The notes under the pieces are model-generated. The model did not search any database. It had not been told where the DNA came from and saw only the letters and a list, made by a program, of their open reading frames with translations. The position numbers and the translations under genes are program-made. Shown in pieces: positions 1 to 64,000 of a DNA stretch of 64,000 nt (the stretch's first letter is position 1; every line of letters starts with the position of its first letter). Source of the stretch: Phytohabitans rumicis. GTDB taxonomy: Bacteria; Actinomycetota; Actinomycetes; Mycobacteriales; Micromonosporaceae. The DNA lies in assembly GCF_011764445.1 (NCBI RefSeq), contig NZ_BLPG01000001.1, positions 6,155,001-6,219,000 of the forward strand. The letters are read 5' to 3'.

Positions 1-336
1 GTCACCGCCGCGGGCGGGCGCACCACGACGAAGGGCTGGCTGGTCGACGCGCTGCGCGCCACCGGGGCCGAGGTCGTCGACAGCGGCGGCGCCGTGATCC
101 ACCTTGTCGGGTACGGCGACAAGCGCTCCGACCTGCGCAAGGGAGCCGCCGTGACGGTGGCGATGGACACCCCGTACCTGCTGGCGGACGCGGACTCGCC
201 GGTGCTGCTGGCGACGTACTCGTCGAGCCGGCTGTCCATGGTGGCCCTGGCCGATGTACTGGCCGGCAAGGCACCCGCCGACGGCCGCTCCCCGGTCGCG
301 GTCCGCGGCCTCCCCCGTACGTCCTGCGGCGGCTGA
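1..336 (+). CDS. Glycoside hydrolase family 3 protein, C-terminal end (partial)
   Basis: The first frame is open from the window edge to a TGA at 334-336, giving 111 residues with no start, so the gene begins upstream. The stretch with LADADSPVLLATYSSSRLSM followed by a run on to a Cys-Gly-Gly end resembles the last domain of actinobacterial GH3 beta-N-acetylglucosaminidase-like proteins. The catalytic parts would lie outside the window, so substrate and activity cannot be judged here. Third-position GC is high, as expected for a real gene. The family assignment rests on general resemblance only and is moderate. Confidence 0.5.
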   Translation, partial: VTAAGGRTTTKGWLVDALRATGAEVVDSGGAVIHLVGYGDKRSDLRKGAAVTVAMDTPYLLADADSPVLLATYSSSRLSMVALADVLAGKAPADGRSPVAVRGLPRTSCGG

Positions 337-400
337 CCCTGAGCAGGGCGCCCGGCTGCCGGCTCCCGGGCGGGCCCAACGCGTCCCCCGGCACCCGGTA

Positions 401-431
401 GGGCGCCCCGGTTGGGCGCCCCGGTTGGGCG
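401..431. repeat. 13-bp tandem repeat
   Basis: The unit GGGCGCCCCGGTT is repeated about 2.4 times. It sits in the 340-bp gap between the GH3 end and the MFS gene and shares its GGGCGCCCC heart with the inverted repeat just downstream. Confidence 0.8.
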
Positions 432-438
432 TTGCGCC

Positions 439-525
439 GTGAGTGGGGCGCCCCTATGCAGCTCTGTGCGGGCAAAGGGGCGCCCCACTCAGGTCGCATC
501 AGCCACATAGGGGCGCCCCACTCAC
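439..525. repeat. Perfect 20-bp inverted repeat with a third half-copy
   Basis: GTGAGTGGGGCGCCCCTATG at 439-458 is matched exactly by its reverse complement at 506-525. A partial copy, GGGGCGCCCCACTCA, lies between them at 478-492. Each arm contains the palindrome GGGGCGCCCC. Together with the upstream tandem repeat this fills most of the gene-free stretch 337-678. It could be a strong hairpin terminator after the GH3 gene or a small repeat element. Confidence 0.8.
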
Positions 526-678
526 GCGCGTACGGGAGCGCGCCGCGCCCGTGGATATCGCGTTGACGATCACATCGGGCGGTGGGAGGGTCGGAGGATG
601 GCTGATCCGACTCGGCACCCGGTCTGACCTCGGGCCGTCACCAGGCGGCTCTGTGTTCTTCAGGCGTGCACCGAAGGG

Positions 679-1782
679 GTGCTGTTCTACCCCGTCTACG
701 CGCTGCTCTTCGCCGACGCCGGGCTCGGTGGCGGGCAGATCTCGTCGCTGTTCGTCATCTGGTCGGTGGTCAGCTTCACGCTGGAGATTCCGTCCGGGGC
801 GTGGGCGGACGCGTTCTCCCGGCGTCGGATGGTCGCCGTGGCAGCGGTGCTGCGGGCGGCCGGGTTCGCGTTGTGGGTGGTCTGGCCCACCTATGCCGGG
901 TTCGCGGTCGGGTTCGCGCTGTGGGGGCTGTCCAGCGCGATGACGTCGGGCACCGTCGAGGCCCTGGTCTATGACGAGCTGGCCGCCGCGGGTGCCACGG
1001 ACCGGTACGTCCGCACGGTCGGGCTCGGCAACACGGTCGCGCTGCTGGCCGAGCTGTCCGCGATGGCGCTGGCCGCTCCCGCGTACGCGCTCGGCGGATA
1101 TCCGCTTGTCGGTGCCGCCAGCGTCGCCGTGAGCCTGGCGGTGGTGCCGATCGCGCTGTCGTTTCCCGAGGCGCCCCGGGTGCGGAGCGCCGACGGTGGC
1201 ACGCGGCACTACCTGGCCACGCTGCGGGCCGGGCTGGCGCAGGTGCGCGGCAACCGCCGGGTCAATCGGACGGTGCTGCTCTTCGCCCTGGTCACCGGGC
1301 TCACCGCGATCGACGAGTACGTGCCGATGCTGGCCCGCGAGATGGGCGCGCCGACCGTGGCCGTACCCCTGCTGTTCCTGCTGCCCGTGGCGGCGATGGC
1401 CGGGGCGAGCGCGTTGGCCGACCGCTGGGCGGGCGTGTCGCCGAAACGGCTGGCGACGGCGGTCGCCGTGGGCGGGGTGTTGCTCGCGGCCGGCTCGCTG
1501 GTCGGGCATCCGGCCGGGATGCTCGCGGTGGCGGTGCCCTTCGCGGTGCTGGAGTTCTTCGAGATCGTCGCGGAGGCGCGGCTGCAGGACAGCATCGCGG
1601 GGCCGGCGCGGGCGACCGTGCTGTCGGTGGCCGGCTTCGGCCAGGAGACGGTGGCGCTGCTGGTCTTCGCCGGGTTCGGGCTGGGCTCGTCGGGCCTTTC
1701 GGTGCCGGTGCTGCTGGCGCTCGTCGGGGTGCCGATGCTGCTGTCCGGGCCGCTGACCCGCCGATGGCTCCCGGCTGCCTGA
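679..1782 (+). CDS. MFS transporter
   Basis: The 367-residue product is almost wholly hydrophobic, with ten or more membrane segments, and has the loop-2 type motif GAWADAFSRRR near residue 39 typical of major facilitator superfamily carriers. The substrate cannot be read from sequence. The GTG at 679 is the first start in the frame, but homologous reading (RRLCVLQACTEG) continues about ten residues upstream of it without a start codon before the stop at 625. An ATG at 598 with a GGGAGGG seven bases before it could be the true start if bases are missing between 598 and 679, as seems to happen elsewhere in this window. The N-terminus is therefore unsettled. Confidence 0.75.
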   Translation: MLFYPVYALLFADAGLGGGQISSLFVIWSVVSFTLEIPSGAWADAFSRRRMVAVAAVLRAAGFALWVVWPTYAGFAVGFALWGLSSAMTSGTVEALVYDELAAAGATDRYVRTVGLGNTVALLAELSAMALAAPAYALGGYPLVGAASVAVSLAVVPIALSFPEAPRVRSADGGTRHYLATLRAGLAQVRGNRRVNRTVLLFALVTGLTAIDEYVPMLAREMGAPTVAVPLLFLLPVAAMAGASALADRWAGVSPKRLATAVAVGGVLLAAGSLVGHPAGMLAVAVPFAVLEFFEIVAEARLQDSIAGPARATVLSVAGFGQETVALLVFAGFGLGSSGLSVPVLLALVGVPMLLSGPLTRRWLPAA

Positions 1783-1806
1783 CCCGAGCTGACCTTGCGC
1801 TACGCC

Positions 1807-1882
1807 GATCAAGGAATCGGGCGCCGATCAAGGGCAAAGGGTCATGGTTTGGAGATCAAAGCACGGCCGTTTGCCCTTGATC
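1807..1882 (+). repeat. 57-bp palindromic element, copy 1 (left outer half-site only)
   Basis: The core runs GATC to GATC at 1826-1882 with a GGAGATCAAAG-oriented spacer (orientation P). The outer GATCAAGG begins exactly 19 bp before the core. It lies between the MFS gene and the glycosyltransferase, which point the same way. Confidence 0.9.
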
Positions 1883-1915
1883 GACGCGGAAAAGGGGGAC
1901 TGGTAGCGTGCGGGC

Positions 1916-2881
1916 GTGGTTGGCTCCGCGCCGGCACTCTCCGTGGTCGTGCCGATGTTCAACGAGGAATCCGTGCTGCCGCTGCTCGTGACGCGGCTGC
2001 GCGGGGTGCTCGACGCGCTCGGCGAGCCCTACGAGGTGGTGGCGGTCGACGACGGCAGCACCGACCGCACCGCGGTGGCGTTGCACGCCACACGCCGGCA
2101 GTGGCCGCAGCTTCGGGTGCTGCGGCTGCGCCGCAACAGCGGGCATCAGGCCGCGCTGCTCGCCGGGCTGATGCGGGCCCGCGGGGCGTACGTGGTCAGC
2201 ATCGACGCGGACCTGCAGGACCCGCCGGAGACCATCGTCGACATGCTGCGGCTCGCGCGCTCCGACGGCCTCGACATCGTGTACGGCGTGCGCGCCGACC
2301 GCAGCGCCGACACTCCCTTCAAGCGGTGGACGGCGGGCGTCTACTACCGGTTGATGCGCCGCCTGGTGGGCAAGGACGTGCCCGCGCACGCCGGGGACTT
2401 CCGGTTGCTGAGCCAGGCGGCCGTGCAGGCGTTGCGGGAGCTGCCCGAGCGCACGCCGGTGCTGCGGCTGGTCGTGCCGTGGCTGGGCTTTCCCAGTGGC
2501 GAGGTGGCGTTCCAGCGCGAGGAGCGGGCCGCCGGCCGGACGAAGTACCCGCTGTCCCGGATGGTGGGGCTGGCCGCGGACAGCGTGACCAGCTTCTCCG
2601 CCGCGCCGCTGCGGGTCGCCACCTGGCTCGGCCTCGCCGGGGTCGCCGTCTGCGTGGTGCTGGTGGTGATCGCGATGATCGCGTACCTCCGGGGCGGCAC
2701 GGTCACCGGCTGGCCCTCGCTGTACCTGGCGGTGCTCTTCCTCGGCGCGGTACAGCTGCTGTGCCTCGGGCTGCTGGGGGAGTACGTGGCGCGCATCTAC
2801 ACCGCGGTGCAGGCGCGCCCGGCGTACTACGTCGCGGACGACACGGACGCGCCGGTCGAGCTCACCGACAGCCTGCGGTGA
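1916..2881 (+). CDS. Family 2 glycosyltransferase, polyprenyl-phosphate sugar synthase type
   Basis: This 321-residue protein has the GT-A fold signature of DPM1/GtrB-like enzymes: VVVPMFNEE near residues 10-18, the nucleotide-binding DDGS at 45-48, and the metal-binding DAD at 97-99 followed by LQDPPE. Two membrane segments lie near residues 236-262 and 275-300, as in GtrB-like enzymes that load a sugar onto a polyprenyl phosphate at the inner membrane face. The GTG at 1916 is used. Its stop overlaps the GTG of the next gene by four bases, so the two are translationally coupled. The likely role is making a lipid-linked sugar for a cell-surface polymer; which sugar is not visible. Confidence 0.88.
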   Translation: MVGSAPALSVVVPMFNEESVLPLLVTRLRGVLDALGEPYEVVAVDDGSTDRTAVALHATRRQWPQLRVLRLRRNSGHQAALLAGLMRARGAYVVSIDADLQDPPETIVDMLRLARSDGLDIVYGVRADRSADTPFKRWTAGVYYRLMRRLVGKDVPAHAGDFRLLSQAAVQALRELPERTPVLRLVVPWLGFPSGEVAFQREERAAGRTKYPLSRMVGLAADSVTSFSAAPLRVATWLGLAGVAVCVVLVVIAMIAYLRGGTVTGWPSLYLAVLFLGAVQLLCLGLLGEYVARIYTAVQARPAYYVADDTDAPVELTDSLR

Positions 2882-5031
2882 CGGCGACGGCGAGCCGCCC
2901 GGCGGAGCAGCGCACCGAGCAGGGGACGGACCCTGGCGTACCAGATAAGGCGCGGCGCTGGGCCCCGGCGGCGGTGGCCTTCGCGGTGGTGGCCTTCTTC
3001 CTGATCGTCTCCGGGACGCCGGTGCTGGACGTCGCGCGCTACGCCGCGTATGCGGCGCTCGCGGTGATGTTGCCCGGCACGCTGGTCTACCGGGCGCTGC
3101 GGCGGACGCCGCGCACGCTGGTCGAAGACCTGGCGATGGGCGCGGCGGTCGGGCTGGTGCTGGAGCTGGCGGCGTGGTTCGGGTTCGTGTCGGTGGGGGC
3201 CGAACGGTGGCTGTGGGCGTGGCCGGCACTGGTCGTGGTGGCGTTCGTGGCGGTGCGGCCACTGCGCCGGCACTGGGTGGTGCGCGGCTACGAGCGGGTG
3301 CCGGTGGGCTGGTCGTGGGCGGTGGCCGCGGTCGTCGCCGGCTTCACCGTGTACCTGTGGGACTCGTTCCTGCGGCGCAACCCGATCCTGCCGGCCGGCG
3401 AGGGGCAGGCGCAGTACCTCGACCTGGCGTTCCAGATGTCGATCGCGGGCGCGGCCAAGCACCAGGCGCCGCCGGACCTGCCGCAGGTGGCGGGGGAGCC
3501 GCTGCACTACCACTGGTTCGGGTTCGCGCACATGGGGGCGGCCTCGCTGGTCAGCGGGGTGGACCTGCCGACGGTGTTCCTGCGGCTGGCGGTGCCGGCG
3601 CTGTGCGCGCTCGCGATCGTGCTGGTCGCGGTGGTGGGGTGGCGGGTCAGCGACCGGCCGTACGTGGGCGTCGGCGCGGCGGTGCTGATGTTCACGATCG
3701 GCGAGTTCGGCTTCGAGAACGGGATCCGGCAGCTCTTCGGCACGCAGGTGACGTTCATCGTGTGGGGCAGCCCGTCGATGACGTACAGCTGGGTGTTGCT
3801 GTTTCCGCTGATCGCGGTGCTGGTGTCGCTGTTGCGCGGGGGCGGCGGCTGGGCGCTGGCGGCCCTGTTCCTGCTGGGGTCCACCGGGGCGAAGGCCAGC
3901 TCGGTGCCCGTGGTGGCGGGCGCGCTCGGGCTGACCGCCCTGGTCCTTTTCGTACGCCGCCGGCGGCTGCCGTGGGTGGTGCTGGGCGCGCTGGGACTGG
4001 CCGTGGTGGCGCAGGTGTTCGCCACGGCGGTGCTGTTCGCGTTCGAGAGCCACGGGGTCAAGGTCGAGCCGTTGCAGGGGCTGCGGCCGTACGCGTCTTC
4101 CACCCTCGCCTGGCCGCTAGCCGCGGTCGCGTTCCTGCTCAACATGCAGCTGCGGCTGGTCGGGATCGTGGGCCTGGGCCGGCGTGTCTTCACCGACCCG
4201 GAGAAGGTCTTCCTGCTGGCCGGCGCGGTCGTCGGGCCCCTGCTGTACCTCACGCTGGGCCACCCTGGCAGCAGCAACCAGTACTTCGTGCGGGCCGGGT
4301 TCGCGTTCGGCGTGATCCTGTCGGCATGGGGCTGGGCCAGCGTCGTCGGGCGGCTCGATCGGCGGCTGGCGGCGTTCGCGGTCGGGTTCGGGGTGCTGCT
4401 GTGCCTGGTCCAGCTCGTCTTCGGGCCGGTGTCGGCGCGGCGGCCGCTGGTGCCGCTGCTGCTGTGGGCGTTGGCGCTCGGCGTCGTGCTGTTCCTGGTG
4501 CTGCGTCGGCGCCCGGCCTACCTGCTCACCGCGATCCTGGTGGCCGGCGCTCCCGGGCTGGTCATGGACGCGGCGGCGGCGCACCGGCAGCCCAACGGCG
4601 GCGCGTACCCAACGGCGGCGCTGCCCGCCTCCCGGGTCGCCGCGGCCCGCTGGGTGTACGCGCACAGCGACCCCGATGACGTGCTGGCCACCAACGTGCA
4701 CTGCAACGAGGTCGTCAAGGGGTTGTGCGACGCGCGCGCGTTCTGGCTGAGCGGGTACGCCGAGCGGTCGGTGCTGGTCGAGGGCTGGACGTTCGCGCCG
4801 CGGATGATGGGGCTGCCGGGCGGGGCCGAGGAGCCGTTCTGGGACCCGGCGCTGCTGGCGGCCAACGACGCCGCGTTCTACCAGCCGACCTCGGCCGGGC
4901 TGGCGGTCCTGCGGGCGCGCGGGGTGCGCTGGCTGGTGGTGGACCGGAGTGTGCGGCCGGAGTCGCCGGGTCTCACATCGCTTGCGATCAAGCGTTACGA
5001 CCAGGGGCGCATGGCGGTCTATCAGATTTGA
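2878..5031 (+). CDS. Large polytopic membrane protein, possible GT-C-like glycosyltransferase
   Basis: The 717-residue protein has more than ten hydrophobic spans covering residues from about 35 to 560, then a soluble C-terminal part containing WVYAHSDPDDVLATNVHCNE and ending in a conserved-looking RWLVVDRS segment. I do not recognise a named family. The layout, with many spans and an extracytoplasmic C-terminal domain, and tight coupling (GTGA overlap) to a lipid-sugar synthase fit a GT-C transferase that would use the product of the upstream gene, but this is inference. The GTG at 2878 is chosen because of the overlap. The stop lies within a 27-bp tandem duplication. Confidence 0.72.
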   Translation: MTATASRPAEQRTEQGTDPGVPDKARRWAPAAVAFAVVAFFLIVSGTPVLDVARYAAYAALAVMLPGTLVYRALRRTPRTLVEDLAMGAAVGLVLELAAWFGFVSVGAERWLWAWPALVVVAFVAVRPLRRHWVVRGYERVPVGWSWAVAAVVAGFTVYLWDSFLRRNPILPAGEGQAQYLDLAFQMSIAGAAKHQAPPDLPQVAGEPLHYHWFGFAHMGAASLVSGVDLPTVFLRLAVPALCALAIVLVAVVGWRVSDRPYVGVGAAVLMFTIGEFGFENGIRQLFGTQVTFIVWGSPSMTYSWVLLFPLIAVLVSLLRGGGGWALAALFLLGSTGAKASSVPVVAGALGLTALVLFVRRRRLPWVVLGALGLAVVAQVFATAVLFAFESHGVKVEPLQGLRPYASSTLAWPLAAVAFLLNMQLRLVGIVGLGRRVFTDPEKVFLLAGAVVGPLLYLTLGHPGSSNQYFVRAGFAFGVILSAWGWASVVGRLDRRLAAFAVGFGVLLCLVQLVFGPVSARRPLVPLLLWALALGVVLFLVLRRRPAYLLTAILVAGAPGLVMDAAAAHRQPNGGAYPTAALPASRVAAARWVYAHSDPDDVLATNVHCNEVVKGLCDARAFWLSGYAERSVLVEGWTFAPRMMGLPGGAEEPFWDPALLAANDAAFYQPTSAGLAVLRARGVRWLVVDRSVRPESPGLTSLAIKRYDQGRMAVYQI

Positions 5032-5076
5032 CGGTGTGCCCTCAGCATTCAGATTTGACGGTGTGCCCTCAGCATT
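5023..5076. repeat. Perfect 27-bp tandem duplication at the ends of two convergent genes
   Basis: A 27-bp unit beginning CAGATTTGACGGTG and ending CTCAGCATT occurs at 5023-5049 and again at 5050-5076 without a mismatch. The stop of the membrane-protein gene (5029-5031) and that of the opposing methyltransferase gene (5049-5051) both fall inside it. Confidence 0.95.
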
Positions 5077-5747
5077 AGGGAGACGCCGGGCAGCGACTTC
5101 ACCGGCAGATAGCGCTCGGCCGCGATGATGGCGGTCAGCCCCATGTTGACCACATTGGGCAGGTCGTCCAGGTCGCTGCCGGTGGACTTGCGGCGCCGCC
5201 AGGCCGCCACCGGGCGCAGGAGCACGTTCCAGCTCCACAACTCGTCGATGACCAGGCCGGCCTTCTCCACCACCGAGGTGAGCGTGTCCCGGGTGTAGCG
5301 GCGCACGTGCCCGACGGCCACGTCGTGCGCCGACCAGAGCCGCATGTCGCACGGCACCGCGATCAGCGCCGTACCGCCCGGGCGGAGGGTGCGGTGGATC
5401 TCCCCGGCGGCGGCGTGGTCCTCGTCGATGTGCTCGAGGATGTCGAACGCGACGACCAGGTCCAGGCTGGCGCTGGGCAGCGGGAGCGCGCGGGCGTCGG
5501 CCCGGATGACGTTGAGTCCGCGCTCGGCGGCGACCTGCGCGCCGTCCGGGCTGTACTCCAGTGCGACCGGCTGCCAGCCGTTGGCGCGCAGGACGCGCGT
5601 GTTACCGCCGCCGGCGGCGCCGATGTCGAGCGCCGTGCCCGGCCTGGGCAGCTTCTTCAGCGCCCGGGAAAGCAGGGCACGACGCTCCCGGTACCACCAG
5701 TGGGTGTCCTCAAGGGCGGCGAGCTTGCGGATCTCGGTCGCTTCCAT
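5049..5747 (-). CDS. Class I SAM-dependent methyltransferase
   Basis: The 232-residue protein shows the Rossmann-fold SAM signature LDIGAAGGGNT at residues 40-50, an acidic residue after strand two (ALEYSP), and DILEHIDEDHAA in the post-motif position, followed by LRPGGTALIAVP. This is the Methyltransf_11 type. The substrate is not evident; nearness to glycosyltransferase-type genes suggests a sugar or lipid carrier, but they are on the other strand. Its last codons and stop lie in the tandem duplication described above. The ATG at 5747 is the natural start. Confidence 0.85.
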   Translation of the reverse strand: MEATEIRKLAALEDTHWWYRERRALLSRALKKLPRPGTALDIGAAGGGNTRVLRANGWQPVALEYSPDGAQVAAERGLNVIRADARALPLPSASLDLVVAFDILEHIDEDHAAAGEIHRTLRPGGTALIAVPCDMRLWSAHDVAVGHVRRYTRDTLTSVVEKAGLVIDELWSWNVLLRPVAAWRRRKSTGSDLDDLPNVVNMGLTAIIAAERYLPVKSLPGVSLMLRAHRQI

Positions 5748-5789
5748 CCGCTAGATGTTAGGAGGGACGCCCGCCGATGTAAAAAGCAC

Positions 5790-7218
5790 TCAGAGTGGGA
5801 TATTGCCGTGCGCCCCCCGAGCCGCTGGGGCGGCCGCGAGCGCCTCGGCGATGCGGCGGCGGGTCTCGCTCGGCTTGATGACGTCGTCGACCACGCCGAT
5901 CTCCAGGGCGCGGTTGACGCCGCCGGCCACCCGGGTCTGCTCCTCGATGAGCTGCGTGCGTAGCGCCTCGCGCTCCTCCGGCGGTGCGGCGGCGAGCTTC
6001 TTGCGGTACAGGATGTTGACCGCCGCCGACGCGCCCATGACCGCGAGCTCCGCGCTCGGCCAGGCGAAGACCGCGGTCGCGCCCAGCGAGCGGGAGTTCA
6101 TCGCGATGTACGCGCCGCCGTACGCCTTGCGCGTCACCAGCGTCACCCGCGGCACCACGGCCTCGGCGAACGCGTGCAGCAGCTTCGCGCCGCGCCGGAC
6201 GACGCCGTCCCACTCCTGGCCCAGGCCGGGCAGGTAGCCGGGCACGTCGACCAGCACGATCAGGGGTACGCCGAGCGCGTCGCACATCCGCACGAAGCGG
6301 GCCGCCTTCTCGGCGCTGGCCGAGTCCAGGCAGCCGCCGAGGCGCAGCGGGTTGTTGGCGATCACGCCGACGGTACGCCCGGCGAAGCGGCCCAGCGTGG
6401 TCACGATGTTCGGCGCCCAGCGCGCGTGCAGCTCGACGGACTCCGCCCCGTCCAGCAGCGCCTTGACCACCGGCTTCACGTCGTACGCGCGGTTGGTCTC
6501 GGCGGGCATCGCGGCGGCCATGTCGTGGCCGTCCCTTCGACGCCAACGGGCACGTCCGCGGGGAGAGCCGGCCCTGGTGGCCGAGCAGGTGCGCCAGCTT
6601 GCGCGCCTCGGCCAGCGCCGTCGCGTCGTCCTTCGTGGTCACGTGCACGACGCCGGAGCGCCGGCCGTGCGGCTCGGGGCCGCCCAGGCGCTCCATGTCG
6701 ACCTGCTCGCCGGTGACCGACCGGACCACCTCCGGCCCGGTCACGAAGATGCGCCCGGCGCCGCCCATCACCACGATGTCGGTCAGCGCCGGCCCGTACG
6801 CGGCACCGCCGGCGGCCGGGCCGAGCACCACCGAGATCTGCGGTACGCGGCCGGAGGCGCGCACCATCGCGGCGAACACCTGGCCGACCGCGTCGAGCGC
6901 GACCACGCCCTCGGCGAGCCGGGCGCCGCCGGAGTGCCACAGGCCGAGCACCGGCACCCGTTCGCGGACGGCCGCGTCGATCGCGTCGACGACGTGGCGG
7001 CAGCCCTCGCTGCCCATCGCGCCGCCCATCCGGGCGCCATCGCTGGCGTACGCGACGGCCGGTGTGCCGTCGATCTCCCCGCGGGCCCAGAGCACGCCCG
7101 AGTCGTCGCGCGGCATCATCAGCCGGAGCGAGCCGGCGTCGAAGAGGCCGCGCAGCCGCAGCTCGGGGTCGCGGTAGTCCACGGTGGACGAATCGGCGCT
7201 GACAGATGTGGTGGTCAC
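5790..7218 (-). CDS. accD: Acyl-CoA carboxylase carboxyltransferase beta subunit (frame broken twice)
   Basis: The carboxyltransferase of acyl-CoA carboxylase transfers CO2 from biotin to acetyl- or propionyl-CoA, supplying malonyl units. The first half (GLWHSGGARLAEG, GPAAGGAAYGPAL) and second half (ELHARWAPNIVTTLGR, RMCDALGVPLIVLVDVPGYL, GGAYIAMNSRSLGA) lie in different frames. They join through one missing base near 6552-6562 and another near 6522-6535; with both restored the gene is exactly 477 codons, close to mycobacterial AccD6 at about 473 residues. The GTG at 7218 is chosen because GGGAGG lies eight bases upstream, whereas the in-frame ATG at 7233 precedes that site. It ends the fab operon, the place of accD6 in mycobacteria. 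Confidence 0.85.
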
Positions 7219-7232
7219 GGCGGGTCCTCCCA

Positions 7233-8456
<1,224 letters not shown>

Positions 8457-8458
8457 GA

Positions 8459-8698
8459 TCAGGCGTTGCTCTCGATGTAGGAGACCGCGTCACCCACGGT
8501 CTTCAGGTTCTGGACCTCGTTGTCCGGGATCTTGACCCCGAACTTCTCCTCGGCCGCGACCACGACCTCGACCATGGAGAGCGAGTCGACGTCCAGTTCG
8601 TCGGTGAACGACTTCTCCTCGGCCACGTCGTCCGGGTTCACGCCAGCGACCTCTTCGAGAATCTCGGCCAGGCCGGCGATGATGTCGTCACGGGTCAT
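8459..8698 (-). CDS. acpP: Acyl carrier protein
   Basis: The 79-residue acidic protein carries the phosphopantetheine attachment motif DVDSLSMVE, with Ser39 as the modified residue. It holds the growing fatty acyl chain as a thioester and serves FabD, FabH and FabF encoded beside it. The ATG at 8698 is 32 bases beyond the fabH stop, and GAGGAAC provides a ribosome site. Its stop is two bases from fabF. Size and helix pattern match the family exactly. Confidence 0.96.
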   Translation of the reverse strand: MTRDDIIAGLAEILEEVAGVNPDDVAEEKSFTDELDVDSLSMVEVVVAAEEKFGVKIPDNEVQNLKTVGDAVSYIESNA

Positions 8699-8730
8699 TT
8701 CGGATTGTTCCTCTCCATGGATGGGGACCG

Positions 8731-9675
8731 TCACGGACAGCGGATGACCTGTCCGGCGTAGGTGAGGCCGCCGCCGAAGCCGAAGAGCAGGACCGGGGCG
8801 CCGGAAGGCACCTCGCGCCGCTCGACCAGCTTGGACAGGGCCAGCGGCACGCTCGCCGCAGAGGTGTTGCCGGACTCGACGATGTCCTTCGCGATGACCG
8901 CGTTCGGGATGCCGAGCCGCTTGACGATGCCGTCGATGATCCGGGTGTTGGCCTGGTGCGGGACGAACGCCGCGATGTCCGCGGGCGCCACGCCCGCGCG
9001 CTCGCACGCCTGCAGCGCCAGCGGGGCGAGCATCGTGGTGGCCCAGCGGAAGACGACCTGCCCGTCCTGCTGGATGTACGGCCGCCAGCCCTCGATCGTC
9101 AGCACCTCGCCCTTCTCCGGCGCGGAGCCCCACAGCACCGGGCCGATGCCGGGCTCTTCGCCGTCGGGCGTCGCCGTGACCACCGCCGCGCCCGCCGCGT
9201 CGCCGAAGAGCACGCAGGTGGAGCGGTCGGTCCAGTCGGTGATGTCGGAGAGCTTCTCCGCGCCCACGACGAGCGCGTTGCGCGTCGCCCCGGCCCGGAT
9301 CGCGTGGTCGGCGGTCGCCAGCGCGTACGAGAAGCCGGAGCACGCGGTGTTGACGTCCATCGCGGCCGGGGCGGCGATGCCGAGCTTGTTGGCGACCCGG
9401 GTGGCCACGTTCGGGCACCGGTCGATCGAGGAGCAGGTGGCCACCACGACCATGTCGATGTCGGCGGCGGTGAGCCCGGAGGCGGCGAGGGCCTTGCCGG
9501 CGGCGGCGGTGGCCATGTCGGCCACGCTCTCGCCCTCCGCGATCCGCCGGGTCACGATGCCGACGCGGTCCCGGATCCACTCGTCGTTGGTGTCCACGAT
9601 CGCGGCGAGGTCGTCGTTGGTCACCAGCCGGGACGGCTGGTAGTGGCCCAGCGAAACGATGCGGGAACCGGCCAT
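8731..9675 (-). CDS. fabH: Beta-ketoacyl-ACP synthase III
   Basis: FabH starts fatty acid synthesis by joining an acyl-CoA primer to malonyl-ACP. In actinobacteria the primer is often branched. The 314-residue protein has the Cys-His-Asn triad: Cys112 in NTACSGFSYA, His240 in VPHQANTRI and Asn270 in VESGNTSAA, and ends with the usual GFGGGLTYAGQVI. The ATG at 9675 shares one base with the TAA of fabD (TAATG), so translation is coupled. Confidence 0.95.
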   Translation of the reverse strand: MAGSRIVSLGHYQPSRLVTNDDLAAIVDTNDEWIRDRVGIVTRRIAEGESVADMATAAAGKALAASGLTAADIDMVVVATCSSIDRCPNVATRVANKLGIAAPAAMDVNTACSGFSYALATADHAIRAGATRNALVVGAEKLSDITDWTDRSTCVLFGDAAGAAVVTATPDGEEPGIGPVLWGSAPEKGEVLTIEGWRPYIQQDGQVVFRWATTMLAPLALQACERAGVAPADIAAFVPHQANTRIIDGIVKRLGIPNAVIAKDIVESGNTSAASVPLALSKLVERREVPSGAPVLLFGFGGGLTYAGQVIRCP

Positions 9676-10843
9676 TACAGGTGTCCTCCGATGCGGGCGA
9701 GGGGCTGGCCCGGGGCGACCGGGTCGTCGTGGTGGGCGAGCCACTCCGTCAGCACGCCGGCCTCGTGCGCGGCCACCTCGACGGGGCCCTGCCGGGTCGC
9801 GACGTGCCCGATCACCTGGCCGGCGCGTACGGTGTCGCCCTCGGCGAGGCCGGCGGCGGGCTCGAAGGTGCCGGCGCTGGCGGACACCGCGACCCGGAAC
9901 TGGGGGGCGGGCTCGTGGCTCGGTGCCGCGCCGTGCCGGGCGATCAGGTCGCGGGCGGCGGGCAGGTCGGCGGGCGTGTTCAGGGTGACGATCTCGGGGG
10001 CGCCGGTGCCCTTGAGCTCGCGCTTGACCAGGCCGGCGAGGGTGCCGGCCGGCGGCAGCTCGATCACCGCGGTGACGCCGAGGTCGGCGAGCGTACGCAT
10101 GCACAGGTCCCAGCGGACCGGCGCGGTGACCTGGCGGACCAGTCGCTGAAGCAGCTCGCGGCCGTGGTTGACGGCCGAACCGTCCAGGTTGGACAGCACG
10201 ATCTTGCCGGGGTCGGTCGGGCTGATGCCCCGGCGACGGCGGCGAGGGCCCGCTCCGCAGGCGCCATGAACGGCGTGTGGAACGCCCCGGCGACCTGCAG
10301 CGTGATCACGCGGGTCTTCGCCGGTGGCTCGGCGGCCAGCTTGCCCAGGCTGTCGATCGCGCCGGCGGCGACGATCTGGCCGGTGCCGTTGCGGTTGGCC
10401 GGGTAGAGCCCGTACGCCTCGATCGCGGCGACCACCTCGTCGGCGTCGCCGCCGAGCAGCGCGGCCATGCTGGTCGGCTCGAGGGCGCAGGCGGCCGCCA
10501 TCTCCCGCCCGCGCACGCCGGCCAGCGTGATCGCGGACTCGGAGGTCAGCACCCCGCCGAGCGCCGCGGCGCCCAGCTCGCCGACGCTGTGGCCGGCGAC
10601 CACCGCCACGTCGTACATCGGGAGGTGCTCGGCGGCGAGGAGCGCGGCGGCAACCAGCAACGGCTGGGTGCGCGCGGTGTCCTTGATCTCCTCGGCGTCG
10701 GCCTCGGTGCCCAGGTGCACGAGGTCGACGCCGGCGAGGGCGGACCACCACCGCAGGCGTGCCTCGGTGCCGGGCAGCTCCAACCAAGGGGTGAGGAATC
10801 CGGGCTTCTGGGAACCCTGTCCGGGCGACAGTACGGCGAGCAC
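9675..10843 (-). CDS. fabD: Malonyl-CoA:ACP transacylase with C-terminal biotinyl/lipoyl-like domain (frame broken once)
   Basis: FabD loads malonate from CoA onto ACP. The active Ser86 lies in VAGHSVGELG and His189 in AGAFHTPFM. The frame breaks after ALAAVAG; one base restored in the C-run at 10228-10231 continues it as ISPTDPGKIVLSNLDG and gives 390 codons. Residues beyond about 313 form an extra domain with the hammerhead pattern GLAEGDTVRAGQVIGHV and VAAHEAGVLTEWLAHHDD, but the Lys that carries biotin or lipoate is replaced (EAG). That makes the protein about 70 residues longer than plain FabD. The GTG at 10843 has AGGAGA nine bases upstream. Confidence 0.9.
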
Positions 10844-10956
10844 GTCTAAGACTCTCCTGGATACTCGTGAGTCAGGTGTGTGCTGGCATGCACCAATCCG
10901 CACTACAGCCTTTGTGAGAACCCTACAAAGATCCCAGGTCGCGCCCTAGGGATCGT
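10844..10956 (-). promoter_or_regulatory. Upstream region of the fab operon with two inverted repeats
   Basis: Between the fasR stop and the fabD start lie CTTTGT (10910-10915) opposed by ACAAAG (10925-10930), and GATCCC (10930-10935) opposed by GGGATC (10949-10954). They are good candidates for the operator of the regulator encoded just upstream. No convincing -35/-10 pair stands out. This is inference from position and symmetry. Confidence 0.4.
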
Positions 10957-12147
10957 TCAGGTTGTGGGAGGTGTCACAGGGTCCAGCCGGCCGATCGTGA
11001 GCGCCACCCGCAGCGCAAACGCGTCCCGCGGGGTCAGCGGCGACAGCCCGGTCACGTCGGCGATCCGCTTGAGCCGGTAGCGCACCGTGTTCGGGTGGAC
11101 GAACAGCGACCGGGCCGCGCCCTCGAGCACCCCGCCCGCCGCGAAGAAGGCGTCCAGCGTGTCCAGCAGTTCGCCGCCGGCGCGCGCCAGCCCGCCGTAC
11201 ACGTCCTGGCGGAGCCGGCGGCGGGCCTCGACATCGCCGGCGAGCGCGCGCTCCGGAAGCAGGTCACTGGCCGCCACCGGACGCGGCGCGGCCGGCCACG
11301 CGGCCGCTGCCCGAAAGCCGGCGAGCGCCGCCCGGGCCGACTCCGTCGCCTCGTCCAGCGTCGCCACCGCCGGGCCCACCACCACCGGCCCGTCGCCGAA
11401 GCCGGCCAGCAGTTTTTCGGTCGCCGCGAGCGGGTCGGCCGCCCCACCGAGTACGAGCACCAGCCGGTCGCCGTGCACCCCGCCGATGATCTCCACGCCG
11501 ATCCGCCGCGCCGCCCGGTAGACCGTGTGCAACACGGCGGACGCCTCGCCACCGGGGGAGCGGCCCACCGCGACCGCCACCGGAGGGGCGTCCGCCCAGC
11601 CCAGCGCGGCCGCCCGGCTGGCCAACACGTCCGAGGAGTCGCCGCGCAGCAGCGCGTCGACCAGCAGCGCCTGCAACCGCGCGTCCCAGGCGCCACGCGA
11701 CTCCGCCGCGCGGGCGTACACCCGGGCCGCCGAGAACGCCACCTCGCGCGAAAACTTCAGGACCGCCTCGCGCAGCGCGGCCTCTTCCCCGGGTACGGCG
11801 AGGTGCGGCACCTGCTCTTCGGCCACGTCGATGGTGACCTTGATCAGGGCGACGGTCTGTTGCAGCGAGATCGACCGGGCCAGCGCGGTGGGCGCCGCCT
11901 CGAAGATCTCATCGGCGAGATCCTGGGAGGCCCGCTTGGCGTCCCGCTGTAGCCACTCCACCAGCGACCGCACGCCGGCCTGGGCGACCAGCATGACCCA
12001 GGCGCGCTGGTCGGCCGGCAACTCCCGAAACCAGGGCAGCGTCTCGTCCATGCGCGCCACGCTCGCGGTCGCCACCGCACCGGCCGAGCGCTCGATCCGG
12101 CGCACGGTGGCGCTCAGCTCGACGGGGTCATCCCTGCGGGGCGGCAC
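10957..12147 (-). CDS. fasR: PucR-type regulator of fatty acid synthesis, FasR-like
   Basis: The 396-residue protein ends in the PucR C-terminal helix-turn-helix, seen as SLFVHPNTVRYRLKRIADVTG near residues 345-365, preceded by a GGDEF-like regulatory middle. In Streptomyces the protein in this place, directly before fabD-fabH-acpP-fabF, is FasR and is needed for full expression of that operon. Here order and strand are the same, with 113 bases before fabD. The inducer is unknown from sequence. The ATG at 12147 is used; later starts are possible. Confidence 0.88.
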   Translation of the reverse strand: MPPRRDDPVELSATVRRIERSAGAVATASVARMDETLPWFRELPADQRAWVMLVAQAGVRSLVEWLQRDAKRASQDLADEIFEAAPTALARSISLQQTVALIKVTIDVAEEQVPHLAVPGEEAALREAVLKFSREVAFSAARVYARAAESRGAWDARLQALLVDALLRGDSSDVLASRAAALGWADAPPVAVAVGRSPGGEASAVLHTVYRAARRIGVEIIGGVHGDRLVLVLGGAADPLAATEKLLAGFGDGPVVVGPAVATLDEATESARAALAGFRAAAAWPAAPRPVAASDLLPERALAGDVEARRRLRQDVYGGLARAGGELLDTLDAFFAAGGVLEGAARSLFVHPNTVRYRLKRIADVTGLSPLTPRDAFALRVALTIGRLDPVTPPTT

Positions 12148-12181
12148 GGGTACAGCCTGTCACGTCCCGGGTCGTGCCACT

Positions 12182-12846
12182 ATGGCCGGGATGATCGCCC
12201 GGATCCCGCTGCTCGTGCCGTCGGTGGCGCTGGCCGCGTTCCTGACCCTCACGGCCCTCGTGACCGCAGACTGGGCACCGGTCGACCGCTTCGACGTCGC
12301 GATGAGTGACGACATGCGCCGGTACGGACACGAGCACCTCGGGCTGATCGACGTCCTGCGCGTGGTGACCGACGTGGCGGCCACGCTCCCGTTCGTGGCG
12401 GCCGGCATCGCGGCGACGGCGTTCCTGCTGGCGACCGGCCGGCGCCGCCCGGCGTACCTGTGCGCCTGGGTGACCGTGCTGATCCCGGTGCTGTGGGGCG
12501 CCATGCACTGGCTGCTGACCCGCCCGCGCCCGCAGGACGGCTTCGTGCTCGTCGACAGCAACGGCTTCCCCAGCGGCCATACCTCGCACGCGACCGCGGC
12601 CGGCCTGGTCGCGGTGCTCCTCCTCTGGCCGCATCTCGCACGCGCCGGCCGGATCGCCGTGGTCGCGCTGGCGGTGGTGTTCGCCGTGTTCATCGGCGCG
12701 ACCCGGGTGATCCTGCTGGCCCACTGGCCCACCGATGTACTCGGCGGCTGGCTCCTCGCATTCGCGGTAGTCCCCTTGGTGGCCCGCGCCCTCTCCGCCC
12801 CCACGGCCCTTTCCCTGCCGATCAAGGGCATATGGTCGTGGTTTGA
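12182..12846 (+). CDS. PAP2-family phosphatase, 3' end running into a palindromic element
   Basis: The membrane phosphatase has the three PAP2 signature blocks: LTRPRPQDG, FPSGHTSHATA and TRVILLAHWPTDVLGGWLLA, within five or six membrane spans. It should remove phosphate from a lipid such as phosphatidate or undecaprenyl pyrophosphate. As printed, the frame has no stop after the last span and stays open through two palindromic elements to 13582, opposite the next gene, which is not credible. Restoring one C in the run at 12799-12803 ends it at 12846 with 222 codons, a normal size. Even then the last dozen codons lie in the element. The ATG at 12182 is chosen; 12191 is an alternative. Confidence 0.72.
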
Positions 12847-12895
12847 TCTCCAATCCACGGCCGTATGCCCTTGGTCGACGCAGAAGTCCTTGATC
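12820..12895 (-). repeat. 57-bp palindromic element, copy 2 (right outer half-site only)
   Basis: The core is 12820-12876, spacer in the reverse orientation (TTTGATCTCC), with the right-hand terminal GATC changed to GGTC. The outer GATC ends exactly 19 bp past the core. Confidence 0.88.
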
Positions 12896-13023
12896 GACGA
12901 GAGGGGCAGAGCGCTGGGCGCCGCCAACCCCGGGCCGGCGCAAGATCTGGCGGCCACGGGGCCATCCGGAATGCGCCCACGCGGCGAGCGCCGTCACGAG
13001 TCCCGCCGCAGCGGCGCCTCACC

Positions 13024-13099
13024 GATCAAGGACTTTCGCGTCGATCAAGGGCAAACGGCCGTGGATTGGAGATCAAAGCACGACCATATGCCCTTGATC
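13024..13099 (+). repeat. 57-bp palindromic element, copy 3 (left outer half-site only)
   Basis: The core is 13043-13099 in orientation P, with the outer GATC 19 bp before it. The last base of the following GATCGACG begins a 16-bp tandem repeat. It lies between convergent genes. Confidence 0.9.
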
Positions 13100-13163
13100 G
13101 ACGAGGAAAGGCAGGGACGAGGAAAGGCAGGGACGAGGAAAGGCAGGGACGAGGAAAGGCAGG
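13100..13163. repeat. 16-bp tandem repeat, four perfect copies
   Basis: The unit GACGAGGAAAGGCAGG is repeated four times from 13100 to 13163. It starts exactly at the right edge of palindromic element copy 3. Confidence 0.95.
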
Positions 13164-13197
13164 GTGGCGCAGAGAGGCCGGGTGGCGGGGCTGTGAG

Positions 13198-13842
13198 TTA
13201 TCGCAGGTTGAGGTCTTGGGCTACGAGGGCTGCCTGGACGCGGGTGCGCAGGCCGAGCTTGGTCAGGATGCGGCTCACGTGGGTTTTCGTGGTGGACTCG
13301 GCCAGGTCGAGGCGCTTGGCGATCTGCTGGTTGGACAGGCCCTGGCCCAGGCAGGCGAGCACCTCGCGCTCGCGCGGTGTCAGCTCGGCGACCGCCGTAC
13401 GCAGGGCGTCGGGCGGGTCGGGGGCGGTCGCCGCGAACGCCTTGATCAGTCGCCGGGTCACCGCCGGAGCGATGAAGCCGTCGCCGCGGGCCACCGTGCG
13501 GACCGCGTCGACCAGGCCGTCGGCGTCGGTGTCCTTGAGCAGGAAGCCGGCCGCGCCCGCGCGCAGTGCCCCGAACACGTAGTCGTCGAGGTCGAACGTG
13601 GTCAGCACCAGCACGTCGGCGAGGTCCGCCGCGACGATCTCGCGGGTGGCGGAGATGCCGTCCAGCCGCGGCATGCGTACGTCCAGCACGGCCACGTCCG
13701 GCGCCAGCTCCCGGCACAGCGCGACGGCCTCCTCGCCGTCGGCCGCCTGCCCGACCACCTCGACGTCCGGCGCGCCGTCGAGGATCAGCACCAGGCCGGC
13801 GCGTACGGCCTGCTGGTCGTCCGCCACCACGACCCGGATCAC
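13198..13842 (-). CDS. NarL/LuxR-family response regulator
   Basis: The 214-residue protein has a receiver domain at residues 1-120, with acidic DD at 8-9, phosphorylated Asp in VAVLDVRMP near 54 and Lys in LLKDT near 104. A LuxR-type DNA-binding domain at about 148-210 has LTPREREVLACLGQGLSNQQIA. It overlaps the stop of the sensor gene by four bases and should be activated by that kinase. No target is visible. The PAP2 reading frame opposite is explained above as spurious. Confidence 0.93.
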   Translation of the reverse strand: MIRVVVADDQQAVRAGLVLILDGAPDVEVVGQAADGEEAVALCRELAPDVAVLDVRMPRLDGISATREIVAADLADVLVLTTFDLDDYVFGALRAGAAGFLLKDTDADGLVDAVRTVARGDGFIAPAVTRRLIKAFAATAPDPPDALRTAVAELTPREREVLACLGQGLSNQQIAKRLDLAESTTKTHVSRILTKLGLRTRVQAALVAQDLNLR

Positions 13843-14972
13843 GTCGGCAGCTCCGCGTACACCCGCCAGTGGGTGCCGTCGCGGCCCGCGTCGAAGCGGC
13901 CGTGCAGCAGCGCGGCCCGCTCGCGCATGCCGATCAGGCCAGCACCCGCCCCGGGTACGGCGGACGCGCCGTTGACCGGGTTCTCGACGGTGACGGTGAC
14001 CGTGTCCGCGGTGTAGCCGACCGCCACGTCGGCGCGGCCGGTGCCGTGCTTGAGCGCGTTGGTCAGCGACTCCTGCACGATCCGGTACGCGGCCAGGTCG
14101 ACACCCACCGGCACCGGCCGCGGCTCGCCGGTGGTCGCCAGGCGTACCGTGAGGCCGGCGCCGCGGGCCAGCGCGACCAGGCGGTCCACTTCGGACAGCC
14201 GTACCCGGGTCGGCTCGTCACCGCCCTCGCCCTCGCGCAGCAGTTCGATCATCTGGCGCATCTCGGCCAGTCCTTGCACGCTGTTCTCCCGGATGACCTT
14301 GAGGGCCTGCTCGACCGCGGCGGGATCCCGGCGGCGTACGGACAGCGCGGCCGTGGCGTGGATGGCGACCGCGCTCAGGTGGTTGGCGATCACGTCGTGC
14401 AGTTCCCGGGCCATCCGCGTGCGCTCGGCCGTCACGGCCTGGCGCCGGTCCAGTTCGACGAGGCGGGCGGTCTGCTCGGCCCGAGCCCGCTCGGTGGCCG
14501 CCTGGTCCCGGTACTGCCGGACGCTGATCCCGGTCACCACCGGCAGCACCCCGGCGAGCGCGGGCGGCACCGCCAGCACCATCCCGCGCCACGACCCGAA
14601 GATCACGACGCCGGCGACCGCGGCCACCCCGGTCAGCCCGATCACCACCCCCAGCAGGGTCCGCCACAGCCGCCGCGAGCCGTACACGCACGAGTCGTAG
14701 AGCACCTGCGTGTAGACCAGGATCGTGCCGAGCGAGCCGCCGAGGGCGAGGTCGGCGGTGACCGCGAGCGTGCCGATGGCGAGGCCGGTGCGGGTCGCGA
14801 TCCGGCGCAGGGCGAGGGCGGCGCACGCCACCACCAGCGGGACGAGGAAGAGCGCCTCGCGCTGCTGCGCGATCGAGTCGATCGTGGGGCCCACGTCGAG
14901 CGCGAGCAGCAGGACGCCGCCGGCGAGCGATCCGCCCGCCAGCGCGAGGTCGAACCGCAGCGCCCTGGTCAC
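13839..14972 (-). CDS. Sensor histidine kinase, HisKA_3 family
   Basis: The 377-residue protein has about five membrane spans in its first 150 residues, a short linker, then the HisKA_3 dimerisation block RTRMARELHDVIANHLSAV with the phosphorylated His, and a degenerate HATPase end (GAGAGLIGMRERAALL). This is the DesK/NarX-like type pairing with LuxR-type regulators, here the overlapping downstream gene. It lacks a recognisable extracellular sensing domain, so the signal is probably sensed in or at the membrane. Confidence 0.92.
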   Translation of the reverse strand: MTRALRFDLALAGGSLAGGVLLLALDVGPTIDSIAQQREALFLVPLVVACAALALRRIATRTGLAIGTLAVTADLALGGSLGTILVYTQVLYDSCVYGSRRLWRTLLGVVIGLTGVAAVAGVVIFGSWRGMVLAVPPALAGVLPVVTGISVRQYRDQAATERARAEQTARLVELDRRQAVTAERTRMARELHDVIANHLSAVAIHATAALSVRRRDPAAVEQALKVIRENSVQGLAEMRQMIELLREGEGGDEPTRVRLSEVDRLVALARGAGLTVRLATTGEPRPVPVGVDLAAYRIVQESLTNALKHGTGRADVAVGYTADTVTVTVENPVNGASAVPGAGAGLIGMRERAALLHGRFDAGRDGTHWRVYAELPT

Positions 14973-15092
14973 GCTCCGATCACATCACACGGAACGCCCG
15001 CCGGCCTCCGCCCGCGCGACGAGCGGACGCGGTCGCGGGTCCGTCAAAGGGAGTACGCCGATTCCGTCACCGGTGCCGACGCCGTGGCCCCG

Positions 15093-15653
15093 ATGCCCGC
15101 CGACGCTGGGGTCATGGTTCTGGCGGTGATCGCTGCGTGCGAGATCGGATTCTGGGTACTGCTCGGCGCCGGGTTGGTGGCCCGGTACCTGTTGCGGATG
15201 CGGCGCCTCGGCGGCGTACTCCTGCTGTCTGTGCCCGTGGTGGACGTGGTACTGCTGGCGGCGACGGTGATCGACCTGCGGCGCGGCGCGACGGCGAACT
15301 TCACCCACGGGCTCGCGGCGGCGTACATCGGATTTTCGATCGCGTTCGGACACTCCATGGTCCGCTGGGCCGACCAGCGGTTCGCACACCGCTTCGCCGG
15401 CGGCCCGCCGCCGTGGAAGCCGCCGAAGGGCGGCTGGGAGCGCGCCCGGTACGAGTGGCGGGAGTGGTGCAAGGGCCTGGCCGGCTGGGCCGTGGCGTGT
15501 GGCCTGCTCGGCGCGGGCATCCTGCTGGTCGACGATCCGGGCCGGACCGAGCAACTCGGCGCGTGGATCTGGCGGCTCACGATGGCACTCGTGATCTGGT
15601 TGGTCGCGTTCCCACTGTGGGCCACGTTATTTCCTGCACGGGCCAAGGAGTGA
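15093..15653 (+). CDS. Hypothetical membrane protein
   Basis: The protein of about 186 residues has three spans near its start (VMVLAVIAACEIGFWVLL, LGGVLLLSVPVVDVVLL, GLAAAYIGFSIAFG), a Pro/Trp-rich loop (GGPPPWKPPKGGWERARYEW) and two more spans near the C-terminus. I do not recognise a named family. It is divergent from the sensor kinase with about 120 bases between. Starts at 15093 and 15114 (both ATG) are possible. Third-position GC supports coding. Confidence 0.72.
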   Translation: MPADAGVMVLAVIAACEIGFWVLLGAGLVARYLLRMRRLGGVLLLSVPVVDVVLLAATVIDLRRGATANFTHGLAAAYIGFSIAFGHSMVRWADQRFAHRFAGGPPPWKPPKGGWERARYEWREWCKGLAGWAVACGLLGAGILLVDDPGRTEQLGAWIWRLTMALVIWLVAFPLWATLFPARAKE

Positions 15654-15676
15654 TGTCATAGGGGCCGGGGAGGCTG

Positions 15677-16054
15677 GTGCAGGCGAAAGACGCCGGTGAG
15701 GAGATCAAGATGGCGCACGGGGAGGCCGAGCACGGCAGCGCCGAGAGCGAGCAGCACTACCTGCTCGGCCAGCAAGGGCTGGCCAGCAGGCACATGCGCT
15801 GGGTGTGCGGGGTCGGGCCGCAGCCTGTCGACGGCGTGGTTGGCGACCGCGTCGACGACGAGGCTGAGGCGGAGGCGTCCGACGCGCCACCGGAGGCACC
15901 GTTGGACGAGGGGCGCCCGATCGGGGCGGACCGTCGTGGCCCGGCTGTATGCCGATCGAGTCGGCAGGGCTGGGCGGGGGCACACCGCCACGGCGCGGTG
16001 CGGCCTCGGGCGCGCGGAAACCGGCGGGAGCGCCCGCCGGACCGCTGGTGCTGA
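15677..16054 (+). CDS. Possible small hypothetical protein
   Basis: The 424-bp stretch between the membrane-protein gene and the TetR gene has no recognisable gene. This frame, starting GTG at 15677 (GGGGAGG just before) or ATG at 15710, has good third-position GC to about 15950 and an acidic product containing DRVDDEAEAEASDAPPEAP. After that the composition turns basic and random-looking, so the 3' part may be out of frame. An opposite frame with the same third-position phase is less protein-like. No family is recognised. Confidence 0.25.
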   Translation: MQAKDAGEEIKMAHGEAEHGSAESEQHYLLGQQGLASRHMRWVCGVGPQPVDGVVGDRVDDEAEAEASDAPPEAPLDEGRPIGADRRGPAVCRSSRQGWAGAHRHGAVRPRARGNRRERPPDRWC

Positions 16055-16076
16055 TCTCCCTCTCTACGCTGTAGGA

Positions 16077-16706
16077 GTGCGGGCAAAACAGCAGATTTTG
16101 GACGAAGCGCTCGCCTTGGCCGACGAGCGCGGTCTTGGCGCGGTCTCCATGCGGGCCATCGCCCAGCGGTTGGGGCTGACCTCGATGGCGCTGTACCCGT
16201 ACGTCGGCACCAAGGACGATCTGCTCGACGGCATGGTGGGCCGGCTGCTCGCCCAGCTCCTACCGGCGGGCGACGGCGCGGGCGCCGGCGCGGGCATCGG
16301 CGACGGCGAGTGGCGCGACCGGCTGCGTGCGGTGGCCCGCGCCGCCCGGGCCCTCGCCCGCGCGCATCCTGGCGCGTACCCGCTGCTCATGGTCCGTCCG
16401 TCGGTCACGCCGGACGCCGTACGGGTGGTCGACGTGCTCTACCAGGTACTGCTGGACGCGGGTGTGCCCGGGTCGGCCGTGCCCCGGCTGGAGCGGATGC
16501 TGTCGACGTTCGTGCTGGCCTTCGCCACATCGGAGGTCAACGGGCGGTTCGCGGCGGGCCGCCGGAGCGCGGAGGTCGCGGCCGAGCCCCTGCCCGCCCA
16601 CCAGCGGCTCGCCGCCTGGCTCGCCGAGGAGATCGACTGGGACGCCGAGTTCGAGGCCGACGTCGACGACCTGATCAAGCTGGTGGAAATCACCGCTAGC
16701 CGGTAG
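16077..16706 (+). CDS. TetR-family transcriptional regulator
   Basis: The 209-residue protein has the TetR helix-turn-helix at about residues 5-50 (AKQQILDEALALADERG, SMRAIAQRLGLTSMALYPYV, KDDLLDGMVG), and a TetR_C-type ligand domain beyond residue 80. The GTG at 16077 has no spaced ribosome site, but TACGCT at 16065-16070 could be a -10 that yields a leaderless transcript. Its target is unknown; TetR proteins usually repress a neighbouring transporter or enzyme, and neither flanking gene is an obvious one. Confidence 0.88.
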   Translation: MRAKQQILDEALALADERGLGAVSMRAIAQRLGLTSMALYPYVGTKDDLLDGMVGRLLAQLLPAGDGAGAGAGIGDGEWRDRLRAVARAARALARAHPGAYPLLMVRPSVTPDAVRVVDVLYQVLLDAGVPGSAVPRLERMLSTFVLAFATSEVNGRFAAGRRSAEVAAEPLPAHQRLAAWLAEEIDWDAEFEADVDDLIKLVEITASR

Positions 16707-16885
16707 TCCGCGCCGTCCAGAGCGCGGAGATGGGTACGCAGCAGAGCTTTTCGCCGAAGCGGAGCGTCTCAGTGCCACAGTAGAGGACGAACCCCGCCGC
16801 AAAGCGTGCACTTTACATCTGCCGAGAACTCGAAGGTGTGACTGAGCGTGCGGCGGGGCGGTAGCGCGCACGGACAGCCGGTACG

Positions 16886-18186
16886 GTGTCGCGAGTGGGC
16901 AAGCGCAACCGTGAGCGGCGCCAGCAGAAGCAGGCCAGCCAGCGGGCGAAGGCCAGGGCCCGGGAGCAGCGCCGGGCGGCGTCGCCGTTGGCCGCCATCC
17001 AGCAGCTCATCCTCGAGGGAGTGGACGCGCGCCTCGACGGCAACCTGGAGGAGTACGGCCGCGCGGTGAAGGTGCTCGCGGAGCTCGGCGGCGCGGTCGG
17101 GACCGTGCTCTTCGACCTCCTGCAGATGGCCGCGGGGGTGCCTGGGAGCGTGGGTGGCAGCCCGCCGACCTGGTTCGGCACACCGGCCGCGAGTTCGACG
17201 CCCGGCGCGTACGCATGCTGGTCGACGCGATGGCCGCGGCCATGCGCCCCTTCGCGGCGGCCACAGTGGACGAACGTTGGACCGCGCAGCTCGTGGCGGC
17301 CGGCGCGAAGGTGTGGTGGGAGCGCGACGACGCCTACCTCGACGGCTGGCGGGAGCGGGAGGGCGTCGACGAGCAGACCGCGGTCGGGTGCGCGCTCGAC
17401 GTGCTGTCGGTGCTGGACGTCTTGCCGGTCCTGCCGGAGCTGTGCCCGCCGCCGGGCCAGGCGCGGGGCGGCAGCCTGGGCGTGACCAGCAACCGGTTGG
17501 TCGACGCGCGCAAGCTGGACCGGGTACGGGCGCTGCTGGCCAAGGCCGAGTCGACCAGCTTCCCGGAGGAGGCCGAGGCGTTCACCGCCAAGGCGCAGGA
17601 GCTGATGGCCCGCCACAGCATCGACTACGCGTTGCTGTCGGAGAGCCGGCGCGACGAGCCGCTGGGTCGCCGGTTGGGTGTCGACAACCCGTACGAGGCG
17701 CCCAAGGCCCTGCTGCTCGACGCGGTGGCGAGCGCCAACCGCTGCCGCTCGGTGTGGACCCAGATGTACGGGTTCGCGACCGTCCTCGGGTTCCCGCCCG
17801 ACCTGGACGCGGTGGAGCTGCTCTACACCTCGCTGCTGGTGCAGGCGACGGCCGCCATGACGTACCAGGGATCGCGTACGGACGCGGCGGGCCGCTCCCG
17901 CACGCGGTCGTTCCGGCAGGCGTTCCTGACCGCGTACGCGCACCGGATCCGGCAGCGCCTGGCCGACGCGACCGGCGCGGCGGTGGCCGAAGCGTCGAGC
18001 GGCCCGGGGCGCGGCGAGCTGGTGCCTCTCCTGACCGCCCGGGAGGACGCGGTCGACAAGGCGACCAAGTCGATGTTTCCGCAGGTGGTGGGGAAGTCGA
18101 TGCCGGTCAGCAACCGCGAGGGCTGGATCGCCGGCGTCGCCGCCGCGGACGCCGCATCGCTGGGCATCCGCGGCGAGCTGTCCTAG
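16886..18186 (+). CDS. DUF2786-domain protein (frame broken once)
   Basis: The N-terminus is very basic (GKRNRERRQQKQASQRAKAR). The middle holds the DUF2786 block, RKLDRVRALLAKAESTSF and AQELMARHSID, at about residues 210-250, followed by a predicted helical C-terminal half. The two parts are in different frames; one G added to the G-run at 17134-17138 joins them as MAAGGAWERGWQPADLVRH and gives 434 codons. DUF2786 proteins have no established function, though some family members resemble phage proteins. GTG at 16886 or 16895 could start it. Confidence 0.8.
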
Positions 18187-18192
18187 TCGGTC

Positions 18193-18516
18193 CTAGTCGG
18201 CGTCGCCGGCCTTCTCCTCGTCGGCGCTGGAGCCCACGACGGCAAAGTTCTGGTCGAGCTGGACGTCGACCTGATTGCCGTTGTCGAGCGTGACCTCCAC
18301 CTCGTAGTAGCTGTCCTCGTCGCCGACCTCGGTCTCGGTCACCCGGCCGCCGCCGGTGTGCGCGAGCGCTGCCGCGCTGGCCTTGGTGAGTGCGTCGCCG
18401 GTGATCGGCGTTTCGGAGTCGTCCGTGGCGGCGGCGATCGCGGTGCCTCCACCGGCGCCGACGACGATCACCGCCGCGGCGACGGCCGCCAGGGTCCACT
18501 TCATTTTTCGTGTCAT
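18193..18516 (-). CDS. PepSY-domain membrane-anchored protein
   Basis: The 107-residue protein has an N-terminal signal or anchor (KMKWTLAAVAAAVIVVGAG) and one PepSY unit: ALTKASAAALAHTGGGRVTE, then YYEVEVTLDNGNQVDVQLD. PepSY proteins are thought to bind or restrain peptidases or sensors at the outer face. Its ATG overlaps the stop of the sensor kinase by four bases, giving a regulator-kinase-PepSY operon. The PepSY protein may therefore modulate the kinase, which is inference from position. Confidence 0.85.
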   Translation of the reverse strand: MTRKMKWTLAAVAAAVIVVGAGGGTAIAAATDDSETPITGDALTKASAAALAHTGGGRVTETEVGDEDSYYEVEVTLDNGNQVDVQLDQNFAVVGSSADEEKAGDAD

Positions 18517-19862
18517 GCCGACAGCGTGCCCGGCGCCGGCTGAACAGAGCCTGAACGCAGGCGCACCGTCACCCGGGCGCCGCCGAGCGGGCTGTCCGCG
18601 ATCTCGACCTGCCCGTCGTGCGCGGCCACGATCTCGGCGACGATGGCCAGACCTAGGCCGCCACCGCCGGTGTCCCGGGCCCGGGCGTCGTCCAGGCGGA
18701 CGAAACGGTCGAACACGCGTACCCGATCGGCGGTCGGGATGCCCGGACCGTCGTCGTCGACGTGCAGCACCGCCCACCCGTCCTGTTCGCCGAGGCCGAA
18801 CGCGACGCGGCCGCGCGCGTGGCGCGCGGCGTTGTCGGCGATGTTCCGCAGGGCCCGGCGCAGGGCCATGGTGTCGCCGTCCACCCGGGCCGCCGACACG
18901 CCGGCGCTGTCGACGGTCAGCGCGCCGCCGGTACGCAGCCGGCGCGCCTCCTCGAAGACCAGGTCGTCGAGGTCGGTGGCCTGCCGGCGGAGCTGGAGCG
19001 TGTGCTCGTCGACCCGGGCCAGCAACAGCAGGTCGTCGACCAGCCGCTGCATGCGCAGGCTCTCGCCGAGCGCGGTCTCGGCCAGGCCGTCGAGGGTGAT
19101 CCGGCCCGGGTGGGCGAGGGCGACCTCGGCGTGCTGCCGGATCGCGGCGACCGGCGAGCGCAGCTCGTGCGAGGCGTCGGAGACGAACCGGCGCTGGCGG
19201 TCCTGGGCCCGCTGGAGCCGGTCGAGCATGCGGTTCATGGTGGCGGCCAGCCGGGCGATCTCGTCGCGGCCGGGCGGCTGCGGGACGCGGCGGTGCAACT
19301 CGGCGGCCGATATCTCGTCGACCTCGCCGCGGATCGCCTCGACCGGGGCGAGGGCCCGGCCGACCACGCGCCACGCCGTGCCGGCCATGACCAGCAGCAT
19401 GACCGGCAGGCCGGCGGCCAGCAGCAGGGTGACCGCCTGGGTCGACTCGGCCACCGGGTCGAGGGACCGGGCGGTCAGCACGGTGAACCGCCCACCGGCG
19501 TCGGTGGCCACGGTCAGGAACTCGTCGTCCTCGAATTCCACGTCCACGTGCGCCGTCTCGCCGGGGCTGAGACGGGCGACCGCGGGCTGACCGGCGAGCT
19601 CCGGGCTGGCCGCGACGACCGTTCCGTTCCGGTCCAGGACCTGGACGAACCCCTCGTCGGACTCCCCGGCCGCCACGAACTCGGGTGAGCTGCCCGCCTC
19701 GAGCAGTCCGGCGATCTGGATACCGCGCAGCTCGGCAGCGGACTCGATCTCGCGGGTGAGGATCACCCGGAGCGCCACCACGAGCGCCACCGCGCCGATC
19801 ACCAGCGCCAGGCCCACGACGGCGACGGCCGCGGCGGTCGTGCGCACCCGGACCGAGCGCAT
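18513..19862 (-). CDS. Sensor histidine kinase (HAMP, HisKA, HATPase)
   Basis: The 449-residue kinase has two spans (about 10-33 and 143-165) enclosing a periplasmic-side sensor of some 110 residues, then HAMP, the HisKA block RFVSDASHELRSPVAAIRQH with the phosphorylated His, an N-box (RNIADNAARHA) and G-boxes (DDDGPGIP, GGGLGLAI). It is the EnvZ/MprB type. It sits three bases after the regulator gene, with which it should pair. Confidence 0.94.
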   Translation of the reverse strand: MRSVRVRTTAAAVAVVGLALVIGAVALVVALRVILTREIESAAELRGIQIAGLLEAGSSPEFVAAGESDEGFVQVLDRNGTVVAASPELAGQPAVARLSPGETAHVDVEFEDDEFLTVATDAGGRFTVLTARSLDPVAESTQAVTLLLAAGLPVMLLVMAGTAWRVVGRALAPVEAIRGEVDEISAAELHRRVPQPPGRDEIARLAATMNRMLDRLQRAQDRQRRFVSDASHELRSPVAAIRQHAEVALAHPGRITLDGLAETALGESLRMQRLVDDLLLLARVDEHTLQLRRQATDLDDLVFEEARRLRTGGALTVDSAGVSAARVDGDTMALRRALRNIADNAARHARGRVAFGLGEQDGWAVLHVDDDGPGIPTADRVRVFDRFVRLDDARARDTGGGGLGLAIVAEIVAAHDGQVEIADSPLGGARVTVRLRSGSVQPAPGTLSA

Positions 19863-19865
19863 CGG

Positions 19866-20531
19866 TCAGCCTCCCTCGGCCGCCAGCCGGTACCCGGCCC
19901 CGCGTACCGTCTCGATCGTCGCGCGGCCCAGCTTGTCCCGCATGCGCCGGATGTAGACCTCCACGATGTTCGGGTCGCCGTCGAAGTCGAAGTCCCACAC
20001 GTGCGCGATGATCTCGCGCTTGGAGACCACCTCGCCGGCCCGCCGCATCAGAAACTCCAGCAGCGACAGCTCCCTGTTCGTCAGGCTCACCTCGACGCCG
20101 TCCCGCCAGGCCCGCCGGGCCGCCGGATCGAGGCGCAGGTCCCCGGCGGCCAGCACCGCCGGCCGCTCGCGCGCGCCGCGCCGCACCAGCGCCCGCAGAC
20201 GAGCCACGAGTACGGCATGCGAGAACGGCTTCGTGAGGTAGTCGTCGGCGCCGGTGTCCAGCCCTTCGACCTCGTCCCATTCGCCGTCCTTGGCGGTGAG
20301 CATCAGGATCGGCGTCCAGACGCCCTCGTCGCGGAGCGTCTGACAGATCTTGTAGCCGTTGATGCCGGGCAGCATGACGTCGAGCACGATCGCGTCGTGC
20401 GGCTGCTCGCGCGCCAGCCACAGCCCGTCGGTGCCGTTGAGGGCCACGTCGACCGCGAACCCCTCCGCCGAAAGGCCCGCACGCAGCCCAGCGGCGAGCC
20501 GCGGCTCGTCCTCCACCACCAGAATCCGCAT
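19866..20531 (-). CDS. OmpR-family response regulator
   Basis: The 221-residue regulator starts MRILVVEDEP at 20531; an ATG 30 bases upstream would add a non-homologous leader. The receiver has IVLDVMLPG with the phospho-accepting Asp and YLTKPF with the conserved Lys. The winged-helix domain ends [12 protein letters not shown] as in the family. It is the first gene of the regulator-kinase-PepSY operon. The operator is not visible, and only about 60 bases separate it from the next gene end. Confidence 0.94.
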   Translation of the reverse strand: MRILVVEDEPRLAAGLRAGLSAEGFAVDVALNGTDGLWLAREQPHDAIVLDVMLPGINGYKICQTLRDEGVWTPILMLTAKDGEWDEVEGLDTGADDYLTKPFSHAVLVARLRALVRRGARERPAVLAAGDLRLDPAARRAWRDGVEVSLTNRELSLLEFLMRRAGEVVSKREIIAHVWDFDFDGDPNIVEVYIRRMRDKLGRATIETVRGAGYRLAAEGG

Positions 20532-20591
20532 GCGGGGCGCCCTCCTACCCCACATCCTCACCCTGCGCGCCTGAAACGGCGCTGAAAAGCC

Positions 20592-21245
20592 CTATCGGGT
20601 ACGCCGGCGGACCAGCAGCGAGATGCCGGCCAGCCCGATGGTGATGACCAGGACGACGGCGCCGTTGAGCAGCAGCACCTCGCGCAGGTCGCCGAGCAGC
20701 TTGTCGATGTCCTTGCCCGGGTTGAGGGTGTCCTCGTCGAAGACCCGCTCGCCGCCGCCGATGCCGCCGTCGTGCAGCGAGTCGGGCTGCATGGGCAGCG
20801 GCACGCCCGCCGAACGCAGCGTCTCCGACATCGTCAGCCGGCCGTAGAACCAGGCGGCCGTGGTCTTGCGCTTGTCGGGCTGCTTCGCCGGCCGGAACGC
20901 CCGCGGCCCGCCGGTCGCCAACGGGTACAGGTCGTACGTCTGCTTGGCCGCCTCGCCGACGTACACGACGACCGTGTACTTCGGGCCGAGGTTCTTCGCC
21001 TTGGGCGCGGTGGTCTGGGCCTTGGCGGTGCTCAGCCAGCCCACCTGACCCAGCACCGCGGTCAGCAGCTCGGGCTTGTCTTCGGCGTTGATCCTGATCG
21101 GGTCGCCCAGACCCTCACCGGCGATCGTCACCGCGGTCGGCTTGGCGGGCGCGGCATTGGCAGCGGACGACACCGTAAGTGGCGCGGCCGCCACCATGAG
21201 TACCGTGCCGCTCAGAAACCATCGCCGGCTCACCCCTGCGACCAT
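20592..21245 (-). CDS. Hypothetical secreted protein with Tat-like signal and C-terminal anchor
   Basis: The 217-residue protein begins with a twin-Arg-like signal (VSRRWFLSGTVLMVAAAP) cleaved probably after ANAA, and ends with a single span (LLNGAVVLVITIGLAGISLL) plus RRRTR, so it should be exported and held by its C-terminus. The middle contains VVVYVGEAAKQTYDLYPLAT and KTTAAWFYGRLTMSETLRSA. I recognise no family. The next gene on its strand, the OmpR-type regulator at 19866-20531, begins about 60 bases downstream of its end; whether the system controls it is unknown. Confidence 0.65.
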   Translation of the reverse strand: MVAGVSRRWFLSGTVLMVAAAPLTVSSAANAAPAKPTAVTIAGEGLGDPIRINAEDKPELLTAVLGQVGWLSTAKAQTTAPKAKNLGPKYTVVVYVGEAAKQTYDLYPLATGGPRAFRPAKQPDKRKTTAAWFYGRLTMSETLRSAGVPLPMQPDSLHDGGIGGGERVFDEDTLNPGKDIDKLLGDLREVLLLNGAVVLVITIGLAGISLLVRRRTR

Positions 21246-21453
21246 GATCGACCTCCCCGCCCCGTTGGATGGTCCCGCTGCCCTGGCGCGGCCGACAGAT
21301 CCGCGTTTATTTCAAAGACTCCGCCGAAACGCGTGTGGTTGCATCCGTGGGCCAGGTTTTTGGAACTATCTGCGATCGTTGACCGACTGAAGCAAGGCGA
21401 TCACCGGCGGCCGAATCGTAACGTACGCCTGCTCGCTACGCCGTTCCGCCAGT

Positions 21454-21515
21454 TAGGGCCTGTGTCGTCGTCTGGGTCCGCCGCAGCCCGGTCATCCACT
21501 TCGACACAGGCCCTA
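21454..21515. repeat. 14-bp inverted repeat TAGGGCCTGTGTCG
   Basis: TAGGGCCTGTGTCG (21454-21467) is matched exactly by CGACACAGGCCCTA (21502-21515), with 34 bases between. The stop codon of the FAD-dependent oxidase (21513-21515) is its last three bases. The remaining gap 21246-21453 holds nothing else I can name. It could be a terminator or the ends of a tiny insertion remnant. Confidence 0.75.
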
Positions 21516-22805
21516 CGGCCTGTGGCTTGCCGGTCGGACGTTGTGGTTCTGGCTGAAAAGGTTGGCCGGGTCGTACGCCCCCTTGATTGCGGCGAGCCGC
21601 CGGTACGTGGCCGGCGGGTAGACGGTGGCGACATCCTGGTCGGTCGCGGTGGTCAGGAAGTTGCCGTACGCGCCGCGGGTCAGCGAGCCCAGCGTCCGCC
21701 ACAGCTCGCCGAACCGCTCCACCGCCGCGGCGGACGTGTCGAACTGGACGGTCAGCAGCATCGCCTCGCTGTCGCGGTGGGCGAACGCGGTCGCGTCGCT
21801 CGCCACCCGACCGAACGCGCCACCGAGGCCCCTCAGTTCGACGTACACGCCGAGCGCGGCGCCACCGGCCAACGCGGCGTCGATCAGCTCGTCGGTGCAG
21901 TCCGGGACCAGGCCGTTGCGGACCACCGGCCGGAAGCCGGGCGGCAACTCGCCCACCGACTCCAGCACCTCCGGGTAGCGCCGCACCGCGATGTCCTGCC
22001 CCAGCACCGTGCCGAGGCGCAGCAGCGGCCCGATCGCCGCCCGCGCCGCCGGCTCGGCATCGGCCGGGCAGCACACCGCGACCATCACCGGCTGCCCCGG
22101 AAAGACCCGCGCCGTCGTCGTGACATCGTCACCCGCCGTACGCAGGAAATCCCGCCAGCGCCGCAGCACCGCCGCGGTCTCCTCGACCGGGTACGTCACC
22201 GTGCCGTAGAGGACATTGCGTAGCGGCTGGGCGATCACCTCGAACGCGGTGACCACGCCGAAGTTTCCGCCACCCCCGCGGATCGCCCAGAACAGATCGG
22301 CGTGCTCGTCCGCGCTGGCCCGCACCACCCGGCCGTCCGCGGTGACCACCTCGGCGGCGACCAGGCTGTCCAGGGCCAGCCCGTACTTGCGTACCAGCCA
22401 GCCGATCCCGCCGCCCAGCATCAGCCCGCCCACACCGACGCTCGCGGTGTCGCCCGACGAGATGGCCAGGCCATGCTCGGCGAGCGCCTCCGCCACGTCC
22501 TTCCAGCGCGCGCCGGTGCCCAGCCGGACCAGTCGCCGGTGTACGTCGACGACCTCGACGGTGTCGAGCGGCGACAGGTCGATCACGACACCGCCGATGT
22601 TCGTACCGAAGCCGGCGCCACTGTGCCCGCCGCTGCGTACGGAGAGCACCAGGCCGTTGTCCCGGGCGTACCCGATGGCGTGCCGCACGTCGTCGCTGCT
22701 ATGACAGCGCACGATGAGGGCCGGCTCGCCCTCATGCACAAAGGTGCGCCGCAGCGCGTCGTACGCCTCGTCGCCGGGCCGCACTACGTCGAGCGTGGTG
22801 ACCAT
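21513..22805 (-). CDS. FAD-linked oxidase, berberine-bridge-enzyme type
   Basis: The 430-residue protein has the PCMH FAD domain with RSGGHSGAGFGTN near residues 57-69, whose His is the usual covalent flavin site, then SVGVGGLMLGGGIGWLVRKYG. The Cys for a second FAD link is Ala here (GLALDSL), so the flavin is probably singly attached. The BBE motif ends the protein (YDPANLFSQNHNVRP). Such enzymes oxidise sugars, alkaloids or polyketides; substrate unknown. ATG at 22805 follows GGAGGAGA. It stands alone, with palindromic elements upstream. Confidence 0.88.
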   Translation of the reverse strand: MVTTLDVVRPGDEAYDALRRTFVHEGEPALIVRCHSSDDVRHAIGYARDNGLVLSVRSGGHSGAGFGTNIGGVVIDLSPLDTVEVVDVHRRLVRLGTGARWKDVAEALAEHGLAISSGDTASVGVGGLMLGGGIGWLVRKYGLALDSLVAAEVVTADGRVVRASADEHADLFWAIRGGGGNFGVVTAFEVIAQPLRNVLYGTVTYPVEETAAVLRRWRDFLRTAGDDVTTTARVFPGQPVMVAVCCPADAEPAARAAIGPLLRLGTVLGQDIAVRRYPEVLESVGELPPGFRPVVRNGLVPDCTDELIDAALAGGAALGVYVELRGLGGAFGRVASDATAFAHRDSEAMLLTVQFDTSAAAVERFGELWRTLGSLTRGAYGNFLTTATDQDVATVYPPATYRRLAAIKGAYDPANLFSQNHNVRPASHRP

Positions 22806-22954
22806 GTCTCCTCCAAGGTGATAAGTGCCTTCTCCTCCTTGGTCGGAGCCACACCCTCACCCTCGACACCTTCGCCAAGGTTTCCTCCGCCAGCCGCGCG
22901 CCGCCCCGCCGCGGCCGTGCGCCGCGCCTCCGCCGGCCGTGCGCCGCCTCCGCC

Positions 22955-23049
22955 GATCAAGGCCCTCCCCGCCGATCAAGGGCAAACGGCCGTGCTTTGA
23001 TCTCCGATCCACGACCGTTTGCCCTTGATCGGCGTGAGAATCCTTGATC
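22955..23049 (-). repeat. 57-bp palindromic element, copy 4 (complete, 95 bp)
   Basis: The core 22974-23030 has perfect-looking arms: GATCAAGGGCAAACGGCCGTG, a 15-bp spacer, and CACGACCGTTTGCCCTTGATC with one mismatch. Outer half-sites lie exactly 19 bp out on both sides. The gene-free stretch 22806-23463 holds this copy, copy 5 and the inverted repeat between them. Confidence 0.92.
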
Positions 23050-23099
23050 GGCGCCGTGGAGTTAGGGGTTGGGCAGCGCGCGTCTGATCCCGCGGAGCT

Positions 23100-23198
23100 T
23101 TTGATCTTTCTTGGTGGGCCAAACCGGGATCTTGCGTCCGGTTATGTCGGGCATTTCCGCCCACAGGATCCCGTCCTGCCCCACCAAGAAAGATCAAA
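23100..23198. repeat. Perfect 19-bp inverted repeat, a second kind of palindrome
   Basis: TTTGATCTTTCTTGGTGGG (23100-23118) faces its exact complement CCCACCAAGAAAGATCAAA (23180-23198) across 61 bases. The loop contains a further CGGGATC/GATCCCG pair. It is unlike the 57-bp family beyond the shared GATC. Confidence 0.85.
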
Positions 23199-23309
23199 GG
23201 CGCTACGTGCTCGCTCGAATTGTGCGCCAGGCTCGGGAGGGGCGGTTTCTCGCCGCAGTCGCCACGCAGCGTCTTCCGGGCGGACCTTGACGAGCGCGCG
23301 CTCCGCGTC

Positions 23310-23385
23310 GATCAAGGATTTCTCCGTCGATCAAGGGCAAACGGTCGTGGTTTGGAGATCAAAGCACGGCCGTTTGCCCTTGATC
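23310..23385 (+). repeat. 57-bp palindromic element, copy 5 (left outer half-site only)
   Basis: The core is 23329-23385 in orientation P, outer GATC 19 bp before. To its right follows a low-complexity G/C stretch to the end of gltX. Confidence 0.9.
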
Positions 23386-23463
23386 GACGGAGAAGGCGCG
23401 CGCGGGGCGCGCGGGCGCGGCGGGTGCGGAGAGGGCGCGGCGGGGGAGGGGGCGCGGAGGGGG

Positions 23464-24873
23464 TTAGGGGAGGCGGGCGCGGGCGGCTTGGAGGCGGGCG
23501 AGGGTGCGCTCGCGGCCTAGTACCACCAGTGACTCGAAGAGCGGGAGGCCGACGCTTCGCCCGGTCGCGGCGACGCGTACGGGTGCTTGGGCCTTGCCGA
23601 GTTTGAGGCCCCGCTCGGCGCCCACCGCTTCGAGCGCCGCCTTCAGGGCGTCGGCGTCCCAGGTCGGCAGCGCCGTGTACGCCTCGACCGCGGCGTCCAG
23701 CAGGTCGCCGGCGCCATCCTTCATCGCCTTGGACCAGGATCCCTCGTCGATCTCGGGTGAGGCGACGAAGAGGAAGTCGACGTTCGGCACGATCTCGCTG
23801 AGCACGGTGATCCGGGTCTGTGCGAGCGGGGCGACCGTCGCGAACGCCGCCGCGTCGAACTCGGAAGGCTGCCACGGCGGTGGCGGGATCGTCTCGGTGC
23901 CGGTCAGCCAGGGCTGGCACGCCTCGACGAAGTCCTCGACGGAGAGCGCGCGGATGTACTCGCCGTTGAACGCGCGCAGCTTCTTCTCGTCGAAGTAGGC
24001 GGGCGACGGGTTGACGTCTTCCAGCCGGAACTCCGACTCGATCACGGACCAGGGCACGATCTCCCGGTCGCCGCTGGGCGCCCAGCCGAGCAGCATCAGG
24101 TAGTTGCGCATGGTGTCGGCGAGGTAGCCCTCGTCCCGGTACGCCTCCAGCGCCACCTTGTCGCGCCGCTTGGACAGCTTCTGGCGCTTCTCGTTCACCA
24201 CGATCGGCACGTGCGCCCACACCGGCGGCTTGACGCCCAGCGCGTCCCACAGCAGTTGCTGCTTGGGCGTGTTGGGCAGGTGCTCCTCGGCGCGGATCAC
24301 GTGGGTGATGCCCATGGTCATGTCGTCGACGACGTTGGCGAGCAGGAAGACCGGCGACCCGTCGCCACGGGCGATCACGAAGTCTTCCAGTAGCTTGTTT
24401 TCCCAGGTCGGCTCGCCGCGGATGAGGTCGACGACGACCGTCAGACCGAGATCGGGCGTACGGAAGCGCAGCGCCCGCCCGGGGCCGGCGGTGAGCCCGC
24501 GGTCGCGGCAGAAGCCGTCGTACCCCTGGTACTGCGAGCCGGTGCGGGCCTGTACGTCCTCGCGGGTGCAGTCGCAGTAGTACGCGCGGCCGGCGGCGTG
24601 CAGCTTGGCGGCGGCGGTGCGGTGCTCGCCGGCGTTCTCCGACTGGAAGTACGGGCCTTCGTAGGTGCCGCGGGCGATGCCGATCCAGTCGAGCGCGGAC
24701 AGGATGCCCTCGGTCCACTCCGGCCGGTTGCGCGCGGCGTCGGTGTCCTCGATGCGCAGGACGAACACCCCGCCGTGCTGCTTGGCGTAGATCCAGTTTT
24801 GCAGCGCTGAACGGGCGCCGCCGACATGGAACATACCGGTCGGAGAGGGGGCGAAGCGCACGCGTACGGTCAC
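23464..24873 (-). CDS. gltX: Glutamyl-tRNA synthetase
   Basis: The class I synthetase charges tRNA-Glu with glutamate. The HIGH-like block is [20 protein letters not shown] at residues 8-27, the ATP-binding KMSKS block is [11 protein letters not shown], and [15 protein letters not shown] is characteristic. A CYCDC-type segment ([11 protein letters not shown]) is present near the insertion that can hold zinc. Length of 469 residues is normal. GTG at 24873 is chosen, as the homologous N-terminus begins right there ([13 protein letters not shown]); it overlaps the preceding MFS stop by four bases. Confidence 0.94.
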
Positions 24874-26135
24874 GGAACCGAGCGTATCCGTACCACGAAG
24901 ACGCTGCCGAGGAGGGTGACCACGGCGGTGAGGGCGTACAGGGTGGTGTAGCCGCCGAGGTAGACCACGATCGGGGCGGACATCGCGGGCCCGAGCACCT
25001 GGGGCGCCGAGTTCGCGATGTTGATGACGCCCAGGTCCTTGGCCCGGTCGGTGGCCTGCGGCAGCACCTGCGTGATCAGTGCGGCGTCCACGGCGAGGTA
25101 CACGCCGTACCCGGCGCCGAGCAGCACCGCGGCGAAGATCGCCATGCCCCACGAGGGCCAGATGGCGAGCAGCAGCGCGGCCACCGCCATGATGATGCCG
25201 GACCAGATGACGAAGATCTTGCGGCGGCCGGAACGGTCGGACAGGCGGCCGGCGGTGACCGCGGTGGCCATCATGCCGGCCGTGTAGATGAGGATCAGGA
25301 TGAGCAGCCCGCCATCGGGATCGTGGTACTTCACCCCGTCCTTGAGGAAGTAGAGCAGGAACAGCGTGCCGAGCGCGTTGCCGACCTGGACCAGGAAGCG
25401 GGTGCCCCAGGCCCAGGCGAAGTCGGGGTGCTCACGCGGGCTGATCCACATGCTCCGGATCAACGCGCGCCAGCGCAGCGGCGGCTGGTGCGTACGCGGC
25501 AGCGCGTCATCGGGCGTGACCAGCGCGAACGGCAACGCCAGCAGCAGTACGGCGGCCGCGACCGCGAGATAGCCGGCCGCGTTGTCGGTGAACACGGCGG
25601 TGACCAGCACCGCCCCGACGACGAGGCCGAGCGACTGCGGGATGCCGATCCAGCCGGAGACCCGCCCGCGCTGCTCCACCGGCACCCGGTCGGGGATGGC
25701 CGCGGTCAGCGTGGCGAGGGCGGCGTTGAAGCAGATCTGCGCGGCCACCCAGCACACCGCGACGCCGATGATCGTGCGCTGCTGGCCGAGGATCGCCAGC
25801 GACACGGCGCCGAGGATGGCGCTGGACAGCGTCCAGACGTGCCGGCGGCCGTACTCCCGGTCGCCGATGCGCAGGCAGGTGCGGTCGGAGAGGGCGCCGG
25901 CGAGGGGGTTGGCGATCACCGCGGCGAACGCGCCGAGGCCGGTCACCCAGCCGAACATGGTCTCTTTGTTGGCCGGGTCGATCAGCTCGACCTGGTTGGG
26001 CAGGAGCACCTGGATGGGCGTGAAGAACGCCATCCACACGCCGAGGTTCGCGCTGAAGATCAGCGCTACCCAGCTTCGGCGTACGGGTGTGGTCGGCTCG
26101 GCGAGCGCCGGCGGCAGGGTGATCCCGGCGGTCAT
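24870..26135 (-). CDS. MFS transporter, probable sugar carrier
   Basis: The 421-residue protein has twelve predicted spans, with [23 protein letters not shown] after span two, which resembles the SLC45/GPH-like sucrose or oligosaccharide carriers of actinobacteria. It is coupled by an ATGA overlap to the GH1 glucosidase gene, so import of a beta-glucoside followed by hydrolysis is a sensible pathway. Its stop overlaps the gltX start, which puts the synthetase in the same transcript. ATG at 26135 is chosen; an upstream frame extension is not homologous. Confidence 0.86.
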
Positions 26136-27399
26136 CGGGACGCTCTGATCAGGTCCCGGTACCAGGCGTACGAGGTCTTCGGGGTACGTACCTGCGTCTC
26201 GAAGTCGACGTGGACCAGCCCGAACCGCTTGCTGTAGCCCTCCGCCCACTCGAAGTTGTCCAGCAGCGACCAGACGAAGTAGCCGCGCACGTCGACGCCG
26301 TCCTCGATGGCGGCCCGCACAGCCTTGATGTGACCGTCCAGATAGGTCACCCGCTGCGGGTCGTCGACGCCCTCGTACGCGCAGCCGCTCTCGGTGACGT
26401 GGATCGGCGGGAGGGCCTCGCCGTACTCCTGCTTGAGCCAGCCGAGCAGCTCGCGCAGCCCGTCCGGGATGACCGGCCAGCCGAAGTCGGTCTTCGGGTA
26501 GCCGTCCAGGGGAACGAGGTCGAACGGCAGCGGGGCAACGCCAGCCGGCGCGCGTACCCCGGTGGGGTTGTAGTAGTTGACGCCGAGCGCGTCGAGCGGC
26601 GCGGCGATGATGTCGAGGTCGCCGTCGTGCACCACGGCGGGGTCGAGCCCGATCTCGGGGTAGTCGCGGCCGAAGAGCGGATCGGTGAAGAACCGGTTGT
26701 GCAGCGCGTGGTACGTCGCCGCGGCGATCTGGTCGGCCTCGGTGTCCCCCTGCGGCCAGGCGGGCGAGTAGTTGTTGGTGATCGCCACCGCGGCGGCGCC
26801 CCGGGCGCGCAGCTCGGCGACCGCCAGGCCGTGGCCCAGCAGCTGGTGGTGGGCGGCCGGCAGCGCGCCGAACAGGAGCGCCTGGCCGGGGCGTGCTCGC
26901 CGGTGGCGTACCCGAGGGTCATGTGGATGAACGGCTCGTTGAGTGTGATCCAGAGCCGGACCCGGTCGGCGAGCGCGTCCGCGACGAGGCCGGAGTATTC
27001 GGCGAAGCGGTACGCGGTGTCGCGGTTCAGCCACCCGCCGCTGTCTTCGAGGGCCTGCGGGAGATCCCAGTGGAAGAGCGTGAGCACCGGGTCGATGCCC
27101 TTTTCCAGCAGCGCGTCGACGAGGCGGTCGTAGAAGGCGATCCCGTCCTTGTTGGCGGGGCCGCTGCCGTCCGGCTGGATGCGCGGCCACGCGACCGAGA
27201 AGCGGTACGCGGACACGCCCAGGTCGGCCAGCAGCGCGACGTCCTCGGGGTACCGGTGGTAGTGGTCGCAGGCGATGTCGCCGGTCGGGAGCCCGTTCTT
27301 GTGCGTGAACGTGTCCCAGATGGACAGTCCGCGACCGCCCTCGGCGACTCCACCCTCGATCTGGTACGCCGAGGTCGAAACGCCCCAGGTGAAGCCCAT
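26132..27399 (-). CDS. GH1 beta-glucosidase (frame broken once)
   Basis: The retaining glycosidase has the start motif [16 protein letters not shown], the acid/base Glu in WITLNEPF and the nucleophile Glu in [11 protein letters not shown], then [19 protein letters not shown]. The frame changes after GEHAP; one base restored near 26885-26891 gives [14 protein letters not shown] and 423 codons, typical of GH1. It should split a beta-glucoside in the cytosol, supplied by the coupled MFS carrier. ATG at 27399 has GGAGGAG five bases before. No LacI-type regulator is adjacent. Confidence 0.9.
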
Positions 27400-27466
27400 C
27401 TACTCCTCCAAGAACGTGAAAGTTCCTCGCACTCTAGTCCGCGAGCGGACCTCCGGGAAGCCCTTG

Positions 27467-27937
27467 TTACCAGTACGCCCGGAAGACCGCCCGGTCGACA
27501 CCCGCGCGCCAGCCCGGGTCGGCGGCGTCGGTACGCAGCGCGGTCAGCGCCGCGATCGCGCCGTCCAGGAGGTCGGCCCAGTCGTACCCGGCGCCGGGCG
27601 CGCCCTTCTGCATCAGGAACGCCAGGCCAGCCGAGTTGCTGATCGCCCAGCCACGTCGTGCGGGGGCTTGGCGGCCGGCGTCGCCGCCCTGGTCGCTGAC
27701 CAGGCGCACATGGAACGGGTAGCCGACCTCGCCGCCCGGTTTGGTCACCGCGATGTGGGCGCTCGCCGGCTCGGCGCCGAAGATGTCCCGCAGAAACGAC
27801 GGCCCGGGCGCCTCGATCACGACCTCGACACCGTCGCCGTACTCCCCGGGATCGCCGGAAACGGCGACCGACCGGATGAGCTCGACCACGACGGTGGGGT
27901 CGCGCCGGTCGAAGGTCACCCACTCCACGCTCGTCAC
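27467..27937 (-). CDS. Hypothetical protein
   Basis: The 156-residue soluble protein has no membrane span or signal. Recognisable segments are VEVVIEAPGPSFLRDIFGAE and WAISNSAGLAFLMQKGAPGAGYDWADLLDGAI. I recognise no family. Third-position GC is typical of a gene, and it reads the same way as the glucosidase, ending 67 bases before that start. Those 67 bases contain the ribosome site and perhaps a promoter for the glucosidase operon. Confidence 0.65.
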   Translation of the reverse strand: MTSVEWVTFDRRDPTVVVELIRSVAVSGDPGEYGDGVEVVIEAPGPSFLRDIFGAEPASAHIAVTKPGGEVGYPFHVRLVSDQGGDAGRQAPARRGWAISNSAGLAFLMQKGAPGAGYDWADLLDGAIAALTALRTDAADPGWRAGVDRAVFRAYW

Positions 27938-27950
27938 CCTGCCATGAAAA

Positions 27951-27976
27951 GGGCGCCCCTCAGGTGAGAGGCGCCC
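27951..27976 (-). terminator. Intrinsic terminator after aceE
   Basis: On the minus strand GGGCGCC-type arms (27970-27976 and 27951-27957) form a stem of at least seven G/C pairs, extended by CTC/GAG, and are followed by TTTTC. It begins 15 bases after the aceE stop. Confidence 0.75.
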
Positions 27977-27991
27977 CGATCATGAGAAGGG

Positions 27992-30733
27992 TCAGGAATC
28001 TCCGCCCGTTTCCCCGACGGGAGCCGCCCCCACGTCGTCGATGGCGTACTTCTTGGCCGCCTCGGCGGGCACCGAGGGCGGCACCTCGCCGCGGACGGCG
28101 AGCTGGCGCAGCGTGGCCACGGCGATCGACTCGGCGTCGACGTGGAAGTGCCGGCGCAGCGCGTGCCGGGTGTCGGACAGGCCGAACCCGTCGGTGCCCA
28201 GCGAGGTGTAGCTCCCCGGGACCCAGCGCGCGATCAGGTCCGGCACCGCCCGCATCCAGTCACTGACCGCCACGAACGGCCCCCGCGCGCTCTTGAGCTT
28301 CTCGGTCAGGTACGGCACCTGCGCCGGCGTGCCGGGGTGCATCAGGTTCTGCTCCTCGACCAGGACGGCGTCGCGGCGCAGCTCGGTCCACGACGTCACC
28401 GACCACACGTCGGCCGAGACGCCCCAGTCCTGGGCGAGCAGGTCCTGGGCCTTGAGCGCCCACTGCATGCCGGTACCCGAGGCGAGGATCTGCGCCCGCG
28501 GGCCGTCGATCGCCGCCGGGCGGTACTTGTAGAGGCCGCGCTTCACACCCTCGACGTCGAGGTCGGCCGGCTCGGCGGGCTGCAGGATCGGCTCGTTGTA
28601 GACGGTCAGGTAGTAGAAGATGTTCTCCGGCCGCTCGCCGTACATGCGGTGCAGGCCGTCCTCGACGATGTGCGCCGTCTCGAACCCGAACGCCGGGTCG
28701 TACGCGACGACGGCCGGGTTGGTGGCCGCGATCAGGTGCGAGTGGCCGTCCTCGTGCTGCAGGCCCTCGCCGTTGAGCGTGGTGCGCCCCGCCGTGGCAC
28801 CGAGCACGAAGCCGCGGGCCATCTGGTCGGCCGCCGCCCAGAACCCGTCGCCGGTGCGCTGGAAGCCGAACATCGAGTAGAAGATGTACAGCGGGATCAT
28901 CGGCTCGCCGTGCGTGGCGTACGCGGTGCCGGCGGCGGTGAACGACGCGACCGAGCCGGCCTCGTTGATGCCCTCGTGCAGGATCTGCCCGGTGGTCGAC
29001 TCCTTGTACGACAGGAAGAGCTCCCGGTCGACGGACGTGTACCGCTGCCCGTGCGGCGAGTAGATCTTCTGGGTCGGGAAGAGCGAATCCATGCCGAACG
29101 TGCGCGCCTCATCCGGGATGATCGGCACCCACCGCTTGCCGAACTCCTTGTCCTTCATGAGGTCCTTGAGCAGGCGGACGAAGGCCATCGTGGTGGCCAC
29201 CTTCTGCTTGCCCGAGCCGCGCTTGACGTCGGCGAACCGCTCCGCGCCCGGGATCTGCAGCGGGATCGTGGTCGTACGCCGCGACGGCAGGAAGCCGCCG
29301 AGCGCCTCGCGCCGCTCGCGCAGGTACTGGATCTCCTCCGACTTCTCGCCCGGGTGGAAGTACGGCGGCAGGTACGGGTTGGCTTCGAGCGCCGAGTCCG
29401 GGATGTCCAGATAGAGCCGGTCGCGGAAGGACTTGAGGTCGTCCAGCGTCAGCTTCTTCATCTGGTGGGTGGCGTTGCGGCCCTCGAAGTGCGAGCCGAG
29501 CGTCCAGCCCTTGATGGTCTTGGCGAGGATCACGGTCGGCTGGCCGGTGTGCTCGGTGGCCGCCTTGTACGCCCCGTACAGCTTGCGGTAGTCGTGGCCG
29601 CCGCGCTTGAGGTTCCAGATCTCCTCGTCGGTCATGTGCTCGACCATCTTGCGGGTGCGCGGGTCACGCCCGAAGAAGTGCTCCCGGACGAACGCGCCGG
29701 ACTCCGCCTTGTACGTCTGGTAGTCGCCGTCCGGCGTGGTGTTCATGAGGTTGACCAGCGCGCCGTCGGTGTCGGCGGCCAGCAGCGGGTCCCACTCGCG
29801 GCCCCAGATCACCTTGATCACGTTCCAGCCGGCGCCGCGGAAGAACGCCTCCAGCTCCTGGATGACCTTGCCGTTGCCGCGTACCGGGCCGTCCAGCCGC
29901 TGGAGGTTGCAGTTGATCACGAAGGTCAGGTTGTCCAGCTCTTCGCGGGCGGCCAGGCCGATCGCGCCGAGCGACTCGACCTCGTCCATCTCGCCGTCGC
30001 CGAGGAACGCCCATACGTGCTGGTCGGACGTGTCCTTGATGCCCCGGTGGTGCAGGTACCGGTTGAACCGGGCCTGGTAGATCGCGTTCAGCGGGCCGAG
30101 GCCCATCGAGACCGTCGGAAACTCCCAGAAGTCCGGCATCAGGCGCGGGTGCGGATAGCTCGGCAGCCCGCCGCCCAGCCCGGCGTGCGACAGCTCCTGC
30201 CGGAACCCGTCGAGCCGGTCCTCGGTCAGCCGCCCCTCCAGAAACGCCCGGGCGTACATGCCGGGGGAGGCGTGACCCTGGAAGAAGATGTGGTCACCGC
30301 CGCCGGGGTGGCTCTTGCCCCGGAAGAAGTGGTTCATGCCCACCTCGTAGAGGGAGGCCGCGCTCGCGTACGTCGAGATGTGGCCACCCACGCCGATCTC
30401 CGGGCGCTGGGCGCGGTGCACGAGCATCGCGGCGTTCCAGCGCATGTACGCCCGGATGCGGCGCTCGACGAACTCGTCGCCGGGGAACCACGGCTCCTGC
30501 TCCGGCGGGATGGTGTTGATGTAGTCCGTGGTGGTCAGGGGCGGCACCCCGACCTGGCGCTCGCGGGCGCGTTCCAGCAGGCTCAGCATGACGTAGCGGG
30601 CGCGTTTGGCGCCGCGCTCGTCGATGACCGCGTCGAGCGACTCGATCCACTCCCGGGTCTCTTCGGGGTCGATGTCGAGAAGCTGGCTCGGTAGGCCATC
30701 GCTGATTACCGGGCGCTTGCGTTCGGTAGCCAC
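27992..30733 (-). CDS. aceE: Pyruvate dehydrogenase E1 component, homodimeric type
   Basis: AceE decarboxylates pyruvate with thiamine diphosphate and passes acetyl to lipoyl-E2. The 913 residues match the single-chain actinobacterial form (about 900). Visible marks are [22 protein letters not shown] near the N-terminus, the thiamine-binding stretch [14 protein letters not shown] ending near [11 protein letters not shown], and [12 protein letters not shown] in the middle domain. GTG at 30733 follows GAGGGAG. It is monocistronic, with its own terminator. Its E2 partner is not in the window. A second, unrelated two-part E1 lies at 35.6 kb. Confidence 0.96.
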
Positions 30734-30857
30734 CAGCGCTCCCTCTATTGAGTGTGGGATAGGTCTCGTCCTCCATCCTGCCTTGTGTGACGGGCCTCGT
30801 CACGCCTGGTGGACCGCGACGCGACGCTCGACACACATACCAGCCGGTAACATTGCG

Positions 30858-31262
30858 TTAGCCCGCAAGGAAAGAGAACCGCACCTGCCGGGTCGGGTTA
30901 TCGCCGTTGGTGTCGACGAGGCAGATCGACTGCCATGTACCCAGGGCGATCCGGCCGCCGATCACCGGCAGCGAGGCGTACGGCGGCACGAACGCCGGCA
31001 GCACATGATCGCGGCCGTGCCCCTTGGTGCCGTGCCGGTGCCGCCACCGGTCGTCGGTCGGCAGCAGCTCGTCCAGGGCGGTCAGCAGGTCGTCGTCGGA
31101 GCCGGCGCCGGTCTCGATGATCGCCACGCCCGCCGTCGCGTGCGGCACGAACACGTGCAGCAGCCCGTCCCCTTCGCCGCTCACAAACGCCGACGCCTCG
31201 GCGGTGATGTCCTTAACGATTGGACGTCCGCCGGTCCTCACTGTGATCACCTCAGTGCGCAT
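30858..31262 (-). CDS. YjbQ-family protein (secondary thiamine phosphate synthase-like)
   Basis: The 134-residue protein has the UPF0047 block HVFVPHATAGVAIIETG and the closing HGTKGHGRDHVLPAFVPPYASLPVIGGRIALGTWQ... that mark the YjbQ family, a small trimeric barrel with three conserved His. E. coli YjbQ shows weak thiamine phosphate synthase activity, but the physiological role is not settled. ATG at 31262 is chosen since the longer frame runs through the neighbouring gene start. The divergent DUF4139 gene starts only 10 bases away. Confidence 0.88.
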   Translation of the reverse strand: MRTEVITVRTGGRPIVKDITAEASAFVSGEGDGLLHVFVPHATAGVAIIETGAGSDDDLLTALDELLPTDDRWRHRHGTKGHGRDHVLPAFVPPYASLPVIGGRIALGTWQSICLVDTNGDNPTRQVRFSFLAG

Positions 31263-31272
31263 GCGCGCCAGT

Positions 31273-32811
31273 ATGTTTGACATCGTGGATCCCGTGGTGC
31301 TCGACGCCCCCATCGTGGCGGTCACCGTCTACCCGGACCGTGCCCGGGTGACCAGGCGCGGCAAGCTCCCCCTGCCCGGCGGCACCAGCGTGGTCCACAT
31401 CGGACCACTCCCGCTCGGGCTGCACCGTGACTCGGTGCGCGTCGGCGGCCACGGGCCGGCCACCGTGCTGGGTGTCGATGTGCTCACCCGCCACCAGCCT
31501 CGCCCCACCGACCAGACCGTGGCCGAGCTGGAGGAGCAGCGCCGGGCGCTCGCCACCGAGCTGGCCGGGCTCGCCGACGCGACCGTGGTCGAGCAGCAGC
31601 GGGCCGAGTTCCTCGCCACGCTCGCGCAGCGCGCCGGCGGCACGTACGCCCGCTCGCTGGCCGCCGGCGAGACCGACCCGGCGGCGGTGACGGCGTTCGC
31701 GGACTCGATCGTCGAACAGCTCACCGCGAGCAAGGCACGGCAGCGCGACCTCGCGCTGCGCGCCGGCGAGGCCGGCGACCGCAAGGCGGCGATCGAGCGC
31801 CGGCTGGCGCAGCTCACCGGCAAGCGCGCCCCCGACCAGGTCGTCGCCGCGGTGAGCCTTTCGGTCTCCGCCGCCGAGGCGGTCGAGCTGGAGCTCTCGT
31901 ACGTCGTGGACGGTGCCGGCTGGGAGTCCACATACGATGTACGGCTGGCGGAGGAGCGACTGACGGTCACCTGGTTCGGCCTGGTGACCCAGCGGACCGG
32001 CGAGGACTGGCCGGAGTGCGAGCTGCTGCTGTCCACCGCCCGCCCGTCGACCACCACGACCGTGCCGGAGCTGGAGCCGTGGTACCTGGACCGGATCCGC
32101 CCGCTGCCGGTCGCCCGAGCGGTGGCCGCGTCCCGCAGCCTGGACGCCTCTCTTGAATATGTCGAGGAGGGCGTGAGCGCCGTCGAGCAGGGGATCGCCG
32201 CCGCGACGTACCGGCCGGAGCACCCGGTGGCCGTGCCCGCCGACGGCACCGCCCACCGGTCCACCGTCGCCGTCCTCGACCTGACCGCCGGACTGGACTA
32301 CGTCACCGCGCCGGCCCACGCGAGCGACGCCCACCTGCGCGCCACCGCGGTGAACGGCTCGGCGCACACCCTGCTGCCCGGCCGGGCCTCGGTCTTTCAC
32401 GACGCCGACTTCGTGGGCAGCACCCACCTGGAGACGTGGGCGCCCGGCGAGGAGGTCGAGCTGGCGCTCGGCATCGACGACCGGATCCGGGTCGAGCGCA
32501 AGCTGACCCGGCGTACGGCGACGAAGGCGGCCCTCGGCTCGACCCGGCGCCGCGAGGTGGAGTACCGGACCACGGTCGCCAACCACACGCCCCGCCCGGC
32601 CCGGGTGACCGTGCTGGACCAGATCCCGGTCTCCCGGGACGAGGGCATCACGGTGCGGGCGTTCAAAGTGGACCCGGCACCCGTCGACCGCACCGAGATG
32701 GGCGTGCTGAGCTGGAAGCTGGAGCTCGAGCCGGGCGAGTCCAAAGAGGTCACCATGGGCCTCCGTGTCGAACTCGCCCGGGGTGTCGAGATGTCCGGCT
32801 GGCGCGAGTAG
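31273..32811 (+). CDS. DUF4139-domain protein, mucoidy inhibitor A-like
   Basis: The 512-residue protein begins with a beta-rich domain (VAVTVYPDRARVTRRGKLPL), has a long coiled coil at roughly residues 75-190 (QTVAELEEQRRALATELAG onward), then the DUF4139 region with SYVVDGAGWESTYDVRLAEE near residue 215 and a C-terminal jelly-roll (TVANHTPRPARVTVLDQIPV). There is no signal peptide, so it acts in the cytosol or is exported unconventionally. Function of the family is not established. The stop directly abuts the converging phoD stop with no base between. Confidence 0.85.
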   Translation: MFDIVDPVVLDAPIVAVTVYPDRARVTRRGKLPLPGGTSVVHIGPLPLGLHRDSVRVGGHGPATVLGVDVLTRHQPRPTDQTVAELEEQRRALATELAGLADATVVEQQRAEFLATLAQRAGGTYARSLAAGETDPAAVTAFADSIVEQLTASKARQRDLALRAGEAGDRKAAIERRLAQLTGKRAPDQVVAAVSLSVSAAEAVELELSYVVDGAGWESTYDVRLAEERLTVTWFGLVTQRTGEDWPECELLLSTARPSTTTTVPELEPWYLDRIRPLPVARAVAASRSLDASLEYVEEGVSAVEQGIAAATYRPEHPVAVPADGTAHRSTVAVLDLTAGLDYVTAPAHASDAHLRATAVNGSAHTLLPGRASVFHDADFVGSTHLETWAPGEEVELALGIDDRIRVERKLTRRTATKAALGSTRRREVEYRTTVANHTPRPARVTVLDQIPVSRDEGITVRAFKVDPAPVDRTEMGVLSWKLELEPGESKEVTMGLRVELARGVEMSGWRE

Positions 32812-34443
32812 TTACGGGCGGACGGTTTCCTGCTCGACGGTGTCCGGGATGCCTTCCCGCGACAGCACTCCCAGGTCACGCGGGCGGTCGTACGTCTGGT
32901 GCAGGCCCGGCACCCGGTCCTCCACGGCGAACGAGGCGCGGGTGTAGACGGGCGCGCCGGGCGTCGTCACGTACGGCACCACCTTGAAGTCCGCGTCCAG
33001 GCGGTCGGCCGCGATCTTCGTCAGGACGTACCCGCGCTGGTTGTTGTAGAAGCGCAGGTGCGGGTTGATGCTCAGGAACGGGTGGGTCGCCGGGTCCGAG
33101 TCGGCCCCGTTGCCGGTCGACGAGACCGACGAGCAGACCAGCTCGGTGCCGACCGTCCGCGACGTCGGGTCGGCGTAGTCCAGCTTGAGGTCGCTGGCCC
33201 AGTGCGCGTGGACGTCACCGGTGAGCACGACCGTGTTGCGTACCCCGGCCGCGAGCCAGCCGCGGGTGATGCGGTCGCGCGAGGCGACGTACCCGTCCCA
33301 GGAGTCCTGGCTGGTGACCGTCGCCGGGCCGGCGTTGTTGTCACGCTGGGCGAAGAAGACCTGCTGGCCCAGGATGTCCCAGCGGGCCGACGACCGCCGG
33401 AACCCGTCGAGCAGCCACGCCTCCTGCTCGGCGCCGGTGATGGAACGCGCCGGGTCGACGGCGGCCGGGCAAGCCTTGTAGCCGTCGCCGCAGCCCTGGT
33501 CGTCCCGGTACTGGCGGGTGTCGAGCATGTGGAACGTCGCCAACCGTCCCCAGTGGACCCGCCGGAACAGTTGCATGTCGATGCCCTGCGGGATCGAGCT
33601 GCGGCGCAGCGGCATGTTCTCCCAGTACGCCTGGAACGCCGCCGCACGCCGGGCGAGGAAGTTCGGCTGCGTGTTCTCCGGCACCTCGTCGGCCCAGTTG
33701 TTGTCCACCTCGTGGTCGTCCCACACCACCAGCCACGGCGCGGCGGCGTGCGCGGCCTGCAAATCGGCGTCGGCCTTGTACTGCGCGTGCCGCTGCCGGT
33801 AGTTCGCCAGCGTCTCCGTCTCCGGACCCTCGTGGTCGCGCGGGTTGCCGCCCGGGATGTTGTAGGTGTCCTTTGTGTACTCGTACTGGTAGTCGCCGAG
33901 GTGCAGGACGAGGTCCGGCATCTCCTCGGCGAGCCGCCGGTACGCGGTGAAGTAGCCGTGCTCGTACTGCGAGCACGAGACGAACGCCATCGCCAGCGCG
34001 CCGCCGAGCGTCCACGGCGCCGGCGCGGTCCGCGTGCGCCCGATCGGCGAGACGTAGCGTTCGGCCTTGAACCGGTAGAAGAACTCCCGGCCGGGCAGCA
34101 GCCCATTCAGTTCGATGTGGACGCTGTGCGCGGTCTGCGGGCGGGCGAGCTTGACGCCACGGCGTACCACGTGGCGAAATCGCTCGTCGGCGGCCAGCTC
34201 CCACTGCACCGGCACCACGCGGTCCGGCATCCCGCCCAGGCCGTCCTCGGCGAGCGGCTGCGGGGCGAGCCGGGTCCACAGCACGAACCCGTCGTGGTCC
34301 GGGTCGCCGGAAGCCACGCCGAGCGTGAACGGGTCGGTCCGAAGTGGACCGTTCGCGGCCGCGGCCGCCGCGCCGGGCAGGGTCGCGGCGGCGGCACCGA
34401 CCGCTACGCCACCGGCAATGAGGGTACGTCGAGACACGGGCAT
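32812..34443 (-). CDS. phoD: Secreted alkaline phosphatase, PhoD family
   Basis: The 543-residue phosphodiesterase/monoesterase has a twin-arginine signal (VSRRTLIAGGVAVGAA), so it folds before export. Metal-binding residues appear in HLGDYQYEY, VVWDDHEVDNNWAD and LTGDVHAHWASDL, the PhoD pattern for an Fe-Ca centre. It releases phosphate from organic esters outside the cell. ATG at 34443 follows GGGGAGGA. One GTTCAAC lies about 60 bases upstream on its strand, reminiscent of half a PHO box, but no second repeat is clear, so phosphate control is only suspected. Confidence 0.93.
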   Translation of the reverse strand: MPVSRRTLIAGGVAVGAAAATLPGAAAAAANGPLRTDPFTLGVASGDPDHDGFVLWTRLAPQPLAEDGLGGMPDRVVPVQWELAADERFRHVVRRGVKLARPQTAHSVHIELNGLLPGREFFYRFKAERYVSPIGRTRTAPAPWTLGGALAMAFVSCSQYEHGYFTAYRRLAEEMPDLVLHLGDYQYEYTKDTYNIPGGNPRDHEGPETETLANYRQRHAQYKADADLQAAHAAAPWLVVWDDHEVDNNWADEVPENTQPNFLARRAAAFQAYWENMPLRRSSIPQGIDMQLFRRVHWGRLATFHMLDTRQYRDDQGCGDGYKACPAAVDPARSITGAEQEAWLLDGFRRSSARWDILGQQVFFAQRDNNAGPATVTSQDSWDGYVASRDRITRGWLAAGVRNTVVLTGDVHAHWASDLKLDYADPTSRTVGTELVCSSVSSTGNGADSDPATHPFLSINPHLRFYNNQRGYVLTKIAADRLDADFKVVPYVTTPGAPVYTRASFAVEDRVPGLHQTYDRPRDLGVLSREGIPDTVEQETVRP

Positions 34444-34649
34444 GGTGGTCCTCCCCAGGATTGACCAGCACCAACGTGGGGAAGCCTCGCGAGTGATGTT
34501 GAACCGTCCGCAAACACCGCGTGTATTGGTGATGTTTGGTGCCGTCCAAGGCGGTGGCCCGCGCGTGATTATGCGTGCCCGGGTGGGGCGGCGAGGCGTT
34601 TTCTCGTGTTCCCGACCCGGCGCCGGTAGTTCCGGTCACAGTCATTCTC

Positions 34650-35296
34650 ATGTACGCATCAACGCATCCGTGGCGATCCACGGCCTTTGGGTTGTGCGGG
34701 GCGGCCGCCCTCGCACTGCTCCTCGGCCTGGGAGCCGGCACGGACCGGAGCGCCTCCGCGCTCACGCTCGCGTCCGATGCCGTCGTGATGCCGTCAGCAG
34801 CGCCGCTGCCAGCAGAGCCGGCTTCCGTCGAACCCATAGCCGACGACGCCCCAGCCGCCTCCAGCGCTTCCGAGGAGGCTCCATCCGTCGCAACTGACGA
34901 GACCCCGCCCGCCCTATCCGAGGATGCTCCGCCTGCCACATCTGAGGAGGCCCCGCTCGCCGGGCCCGAGGAGGCCCCGCCCGCTCCCGACGAGGCTCCG
35001 CCCGCCGACTCTGCGGAGGCCCCGCCCGGTTCTGACGAGGCCCCGTCCGTTTCCGACGAGGCTCTGTCCGCCGACGGCGGTGCGCCGGTCGACGAGCTCG
35101 CCGAGCCGACCACGGCACCCGAGGAGCCGAGCGAGAATCTCGATGTCCCGTTCATCGGCCCACCGCAACCCAGGACCACCGACCTGGACTGCGCCGATTT
35201 CGAGCAGGACTCCTTCCGCATCGACCCCAACAACGACCCGCACGGACTGGACCGTGACAACGACGGGATCGCCTGCGAAGCCCCGCCGGGGACTGA
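34650..35296 (+). CDS. Secreted Excalibur calcium-binding domain protein (stop restored)
   Basis: The protein starts with a signal peptide (STAFGLCGAAALALLLGLGAG), continues with about 110 residues of Pro/Ala/Glu-rich repeats (EEAP, DEAPP), and ends in the Excalibur motif DLDCADFEQDSF and GLDRDNDGIACE, whose DRDNDG loop binds calcium. As printed the frame has no stop and runs on through a palindrome and element copy 6 into the next gene. One G added to the run at 35288-35291 gives PPGD followed by TGA at 35294-35296 and a protein of 215 residues ending just after the domain, the family norm. Confidence 0.82.
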
Positions 35297-35300
35297 CCTC

Positions 35301-35360
35301 GGTGATCATGAGGTTAGCGTCAGGAGAGCGCTCTCGTCCGGCGCTAACTTCATGATCACC
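35301..35360. repeat. 60-bp nested palindrome, a third kind
   Basis: GGTGATCATGAGGTTAGCG (35301-35319) pairs with CGCTAACTTCATGATCACC (35342-35360) with one mismatch, and the 22-bp middle carries the perfect palindrome GAGAGCGCTCTC (35324-35335). It lies a few bases past the restored stop of the Excalibur gene and could act as its terminator. Confidence 0.9.
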
Positions 35361-35411
35361 GCCGGTGGTCACTCCCGTACACCGAGCCCCGTGGGGCCTG
35401 CCCGCCGCGTC

Positions 35412-35487
35412 GATCAAGGGATTCCGCGTCGATCAAGGGCAAACGGTCGTGGTTTAGAGATCGAACCACGGCCGTTTGCCCTTGATC
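35412..35487 (+). repeat. 57-bp palindromic element, copy 6 (left outer half-site only)
   Basis: The core is 35431-35487 in orientation P with the outer GATC 19 bp before it. Its right side runs into an 11-bp tandem repeat. Confidence 0.9.
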
Positions 35488-35505
35488 GACGCGGAGAGGG
35501 GCGGG

Positions 35506-35571
35506 GAGAGGGGCGCGAGAGGGGCGCGAGAGGGGCGCGAGAGGGGCGCGAGAGGGGCGCGAGAGGGGCGC
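35506..35571. repeat. 11-bp tandem repeat, six perfect copies
   Basis: The unit GAGAGGGGCGC is repeated six times, with degenerate flanks from about 35492. It fills the space between element copy 6 and the start of the E1 dehydrogenase gene. Confidence 0.95.
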
Positions 35572-35636
35572 GGAGGGGAGACAGGGGACGGTGGGTGGGT
35601 GGCCGGGGGTGGCTTGCGTCGGTAATGCTGTCCTGC

Positions 35637-37954
35637 GTGACCACCCCTCAAGATCTGGACGAGTTCTTCCGGGAGGCGGTCGGCGGCCTTAGCGAGTCGG
35701 CTAGCCAGCGGGCGCCGGAAGCACCGGTCCGGGACGGCACCGCGCTGACCGGCAACGGCGCGCTGGAGCTGTTCGAAGCGCAGCTCGCGAGCCGGCACCT
35801 CGACCTGGCGGCCAGGTGGTTGCGTTCCTTCGGCGAGGGGTTCTACACGATCGGCTCCTCGGGCCACGAAGGGAACGCGGCCGTCGCGATGGCGGTGCGG
35901 CGGACCGACCCGGCGCTCCTGCACTACCGGTCGGGGCGTTCTACTGCGCACGGGTGGCCCAGGCCAGCAGCGAGGAGCGCCACGGTGAGGACCCGCTCAC
36001 CCAGGCGGCCCGCGACGTGCTGCGCGGGGTGGTCGCCTCCAGCCTGGAGCCGATCGCCGGCGGCCGGCACAAAGTCTTCGGCAACGCCGAGCTGAACGTG
36101 ATCCCGACCACCTCCACGATCGCATCGCACCTGCCCAGGGCGGTCGGCGTCGCGTTCGCGATCGAGCGGCTGCGGCGGCTGAGCCCGGCCGCGCGGCCGC
36201 TGCGCGGGCACCGGCCGGCGCTGGACGGGCAGTCGCCCTGGCCGTCCGACGCGATCGCGGTCTGCTCCTTCGGCGACGCGTCGATCAACCACGCGAGCGC
36301 GGTGGCGGCGTTCAACACCGCGGGCTGGTGCGACCACGCCGGGCTGCGGATCCCGGTGCTCTTCGTGTGCGAGGACAACGGCCTGGGGATCAGCGTGCGC
36401 TCGCCGGCGGGCTGGGTCGCCGCGTCGCTGCGTGCGCGTCCGGGGATCAAGTACTTCGCCGCGGACGGCTGCGACGCCGCCGAGACATTCGACGTCGCGA
36501 CGGAGGCAGCAGCCTGGGTACGCCGGCACCGGCGGCCCGCCGTACTCCATCTGACGACCGTGCGGCTGATGGGCCACGCGGGCGCCGATGCCGAGACGGC
36601 GTACCGGCCGGCGGCGGACATCGAGCGCGACGTGTCGCGCGATCCGCTCGTGGCCCTGGCGCGGCTGCTGGCGGAGGCCGGCCTGGCCCGGCCCGACGAG
36701 CTGATCGGCCGGTACGACGAGGTCGGCTGGCAGGTGCGCAAGGTGGCCGAGGAGGTGATCGGCGAGCCGAAGCTGGAGGGGCCCGCCGACGTCGCCGCCC
36801 CGCTGGCGCCCCGCCGGCCGGTACGGGTGGCCAAGGCGATCGCCGAGGCGGCCACGCGGGCGATGGGGCCGGTGGCGGCCGCGCGGGACACCGGGTTCGG
36901 TGGCCGGCTGCCCGAGGACGCCGACGGGCTCACCCTGGCCCAGACGATCAACGCCGCGCTGTCCGACGGCATGGTGGCCAACCCGGGGATGGCGATATTC
37001 GGCGAGGACGTCGCGATCAAGGGCGGCGTGTACGGGGTGACGAAGGGGCTGCGGGATCGCTTCGGGGCGTCCCGGGTGTTCGACACGCTGCTGGACGAGA
37101 CCTCGATCCTCGGGCTCGCGCTGGGCGCCGGGCTCGGCGGGATGCTACCGGTACCGGAGATCCAGTACCTGGCGTACCTGCACAACGCCGAGGACCAGAT
37201 CCGGGGCGAGGCGGCCACGATGCAGTTTTTCTCGCGCGGGGCGCACCGCAACCCGATGGTCGTGCGGGTGGCCGGGCTGGCGTACCAGGAGGGCTTCGGG
37301 GGGCACTTCCACAACGACAACTCGGTCGCCGTACTCCGGGATGTGCCTGGTCTTGTGGTCGCGGTGCCGGCGCGGGCCGACGACGCCGCGCCGATGCTGC
37401 GCACGTGCCTGGCCAGTGCGGCCGTGGACGGCAGCGTGTGCGTGTTCCTGGAGCCCATCGCGCTGTACCACACGCGTGACCTGTATGCGGAGGGTGACGG
37501 TGAGTGGTTGGCGCCGTACCTGGCGCCGGCCGACTGGTCCGCCGGGCACGTGCCGATCGGCCGCGCCCGCGTCTATGGGATCGGGTCGGCCGACGACCTC
37601 ACGATCATCACGTTCGGTAACGGCGTGCGGATGTCGCTGCGCGCGGCGGCCCGGCTCGCCAGCGAGGGCGTGGGCTCGCGGGTGGTGGATCTGCGTTGGC
37701 TGGCCCCGCTGCCGGTGGCCGACATCATCCGGGAGTCGGCGGCGACCGGCCGGGTGCTGATCGTGGACGAGACACGCCGGTCCGGCGGGGTCGGCGAGGG
37801 GGTGCTGGCCGCGCTCGTGGACGGCGGATACGTGGGCGCCGCGCGGCGAATCGCCTCGGTTGACTCCTTCATCCCCTTAGGTCCGGCCGCCCGGCACGTC
37901 CTCGTCGCGGAAGATGCCATCACCCAGGGTGCCCGCGGGCTTCTGGCACGGTAA
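35637..37954 (+). CDS. Fused 2-oxoacid dehydrogenase E1 alpha/beta (frame broken once)
   Basis: The alpha half has GNAAVAMAVRRTDPALLHYR and the thiamine motif SFGDASINHASAVAAFNTA. The beta half starts near residue 440 with TLAQTINAALSDGM, then FGEDVAIKGGVYGVTKGL and EIQYLAYLHNAEDQIRGEAA. The fusion resembles branched-chain or acetoin-type E1 joined in one chain. The frame breaks after LLHYRSG; one G restored at 35933-35936 gives GAFYCARVAQA and 773 codons. GTG at 35637 or ATG at 35625 starts it. No E2 or E3 gene is near, so the substrate is unknown; branched-chain 2-oxoacids are the usual guess. Confidence 0.87.
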
Positions 37955-38060
37955 ATTGCCTTCCACTCGGTGCGCCACTTGCGCGCGGCGGAACAACTGT
38001 GTGGACTACGCGCTATCGGCGTTCGACGCCGGGAGTGTTGAGATGAGGAGGCACGCGACA

Positions 38061-38498
38061 GTGAGCGCGACCGCTGGTCAGGCCGCCGACGGTGTACGCA
38101 GCCTGGCGGACCGGTTCGGGATCGAGCCGGGGATGGTGGTCATGGAGATGGGGTACGACGAGGATGTCGACCAGGATCTCCGCGACGCCCTGACCGACCG
38201 CTGCGGGGAGCTGGTCGACGAAGACACGGACGAGGTCGTCGACGCGGTGCTGGTGTGGTACCGCGATGGCGATGGCGACCTTTTCGAGTTGCTCGTCGAG
38301 ACCCTTACCCCGCTGGCCGATAACGGCGTGGTTTGGCTTTTGACGCCCAAGGCCGGCCGGCCTGGGCACGTCGAGCCGAGTGAGATCAGTGAGGTGGCTC
38401 CCACCGCGGGACTACAGCAGACCTCCACGCTCAACGCGGGTAAAGATTGGAGCGCCGCCCGGCTCGTCACGCCGCGCGCGGCACGCTCCAAGAAGTAG
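38061..38498 (+). CDS. DUF3052 family protein
   Basis: The 145-residue acidic protein has the family core SLADRFGIEPGMVVMEMGYD and VWYRDGDGDLFELLVETLTP, ending in KDWSAARLVTPRAARSKK. Function is not established; in many actinomycetes it lies close to aceE and to the peroxiredoxin that also follows here. GTG at 38061 is chosen because AGGAGG ends nine bases before; the in-frame ATG at 38043 would put that site inside the gene. Confidence 0.88.
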   Translation: MSATAGQAADGVRSLADRFGIEPGMVVMEMGYDEDVDQDLRDALTDRCGELVDEDTDEVVDAVLVWYRDGDGDLFELLVETLTPLADNGVVWLLTPKAGRPGHVEPSEISEVAPTAGLQQTSTLNAGKDWSAARLVTPRAARSKK

Positions 38499-38579
38499 TC
38501 CGCCCGCGCGTCCAACCGGCGGCAAGCTCCTACCGAGCCGCCGGGTTTGTTGTCGTGCGTCCGTGTCCTGGGAGGAACA

Positions 38580-39046
38580 TTGCTGATCAACGTGGGTGCC
38601 GAGGCGCCCGACTTCCTGCTGCGCGACCAGAACAACCAGGAGGTCCGGCTCTCGGACTTCCGGGGCGAGAAGAACGTGCTGCTCGTGTTCTACCCGCTCG
38701 CGTTCACCGGCACCTGCCAGGGCGAGCTGTGCGAGGTCCGGGACAACCTCGGCGAGTACGCCAACGAGGACGTGCAGGTGCTGACCGTCAGCGTCGACTC
38801 GGTCTACAGCCACAAGGTCTGGGCCGACCGCGAGGGGTACGAGTTTCCGCTGCTCGCCGACTTCTGGCCGCACGGGGCGGTCGCGCAGGCGTACGGCGTG
38901 TTCAACCCGGACCGGGGCTTCGCCAACCGTGGGACGTTCGTGATCGACAAGGCCGGCATCGTGCGCTTCGCCGAGATGAACCTGCCGGGGAGGCCCGCGA
39001 CCAGGCGGCCTGGCGCAAGGCGCTGGCGGACGTCGCGTCCACCTGA
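38580..39046 (+). CDS. AhpE-like one-Cys peroxiredoxin (frame broken once)
   Basis: The thioredoxin-fold peroxidase reduces peroxides through Cys in FYPLAFTGTCQGELCEVRDN, the AhpE/Prx pattern; a second Cys sits four residues on. The frame shifts after MNLPG; one G restored in 38987-38990 gives EARDQAAWRKALADVAST and a 155-residue protein, close to mycobacterial AhpE (153). GGAGGA at 38571-38576 serves a TTG at 38580 or possibly CTG at 38583; GTG at 38592 is also possible. A strong terminator follows at 39069. Confidence 0.88.
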
Positions 39047-39068
39047 GCCGAACAGACTTGCGCGAGGG

Positions 39069-39106
39069 AGCCAGCGGCCGGCAAGGTAAGCTTGCCGCCG
39101 CTGGCT
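39069..39106 (+). terminator. Hairpin terminator after the peroxiredoxin gene
   Basis: AGCCAGCGGCCGGCAAG (39069-39085) pairs with CTTGCCGCCGCTGGCT (39091-39106) with one bulged base and a five-base loop. No U-run follows, as is common in actinobacteria. Confidence 0.75.
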
Positions 39107-39120
39107 GACACCTTGCGGGC

Positions 39121-39195
39121 GGGCGCGTAGCTCAGCGGAAGAGCACTCGGCTTACAACCGAGGGGTCGCAGGTTCGAACCCTGCCGCGCCCACCA
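39121..39195 (+). tRNA. tRNA-Val (anticodon UAC), CCA encoded
   Basis: A seven-pair acceptor stem, GGGCGCG with CGCGCCC, a D-arm (GCTCAGCGGAAGAGC), an anticodon stem CTCGG/CCGAG around loop CTTACAA with anticodon TAC, and a T-arm GCAGG-TTCGAAC-CCTGC make a full cloverleaf of 75 bases including the terminal CCA. It reads GUA codons. The accessory genes that follow begin about 60 bases downstream. Confidence 0.97.
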
Positions 39196-39244
39196 ATCCA
39201 CCCCATCCGGCAGATGGGTCTTCTGGTCGGCATAAGTTCAGCGT

Positions 39245-39250
39245 TATACT
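39245..39250 (+). promoter_or_regulatory. -10 box TATACT of a probable leaderless toxin promoter
   Basis: TATACT lies six bases before the GTG of the toxin gene, so the transcript would begin at or near the start codon. A weak -35, TTCTGG at 39221-39226, lies 18 bases upstream. The site is notably A/T-rich for this genome. Confidence 0.6.
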
Positions 39251-39256
39251 GCTCTG

Positions 39257-39645
39257 GTGTGGGAAGTGGTGCTGCTCGCCCCCGTGGACGAGTGGTTTCT
39301 GCACCTGTGCGAGGACGATCCGCAAACGGCCAACCGCGTGCTCGAGGCGATCGACCACTTGGCGGCGGCCGGGCCGGGCCTTGGTAGACCGCTGGTTGAC
39401 CGGGTACACGGCAGTCGCCTGCACAACTTGAAGGAACTGCGGCCGGGGTCGGCGGGCAGGTCGGAGATTCGATTGCTGTTCGTGTTCGACCCGTCGCGCG
39501 AAGCGGTCATCTTGGTGGCCGGGGACAAGGCGGGGCAATGGAATCGCTGGTACCGGGAGAACATCCCATTGCCGAGTCGCGATACGCGCAGTACCTGGTC
39601 GACCGCGAGAAGGAGGAGGCCGATGAGCGCCCGCCGGTGGAGTGA
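39257..39645 (+). CDS. HigB/Gp49-like RelE-superfamily toxin (frame broken once)
   Basis: The protein has the RelE-like core VDEWFLHLCEDDPQTANRVL, LGRPLVDRVHGSRLHNLKEL and SEIRLLFVFDP, with DKAGQWNRWYRENIP near the end, the pattern of HigB-type mRNA interferases that cut transcripts at the ribosome. As printed it reads straight into the antitoxin as one chain; one C added to the run at 39565-39567 gives NIPIAESRYAQYLVDREKEE, the family C-terminus, and a stop at 39645 (129 residues). It overlaps the antitoxin gene by 23 bases, toxin first, as in HigBA systems. Confidence 0.86.
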
Positions 39646-39952
39646 CGTGAAGGCCGACGCGGCGGCTCGCCAGCCGTGGTTGGCGACTGCGGAGGCTGCC
39701 GAGGAGCGAGCCCAGATCCGGGCCGAGAACCTCGGTCGGATCCGTGGACACGAGCTGGCTGAATTGCGAAAGGCCGCCGGCCTCACGCAGGTCGAAGTCG
39801 CCCGAGCGCTCGGGGTGAGCCAGGCCCGCGTCTCGCAGATCGAGCACGGGAAGATCGACAGCCTGGATACCCTGCGCGCCTACGCCGAGGTCCTCGGCGC
39901 GGAGGTGTCGATCGTGGTATCAAAAGGTCCGCTCACATTGAAGGTTGCATGA
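39623..39952 (+). CDS. HTH antitoxin, HigA-like
   Basis: The 109-residue protein has an XRE-type helix-turn-helix at about residues 50-100: LAELRKAAGLTQVEVARALG followed by VSQARVSQIEHGKIDSLDTL. It should bind and neutralise the toxin and repress the shared promoter at 39245. ATG at 39623 follows AGGAGG by eight bases. Its TGA overlaps the ATG of the ThuA-like gene (ATGA), tying the toxin-antitoxin pair into a longer transcript. Confidence 0.88.
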   Translation: MSARRWSDVKADAAARQPWLATAEAAEERAQIRAENLGRIRGHELAELRKAAGLTQVEVARALGVSQARVSQIEHGKIDSLDTLRAYAEVLGAEVSIVVSKGPLTLKVA

Positions 39953-40673
39953 TCGCCAGCGCAGACATGTCACAGGGGACCGAGCGGGTGGCGCTGGTGG
40001 TGCGTGGCGGGTGGGAAGGCCACAGCCCGGTGGCCGCCACCGACATGTTCATCCCGTTCCTGAAGGAGCATGGCTTCCGCGTGCGCGTGGCGGACTCGCC
40101 CGAGGCGTACGCCGACGCCGACGCGATGGCCGGCACCGACCTGGTCGTGCAGTGCTACACGATGGGCACGATCGAGCCGCACCAGCTGGCCGGGCTCACG
40201 AGCGCCGTCCGCGCCGGCACCGGGCTGGCGGGTTGGCACGGGGGCATCGCCGACTCGTACCGGGCCTCCTCGGACTATCTGCAGCTCATCGGGGGCAGTT
40301 CGCGTGCCACCCGGCCAAGCACGAGTCGGAGTGGGACGGGCACAGCCAGGCCAACTACTTCATCCCGTACCGGGTGAACCTGCTGCCGCCCGCCCACAGC
40401 CACCCGATCACGGAGGGCCTCGACGACTTCGACCTCGTGACCGAGCAGTACTGGGTGCTCTGCGACGACTACATCGACGTGCTGGCCACCACGACGCTCA
40501 AGGCCCGCGATTGGGATCCGTGGGACCGCGACGTCACCTCGCCGGCCGTCTGGACCCGGCGGTGGGGCGAGGGCAAGATCTTCGTCGCCACGCCGGGGCA
40601 CAGCCTCGACGTCCTGGAGCACCGCACGGTCCGGACGATCATCGAACGGGGATTGTTGTGGGCGAGCAGGTAG
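39949..40673 (+). CDS. ThuA-like protein (frame broken once)
   Basis: ThuA-like proteins have a glutamine-amidotransferase-like fold and are tied to trehalose or other sugar use. Marks are VALVVRGGWEGHSPVAATD, TGLAGWHGGIADSY and NLLPPAHSHPITEGLDDFD, with PVWTRRWGEGKIFV-like ending. The frame breaks after LQLIGG; one G added to 40291-40295 gives QFACHPAKHESEWDGH. Length is then 242 codons from ATG 39949, or 236 from ATG 39967, which is nearer the homologous start. It is followed by a Gfo/Idh dehydrogenase overlapping by 16 bases, the usual ThuA partner. Confidence 0.87.
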
Positions 40674-41790
40674 GCGTCGGCATCGTCGGGTGCGGCAACA
40701 TCTCCCAGCAGTATCTCGCGACGCTGCGCCGGCTCCCGTCGCTGCGGCTGTGCGCGGTCAGCGACCTCGATCGGTCCCTGGCGGAGGCGGTCGCCAACAC
40801 CCACGACGGGGTCCGCGCGGTCGGCGTCGAGGAGCTCTGCGGCGCCGCCGAGGTCGATGTCGTCCTCAACCTCACCGTTCCCGCCGCGCACGCCTCGGTC
40901 GCCCTGGGGGCGATCGCCGCCGGCAAGCACGTGTACGGCGAGAAGCCGCTCGCCGTCACCACGCAGGCCGCCGGCGACGTCCTCCGGGCCGCCTCCACCG
41001 CAGGGGTACGCGTCGGCTGCGCCCCGACACGGTCCTCGGCACCGGCGTACAGACGGCGCGCCGGGCCATCGACGACGGCGACATCGGCACCCCGATCGCG
41101 GCGACCGCCACGATGGTCACGCCGGGCCACGAGCGCTGGCACCCCAACCCGGACTTCTACTACGCGTTCGGCGGCGGCCCGCTGATGGACATGGGCCCGT
41201 ACTACCTCACCGCGCTCGTCACCCTGCTCGGCCCGGTGGCCAGCGTCATCGGCGCGGGCAGCCGTACGCGTGGCGAGCGCGTCATCGGCACCGGTCCGCG
41301 GGCCGGCGAGCGCGTGCCGGTCGGCGTCGACACGCACGTCAGTGGCGTGCTGGTGCACGCGTCCGGGGTGCTGTCGACGCTGGTGATGAGCTTCGACGCG
41401 GTGGACACCCACGCGGCGCCCATCGAGGTGCACGGCGACGCCGCCTCGCTGGTCGTACCGGATCCCAACCAGTTCCACGGTCCGGTCCTGCACAAGGCTC
41501 TGGGCGCGGCGGAGTGGCGCACGCTGCCGGTCAGCGCCGGATACCGGGACGCCGGGCGCGGGTACGGCCTGGCGGACATGGTGGGCCCGGACGGGCGCCA
41601 CCGGGCGAGCGGCGAGCTGGCGTACCACGTGCTGGACGTGATGGAGTCGCTGCTGCGGTCGGCGCAGACGGGGCAGGCGGTGACCGTGGCCAGCACCTGT
41701 GCGCGGCCCGACCCCGTACCCTCGATCTCACTCCTTAGCGGCGTCGATGAGCGCGTCGATCAGCGCGCGCGGCGCGGGCTGGGTCAGTGA
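40658..41790 (+). CDS. Gfo/Idh/MocA family oxidoreductase (frame broken once)
   Basis: The NAD(P)-binding Rossmann start is VGVGIVGCGNISQQYLATL, followed by GKHVYGEKPLAVTTQAA with the catalytic Lys of the EKP motif. The frame breaks after VRVGCAP; one C restored in 41023-41026 continues as DTVLGTGVQTARRAID. It should oxidise a sugar or inositol together with the ThuA-like protein. As printed it ends at 41790, overlapping the opposing LysR gene by 63 bases; another missing C near 41715 would end it at 41738 instead, which would fit better. Confidence 0.88.
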
Positions 41791-42618
41791 GATCTCCCGG
41801 ACCGCGGCGTAGATGGTCCGGACCGGCTCGGGGCGGCGGACCGGACGGATGGTGACGCCGGGATGCCGGGTCAGTCCGAGCCGGGGGATGAGGCCGACGC
41901 CGAGGCCGGCGGCGACGAATCCCTGAGTCGTGGCGTAGTCCTCCGACTTCGCGACGAAGTTCGGGGTGAAGCCCGCCGCGGCGCAGGCGTCCATGATGGG
42001 CTCCAGGCAGGGGCCGGGCGGTTCGCTGCCGACCCACGGCTCGGCGGCGAGGTCGACCAGGTCGATCACCCGCCGCGCGGTGAGCGGGTGTCCGGTGGGC
42101 AGCACGGCCTGGAACGCGTCGTCGATCAGGTGCACCACGCGGATGCCCTGGCGGACGTCGTCGCTCGGCCGGCGGACCACGAGGGCCAGGTCGGCGTTGC
42201 CCTGCTCCACGTCCGGCAGCGGGTCGTCCGAATCGTTCAGCTTGGGGTCGATCGTCACGCCGGGGTGCTCGCGCCGGAGTCGGGCCAGGGCGGGCGCCAG
42301 CAGGGTCGGCCCGACCGAGGCGAAGTAGCGGATCGTCAGCCGGCCGGTACGCCCCGCGCGCAGGTCGGCCAGCGCGGTCTCGGCCTCGGCGACGTGTTGG
42401 CCGATGATGGCCGCGTGCCCGGTGAGCAGCTGGCCCGCCGCCGTGGGGCGCACACCCCGGCCGACCCGTTCGAGCAGCGCGATCCCGGCTTCCTTTTCCA
42501 GCGCCGCCACCTGCTGGCTGACGGCGGAGGGGGTGTAGCCGAGGTGCGCCGCCGCCGCGGTCACCGACCCGCTGGTGACCACCGCTCGCAGCACCTGCAT
42601 CCGTCTCACATCGAGCAT
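41728..42618 (-). CDS. LysR-family transcriptional regulator
   Basis: The 296-residue protein has the LysR DNA-binding domain at residues 1-60 (MQVLRAVVTSGSVTAAAAHL, then TPSAVSQQVAALEKEAG) and a periplasmic-binding-protein-like effector domain (RLTIRYFASVGPTLLAPALA onward). It is divergent from the EamA exporter gene, 71 bases away, so that gene and perhaps pepA and ridA are the likely targets. The effector is not known. Confidence 0.92.
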   Translation of the reverse strand: MLDVRRMQVLRAVVTSGSVTAAAAHLGYTPSAVSQQVAALEKEAGIALLERVGRGVRPTAAGQLLTGHAAIIGQHVAEAETALADLRAGRTGRLTIRYFASVGPTLLAPALARLRREHPGVTIDPKLNDSDDPLPDVEQGNADLALVVRRPSDDVRQGIRVVHLIDDAFQAVLPTGHPLTARRVIDLVDLAAEPWVGSEPPGPCLEPIMDACAAAGFTPNFVAKSEDYATTQGFVAAGLGVGLIPRLGLTRHPGVTIRPVRRPEPVRTIYAAVREISLTQPAPRALIDALIDAAKE

Positions 42619-42689
42619 GTAGTAGAGCTTAACTCTCGTACAGAATCTTTCGCTTTTCCTTTCGAGTTGGCTCCGGCATCGTGTGCGGA

Positions 42690-43632
42690 GTGAGCAGACT
42701 ACGGACCTGGACGCAGGTGGGCGCGCTCGCCCTGCTGTGGGGGTCGACCTTCCTCTGGATCGATCTGGCCCTGGACGCGTTGACTCCGGTCCAGGTCACG
42801 CTCAGCCGGTGCGTTCTCGGATCGGCCGCGTTGCTGATCGCGTGCCTCGCCTCGGGGCGGCGGCTGCCCGGGATCGCGCGACCTGGGGTCACGTCGTCAT
42901 GGCCGCGTTCTTCTGCAACGCCCTGCCGTTCGCCATGTTCAGCCTCGGCCAGCAGACCATCGACTCCGGCGTGGCCGGCGTGCTCAACGCGACCACCCCG
43001 CTGTGGTCCCTGTTGATCGGCGTCGTCATCGGCTCCGAGCGCGGTTTGCGGCCGGTCCGGCTGGCCGGGCTCCTGCTCGGGTTCGCCGGGGTCGTGTTGA
43101 TCTTCGCGCCGTGGCAGACGACCGGGCAGGTCGGCTGGGGGGCGCTCGCGATCGTCGCCGCGGCGGCGAGCTACGCGGTCGGCTTCGCCTACATGGGGCG
43201 CAACCTGGTCGGGAAGGGCATACCGACGATCTCGCTGTCCGCGGCGCAGCTCATCGCGGCGACCGGCCTGACCGCGCTGACCCTGCCGGCCGGCGGTCTG
43301 ACGCCGATCGACATCGGCCCGAAGACGCTGGTCGTGGTCCTGATCCTGGGCGTCGTCGCCACCGGGGCCACCTTCCACCTCACCTACCGGCTCATCGCCG
43401 CCGAGGGCGCCACCAACGCCGCGACGGTCGGCTATCTGCTGCCGGTGGTGTCGGTGGCGCTGGGGCCATCGTGCTCGGCGAGGAGCTCAGCCTCCGGATC
43501 ATCGCCGGGATGGTGGTCGTGCTCGTCGGGGTCGGCCTGACCCGCCGGCACAAGCGGCCGCTGCCCGCGCCGGTAAAGGCCCCAGGGCCTGCCGAGATGC
43601 AGTCCGCCGAGATGCAGGAGGTACGACGGTGA
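42690..43632 (+). CDS. EamA/DMT-family exporter (frame broken twice)
   Basis: The protein has ten spans in two EamA repeats: ALALLWGSTFLWIDLALDAL at the start, then AAFFCNALPFAMFSLGQQTI and the second repeat from GWGALAIVAAAASYAVGF. The N-terminal part is in one frame to about 42875-42881, the middle in another to 43462-43465, and the end (AIVLGEELSLRIIAGMVVVL) in a third; two missing bases, the second in a G-run, give 315 codons, normal for the family. Start is GTG at 42690 or 42681. It is divergent from LysR and overlaps pepA by four bases. Confidence 0.85.
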
Positions 43633-45131
43633 CCGCCCTGACGGTAGGCACGACCCCCGCCGCGTCCCTGCCCGCGGACTGCGTCGTGATCGGTGTCGCC
43701 AAGGGCCCCGCCGGGCCGGTGCTGGCGCCCGGCGCGGCCGAGGCACTCGGCGGTCCGTTCGCCACACTCCTGCGCACCCTTGGCGTGACCGGTGCCGAGG
43801 GCGAAGCGGTCAAGCTCCCCGCGCCCGCCGGCATGAAGGCCGGGCTGGTCCTCGCGGTCGGCCTCGGCGACGCCGCCGACGGCGACGCGTACGGCGCCGA
43901 GGTGTTGCGCCGGGCCGCCGGTGTGGCCACCCGGGCGCTGGCCGGCGCCGCGACGGTCGCCCTGGCGCTGCCGGTCGGGTCCGCCGAGGCCGTGGGGGCG
44001 GTGGCCCTGGGTGGCCTCCTCGGCGCGTACGCCTTCACCGCCTACCGCACCGTCGACCACCCCGCGGCCCCCGTCCGCGAGCTGGTGATCCTCGTGAACC
44101 GCGACGGCCAGACACACGCGGAGGCCGCCGTACGCCGCGCGGGCGTGCTCGCCCAGGAGGTGAACCGCGCCCGCGACCTGATCAACACACCGGCCAACGA
44201 CCTGCACCCGGAGAGCTTCGCCGCTGCTGTGTTGACCACCGGCCGGGAGTACGGGCTGGCGGTCGACGTACTCGACGAGGAGGCGCTCGCGGCGGGCGCT
44301 TACGGCGGCATCCTCGGCGTCGGGCAGGGCTCGGCCCGACCACCCCGGCTGGTACGGATCGCCCACACCCACCCCGAGGCGAACGCGAGCCTCGCCCTCG
44401 TCGGCAAGGGCATCACGTACGACTCGGGCGGCATCTCGCTGAAACCGGTCGGCGCCAACGAGATCATGAAGCGCGACATGTCCGGCGCCGCGGCGGTGTT
44501 CGCCGCGGTACTGGCCGCCGCCCGGCTCCGCCTGCGGGTCAACGTCACCGGCTGGCTCGCGCTGGCCGAGAACATGCCGTCCGGCTCCGCCGTCCGCCCC
44601 GGCGACGTGCTGCGGATGTACGGCGGCCGGACCGTGGAGGTGCTCAACACCGACGCCGAGGGGCGCCTGGTGCTCGCCGACGCGCTGGTCCGTGCCGGGC
44701 AGGAGCGGCCCGACGCGATCGTGGACGTGGCCACCCTGACCGCGGCCATGCGGTACGGCCTGGGCAACCACCTCTTCGGGGTGATGGCCAACGACGACGC
44801 CTTCCGGGACCGGGTCCTGGCCGCCGCCGACCGGGCCGGCGAGCGGGCCTGGCCGATGCCGCTGCCGGCCGAACTGCGCGGCAGCCTGAACTCCCGGGTG
44901 GCCGACATCGCCAACTACGGCGAGCGGATGGGCGGCGGCCTGGTAGCCGGCCTGTTCCTGCGGGAGTTCGTACCGGCCGGCACGCCCTGGGCGCACCTGG
45001 ACATCGCCGGACCCGCCTTCCACGAGGGCGAACCGCACGGCTACACCCCCAACGGCGGCACCGGGTGCGCGGTCCGGACCCTGGTAGGACTTGCCGAGGA
45101 CACCGCGATCGGAGCCCATGATGTTTCTTGA
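43629..45131 (+). CDS. pepA: Leucyl aminopeptidase, M17 family
   Basis: The 500-residue metallo-peptidase removes N-terminal residues from peptides in the cytosol. The metal and catalytic sites are visible in LVGKGITYDSGGISLKP near residue 258 and NTDAEGRLVLADAL near 338, with GSAVRPGDVLRMYGGRTVEV between. GTG at 43629 overlaps the exporter stop (GTGA), and its end overlaps ridA. Many actinomycetes have a second pepA elsewhere; this operon copy, with an exporter, may serve a specific peptide. Confidence 0.94.
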   Translation: MTALTVGTTPAASLPADCVVIGVAKGPAGPVLAPGAAEALGGPFATLLRTLGVTGAEGEAVKLPAPAGMKAGLVLAVGLGDAADGDAYGAEVLRRAAGVATRALAGAATVALALPVGSAEAVGAVALGGLLGAYAFTAYRTVDHPAAPVRELVILVNRDGQTHAEAAVRRAGVLAQEVNRARDLINTPANDLHPESFAAAVLTTGREYGLAVDVLDEEALAAGAYGGILGVGQGSARPPRLVRIAHTHPEANASLALVGKGITYDSGGISLKPVGANEIMKRDMSGAAAVFAAVLAAARLRLRVNVTGWLALAENMPSGSAVRPGDVLRMYGGRTVEVLNTDAEGRLVLADALVRAGQERPDAIVDVATLTAAMRYGLGNHLFGVMANDDAFRDRVLAAADRAGERAWPMPLPAELRGSLNSRVADIANYGERMGGGLVAGLFLREFVPAGTPWAHLDIAGPAFHEGEPHGYTPNGGTGCAVRTLVGLAEDTAIGAHDVS

Positions 45132-45504
45132 ATCGGTAGCGACCGCCGGCGCACCCGAGCCGTTCGGCCACTACGCACAGGCCACCGTCACGCCGGACGG
45201 CGCCATCTGGGTGTCCGCGCAGCTTCCGGTCGGCGTTGGCGCCGACTCCACCGTCGCGGAGCAGGCGCGCCAGGTGCTGGCCAACGTACTGTCCATTGTG
45301 GTCTCCGGTGGCGGCCGGACCGACTCGGTCGCCAAGGTCAACCTCTACCTGACCGACATCTCTGACTGGTCATCCGTCGACGCCGTTTTCGCCGCGGCGT
45401 TCGGCGACCATCGCCCCGCGCGGGCGGTGCTGCAGGTGGCCGGGTTGCACCACGGCTTCCGGGTAGCCGCCGACGCGGTCGCCTGGCGAACCCAAGGCCG
45501 ATGA
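45118..45504 (+). CDS. RidA/YjgF-family protein
   Basis: The 128-residue protein has HYAQATVTPDGAIWVSAQLP near the N-terminus and ends RPARAVLQVAGLHHGFRVAADAVAW, the RidA pattern, with the Arg that binds the imine carboxylate (PARA). RidA proteins hydrolyse reactive enamine/imine intermediates of amino-acid metabolism. ATG at 45118 or 45121 lies within the last codons of pepA, a coupling overlap of about 14 bases. Confidence 0.88.
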   Translation: MMFLESVATAGAPEPFGHYAQATVTPDGAIWVSAQLPVGVGADSTVAEQARQVLANVLSIVVSGGGRTDSVAKVNLYLTDISDWSSVDAVFAAAFGDHRPARAVLQVAGLHHGFRVAADAVAWRTQGR

Positions 45505-45576
45505 GACCCTTGCCCTAGGCGACGTCTTGTGGTCGGGTGACTACGGGTCGTTACCGCGCGGCGTCTGGGAGCTCTC

Positions 45577-46870
45577 GTGGATCTTGCCAGCCTGTTCACC
45601 CCATCGGCCGACGAGCGAATCGGGCTCGAACTGGAATGCGGCCTCGTCGACTCGGACACCGGACGCAGCGCGGGGTACGACCGTGCCCGCCCGTTCCTGG
45701 AATCGGTGCTGCGGGAGTTCGAGGCCGAGCCGGCGACCGAGGCCGGCGCGCTGGTCGGGGTGGAGCTGCCGGGCGGGGCGCAGCTCTCCCTCGAACTGGG
45801 CGGCGCGGTCGAGTACTCGTCCGCGCCGTTCCACGCGGTGACCGACCTGGTCGCCGCCACCCGGCGGGAGATGCCGGCGATCGCCGCCCTCGCCCGCGGG
45901 GCGAACCTGTCGCTCCTGCCCGGCGGGCTGGTGCCGTTCACGCCGACCGCGAGCATCCCGTGGGCGCCCAAGCCCCGGATCGACATCATGCGCCGCTACT
46001 TCCGGGGGCTCGGCGCGCCCGCCGCCTACGCCGAGAGCGTCATGGGCCTCACCCTGTCCACCCAGACCACATTGGACTACCTCTCGGCGGCGGACTTCCG
46101 GGAAAAGCTCACGCTGCTGGTGAAGGTCGCGCCCGTCGCCGCGGCGATGTTCGTCAACTCGCCGCTCGAAGACGGCCGGGTCACCGGCGTGCTGTCCCGC
46201 CGCATGCAGATGTGGAGCCAGGTCGACCCGGCCCGCTGCGGGGTGCTGGGATTCGCGGTACGCCCGGACGCGTCCGCCGGCGACGTCATCGACTGGGCGC
46301 TGTCGCTGCCGATGATCTACCGGTACGACGGCAGCGGCTACATCCCCGGCCCCGCCCGCCCGTTCCGGGAGCTGATGGCGGACGGAGCCTCGCCGACCTT
46401 GGCCGACTGGCGTTCGCACCTGTCCCAGATGTGGCCGCACGTACGCCCGCGCCACACGCTGGAGATGCGTGCGTTCGACGGGGTGAGCTGGGCGGCGCTC
46501 GGGGCCGGACCGGCGTTCTGCGCCGGCCTGGCGTACCACGGGCCGTCCCGGCGGGCGGCGCTGGCGCTGCTGGCCGACGTGTCCGCCGCCGACCTGGAGC
46601 AGGCGTGGGAAGACGTCGCCGCCAAGGGCCTGGACGCGCTGGTGGGGCGGCGCTCGGTGGGCGCGACGGCGGAGGCGCTCCTCGGCCTCGCCCGGCAGGG
46701 CCTGCGGGCGCGCGCGGAAGCGGGCGTGGAGGGGCGCGACGCGCCGTGCCTGCTGGACCCTTGGACGAGGTGGTACGCACCGGCGTGACGTTCGCGGAGC
46801 GGTGCCTGGGGACTGGGTCGGCCCGTTCCGGGAACGTCCCGCCGCGCTCGTGGAGGCGTACCGGATCTAG
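45577..46870 (+). CDS. EgtA-like glutamate-cysteine ligase (3' end broken twice)
   Basis: The GCS2-type ligase has IGLELECGLVDSDTG at the start, VELPGGAQLSLELGGAVEYS with the substrate-binding Glu, and RHTLEMRAFDGVSWAALGA. It would join glutamate to cysteine. As printed it stops at 46788, but one C restored at 46758-46760 gives LDEVVRTGVTFAERCLG and one G at 46808-46811 gives DWVGPFRERPAALVEAYRI to a TAG at 46870; 431 residues matches mycobacterial EgtA. EgtBCDE genes are not near, so ergothioneine synthesis is only suggested. Start is GTG at 45577 (VDLASLF) in the frame. Confidence 0.83.
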
Positions 46871-47077
46871 GGCGCGGGGGGCCTCGATCACGCATTTACG
46901 GACCAGTCTCCTTAGCGGTTTCTTAATTCTCGCTGTGCCACTCATCCGCTACGGTCTGCCGAACGTTGGCATCGGCGGGCCAGTTTGCGCTGCTCTGGAT
47001 GCGGGACGGGGCCCTGGAGGTCCCCCGCTTCGGTGCAACGACGGCTTAAGCGCGCGATCGGCGGGGTCGCGTCCGTC

Positions 47078-47106
47078 TTGAGACGGATCAGAAGGTTAAC
47101 TACCGT
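47078..47106 (+). promoter_or_regulatory. Probable promoter of the DUF1800/DUF1501 operon
   Basis: TTGAGA (47078-47083) and TACCGT (47101-47106) are separated by exactly 17 bases and lie about 40 bases before the ATG. The upstream stretch 46871-47077 holds no gene that I can see. Confidence 0.5.
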
Positions 47107-47145
47107 CCCGTATCGCTGAGTATTGGTGAGAATCGGGACTGGTGC

Positions 47146-49161
47146 ATGGTCGATCGGAGTACGCCACGCCACCGGCTGTACGACGGTTACCCCGTCGCGG
47201 AGGCCGCGCCTCAGCGACCCCATTCCCACCAGTACCGCGCCTACCAGCCACCGCCGCCCCGGCACCGGGCCATCGAGAGCCGCGCCGCGGCGACCCCGGA
47301 GCCCCGCCCGGAGACGGTCGTCAAGAAGCCCGTCGCCAAGAAGCCGGTCGCCAAGAAGGCGGCGGCGCCCAAGCCGCAGAAGGTGGGCCGTCGCAAGGCC
47401 ATCCTCGGCATCGGCGGGCTGGCGTTCCTGACCGGCGGTACGGCGTTCGCGGGCACCGCGCCCGGCGTACGGCTGGTCGACTGGGTCCTGGGCCGCTCCG
47501 GCTCCGCGTCGTCGTACGACCCGGCGGCGTCCGCGGCCGCCGACGGCAACCCGGACCGGCCGGGCGGGCAGCAGCCGAGCACGGTGCGCACCTACACCGA
47601 GCAGAACGAGTCGTACATGGGCTCGAAGGCGGGCGACGGGCTGCGGCGCAACACGCCCTCCGGCGGGCGCCGCTTTTCCAGCCCGGCCATCGCGGCGCAG
47701 GCGACCAAGGTGACGGTGGAGACCGTGCTGGCCAAGGATCCGGTACGGCATCTGGCCAGCCGCCTCACGTTCGGCCCCACGCCGAAGGTCATCGCGGACA
47801 TCAACCGGCTGGGCATCGACGACTGGATCGCCGAGCAACTCGCACCGGAGCGGATCCCGCTGACGCCGGCCGAGGAGAAGCTCTCCGAGCTGACCACGCT
47901 CGGCATGAGCATCGACGACCTGCGCGCCGCGCGCGAAGGGCTGGACGGCAGGGGGATCCGCGCCGACGACGAGGCCGTGCAGGCCACCATCGCCCGGCAG
48001 ATCTGGTCCGACCGCCAGCTCTTCGAGGTGATGGTCGACTTCTGGAACGACTTCCTGCACGTGCCGGCGTTCTACGAGGGCTCCGTGGTGCAGCGGGCGT
48101 CCTTCGACCGGGACGTCATCCGCAAGTACGCGCTGTCGAACTACCCCGACATGCTGGTGGCCGCCAACCGGCACCCGGCCCTGCTGACGTACCTGGGGCA
48201 GTCGTCGTCCACAAAGGACGACGTGACGGAGAACCTGGCCCGGGAGAACCTGGAGCTCTTCTCCGTCGGCGTGGACGGCGGCTACACCGAGCGCGACGTA
48301 CGGCAGGCGGCGCTGCTGCAGACCGGCCGCGGCGTCAAGGACGACCAGTACGTCTACCGGCCCGACGAGCACTACGTCGGCGCCGTGCAGATCATGGGCT
48401 TCAGCCACCCGAACGCCTCGGCGGAGGGCGGCGAGCAGGCCAGCGAGGAGTACTTCCGGTACCTCGCCCTGCACCCGTCGACGGCCCGGTACATCGCCAC
48501 CAACCTGGCCACCCGCTTCGTCTCCGACACGCCGCCGAAGTCCCTTGTGGACAGGCTGGCGAAGATGTACACGGTCAACCGGGGCGCCATCAAGCCGGTG
48601 CTGATGGAGCTGCTCAGCTCGTCGGAGTTCTGGGCCTCGGTGGGGCAGAAGGTGCGCCGGCCCATGGAGCACGTCGTGGCGACGTACCGGACGCTCGGGG
48701 TGTCGGAGCAGGCCCCGCCCGGCTTCGTGGCGGCCAGCGAGGTGCGCTCCGCGTTCGCCGAAGGGCTGCGGCAGATCCGCGAACGCCTGCAGGAGCTGGG
48801 CCACTTCCCGAGCGGCTCGCCGACCCCGACCGGCTACCCGGACGTCTTCGTGGCGTGGGCGTCGGCGGGCTCGATGGTCGGCTGCTGGAACGAGGCTGGC
48901 GACGCCCTGGCCGGCAGCCGGCCGATGTTCACGTACAACAAGCCGGAACAGTTGGTCACCGTGCGGCCGCAGACGGCGGGCGCGTACGTCGACGCGCTCG
49001 CGAGGCGGCTAGTCCACCAGCCGCTGACCGCGCGCGAGCGCGACCTGATCGTCGGGATCGCCGGCGTCGCACCCGGCGCCGCCGTGGACGCCACCCTCAA
49101 CGGCGCCATCGCGGCCGTGGCGCGTGCGATCCTGGCCTCGCCCCAACATCTGCTGAGGTAA
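47146..49161 (+). CDS. DUF1800 family protein
   Basis: The 671-residue protein has a cytosolic lead of about 85 residues, rich in Arg/His then Lys (VVKKPVAKKPVAKKAA), one hydrophobic segment (RRKAILGIGGLAFLTGGTAFAG) and a large exported part. The latter has the DUF1800 pattern: VRHLASRLTFGPTP, MVDFWNDFLHVP and NLARENLELFSVGVDGGYTE, which resembles the HALFTLGVGxYTE block. The family is found with DUF1501 proteins in secreted pairs of uncertain role. ATG at 47146 is chosen. The next gene follows after four bases. Confidence 0.88.
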   Translation: MVDRSTPRHRLYDGYPVAEAAPQRPHSHQYRAYQPPPPRHRAIESRAAATPEPRPETVVKKPVAKKPVAKKAAAPKPQKVGRRKAILGIGGLAFLTGGTAFAGTAPGVRLVDWVLGRSGSASSYDPAASAAADGNPDRPGGQQPSTVRTYTEQNESYMGSKAGDGLRRNTPSGGRRFSSPAIAAQATKVTVETVLAKDPVRHLASRLTFGPTPKVIADINRLGIDDWIAEQLAPERIPLTPAEEKLSELTTLGMSIDDLRAAREGLDGRGIRADDEAVQATIARQIWSDRQLFEVMVDFWNDFLHVPAFYEGSVVQRASFDRDVIRKYALSNYPDMLVAANRHPALLTYLGQSSSTKDDVTENLARENLELFSVGVDGGYTERDVRQAALLQTGRGVKDDQYVYRPDEHYVGAVQIMGFSHPNASAEGGEQASEEYFRYLALHPSTARYIATNLATRFVSDTPPKSLVDRLAKMYTVNRGAIKPVLMELLSSSEFWASVGQKVRRPMEHVVATYRTLGVSEQAPPGFVAASEVRSAFAEGLRQIRERLQELGHFPSGSPTPTGYPDVFVAWASAGSMVGCWNEAGDALAGSRPMFTYNKPEQLVTVRPQTAGAYVDALARRLVHQPLTARERDLIVGIAGVAPGAAVDATLNGAIAAVARAILASPQHLLR

Positions 49162-49165
49162 TCGC

Positions 49166-50383
49166 ATGGAACCCCGCCACCCCGAGTTCAGCCGGCGCTC
49201 GCTCTTCGCGGGCGCCGCCGCCACCGTGACCGTCCTCGCGACGAGCCAGGTCGTATCGGAGGGGGCGTCGTACGCGGCGGCGGCGCGCGGCACGATCGTG
49301 CACGTCTTCCTCTACGGCGGCCTGGACGGGCTCGGCCTGGTGGCGCCGGCCGACGACCCGGTGCTGGAGAAGGCGCGGCCCAACCTGCTGATGACCGGCC
49401 GCACCGCGCTGGCCGTGGACCGCTCGTTCCAGCTCAGCAGCGCGTTCGCGCCGCTTGCGGGCTACCTCAAGGACGGCCACCTCGCGTTCATCCCCGGGGT
49501 GTCCGACCCGCGCCTGTCGCGCAGCCACTTCCAGGCGGTCGACGCGTGCAACCTCGGCGGGCTGCCGCGCGAGACCGGCGGGCGCGGCTGGCTGGACCGC
49601 CTGGTCGACCACCTCGGCCCCGGTACGGCGTTCCGCAGCGTCGCCATCGGGGCGACCCTGCCGCGTTCGCTGGTCGGCATCAACGGCGCGCTGTCGCTCA
49701 ACACCGTCGACGCGCTCACCCTCAACGGGGACGCGAAGTTCAAGGACGCCACCGCGACCGCTCTCGCCGGCCTCTACAGCGGCATCAACCACCCGGTCGA
49801 GGAGTCGCTGAAGGCCACGCTCGGCGCGCTGCGCGACGCCCAAGGCGTGGCGGCGCAGGGCTACCAGCCGGCGGGCGGTGCCGCGTACGACGGCGTGGGC
49901 ACCGCGTTCCGCCAGGTCGCGCAGCTCATCAAGGGCGGCGGGAACGTGCGTGTCGCCACGATCACCATGGGCGGCTGGGACACCCACGAAAACCAGGGCA
50001 CCCAGGACGGCGGCAACCTGCACGCCCGGCTGAGCGACCTCGCCCGCGGCATGGCGGCGTTCTTCGACGACCTGGGCGCCCAGGCGGCGGACGTGACCGT
50101 GGTGGTGTCCAGCGAGTTCGGCCGGCGGGTCGCGGAGAGCGGCAACGGCACCGACCACGGGCACGGCGGCGTGGTCGTGTTGCTGTCCGGGCGCAAGCTC
50201 GCCGGGTCGCTGCTCGGCCGCTGGGACGGCCTCGGCACGCTCGACAGCGGCGACGTGCCGGAGTACAACAACCTCTTCAACGTGTACGGCTCGGTGGTGC
50301 AGGGCCAGTTCGGGCTCAGCGACGCGCAGGTCGGGAAGATCTTCCCCAAGCGCAAGTACGCGCCGATGAAGCTCTTCGGTTAG
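49166..50383 (+). CDS. DUF1501 family secreted protein
   Basis: The 405-residue protein begins with a twin-Arg signal (FSRRSLFAGAAATVTVLATS) and has HVFLYGGLDGLGLVAP, RSHFQAVDACNLGG and TMGGWDTHENQGTQDGGNLH, followed by VVVSSEFGRRVAESGNGTDH: the sulfatase-like DUF1501 layout. The function is unknown; with the DUF1800 partner four bases upstream it forms the usual exported pair. ATG at 49166 follows GAGGTAATCGC. The Tat signal suggests a metal or cofactor is taken up before export. Confidence 0.9.
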   Translation: MEPRHPEFSRRSLFAGAAATVTVLATSQVVSEGASYAAAARGTIVHVFLYGGLDGLGLVAPADDPVLEKARPNLLMTGRTALAVDRSFQLSSAFAPLAGYLKDGHLAFIPGVSDPRLSRSHFQAVDACNLGGLPRETGGRGWLDRLVDHLGPGTAFRSVAIGATLPRSLVGINGALSLNTVDALTLNGDAKFKDATATALAGLYSGINHPVEESLKATLGALRDAQGVAAQGYQPAGGAAYDGVGTAFRQVAQLIKGGGNVRVATITMGGWDTHENQGTQDGGNLHARLSDLARGMAAFFDDLGAQAADVTVVVSSEFGRRVAESGNGTDHGHGGVVVLLSGRKLAGSLLGRWDGLGTLDSGDVPEYNNLFNVYGSVVQGQFGLSDAQVGKIFPKRKYAPMKLFG

Positions 50384-50430
50384 CACGTTCGGGGGCTCGA
50401 CCCGCCCGACCGTCGCCGATACGTTGACTG

Positions 50431-51096
50431 CTATGCGGCGCGGCGGAGGGTTGAGGTCTGGCGTGGCAGGCGCACCGCGCCCAGCGCGTCGACCAGCATG
50501 CCCTGCACCGCGTACGAGTCGGGCAGCCGCCACCGGGTCTCCTCGGGCGACGCCGCCCACCGCACCGGGCCCTCGGGCAGCCGGGTGGGCGGTGCCGGGA
50601 TCCACGAGCCGGCCCCGTGGCGTACCACGTCGAGACTCTCGTCCAGTTCCGGGCGCAGCGGGTCGCCGGGGCGTACCAGAAGCATCCAGCGCCCGGTCGG
50701 CGTCACCGCGACCGGGCCGCGGACCTGGCCCCGCCCGGGCCCTACGACGCCCGCGTGCAGGCGGGCCGCGCCCAGCACGCGCAGGCCGAGGTGGGCGGGC
50801 ACCTCCAGGACGTCGAACGCCCGTCCCGTCGGCAGCAGGACCGCGTGTGGCTGCCGGCGCCACCAGGTCAGGACCTGGCCGTGGTCGGACGTGGCGGCGT
50901 CCTCCCACTGCTCCAGCGCCGGATGGCAGCCCATCGTGGGGCAGCCGGGGCGCGCGCAGGCGAACCGAGCGCCGGACAGGCAAGCGCCCGGCGTGACGTC
51001 CCAGCCGTGCTCGGCGTACCGCAGTGCGGCATGACGCAGCCGAGAACGATCAAGGACGGACGATCGGATGAATGGTGGTCGAGGACTCCACCGCAT
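50431..51096 (-). CDS. Bifunctional primase/polymerase-domain protein
   Basis: The 221-residue protein has the Prim-Pol N-terminal pattern of actinobacterial stand-alone members: RHAALRYAEHGWDVTPGACL, several Cys/His (FACARPGCPTMGCHPALEQW) and VLLPTGRAFDVLEVPAHLGL, with DVLEVP in the place of a metal-binding acidic motif. The plain catalytic acidic pair is weak, so enzymatic activity is doubtful. ATG at 51096 is chosen; GGGAGG lies 10 bases before. It is divergent from the XRE-TPR regulator, 254 bases away. Confidence 0.8.
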   Translation of the reverse strand: MRWSPRPPFIRSSVLDRSRLRHAALRYAEHGWDVTPGACLSGARFACARPGCPTMGCHPALEQWEDAATSDHGQVLTWWRRQPHAVLLPTGRAFDVLEVPAHLGLRVLGAARLHAGVVGPGRGQVRGPVAVTPTGRWMLLVRPGDPLRPELDESLDVVRHGAGSWIPAPPTRLPEGPVRWAASPEETRWRLPDSYAVQGMLVDALGAVRLPRQTSTLRRAA

Positions 51097-51178
51097 GGCT
51101 AGAAAACCTCCCATGTCAGCCGCGGGCGTCATATCAGGCGTCAGGCAGCGTCACCAGCACGACACGCGGTCGTTGCGC

Positions 51179-51207
51179 TTGACAGAGAGCCGCTTGCAAC
51201 TTGCATA
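51179..51207 (+). promoter_or_regulatory. Candidate promoter in the divergent Prim-Pol/XRE spacer
   Basis: TTGACA (51179-51184) is an exact -35 consensus, with TGCATA 17 bases on. The XRE start lies about 140 bases further, so a long leader would be implied. The rest of 51097-51350 is A/C-rich for this genome and shows no gene. Confidence 0.4.
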
Positions 51208-51350
51208 GAAACTACGAGCGACGGTCACCGTTCCAGCGCACAGCGTGTGCGACCAGCACAAATGGGTGACGAACCGGCACAATCGGTCCGAGCCCCATAG
51301 GCCAAACGCTTAACCGGCCCGGTCGCCGGTCGAAGCAGGGGAGGGACGAC

Positions 51351-52580
51351 GTGGACGAGCTGCCCATTGGGCGCCGCGTCGCGTACTGGCGTGGGCGCCG
51401 AAAGATGTCGCAGCAGGTCTTCGCCGACCGGCTCGGCAAGTCGAAGAGCTGGGTGGACAAGGTCGAGCGGGGCGTACGCCGGCTGGACAAGTTCTCCGTC
51501 GTCTACGAGATCGCCGACGTGTTGCAGGTCGACGTGCAGCTCCTGCTCGGCAAGGATCCCGAGCGGCGCACGGACAGCATCAACTGCATCGACCAGGTCG
51601 AGGTGGAGGAGATCCGCGCGGCCCTGGAGCGGTACGACCAGATCAGTGCGTTCTTCTTCGCACCGACCCACGCGATGCCACTCGCCGAGATGCGCAAGGC
51701 GGTCAGCCACGCCTGGTTGACGTACCAGCATGCCAAGTACGGCGTGCTCGCCCGCGCCCTGCCGAAGCTGTTGCGCGACGGGCAGGCGGCCGACACCGCG
51801 CACGGCGAGGGGACGGATTCGTCCGAGGCCGCGCACCTGCTCGGGCAGGTCTACCAGATCGCCTCCTCGACGCTGCGCAAGCTGGGCGAGCACGAGCTGT
51901 CCTGGCTCGCCGCCGACCGGTCGATCGCGGTCTCCCAGCGGGCCGGCGACCAGCTGCTCGCCGGCATCGCCAGCTACCGGGTCGGCAGCGCGCTGCTCGC
52001 GCTGGGCCGGGCCCGGCCCGCGCTCGAGGTCAACGTCAACATCGCCAACCGGCTCGCGCCCGGCGGTGACAACGAGGCCACCCCAGAGCGGATCTCCGTG
52101 TACGGCATGCTGCTGCTCAACGGCGCGATGGCCGCCGCGCGGATCGGCGACACGGCGACCGTCCGCGACCTGCTGGGCGCCGCCGAAGAGGCGGCGCGCG
52201 AGCTCGGCAGCGACCAGAACCACCTCTGGACCTGCTTCGGCCCCACCAACGTGCAGCTGCACCGGGCGGCGGCGGCGGTGGAGCTGGGCGACGGTCGAGT
52301 CGCCGTGGAGACCCACGAGCGGATCGACGGCGACGCGTTCGCGGCGCTGCTGCCCGAGCGGCGGGCGCACCACTTCATCGACATCGCACGGGGCTACACC
52401 CAGATCGGCGACGTGGAACGGGCCAGCGAGATGCTGCTGGAGGGCGACCGGCTCGCCCCCTCCGAGATCCGCTGCCGGCCGATCGCGCAGGAGGTGCTCA
52501 CCGATGTGCTCCGGCGGACCAAGGGAACGCCCCCCGCACCGGTTGCGGAGCTGGCCGAGCACATGGGCGTTGGAGTTTGA
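51351..52580 (+). CDS. XRE-family regulator with TPR-like C-terminal domain
   Basis: The 409-residue protein has a helix-turn-helix at residues 8-65 (VAYWRGRRKMSQQVFADRLG, SKSWVDKVERGVRRLDKFSV) and a long all-helical TPR-like region (AIAVSQRAGDQLLAGIASYR, then GMLLLNGAMAAARIGDTATV). Such proteins are common in actinomycetes beside small partner genes and often act in development; a target is not known. GTG at 51351 is used, with GGGAGGGACGAC before. It lies four bases before the flavoprotein gene, and the two are likely one transcript. Confidence 0.9.
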   Translation: MDELPIGRRVAYWRGRRKMSQQVFADRLGKSKSWVDKVERGVRRLDKFSVVYEIADVLQVDVQLLLGKDPERRTDSINCIDQVEVEEIRAALERYDQISAFFFAPTHAMPLAEMRKAVSHAWLTYQHAKYGVLARALPKLLRDGQAADTAHGEGTDSSEAAHLLGQVYQIASSTLRKLGEHELSWLAADRSIAVSQRAGDQLLAGIASYRVGSALLALGRARPALEVNVNIANRLAPGGDNEATPERISVYGMLLLNGAMAAARIGDTATVRDLLGAAEEAARELGSDQNHLWTCFGPTNVQLHRAAAAVELGDGRVAVETHERIDGDAFAALLPERRAHHFIDIARGYTQIGDVERASEMLLEGDRLAPSEIRCRPIAQEVLTDVLRRTKGTPPAPVAELAEHMGVGV

Positions 52581-52584
52581 GAGA

Positions 52585-53133
52585 GTGAGCCGGGGCGTCC
52601 TCTACTGCATCGCCTGCGGGTCACCGGTCGCCCGGGACGTTGGCCGGCTCGTCACCATGGCCCAGCGTCAGGGCTGGGACGTGTGCGTCGTGGTCACGCC
52701 GGACGGCCGGAAGTTCGTGGACGTGCCGGCGCTCGCGCTGCTGACCGGGCACCCGGTGCGCACGCTCTACAAGAACCCCGGCGACCCGGACGTGCTGCCG
52801 GCGCCGGACGCGATCATCGTCGCGCCCGCCACGGTCAACACCGTCAACAAGTGGGCGGCCGGCATCGCGGACACGCTCGCCCTCGGCCTGGTCGTGGAGG
52901 GGCAGGGCAAGGGGCTGCCGATCGTCGCGATGCCGTACACGAACGCGGCGATGGGGTCCCATCCGGCGTTCCGGGAGAGCCTGATGCGGCTGCGCAGCTG
53001 GGGCGTCACCGTGCTCTTCGGCGACGACGTGGTGCCGCTGCACCCGCCGGGCACGGGCGAACTGCACCGGGACAGCTTCCCGTGGCACGCGGCGCTGGAG
53101 GCGCTGGAGGCGCGGGTCACGAGCCGAAGCTGA
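52585..53133 (+). CDS. Flavoprotein, DFP/HFCD superfamily
   Basis: The 182-residue protein has the flavin-binding fold: LYCIACGSPVARDVGRLVTM at the start, VVVTPDGRKFVDVP, and PDAIIVAPATVNTVNKWAAG with the conserved Asn, followed by MPYTNAAMGSHPAFRESLMR. The family includes phosphopantothenoylcysteine and peptidyl-Cys decarboxylases, but substrate residues are not clear. It starts with GTG at 52585, four bases past the regulator stop, so function under the same control is likely. The 3' end overlaps the opposing sensor gene by 17 bases. Confidence 0.85.
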   Translation: MSRGVLYCIACGSPVARDVGRLVTMAQRQGWDVCVVVTPDGRKFVDVPALALLTGHPVRTLYKNPGDPDVLPAPDAIIVAPATVNTVNKWAAGIADTLALGLVVEGQGKGLPIVAMPYTNAAMGSHPAFRESLMRLRSWGVTVLFGDDVVPLHPPGTGELHRDSFPWHAALEALEARVTSRS

Positions 53134-54385
53134 CCCGGACCCGGGCTCCGCCCAGCGCCGACGCGTTGCTGGCGACCGCGTCGCCGCCGTGCGCCCGCGC
53201 CACCGTCGCGACGATCGCCAGCCCCAGGCCGGACCCGCCGGGCGTGCCGCGGAACCGGTCGAACGCCACCGGCAGCAACTCCTCCGGGAAACCGGGGCCG
53301 TCGTCGTCGACGGTGACGACCAGCGCGCCGGCCGCCGATTGGGCGACGGCGACGCGTACCCGGCCCGCACGGGCCTGCGCCGCGTTGCCGACGAGGTTCG
53401 TCACCACCTGCTCCAGGCGTACGGCGTCGACCTCGGCGACCACCTCCTGCCCGGTGACCTCCACCGCGAGCCCGTGCAGCCGGGCCACCCGCTGGGCGGC
53501 GTCCCGTACGACGACGGTGGCATCGGTGGGCCCCCGGTCCAGCTCCAGCGTTCCGGCCCGGGCCCGCGCGATGACCAGCAGGTCGGTGGCCAACCGGCTG
53601 AGCCGGTCAGCCTCCACCAGCGCGGCCCGCATCGCCTGCCGCGGGTCGTCGTCGGCCAGGCCCAGCTCCAGTTCCGCGCGCAACACCGCAACGGGGGTAC
53701 GCAGCTCGTGCGCGGCGTCGTCGAGGAACGCCCGCTCGCGCTGGTTGGCCGCGTCGATGCGGTCGAGCATTTCGTTCAGCGTCCGCGCGAGCGTGGCGAT
53801 CTCGTCGGTGCCCGGCGGCTCGGGCAGCCGCCCGGTGTTCAGCTCGCGGGCCCGGCTCGTCATCGCCGCCACCGGACCGAGCGCGCCCCCCACCACCCGC
53901 CGTACGGCCAGGGTGAGCACGAGCACCAGCGCCGGCCCGATCATCGCGAGCCCGATCAGCACCCGCTGGGCGGTGGCGTCGACGGTGGCGAGGCTGGTGC
54001 CGACGACGAGCAGCCGCCCGTCGGGCAGCCGGCGGGCGGCCAGCATGGCGGTGCCGCGCAGGCCGGGACTCTTCTGCTCGACGACCTCGCCGGCCGCCTT
54101 GAGCGTCAGGACCGGCGTGCTGGGGGTGGCGGCCGACCGGGCCACCACCGCGCCCCCGGCGATCACCTGGGCGTACGGGTCGCGCCCGACCGGCAGGAGG
54201 TCGCCGGTCTCGACGGCCGCGCTGACGTCGTCGAGGCGGATCGCGAGGTCCTCCTCGGCCGCGTGCCGCAGCTCGGCGACCAGGGCCAGGTAGCCGGCCG
54301 CCAACACCACGATGACCACCACGGAGAGCCCGATGGCGTACGCCGCCACGAGGCGCCCGCGCAGCGTGCCTGGTAAGACCTTCAC
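53117..54385 (-). CDS. Sensor histidine kinase (HAMP, HisKA, HATPase)
   Basis: The 422-residue kinase has two spans (about 14-36 and 142-165) around a 105-residue outer loop, then HAMP, the HisKA block AFLDDAAHELRTPVAVLRAE with the phosphorylated His, TNLVGNAAQA as N-box, and DDDGPGFP and GSGLGLAI as G-boxes. GTG at 54385 (VKVLPGTLRGRLVAAY) is used. It is divergent from its presumed regulator by only 18 bases, rather than in an operon. Confidence 0.92.
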   Translation of the reverse strand: MKVLPGTLRGRLVAAYAIGLSVVVIVVLAAGYLALVAELRHAAEEDLAIRLDDVSAAVETGDLLPVGRDPYAQVIAGGAVVARSAATPSTPVLTLKAAGEVVEQKSPGLRGTAMLAARRLPDGRLLVVGTSLATVDATAQRVLIGLAMIGPALVLVLTLAVRRVVGGALGPVAAMTSRARELNTGRLPEPPGTDEIATLARTLNEMLDRIDAANQRERAFLDDAAHELRTPVAVLRAELELGLADDDPRQAMRAALVEADRLSRLATDLLVIARARAGTLELDRGPTDATVVVRDAAQRVARLHGLAVEVTGQEVVAEVDAVRLEQVVTNLVGNAAQARAGRVRVAVAQSAAGALVVTVDDDGPGFPEELLPVAFDRFRGTPGGSGLGLAIVATVARAHGGDAVASNASALGGARVRVSFGS

Positions 54386-54403
54386 GCGCGTACCGTAATC
54401 CCC

Positions 54404-55078
54404 GTGCGGCTGCTGCTGGTCGAGGACGATGCCGCCCTCGCCGACGTGCTCCGCCGCGGGCTGGCCGCCGAGGGGCACGCGGTGGACGTCGTCGGCACGG
54501 GCGTGGACGCGCTGTGGGCCGCCCGCGAGCAGCCGTACGACCTGCTGGTCCTGGACTTGATGATCCCCGAGCCGGACGGGGTGGCGGTGACCCGGACGCT
54601 GCGCGGCGAGGAGCGCTGGGTGCCGATCCTCGTGCTCACCGCGCGGGACGCCGTGCCCGACCGGGTCGCCGCGCTCGACGCGGGCGCCGACGACTACCTG
54701 GTCAAGCCGGTCGCGCTGCCCGAGCTGCGGGCCCGCGTCCGGGCGCTGACCCGGCGCGCCCCGGCCCGCCGCCCCACCGTGCTCAGCGTGGCCGGGATCG
54801 CGCTCGACCCGGCCCGCCGTACGGTCGCCCGGGACGGCCGGGCGGTGGCCCTGTCGGCCAAGGAGTTCGCGCTGCTGCACGAGCTGATGCGGCACGCCGG
54901 CGAGGTGCTGTCCCGCACCTACCTGATCGACCACGTGTGGGACAGCGCGTACGAGGGCGGCTCCAACGTCGTCGACGTCTACGTCCGGTACCTGCGGGAA
55001 AAGCTGGACCGGCCGTTCGGGCGGCAGAGCATCCAGACGGTACGCGGCGCCGGCTACCGCCTCAGCGAGTCCTCCTGA
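54404..55078 (+). CDS. OmpR-family response regulator
   Basis: The 224-residue regulator starts VRLLLVEDDAALADVL with GTG at 54404, has LLVLDLMIPEPDG with the phospho-accepting Asp near 52, DDYLVKPVA with Lys near 101, and the winged helix ending [13 protein letters not shown]. It pairs most likely with the divergent kinase. Its last 25 bases overlap the end of ftsH on the other strand. Confidence 0.93.
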   Translation: MRLLLVEDDAALADVLRRGLAAEGHAVDVVGTGVDALWAAREQPYDLLVLDLMIPEPDGVAVTRTLRGEERWVPILVLTARDAVPDRVAALDAGADDYLVKPVALPELRARVRALTRRAPARRPTVLSVAGIALDPARRTVARDGRAVALSAKEFALLHELMRHAGEVLSRTYLIDHVWDSAYEGGSNVVDVYVRYLREKLDRPFGRQSIQTVRGAGYRLSESS

Positions 55079-56928
55079 CCGCTGGCTTCCAAAATCCGCC
55101 GTACGGCCTTCCCATCCACCGTCTCCTGCTCCTGCAGCAGGCTGGTCAGCGCGTCCAGCGCCCGGCGGTGCCGGCGCAGCAGGTCCAGCGCGCGCTCCTC
55201 GGCCTCGCGCAGCAGCCGCGCCACCTCCTCGTCGATCCGGCGCTGCGTCGACTCGGAGAACGGCCGGGACAGCTCGGCGCCGCCGGGCAAGAACCCGGAT
55301 CCGCTCTCGGCCGGGTAGCCGACCGGTCCCAGCGCCGGTGACAGCCCGAACTCGCGGACCATCTTCTGCGCCAGCCCGGTGGCGCTGGCCAGATCGTTGG
55401 CCGCGCCGGTGGACGCCTCGCCCAGCACCAGCAACTCCGCCGCCCGGCCGCCCATCCGTACGGCCAGCGAGTCCAGCAGGTACGCCTCGCCGTACAGGTG
55501 CCGCTCGGCGTCGGGCAGCTGTTCGGTCGCGCCCAGCGCCATGCCGGCCGGCAGGATGGTCACCTTGGCCACCGGGTCGGCGTGCGGGGACACCGCCGCG
55601 ACCAGCGCGTGTCCGGACTCGTGGATGGCGACGGCCAGCTTCTCCTCCGGCAGCAGCAGGTTGCTGGACTCGCGGTGGCCGAGCAGGATCCGGTCCCGGG
55701 CCGCGTCGAAGTCCGCGGCGCCCACCTGGGTCCGCCCATCCCGTACGGCGTGGATCGCCGCCTCGTTGACCAAATTGGCCAGGTCCGCCCCGGAAAAGCC
55801 GGGCGTGGCCCGGGACACCACGTCGAAGTCCACGTCGGCGCCGACCGGCTTGCCACGCGCGTGCACGGTCAGGATCGCGGTGCGCTCGCGCTGCGCGGGC
55901 AGGCCCACGGTGACCTGGCGGTCGAACCGTCCGGGCCGCAGCAGCGCCGCGTCCAGCGTGTCCGGGCGGTTGGTCGCGGCGATCACCACCACGCCGCCGG
56001 CCTGGTCGAAGCCGTCCATCTCGGCGAGCATCTGGTTGAGCGTCTGCTCCCGCTCGTCGTTCCCGCCGCCGACGGCCAGCCCGCCGCGGCGCGCGCCCAG
56101 CGCGTCGATCTCGTCGATGAAGATGATGGACGGCGCGCGGCGGCGGGCGTCGGCGAAGAGGTCCCGCACCCGGGAGGCGCCCACGCCCACGAACATCTCC
56201 ACGAAGCCCGACCCGGACACCGACAGGAACGGCACCCGCGCCTCGCCGGCCACCGCCCGCGCCAGCAAGGTCTTACCGGTGCCCGGCGGCCCGACCAGCA
56301 GCACCCCGCGCGGCCCGGTGGCGCCCAACGCCTGGTAGCGCTCCGGCCGGCGCAGGTAGTCGACGACCTCGCTGATCTCCTGCTTGACCGCGTCGTACCC
56401 GGCCACGTCGGAGAACCGGGTCGACGGCCGCTCGGTGTCGATGACCTTGGCGCGGGCCCGCCCGATGCCGCCGAAGCCACCCGGCCCGGTGATCTCGGCG
56501 ATCCCCCGCGCCGCGCGCCGCCCGGTCCACCAGAAGAGCCCGACCAGCAGGACCAGCGGCGCGAAGCTGCCCAGCAGCGTCCACCACGAGAACCCGGACC
56601 GGGTCGCCGTGATCGTCACGTTGTGCGCCCGCAGGTCCTGCTCCAGCCCGGTCGAGCCGAGCGCGGTCGGCAACTGCGTGGAGAAGGCGCGGCCGCCCGT
56701 CAGTTTCCCGTCGACCGCGCCTTCGTCATTGATCGACACCTGCTTGACGTGCCCCGCCTCCACCTGCGTGACGAACTCGCTGTACGTGTAGTGCGCCGGC
56801 TCGGTGGTCAGCAGGGTCGGCGCGATCAGGAGCGCGAGCGTCAGCACCAGGCCGGCGGGGATCAGCCAGCGCCGCCATGCCGGGCGCCCCCGTGGCGCAC
56901 CCGGCGGCTTTCGGGAGTCGATCGTCAT
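55054..56928 (-). CDS. ftsH: ATP-dependent membrane zinc metalloprotease FtsH
   Basis: The 624-residue protease has two spans (about 21-41 and 112-133) with a short outer loop between, the AAA+ module with Walker A in [12 protein letters not shown], Walker [31 protein letters not shown], and the zinc motif HESGH in [14 protein letters not shown]. It degrades membrane and some soluble proteins. It differs from the major actinobacterial FtsH (longer, beside folE or hpt), so this is probably a second, accessory copy. ATG at 56928. The palindromic element array lies just upstream. Confidence 0.92.
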
Positions 56929-57061
56929 GCCCCCACGGTCCGCCCGCGTCGGTGAGACAGTGATGAGAGCCCTCTGCGAGCGCCATCACAGCCCCCGCCC
57001 CGCCCGCCCCCGCTCGGGCCCGCGCGCCGCTTGCGGCCGCGCGCCGCTCGGGCGGTGCGTC

Positions 57062-57156
57062 GATCAAGGGCTTTTGCGTCGATCAAGGGCGAATGGTCGT
57101 GCTTTGATCTCTAAACCACGGCCATATGCCCTTGATCGGCGGGCAGGGCCTTGATC
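57062..57156 (-). repeat. 57-bp palindromic element, copy 7 (complete, 95 bp; array unit 1)
   Basis: The core is 57081-57137 in reverse orientation. Outer half-sites lie 19 bp out on both sides. It is the first of three copies in the gene-free stretch 56929-57738. Confidence 0.92.
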
Positions 57157-57157
57157 G

Positions 57158-57496
57158 GCGCGGCCGCGCGTCCCGCGAGCGCCATCACAGCACCGCGGTG
57201 GTGCGCGGCCGGCGCTGTGCCCGCACCGCACCGCGCGCCACGCCGGCGCGCAGCGCCGATCAAGGACTTTCGCGTCGATCAAGGGCGAACGGTCGTGCTT
57301 TGATCTCCAATCCACGGCCATTTGCCCTTGATCGGCGGGCAGGGCCTTGATCGGCGCGGCCGCCCGCCCCGCGAGCGCCATCGCAGCACCGCGGTGCGTG
57401 CATCGTGCCGGCGTGCAGCGCACTGCGGGGCACCGCGCGGTGCGCGGCCGGCGCTGTGCCCGCACCGCGCCGCGCGCCACGCCGGCGCGCAGCGCC
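57158..57496. repeat. Longer duplicated unit between the array copies
   Basis: The segment after copy 7 (57158-57199, containing GCGAGCGCCATCACAGCACC) recurs nearly unchanged after copy 8 (57354-57396). The segment before copy 8 (57197-57257, containing GCGGCCGGCGCTGTGCCCGC) recurs before copy 9 (57437-57496). The array therefore grew by duplication of about 200-240 bp units, not by independent insertion. Confidence 0.85.
57258..57352 (-). repeat. 57-bp palindromic element, copy 8 (complete, 95 bp; array unit 2)
   Basis: The core is 57277-57333 in reverse orientation, both outer half-sites present. It begins 196 bp after copy 7. Confidence 0.92.
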
Positions 57497-57591
57497 GATC
57501 AAGGACTTTCGCGTCGATCAAGGGCGAATGGTCGTGCTTTGATCTCTAAACCACGGCCATATGCCCTTGATCGACGGGCAAGCCCTTGATC
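57497..57591 (-). repeat. 57-bp palindromic element, copy 9 (complete, 95 bp; array unit 3)
   Basis: The core is 57516-57572 in reverse orientation, both outer half-sites present. It begins 239 bp after copy 8. Downstream, 57600-57738 is plain G/C-rich sequence in which I see nothing. Confidence 0.92.
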
Positions 57592-57738
57592 GACGCCACG
57601 CGCCAGCGCGCGGCGCGACCCGGTGCGCGCGGTGCGGTGCGCGCTGTGTGGCCGCGGAGGGTGGGGCCGGGCGGCCGCGCTGGGCGCCGGGGCGGGCGTG
57701 GCTGCGGGGGCAGGCGGGGCGCGAAGGCGGGAGTGGAG

Positions 57739-58413
57739 TCAGGCTTCTGGATCCAATCTGTAGCCTCCGAGATCCGTTAGCGCCTCGATGCTGTGCCGCC
57801 CGAACGGCCGGTCGACCTTGTCGCGTAGGTAGCGCACGTACGTGCCGACCAGTTCGGGGCCGTCGAGGGCCAGGTCCCACACGTCGTCGACCAGGTCGGC
57901 CGGGCTGAGGAGTTCGCCGGGCCGGCGCATGAACGCCTCCAGCAGCGCGAACTCCCGTGGCGACAGCGCGATCCGGGTCGCAGAACGCCGGACCACCTTG
58001 GATACCGGATCCAAAGTCAGGTCTCCGATCTGCAGAATGGCCGGCCGGGCGTGCGGGTGCCGCCGGATGATCGCGCGCAGTCGGGCGTACAGCTCGGCGA
58101 ACGTGAACGGCTTCATCAGGTAGTCGTCCGCGCCGGCGTCCAGCCCGCGTACCCGGTCCGGCACCGCGTCCCGCGCGGTCACCAGCAGCACCGGCTCCCA
58201 GCGGCCCTCGGCACGCATCCGGCGGCACACCTCGAACCCGTCCGGCGGCGGGATCATCGCGTCGAGCACGACCGCGTCGTACCCGTTCTCGAAGATGCTC
58301 CAGAGCGCGTCCGGGCCGTTGTCGACCGCGTCGATGACGTACCCGATGCGTTCCAGGCCCCGCACCAGCAGCGCCGACATAGCCGGATCGTCCTCGACGA
58401 CCAGCAGCCGCAT
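57739..58413 (-). CDS. Orphan OmpR-family response regulator
   Basis: The 224-residue core starts MRLLVVEDDPAMSALLVRGL at 58413, has AVVLDAMIPPPDGF with the phospho-accepting Asp and DDYLMKPFT, and ends with a winged helix (SIEALTDLGGYRLDPEA). The frame is open upstream to 58656 with further starts (58575 ATG), but that leader is not homologous and contains a strong hairpin, and no ribosome site precedes 58413, so the start is uncertain. No kinase gene is adjacent. Confidence 0.85.
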   Translation of the reverse strand: MRLLVVEDDPAMSALLVRGLERIGYVIDAVDNGPDALWSIFENGYDAVVLDAMIPPPDGFEVCRRMRAEGRWEPVLLVTARDAVPDRVRGLDAGADDYLMKPFTFAELYARLRAIIRRHPHARPAILQIGDLTLDPVSKVVRRSATRIALSPREFALLEAFMRRPGELLSPADLVDDVWDLALDGPELVGTYVRYLRDKVDRPFGRHSIEALTDLGGYRLDPEA

Positions 58414-58464
58414 CGCGGCGGGTGCCGTGCCAGCTGGCTCGCTCCGCTCGCTTTGGCGCCGGAT

Positions 58465-58516
58465 GCCGGCAGACTCGGAGCTTGGCGCGGAGCGCCAAGC
58501 TCCGGACTCCGCCGGC
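58465..58516. repeat. Nested hairpin upstream of the orphan regulator
   Basis: GGAGCTTGGCGC (58477-58488) pairs perfectly with GCGCCAAGCTCC (58492-58503) over a GGA loop, flanked by GCCGGC at 58465-58470 and 58511-58516 and partly matching bases between. It lies in the possible leader of the regulator gene. Confidence 0.88.
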
Positions 58517-58646
58517 CCGGGGGCCAGGTCGTCGCCCCAGCGGACACGCCCGTCCTGGTCGTTCGGTGAACTCATGAGGACACGCTGCGCCACCGTCGAT
58601 GAGAGGACCATGAGGAGCGGGTCACCGCGCTGGTAGCCTCGCCGCC

Positions 58647-59462
58647 GTGACGACAACTGAACCCACCGTCGCCGATCTGGTGGCGGCGCTCGACCGGCGT
58701 TACCCGCCGGCCCAGGCAGAGTCCTGGGACCGGGTGGGACTCGTCCTGGGCGAGCCGGAGGCGCCGGTGCGCCGGGTGCTGTGCGTCGTCGACTGCGTGC
58801 CGGAGACGGTGGCGCAGGCCCTGGAGGTGGGCGCGGACCTGATCGTGGCCCACCACCCGCTGCTGCTGCGCGGGGTTTCCTCGGTGGCTCCTACGACGTA
58901 CAAAGGACGCATCGTCCACCAGCTCATCAAGCGCGACGTGGCGCTCTTCGTCGCGCACACCAACGCCGATGTGGCCAACCCGGGTGTATCCGACGCGCTC
59001 GCCGCCCGGCTGGACCTGCGCGACCTGCGTCCGCTGCGGCCTCTCGACGGCGACGCCGGGCTCGGCACCGGCCGGATCGGCCGCCTACCGGCGCCCCTGA
59101 CGCTCGCCGAGCTCACCCACGTCGCGGCCGGCGCTCTGCCACAGACCGCTTGGGGGGTACGCGCCGCGGGGCCACCCGATCGCGTGATCGAAACCCTGGC
59201 CGTGTGTGGTGGCGCGGGCGACTCGTTCCTGGCCGACGCGACCGCCGCGGGCGTCGACGCGTACCTGACCGCCGATCTGCGCCACCACCCGGTCAGCGAG
59301 CACCTCGCCGGTGGCGGCCCCGCCCTGCTCGACGCCGCGCACTGGGCGACCGAACGGCCGTGGCTCGACGACCTCGCGGCCCACCTGCGCGCCGCGTGTG
59401 GCGTGGAGGCCGTCGTCTCCGACCTCGACACCGATCCGTGGACCGTTCACCACTCGTTGTAA
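58647..59462 (+). CDS. Nif3-like dinuclear metal centre protein
   Basis: The 271-residue protein has the NIF3/YbgI marks AESWDRVGLVLGEPE near residue 25, IVAHHPLLLRGV with paired metal His, FVAHTNADVANPGVSDALA, and late ADLRHHPVSEHLA with further His. Homologues form hexameric rings with a two-metal site; GTP cyclohydrolase-like or general roles are proposed but not settled. GTG at 58647 is used. The gene is followed by the zinc-ribbon and RNase H genes, an order common in actinomycetes. Confidence 0.9.
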   Translation: MTTTEPTVADLVAALDRRYPPAQAESWDRVGLVLGEPEAPVRRVLCVVDCVPETVAQALEVGADLIVAHHPLLLRGVSSVAPTTYKGRIVHQLIKRDVALFVAHTNADVANPGVSDALAARLDLRDLRPLRPLDGDAGLGTGRIGRLPAPLTLAELTHVAAGALPQTAWGVRAAGPPDRVIETLAVCGGAGDSFLADATAAGVDAYLTADLRHHPVSEHLAGGGPALLDAAHWATERPWLDDLAAHLRAACGVEAVVSDLDTDPWTVHHSL

Positions 59463-59481
59463 CCGTGCACCACTCGTTGAA
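59442..59481. repeat. Imperfect 20-bp tandem repeat at a stop codon
   Basis: ACCGTTCACCACTCGTTGTA (59442-59461) is followed at once by ACCGTGCACCACTCGTTGAA (59462-59481), 18 of 20 matching. The Nif3 stop is in the first copy; the second leads into the ribosome site of the next gene. Confidence 0.88.
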
Positions 59482-59493
59482 GGAGCCCCGCTC

Positions 59494-60234
59494 GTGAAGG
59501 CAGAACCGGAAGCCCAGCGGCGCCTGCTCGACCTCCAGGCGATCGACACCGCGCTGGCCCAGCTCGCCCACAAGCGCCGCACCCTACCGGAGCTGGCCGA
59601 GCTGGAGGCCCTCGCCCGGCAGCTGTCCGCGCTGGAAGACGAGCGGATCCGTGCCCAGGTGGCCGTCGACGACTTCGACCGCGACATCGCCCGGCTGGAG
59701 CGCGACGTCGACCAGGTGCGCACCCGCAAGGACAAGGACCAGGCCCGCCTCGACACGGGGCGCGGCCCGGCCCGCGAGTTGGAGGCGCTCCAGCACGAGC
59801 TGGCGTCGCTGACCCGCCGGCAGACCGAGCTGGAGGACGCCGAGCTGGAGCTGATGGAGCAGCGGGAGACCGCCCAGGCCACGCTCGACGAGCTGCTGGC
59901 CAAGCAGGCGGCCGGCAGGGAGACCCGCGAGGCGACGGAGGCCCGGCGCGACCAGACACTGGCCGAGATCACCAAGGAGGCGGAGTTCCGCAGCGGCGCC
60001 CGGCAGCCGCTGGTGGCCGACCTCCCGGCCGACCTGATCGCCCTCTACGACAAGATCCGCGAGTCGTCCGGCGGCCTCGGCGCGGCGCTGCTCAAGGCGG
60101 GCCGGTGTGGCGGGTGCCGGCTGGAGTTGTACGGCACCGAGCTGGCCCGGATCAAGGCCGCCCCCGCCGACGACGTGGTGCGCTGCGACGAGTGCCGCCG
60201 CATCATGGTCCGCACCGCGGAGTCCGGGCTGTGA
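59494..60234 (+). CDS. Coiled-coil protein with C-terminal zinc ribbon
   Basis: The 246-residue protein is a long antiparallel coiled coil (about residues 5-180, rich in Glu/Arg/Leu) ending in a C4 zinc ribbon: KAGRCGGCRLELYG and DVVRCDECRRIMVRT. It resembles the CT398/CdsZ-like proteins of actinobacteria (mycobacterial Rv2229c). The role is not established; nucleic-acid or chaperone functions are suggested for relatives. GTG at 59494 has AAGGAG eight bases before. Its stop overlaps the next start (GTGA). Confidence 0.87.
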   Translation: MKAEPEAQRRLLDLQAIDTALAQLAHKRRTLPELAELEALARQLSALEDERIRAQVAVDDFDRDIARLERDVDQVRTRKDKDQARLDTGRGPARELEALQHELASLTRRQTELEDAELELMEQRETAQATLDELLAKQAAGRETREATEARRDQTLAEITKEAEFRSGARQPLVADLPADLIALYDKIRESSGGLGAALLKAGRCGGCRLELYGTELARIKAAPADDVVRCDECRRIMVRTAESGL

Positions 60235-61364
60235 GCCGGCGGTTGCGGGTGCTGGTCGAGGCGGACGGCGGGGCGCGGGGGAACCCCGGGCCGGCCGGGT
60301 ACGGCGCGGTGGTCCGCGAGGCCAACACGGGTGAGGTGCTCGCCGAGCGGGCCGAGGCGCTGGGGGTCGCGACCAACAACGTCGCCGAGTACTCCGGGCT
60401 GCTCGCCGGCCTGCAGGCGGCCGCCGACCTGGGCGCGGTCGAGGTCGAGGTGCGCATGGACTCCAAGCTCGTCGTCGAGCAGATGTCCGGCCGCTGGCAG
60501 ATCAAGCACCCCGGCCTGCGTCCGCTCGCCGCCCAGGCAGCCACGCTGGTACGCCGCTTCGACCAGGTGACGTTCACCTGGATCCCGCGCGAGCGCAACC
60601 GGCACGCCGACGCGTTGGCCAACAAGGCGATGGACGCCGCGGCCGGAAAGACCGACCCGCCGGGAAACGGTCAACCGGTGGGAAAAGGTCAGCCCGCGGC
60701 GCCGGCCGCGGGTAGCCCTCGCCGCTCCTGGGAGCCGCCGGCGACCACGCCCACCCGGCTGATCCTGGTACGCCACGGCGCGACCGAGCTGACCGCGCAG
60801 CGCCGCTACTCCGGTCGCGGCGACGTGCCGCTGTCCGACGTGGGACTGGCCCAGGCCCGGGCCACCGGCGTACGCGTGGCCGCGCTGGCGCCCTCCGTCG
60901 CCGCCGTGGTGACCTCGCCGCTGTCCCGCTGTACGCGTACCGCCGAGGAGATCAGCGCGGCGCTGGACGGGGCGCCCGTGGAGGTGGAGCCGGACCTGGT
61001 CGAGTGCGACTTCGGCGCCTGGGAGGGGCGGACGTTCGCCGACGTTCGTGCACAGTGGCCGGACGAGATGGATGCCTGGCTCGGGTCCACTGAGGAGGCC
61101 CCACCCGGCGGGGAGTCGTTCCGGGCGGTGGCAACGCGGGTACGTCGGGTGATGGCGATGCTGCAGAAGGGGTACCCGGAAAGCACTGTCGTGGTCGTTT
61201 CCCACGTCTCTCCACTGAAGATCCTGCTGCGCGACGCGCTCGGGGCCGGCGACGCCTTCCTGCACCGCCTCTACCTCGACCCCGCTGGCCTGTCCATCGT
61301 GGACACCTGGCCGGACGGCGGCGTGGCGGTGCGTTCGGTCAACGAGACCGCCCACCTGGCCTGA
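60231..61364 (+). CDS. Bifunctional RNase H / acid phosphatase
   Basis: The first 130 residues are an RNase HI domain: VLVEADGGARGNPGPAGYGA, AEYSGLLAGLQAAADLGA, EVRMDSKLVVEQMSGRW and RERNRHADALANKAMD. A linker of about 40 residues leads to a phosphoglycerate-mutase-like domain with LILVRHGATELT and VTSPLSRCTRTAEEI, DFGAWEGRTF and VSHVSPLKILL. It matches the mycobacterial fusion Rv2228c, which degrades RNA in hybrids and has acid phosphatase activity, linked to cobalamin synthesis. GTG at 60231 overlaps the preceding stop by four bases. rnpB is next but one. Confidence 0.93.
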   Translation: MSRRLRVLVEADGGARGNPGPAGYGAVVREANTGEVLAERAEALGVATNNVAEYSGLLAGLQAAADLGAVEVEVRMDSKLVVEQMSGRWQIKHPGLRPLAAQAATLVRRFDQVTFTWIPRERNRHADALANKAMDAAAGKTDPPGNGQPVGKGQPAAPAAGSPRRSWEPPATTPTRLILVRHGATELTAQRRYSGRGDVPLSDVGLAQARATGVRVAALAPSVAAVVTSPLSRCTRTAEEISAALDGAPVEVEPDLVECDFGAWEGRTFADVRAQWPDEMDAWLGSTEEAPPGGESFRAVATRVRRVMAMLQKGYPESTVVVVSHVSPLKILLRDALGAGDAFLHRLYLDPAGLSIVDTWPDGGVAVRSVNETAHLA

Positions 61365-61370
61365 AGCTGG

Positions 61371-62149
61371 CTAGCTGAACGCGCGGATCAGCAGCACCAC
61401 GCCAACCGCTGTGCCGAACGCCACGATGACCCCTTCAGGACGGCGCTCGGCAGCCGGCGGGCCAGCCGCGCGCCGGCGTACCCGCCGAGCATGGCGGCGG
61501 GCGCGAGCACCGCCACGGCGACCCAGTCGACCGGACCGAAGAGGGCGAACACGACCACGGTGGTCACACCCGTCACCGCGGACAGCACGTTCTTCACCGC
61601 CGTCACCCGTACGAGTGGTTCGTCGAGCACCAGGGCGAGCACGGCGACGAACATCACGCCGAGCGCCGCGCCGAAGTAGCCGCCGTACAGCGAGCCGAGC
61701 GCCACCATCGCCTGGAGCGCCAGCGCCTGCCGGCGTGGCGACAGGTCACGCGGGTGCCCGACGAGCCGGCGCAGCCGGTCCTGGAACGCGAGCACCGCCG
61801 TCGCGCCGAGCACGAGGAACGGCACCACGAGCTCGAACGCGCGCGCCGGCGTGGCGAGCAGGAGCGCGCAGCCGGCGATGCTGCCCACGGCCGCGGTGGG
61901 CACGAGCGCGCGTACCCGGCCGCGCGGTAGGTCCGCGCGGCTGCCCAGCACGCTCGCGACGTACCCGGGGGATACCGCGATCGAGTTGGTGACGTTGGCC
62001 GGTACGGGAGCCAGGCCCGCGGCGATAAGCGCGGGAAAGGTGATCAGAGAGCCGCCGCCCGCGACCGCGTTCACGATGCCCGCGCCGAGTCCGGCGATGA
62101 CCAGAAGTGCCGCCTCATGAAGATCCATCGCCACCGAGGCTAGTACCAT
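61371..62149 (-). CDS. TSUP-family permease (3' end broken once)
   Basis: The protein has eight or so spans in two TSUP (TauE/SafE) repeats, starting LVIAGLGAGIVNAVAGGGSL with the conserved GGGS. Members move sulfite, sulfoacetate or other organic anions; the substrate is not visible. As printed the end reads KGSSWRSAQ and stops early; one base restored in 61430-61433 gives KGVIVAFGTAVGVVLLIRAF and a TAG at 61371-61373, with 260 codons. The start at 62149 overlaps the promoter zone of rnpB; ATG at 62128 (MDLHEAALLV) is more likely. Confidence 0.86.
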
Positions 62150-62156
62150 TGCTGGT

Positions 62157-62567
<411 letters not shown>

Positions 62568-62591
62568 CCGCACACATTGGATGGGGCGTGT

Positions 62592-62616
62592 CGCGCCCAG
62601 AATTTTTTCTGGCGCG
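62592..62616 (+). terminator. Terminator after rnpB
   Basis: CGCGCCCAGAA (62592-62602) pairs with TTCTGGCGCG (62607-62616), one bulged C, around a TTTT loop. It lies 24 bases past the RNase P RNA. Further on, CCTTAT-CGA-ATAAGG (62665-62679) is a second, A/T-rich hairpin before the next gene. Confidence 0.65.
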
Positions 62617-62809
62617 GGCAACCCGGCTGGCTCCGCGATCGGCCTGTGCTAATGGCGGTAAATCCCTTATCGAATAAGGCTTTCTTCGGGTACGACGAAG
62701 GCGGGCGAGTCGCGTACCGTTGTCAGCCGGTCAGGTCTATTGTGGAGGCGCACCCGATTTTTCCGCCGAAAAGGTGGCGCTTGTTCGTTTTGCGGTGCAC
62801 AGTGATCTC

Positions 62810-63013
62810 ATGACCAACAGCGGAAGTGGCGCACGGCACTACTGGTGCTTGCGTCATCACCGCGTCGAGGACGATTCCAACTCGTGCCCGGCGAAGTACC
62901 AACTGGGTCCGTACGCGACCGCGGAAGAGGCGGCGCACGGGCTTGAGAAGGTCCGGGAGCGAAACGAAAAGTGGGACTCCGATGACGCCCGCTGGTCCGG
63001 GGAGGACAACTAA
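62810..63013 (+). CDS. Small conserved SPOR-like protein
   Basis: The 67-residue protein has HYWCLRHHRVEDDSNSCPAK, a Cys/His pattern, then LGPYATAEEAAHGLEKVRER, the short repeat that makes annotation pipelines call actinobacterial homologues SPOR-domain proteins. It has no signal peptide or span and no long coil, so septal-glycan binding is doubtful; a small zinc-binding protein is as likely. ATG at 62810 is chosen; the longer frame starting at 62720 reads through A/T-rich leader. Confidence 0.75.
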   Translation: MTNSGSGARHYWCLRHHRVEDDSNSCPAKYQLGPYATAEEAAHGLEKVRERNEKWDSDDARWSGEDN

Positions 63014-63081
63014 CCGGAGCGAATCGCTGCGCAAGGCCAAAGGGGCCGCGCGAGGATCGCAATCGCAAGGAGGAGACAGAG

Positions 63082-63750
63082 ATGGCCGTAGCGAAGAAGG
63101 CCACGAGCACCGGGGCCGCGAAACGCGCGGCTGCCAAGAGCACCGCGGTGACGCCCGAGGCTGAGCCGACGGCGGACGCCGCGCCGAAGACCACCGTGGC
63201 GGCGGCAGCAACCGCTCGGAAGACCGTCACGAGCAAGGCCGCGGCCAAGAAGGCGCCGGCCCGGAAGACCACCACCACCGCGGCGAAGAAGACGGCGGCC
63301 AAGAAGACGACCACCGCGCGCAAGACGACCACGGCGGCCAAGAAGACCGCCGCGAAGAAGACGGCTCCCGCGTCGCGGACCGCCGCGAAGAAGGCGCCGG
63401 CTAAGAAGGCCGTGGCCAAGAAGACGACGACCGCCAAGCGCACCGCGACGGCGGCGAAGAAGACGACGACGGCTGCGAAGAAGACGGCGACCGCCAAGAA
63501 GACGACGGCGGCGGCGAAGAAGACCACCGCGGCGAAGAAGACGACGACGGCGCGGAAGACCGCGGCGACGAAGGCGACGACCGCTCGCAAGACCGCGGCG
63601 ACGAAGACGACTACCGCGAAGAAGGCGCCGGCGAAGACGACCGCCGCCAAGAAGACCACGACCGCCGCCAAGCGCACCACCACTGCGGCCAAGAAGGCGC
63701 CGGCGCGCAAGGCGACCGCACGCAAGAGCGTACGGACCACTACCCGCTAG
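63082..63750 (+). CDS. Histone H1-like Lys/Ala/Thr-rich protein
   Basis: The 222-residue protein is almost wholly made of Lys, Ala and Thr in runs such as TAAKKTTTAAKKTATAKK, like the tail of the actinobacterial HU-tail proteins (HupS, HupB) or chlamydial Hc2. No HU body is present: residues 1-45 are only mildly charged (VTPEAEPTADAAPK). It probably binds DNA non-specifically and compacts the chromosome. ATG at 63082 has AAGGAGG ten bases before. The DNA is highly repetitive, so the printed repeat number should be taken with care. Confidence 0.85.
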   Translation: MAVAKKATSTGAAKRAAAKSTAVTPEAEPTADAAPKTTVAAAATARKTVTSKAAAKKAPARKTTTTAAKKTAAKKTTTARKTTTAAKKTAAKKTAPASRTAAKKAPAKKAVAKKTTTAKRTATAAKKTTTAAKKTATAKKTTAAAKKTTAAKKTTTARKTAATKATTARKTAATKTTTAKKAPAKTTAAKKTTTAAKRTTTAAKKAPARKATARKSVRTTTR

Positions 63751-63787
63751 TGCGGACAACGTGTGGGGCGTCGGTAAGAATGACCGA

Positions 63788-64000
63788 GTGGTGATTCGAC
63801 GCGTACTGGCGCCCCGCATTGATTTCAGCGCACTGCGCCGCGAGTTGGAACTGCCGGAGGCGTTCCCGCCCGCGGCGCAGCGCGAAGCGGAAGAGGCGGT
63901 CGCCGGCACCGCGCTGCCGGCCGCCGACCGCACGGACGTCCCGTTCGTCACGATCGACCCGCCCACGTCGCGCGATCTCGATCAGGCGATGTGCCTGCAA
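63788..64000 (+). CDS. RNB-domain ribonuclease, N-terminal part (partial)
   Basis: The frame starts at GTG 63788 or 63791 and is open to the window edge (71 codons). The stretch PFVTIDPPTSRDLDQAMCLQ is the start of an RNB catalytic domain of the RNase II/R family, whose DLDQA-type Asp residues bind the metal that drives 3'-5' RNA decay. The lack of cold-shock domains before it fits the short actinobacterial RNB proteins. The rest lies beyond the window. Confidence 0.85.
   Translation, partial: MVIRRVLAPRIDFSALRRELELPEAFPPAAQREAEEAVAGTALPAADRTDVPFVTIDPPTSRDLDQAMCLQ

What the first reader, a model, noticed from the sequence alone, without database searches (positions are those of the whole stretch)
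1807..57591. Nine copies of a palindromic element with an invariant 57-bp core and 19-bp outer register
Nine gene-free sites (cores at 1826, 12820, 13043, 22974, 23329, 35431, 57081, 57277 and 57516) carry the same element. Each core is exactly 57 bp from GATC to GATC: 21-bp arms such as GATCAAGGGCAAACGGCCGTG around a 15-bp spacer. Every outer GATC half-site lies exactly 19 bp from the core. The spacer has a direction (GGAGATCAAAG or its complement) and both directions occur (4 and 5 copies). Read in one orientation, the left outer half-site is always present and the right only sometimes. Such fixed geometry suggests selection on a DNA or RNA structure or protein site, or a mobile REP-like unit moved by an enzyme encoded elsewhere. 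No transposase is in this window and no U-run follows, so a plain terminator does not explain it. I know of no named family that matches.
Basis: seen in the sequence. Interest (0 to 1): 0.78.

Follow-up and report, generated by a model that had tools for sequence, protein, structure and literature searches.

The report
REPIN-like dispersed element without known transposase
The repeated palindrome is real: it is one of several hundred copies, in this soil actinomycete's genome, of a small scattered DNA element made of matching half-sites held at a fixed distance, it has relatives across its bacterial family, and no enzyme that could copy it has been found.

Summary
All nine elements are present with the stated 57-bp length and 19-bp register. 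The genome (probably Phytohabitans, Micromonosporaceae) has 574 copies at this geometry; one congener has 439 with different arms, four others none. Sister families with near-constant lengths of their own occur across the family.

Copies are enriched between convergent genes and depleted between divergent ones. At 5 of 6 testable own sites the element-rich congener lacks the element.

Length is held, but base pairing is not: in the samples of four genomes the two arms vary independently, and in G064 11 of 11 listed copies are 54 bp although mid-arm positions pair in only 3 to 5 of 11. This fits paired protein half-sites better than a selected RNA hairpin. At one orthologous site 26 of 30 genus-g4 genomes carry a 54-55-bp element of differing families.

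Best reading: a REPIN-like, non-autonomous mobile element with an unidentified mobiliser. The RAYT transposase family is absent from both element-rich congeners. Function at gene 3' ends (transcription stop or architecture) is inferred, not shown.

The parts
1803..1886 (+). F1 element, conserved block (core 1826-1882; left outer half-site at 1807)
   Evidence: no element at the orthologous place in G001 or in G002, G003, G004
12816..12899 (-). F1 element (core 12820-12876, ends in GGTC; outer half-site 12888-12895)
   Evidence: lies in the PAP2 reading frame; the congener G001 has an F1 copy with its own arms at the 3' end of the same gene, G003 and G005 have none
13020..13103 (+). F1 element (core 13043-13099)
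   Evidence: faces the copy at 12816-12899; right flank is a 16-bp tandem repeat starting at GACG (read)
22951..23053 (-). F1 element with both outer half-sites (core 22974-23030)
   Evidence: region without element in G001-G005
23306..23389 (+). F1 element (core 23329-23385)
   Evidence: pairs with 22951-23053, left ends facing
35408..35491 (+). F1 element (core 35431-35487)
   Evidence: divergent gene context
35300..35361 (.). Hairpin of a second GATC-bounded family (GATCATGAGGTTAGCG...)
   Evidence: 55 matches of GATCATGA-N36..44-TCATGATC in the own genome
57058..57160 (-). F1 element with both outer half-sites (core 57081-57137)
57254..57356 (-). F1 element with both outer half-sites (core 57277-57333)
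57493..57595 (-). F1 element with both outer half-sites (core 57516-57572)
12191..13582 (+). PAP2-family reading frame extended through two F1 copies
   Evidence: PF01569, E 1.7e-16

Best explanation
A REPIN-like, non-autonomous dispersed element. Shown here: its unit is two inverted copies of a sequence-specific half-site (GATCAAGG plus a family-specific inner part) at a fixed end-to-end distance, an asymmetric centre (GAGATC in F1), and a further half-site 19 bp outside the left arm; it exists in hundreds of copies in unrelated flanks, at places that congeners mostly lack, and each lineage has its own arm sequence and its own length. Inferred: a dimeric DNA-binding protein reads both half-sites at once, which is why spacing is kept while base pairing is not, and this protein (or a partner) is the recombinase that copies the element in trans, co-evolving with the arms; copies survive mainly downstream of genes because they do least harm there, and some may then serve as a bidirectional transcription stop or DNA-architecture site. 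The mobilising enzyme is not identified and is probably not a RAYT.
For: 574 copies own and 439 in G001 at the same 57-bp geometry, 0 in G002-G005, control 0. Arms species-specific: CGGYCGTG own against CGCACGTG in G001. At 6 testable own sites G001 lacks the element in 5 (1826, 22974, 23329, 2653880, 2657924) and has it in 1 (12820). No arm covariation within genomes: own 2445 of 2730 Watson-Crick against a shuffled mean of 2440 (130 copies); G001 566 of 630 against 566.7 (30 copies); G195 716 of 782 against 711.5, 601 of 3000 shuffles reach it (46 copies) and G241 492 of 513 against 488.9, 339 of 3000 (27 copies). G064: 11 of 11 listed copies are 54 bp; both arms keep GATCAAGGG and a CAC at 17-19 while positions 12-16 pair in 3 to 5 of 11. 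Outer register 19 bp also in G001 although the linker sequence differs. Three truncated intergenic copies keep the left half and lose the right. Inverted neighbours within 1.5 kb face left end to left end in 16 cases and never the other way (binomial p 3e-5). Context: 51 convergent, 44 codirectional, 5 divergent of 100.
Against: No mobiliser was found, so copying in trans is inference. Many copies do fold into very stable hairpins (-23 to -45 kcal/mol for the ten folded), and across species at one site the arms change together (432 of 468 pairs against a shuffled mean of 369, 0 of 2000); within two of the three family groups there some covariation remains (10 and 30 of 2000 shuffles reach it; third group 998 of 2000). 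No target-site duplication was detected. Retention of the arms at orthologous sites points to a host function that a purely selfish element would not need.
Confidence: 0.5

Rival explanations
1. Bidirectional hairpin terminators or 3'-UTR stabilisers: the transcribed palindrome folds and stops RNA polymerase or protects mRNA ends; families spread by conversion and selection.
For: Convergent intergenes enriched (43 of 92 copies against 18% of intergenic bases, p 2e-10) and divergent ones depleted (6 of 92 against 28%, p 5e-7). Strong predicted RNA folds. 26 of 30 orthologous g4 sites keep a GATC-bounded element between two convergent genes, two more have another hairpin (sequences). Arms more conserved than loops between G195 and G221: 2 of 144 against 20 of 76 (part of the arm was used to find the copies, but the 2 differences are all there are in the inner 80 positions too).
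Against: Arms do not covary within genomes; G064 keeps 54 bp without inner pairing; a terminator needs no fixed total length nor an outer half-site at 19 bp; no U-tract in the sequences read; no excess of G-U over A-C pairs on one strand (92 against 129 cells, and position 17 goes the other way).
Confidence: 0.2
2. Chromosomal protein-binding sites with a host function (nucleoid architecture, roadblock termination), spread by gene conversion or template switching rather than by a transposase.
For: Fixed geometry and independent half-sites; tandem half-site arrays in G064; whole-element replacement at one orthologous site, G221 against G195; arms kept while flanks diverge beyond alignment at two sites.
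Against: An essential chromosomal role would not be expected to be absent from four of six congeners; sites are mostly not shared between G000 and G001.
Confidence: 0.17
3. Classical REPIN moved by a RAYT (IS200/IS605-type Y1 transposase).
For: Paired inverted conserved ends at fixed distance, tandem clusters with flanks (four copies at 163-bp spacing near 8.0026 Mb), as described for REPINs (passages of PMC3116915).
Against: Y1_Tnp (PF01797) absent from the own genome while 5 of 14 control genomes ring; present in only 3 of 17 element-bearing genomes and not in G001; none of the four matching loci (1.7 to 3.4 kb) holds a GATC half-site. Genes beside the 8.0026-Mb cluster are peptidase M64, TetR and MFS.
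Confidence: 0.05
4. Palindromes kept perfect by a mutational process (quasi-palindrome correction), with no selection.
For: Arms change together between families and species.
Against: Such correction would make the two arms of a copy match; within genomes they do not.
Confidence: 0.03

Closest known systems
REPIN (paired inverted REP sequences; Pseudomonas fluorescens SBW25; PMC3116915, passages seen)
   Same: Two conserved inverted ends at a set distance, variable middle, hundreds of intergenic copies, tandem clusters including flanks, lineage-specific sequence types.
   Different: No RAYT in the own genome or G001; arms do not compensate within genomes, whereas the REPIN paper reports common compensatory changes in the spacer; extra half-site at 19 bp on one side; central asymmetric motif.
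CGTC-tagged REPs (PMC3733652; abstract and three sections read, further passages seen)
   Same: CGYC directly before the element, no dedicated transposase known, convergent and unidirectional intergenic position, head-to-head pairs.
   Different: CGTC REPs have 8-9-bp stems with 4-5-nt loops and an unpaired tag; here the arms are 18-22 bp, the tag is mirrored on the other side (GRCG), and same-direction neighbours are common (14 of 30 close pairs). The paper's text lists no Actinobacteria (0 occurrences).
BIME of Escherichia coli (recalled, not looked up here)
   Same: Inverted repeat units around small interchangeable central motifs.

Membership tests
REPIN/RAYT | Two inverted conserved ends at a fixed distance, many intergenic copies | tested here: met
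REPIN/RAYT | RAYT (Y1 transposase) encoded in the genome | tested here: not met
   PF01797: 0 in own genome, 3 of 17 element-bearing genomes
REPIN/RAYT | Each end contains a REP with 5' GTAG | tested here: not met
   ends read CGYC-GATCAAGG
REPIN/RAYT | Excision or transposition observed | not testable with these tools
   no population reads
CGTC-tagged REP | CGTC tag at one end, unpaired | tested here: not met
   CGYC present at the left end but mirrored by GRCG at the right, so paired
CGTC-tagged REP | 8-9-bp stem and 4-5-nt loop | tested here: not met
   21-bp arms, 15-bp middle
Intrinsic transcription terminator | Stable hairpin at gene 3' ends | tested here: met
Intrinsic transcription terminator | U-tract after the stem | tested here: not met
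   sequences
Intrinsic transcription terminator | Pairing conserved by compensation | tested here: inconclusive
   not within genomes; yes across species at one site
Intrinsic transcription terminator | RNA 3' ends at the site | not testable with these tools
   no transcript data
MITE | Target-site duplication | tested here: inconclusive
   no excess of matching 4-mers at the block ends, but the insertion boundary is not exactly known
MITE | Parent transposon with the same ends | tested here: inconclusive
   in the 1.24 Mb sampled, isolated half-sites flank no recognised transposase by reading; 88% of the genome not examined for this

The most novel reading that the evidence does not exclude
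A new class of dispersed bacterial element in which the selected unit is a set of protein half-sites at exact spacing and the palindrome is a by-product, copied by a RAYT-independent system that co-evolves with the half-sites in each lineage and can replace one family by another at the same gene-end site.
Probability: 0.3. Interest if true: 0.82.

Novelty: new variant of a known kind. Interest (0 to 1): 0.6.

Why it matters
How REP-like repeats that lack a RAYT spread is an open question (stated for CGTC REPs in PMC3733652). Here is a case with hundreds of copies, two element-rich and four element-poor congeners, and a family-wide set of sister elements of differing length and arm sequence, so the mobiliser can be sought by comparing gene content and by DNA pull-down. 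The finding that spacing is kept while pairing is not gives a simple test between DNA-protein and RNA-hairpin explanations of such repeats in general.

Tried and rejected
RAYT search: rejected as mobiliser. Rfam scan of the window at gathering threshold: RNase P and a tRNA only, nothing at the elements. Search for isolated half-sites marking an autonomous parent element: only truncated copies and chance matches in 1.24 Mb. Genes beside two multi-copy clusters: near 8.0026 Mb scanned with Pfam (no recombinase); near 505 kb only translated and read by eye. Pfam scan of 52 window proteins: no transposase. Target-site duplication: none seen. Strand-specific G-U excess: none. An early reading as a hairpin under compensatory selection, from the cross-species site, was given up when the within-genome tests showed no covariation. 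An early reading that orientation follows the direction of the upstream gene was given up: in codirectional contexts it is 22 against 22; what is biased is that the right end lies nearer to coding sequence (median 93 and 157 bp against 295 and 262). The 80 named loci (most of them Micromonospora) hold no GATCAAGG-N34..46-CCTTGATC match. Eight paper searches found no description; for PMC12306157 only one passage was seen. Gene calls are home-made and missed the PAP2 gene.
Full report
What is there. The nine elements are as described: 57 bp end to end, 4 in one and 5 in the other orientation, left outer half-site at 19 bp in 9 of 9 and right in 4 of 9. Corrections are in the observation check: one core ends in GGTC, arms pair at 18 to 20 of 21 positions, and a PAP2 reading frame passes through two of the copies.

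Where it is. The window is G000:C1:6155001-6219000 of a 10.7-Mb genome. Its genus is probably Phytohabitans: the congener G005 has a contig of 387,123 bp that matches in length and position the Phytohabitans maris contig. The g4 genomes used below are probably Micromonospora, judged only from their number and size and from the names.

How many. Own genome: 527 exact matches with a 20-50-bp gap, control 0, all listed ones 57 bp; 574 with the centre motif and up to 2 mismatches, 287 per strand; G001 439; G002-G005 none. In 354 family genomes, GATCAAGG-N36..44-CCTTGATC matches in 67 (17 of 44 genera), 564 in own, 413 in G001, then 89, 71, 50 and fewer; many single matches may be chance or coding. 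In 296 genomes drawn from the class, 7 match: own, G278 of the same family, G417 with 7 copies of a 56-bp kind, and four with one match each. Sister families in genus g4: GATCATGA...TCATGATC in 29 of 30 g4 genomes (9 to 84 copies) and 55 in own, 0 in G001 and G003; GATCAAGA...TCTTGATC in 18 of 33 genomes searched.

Anatomy. Information content over 100 oriented copies bounds the element at CGYC (-23) and GRCG (+61); with the right outer half-site it reaches +80. The unit CGYCGATCAAGG thus occurs at -23 and -4 and inverted at +61, with a fourth at +80 in about half. The centre is asymmetric, GAGATC in all 100 copies (positions 27-32). In G001 the outer register is also 19 bp with a different linker. 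In G064 half-sites form arrays at 20 bp (by eye). G014 copies lack an outer half-site but share a mirrored AATTCGCGTT / AACGCGAAT flank in most of the eight read.

Length without pairing. Arms vary independently within genomes: own 2445 of 2730 pairs against a shuffled mean of 2440, maximum 2469; G001 566 of 630 against 566.7; G195 716 of 782 against 711.5, G241 492 of 513 against 488.9 (both slightly above the mean, reached by 601 and 339 of 3000 shuffles). G064 is the clearest: 11 of 11 listed copies 54 bp, positions 12-16 pair in 3 to 5 of 11, yet both arms keep GATCAAGGG and CAC at 17-19. Against this, ten folded copies give -23 to -45 kcal/mol, nine of them better than all 200 shuffles and one (G064) matched by 7. 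Lengths: 100 of 100 at 57 in the own sample; 32 of 33 listed in G001; 47 of 50 listed at 55 and 3 at 56 in G195; 27 of 33 listed at 54 and 6 at 55 in G241; G032 mixes 56 and 57.

Context. With my simple gene copies lie between convergent, 43 between codirectional and 6 between divergent genes, 8 overlap a called gene; convergent intergenes are 18% and divergent 28% of intergenic bases (p 2e-10 and 5e-7). A coding-potential scan gives 51, 44 and 5 of 100. Close neighbours (under 1.5 kb): 16 face left end to left end, 0 the other way, 14 the same way. The right side of the element is G-rich on its strand (skew about +0.25 to +0.31 within 143 bp) and the left side weakly C-rich.

Gain, loss and replacement. 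Own sites against G001: absent at 1826, 22974, 23329, 2653880 and 2657924, present at 12820 with G001-type arms; at 22974/23329 one flanking gene is also missing in G001, and sites at 13043, 35431 and 2647804 could not be judged. G002, G003 and G004 lack the element at 1826. Two g4 genomes about 93% identical over aligned blocks, G195 and G221 (160 kb each): of six G221 copies four are shared, one is a different family at the same place in G195, one has no hairpin there, and G195 has two further GATCATGA copies beside a shared one. In the four shared pairs arms differ at 2 of 144 positions and middles at 20 of 76; copies were found by their ends, so the terminal 8 bp are biased, but the inner 80 arm positions hold the same 2 differences. 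At two of the four, the flanks no longer align while the element does.

One site, many species. The place of G221:806531 was found in all 121 g4 genomes searched (30 loci fetched). Of these 30, 26 hold a GATC-bounded element of 54 (5) or 55 bp (21), of several arm families; G245 has one with an indel, G288 and G330 another hairpin, G218 none. The centre motif is GAGATC in 10, GATCTC in 8 and neither in 8. Across species arms pair at 432 of 468 positions against a shuffled mean of 369; within family groups the excess is small (10, 30 and 998 of 2000 shuffles reach it). I read this as whole-element replacement: both arms belong to one family because one protein reads both.

Mobiliser. Y1_Tnp (RAYT family) is absent from own and G001 and present in 3 of 17 element-bearing genomes, with no half-site in the four loci. 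No transposase among 52 window proteins nor beside the 8.0026-Mb cluster. I could not compare whole gene contents, so the enzyme stays unknown.

Literature. PMC3733652 (abstract, sections on CGTC families, dimers and genome distribution, and passages) describes GTAG and CGTC REPs and says CGTC REPs lack a dedicated transposase; PMC3116915 (passages) describes REPINs; PMC12306157 (one passage). None describes this element. Eight searches of open-licence PMC papers gave nothing nearer; subscription papers were not searched.

Verdict. A new variant of the REP/REPIN kind: dispersed, lineage-specific, without RAYT, with spacing rather than pairing as the kept feature. Mobility in evolutionary terms is well supported; the protein, the copying step and any function at gene ends are inferred.

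Noticed in passing
window 39949-40673 (+): Two adjacent reading frames overlapping by 4 bases match the two halves of ThuA (PF06283 positions 2-110 and 122-209): apparently one gene split by a frameshift or sequence error.
   Followed up: no
own genome, 1.24 Mb sampled: A collection of further repeated intergenic hairpin families without GATC ends, e.g. TGCAAGGAAGGGCACCTTGTTA..., CGTGAGTAGGGCGCCCC..., GTGACTGGAACACCAGTGCTG..., ACGACTGTGGCGAGTAGTTGCC...; plus a 50-bp GATCAAGGCGTCCTTCAAGTCG family.
   Followed up: partly
L067, L090 and window flanks of F1 copies, e.g. window 13100-13165: Short GC-rich tandem repeats often start exactly at an element end (GACG...), and intergenes with F1 are much longer than in congeners.
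   Followed up: no
G000:C1 917,809-1,758,801: No F1 copy is listed in 0.84 Mb, against about 80 in the next 0.94 Mb: strongly uneven distribution.
   Followed up: no
G417 (same class, other family): Seven copies of a 56-bp GATCAAGGAGTAG...CTACTCCTTGATC element outside Micromonosporaceae.
   Followed up: no
A segment 2388501, 2798212; B segment 6140421 (own genome): Three truncated copies keep the two left half-sites and lose the right part, hinting at a directional copying process.
   Followed up: no
L090:2591-3137 (8,002,591-8,003,137): Four tandem F1 copies at exactly 163-bp spacing with their flanks duplicated, like REPIN clusters.
   Followed up: partly
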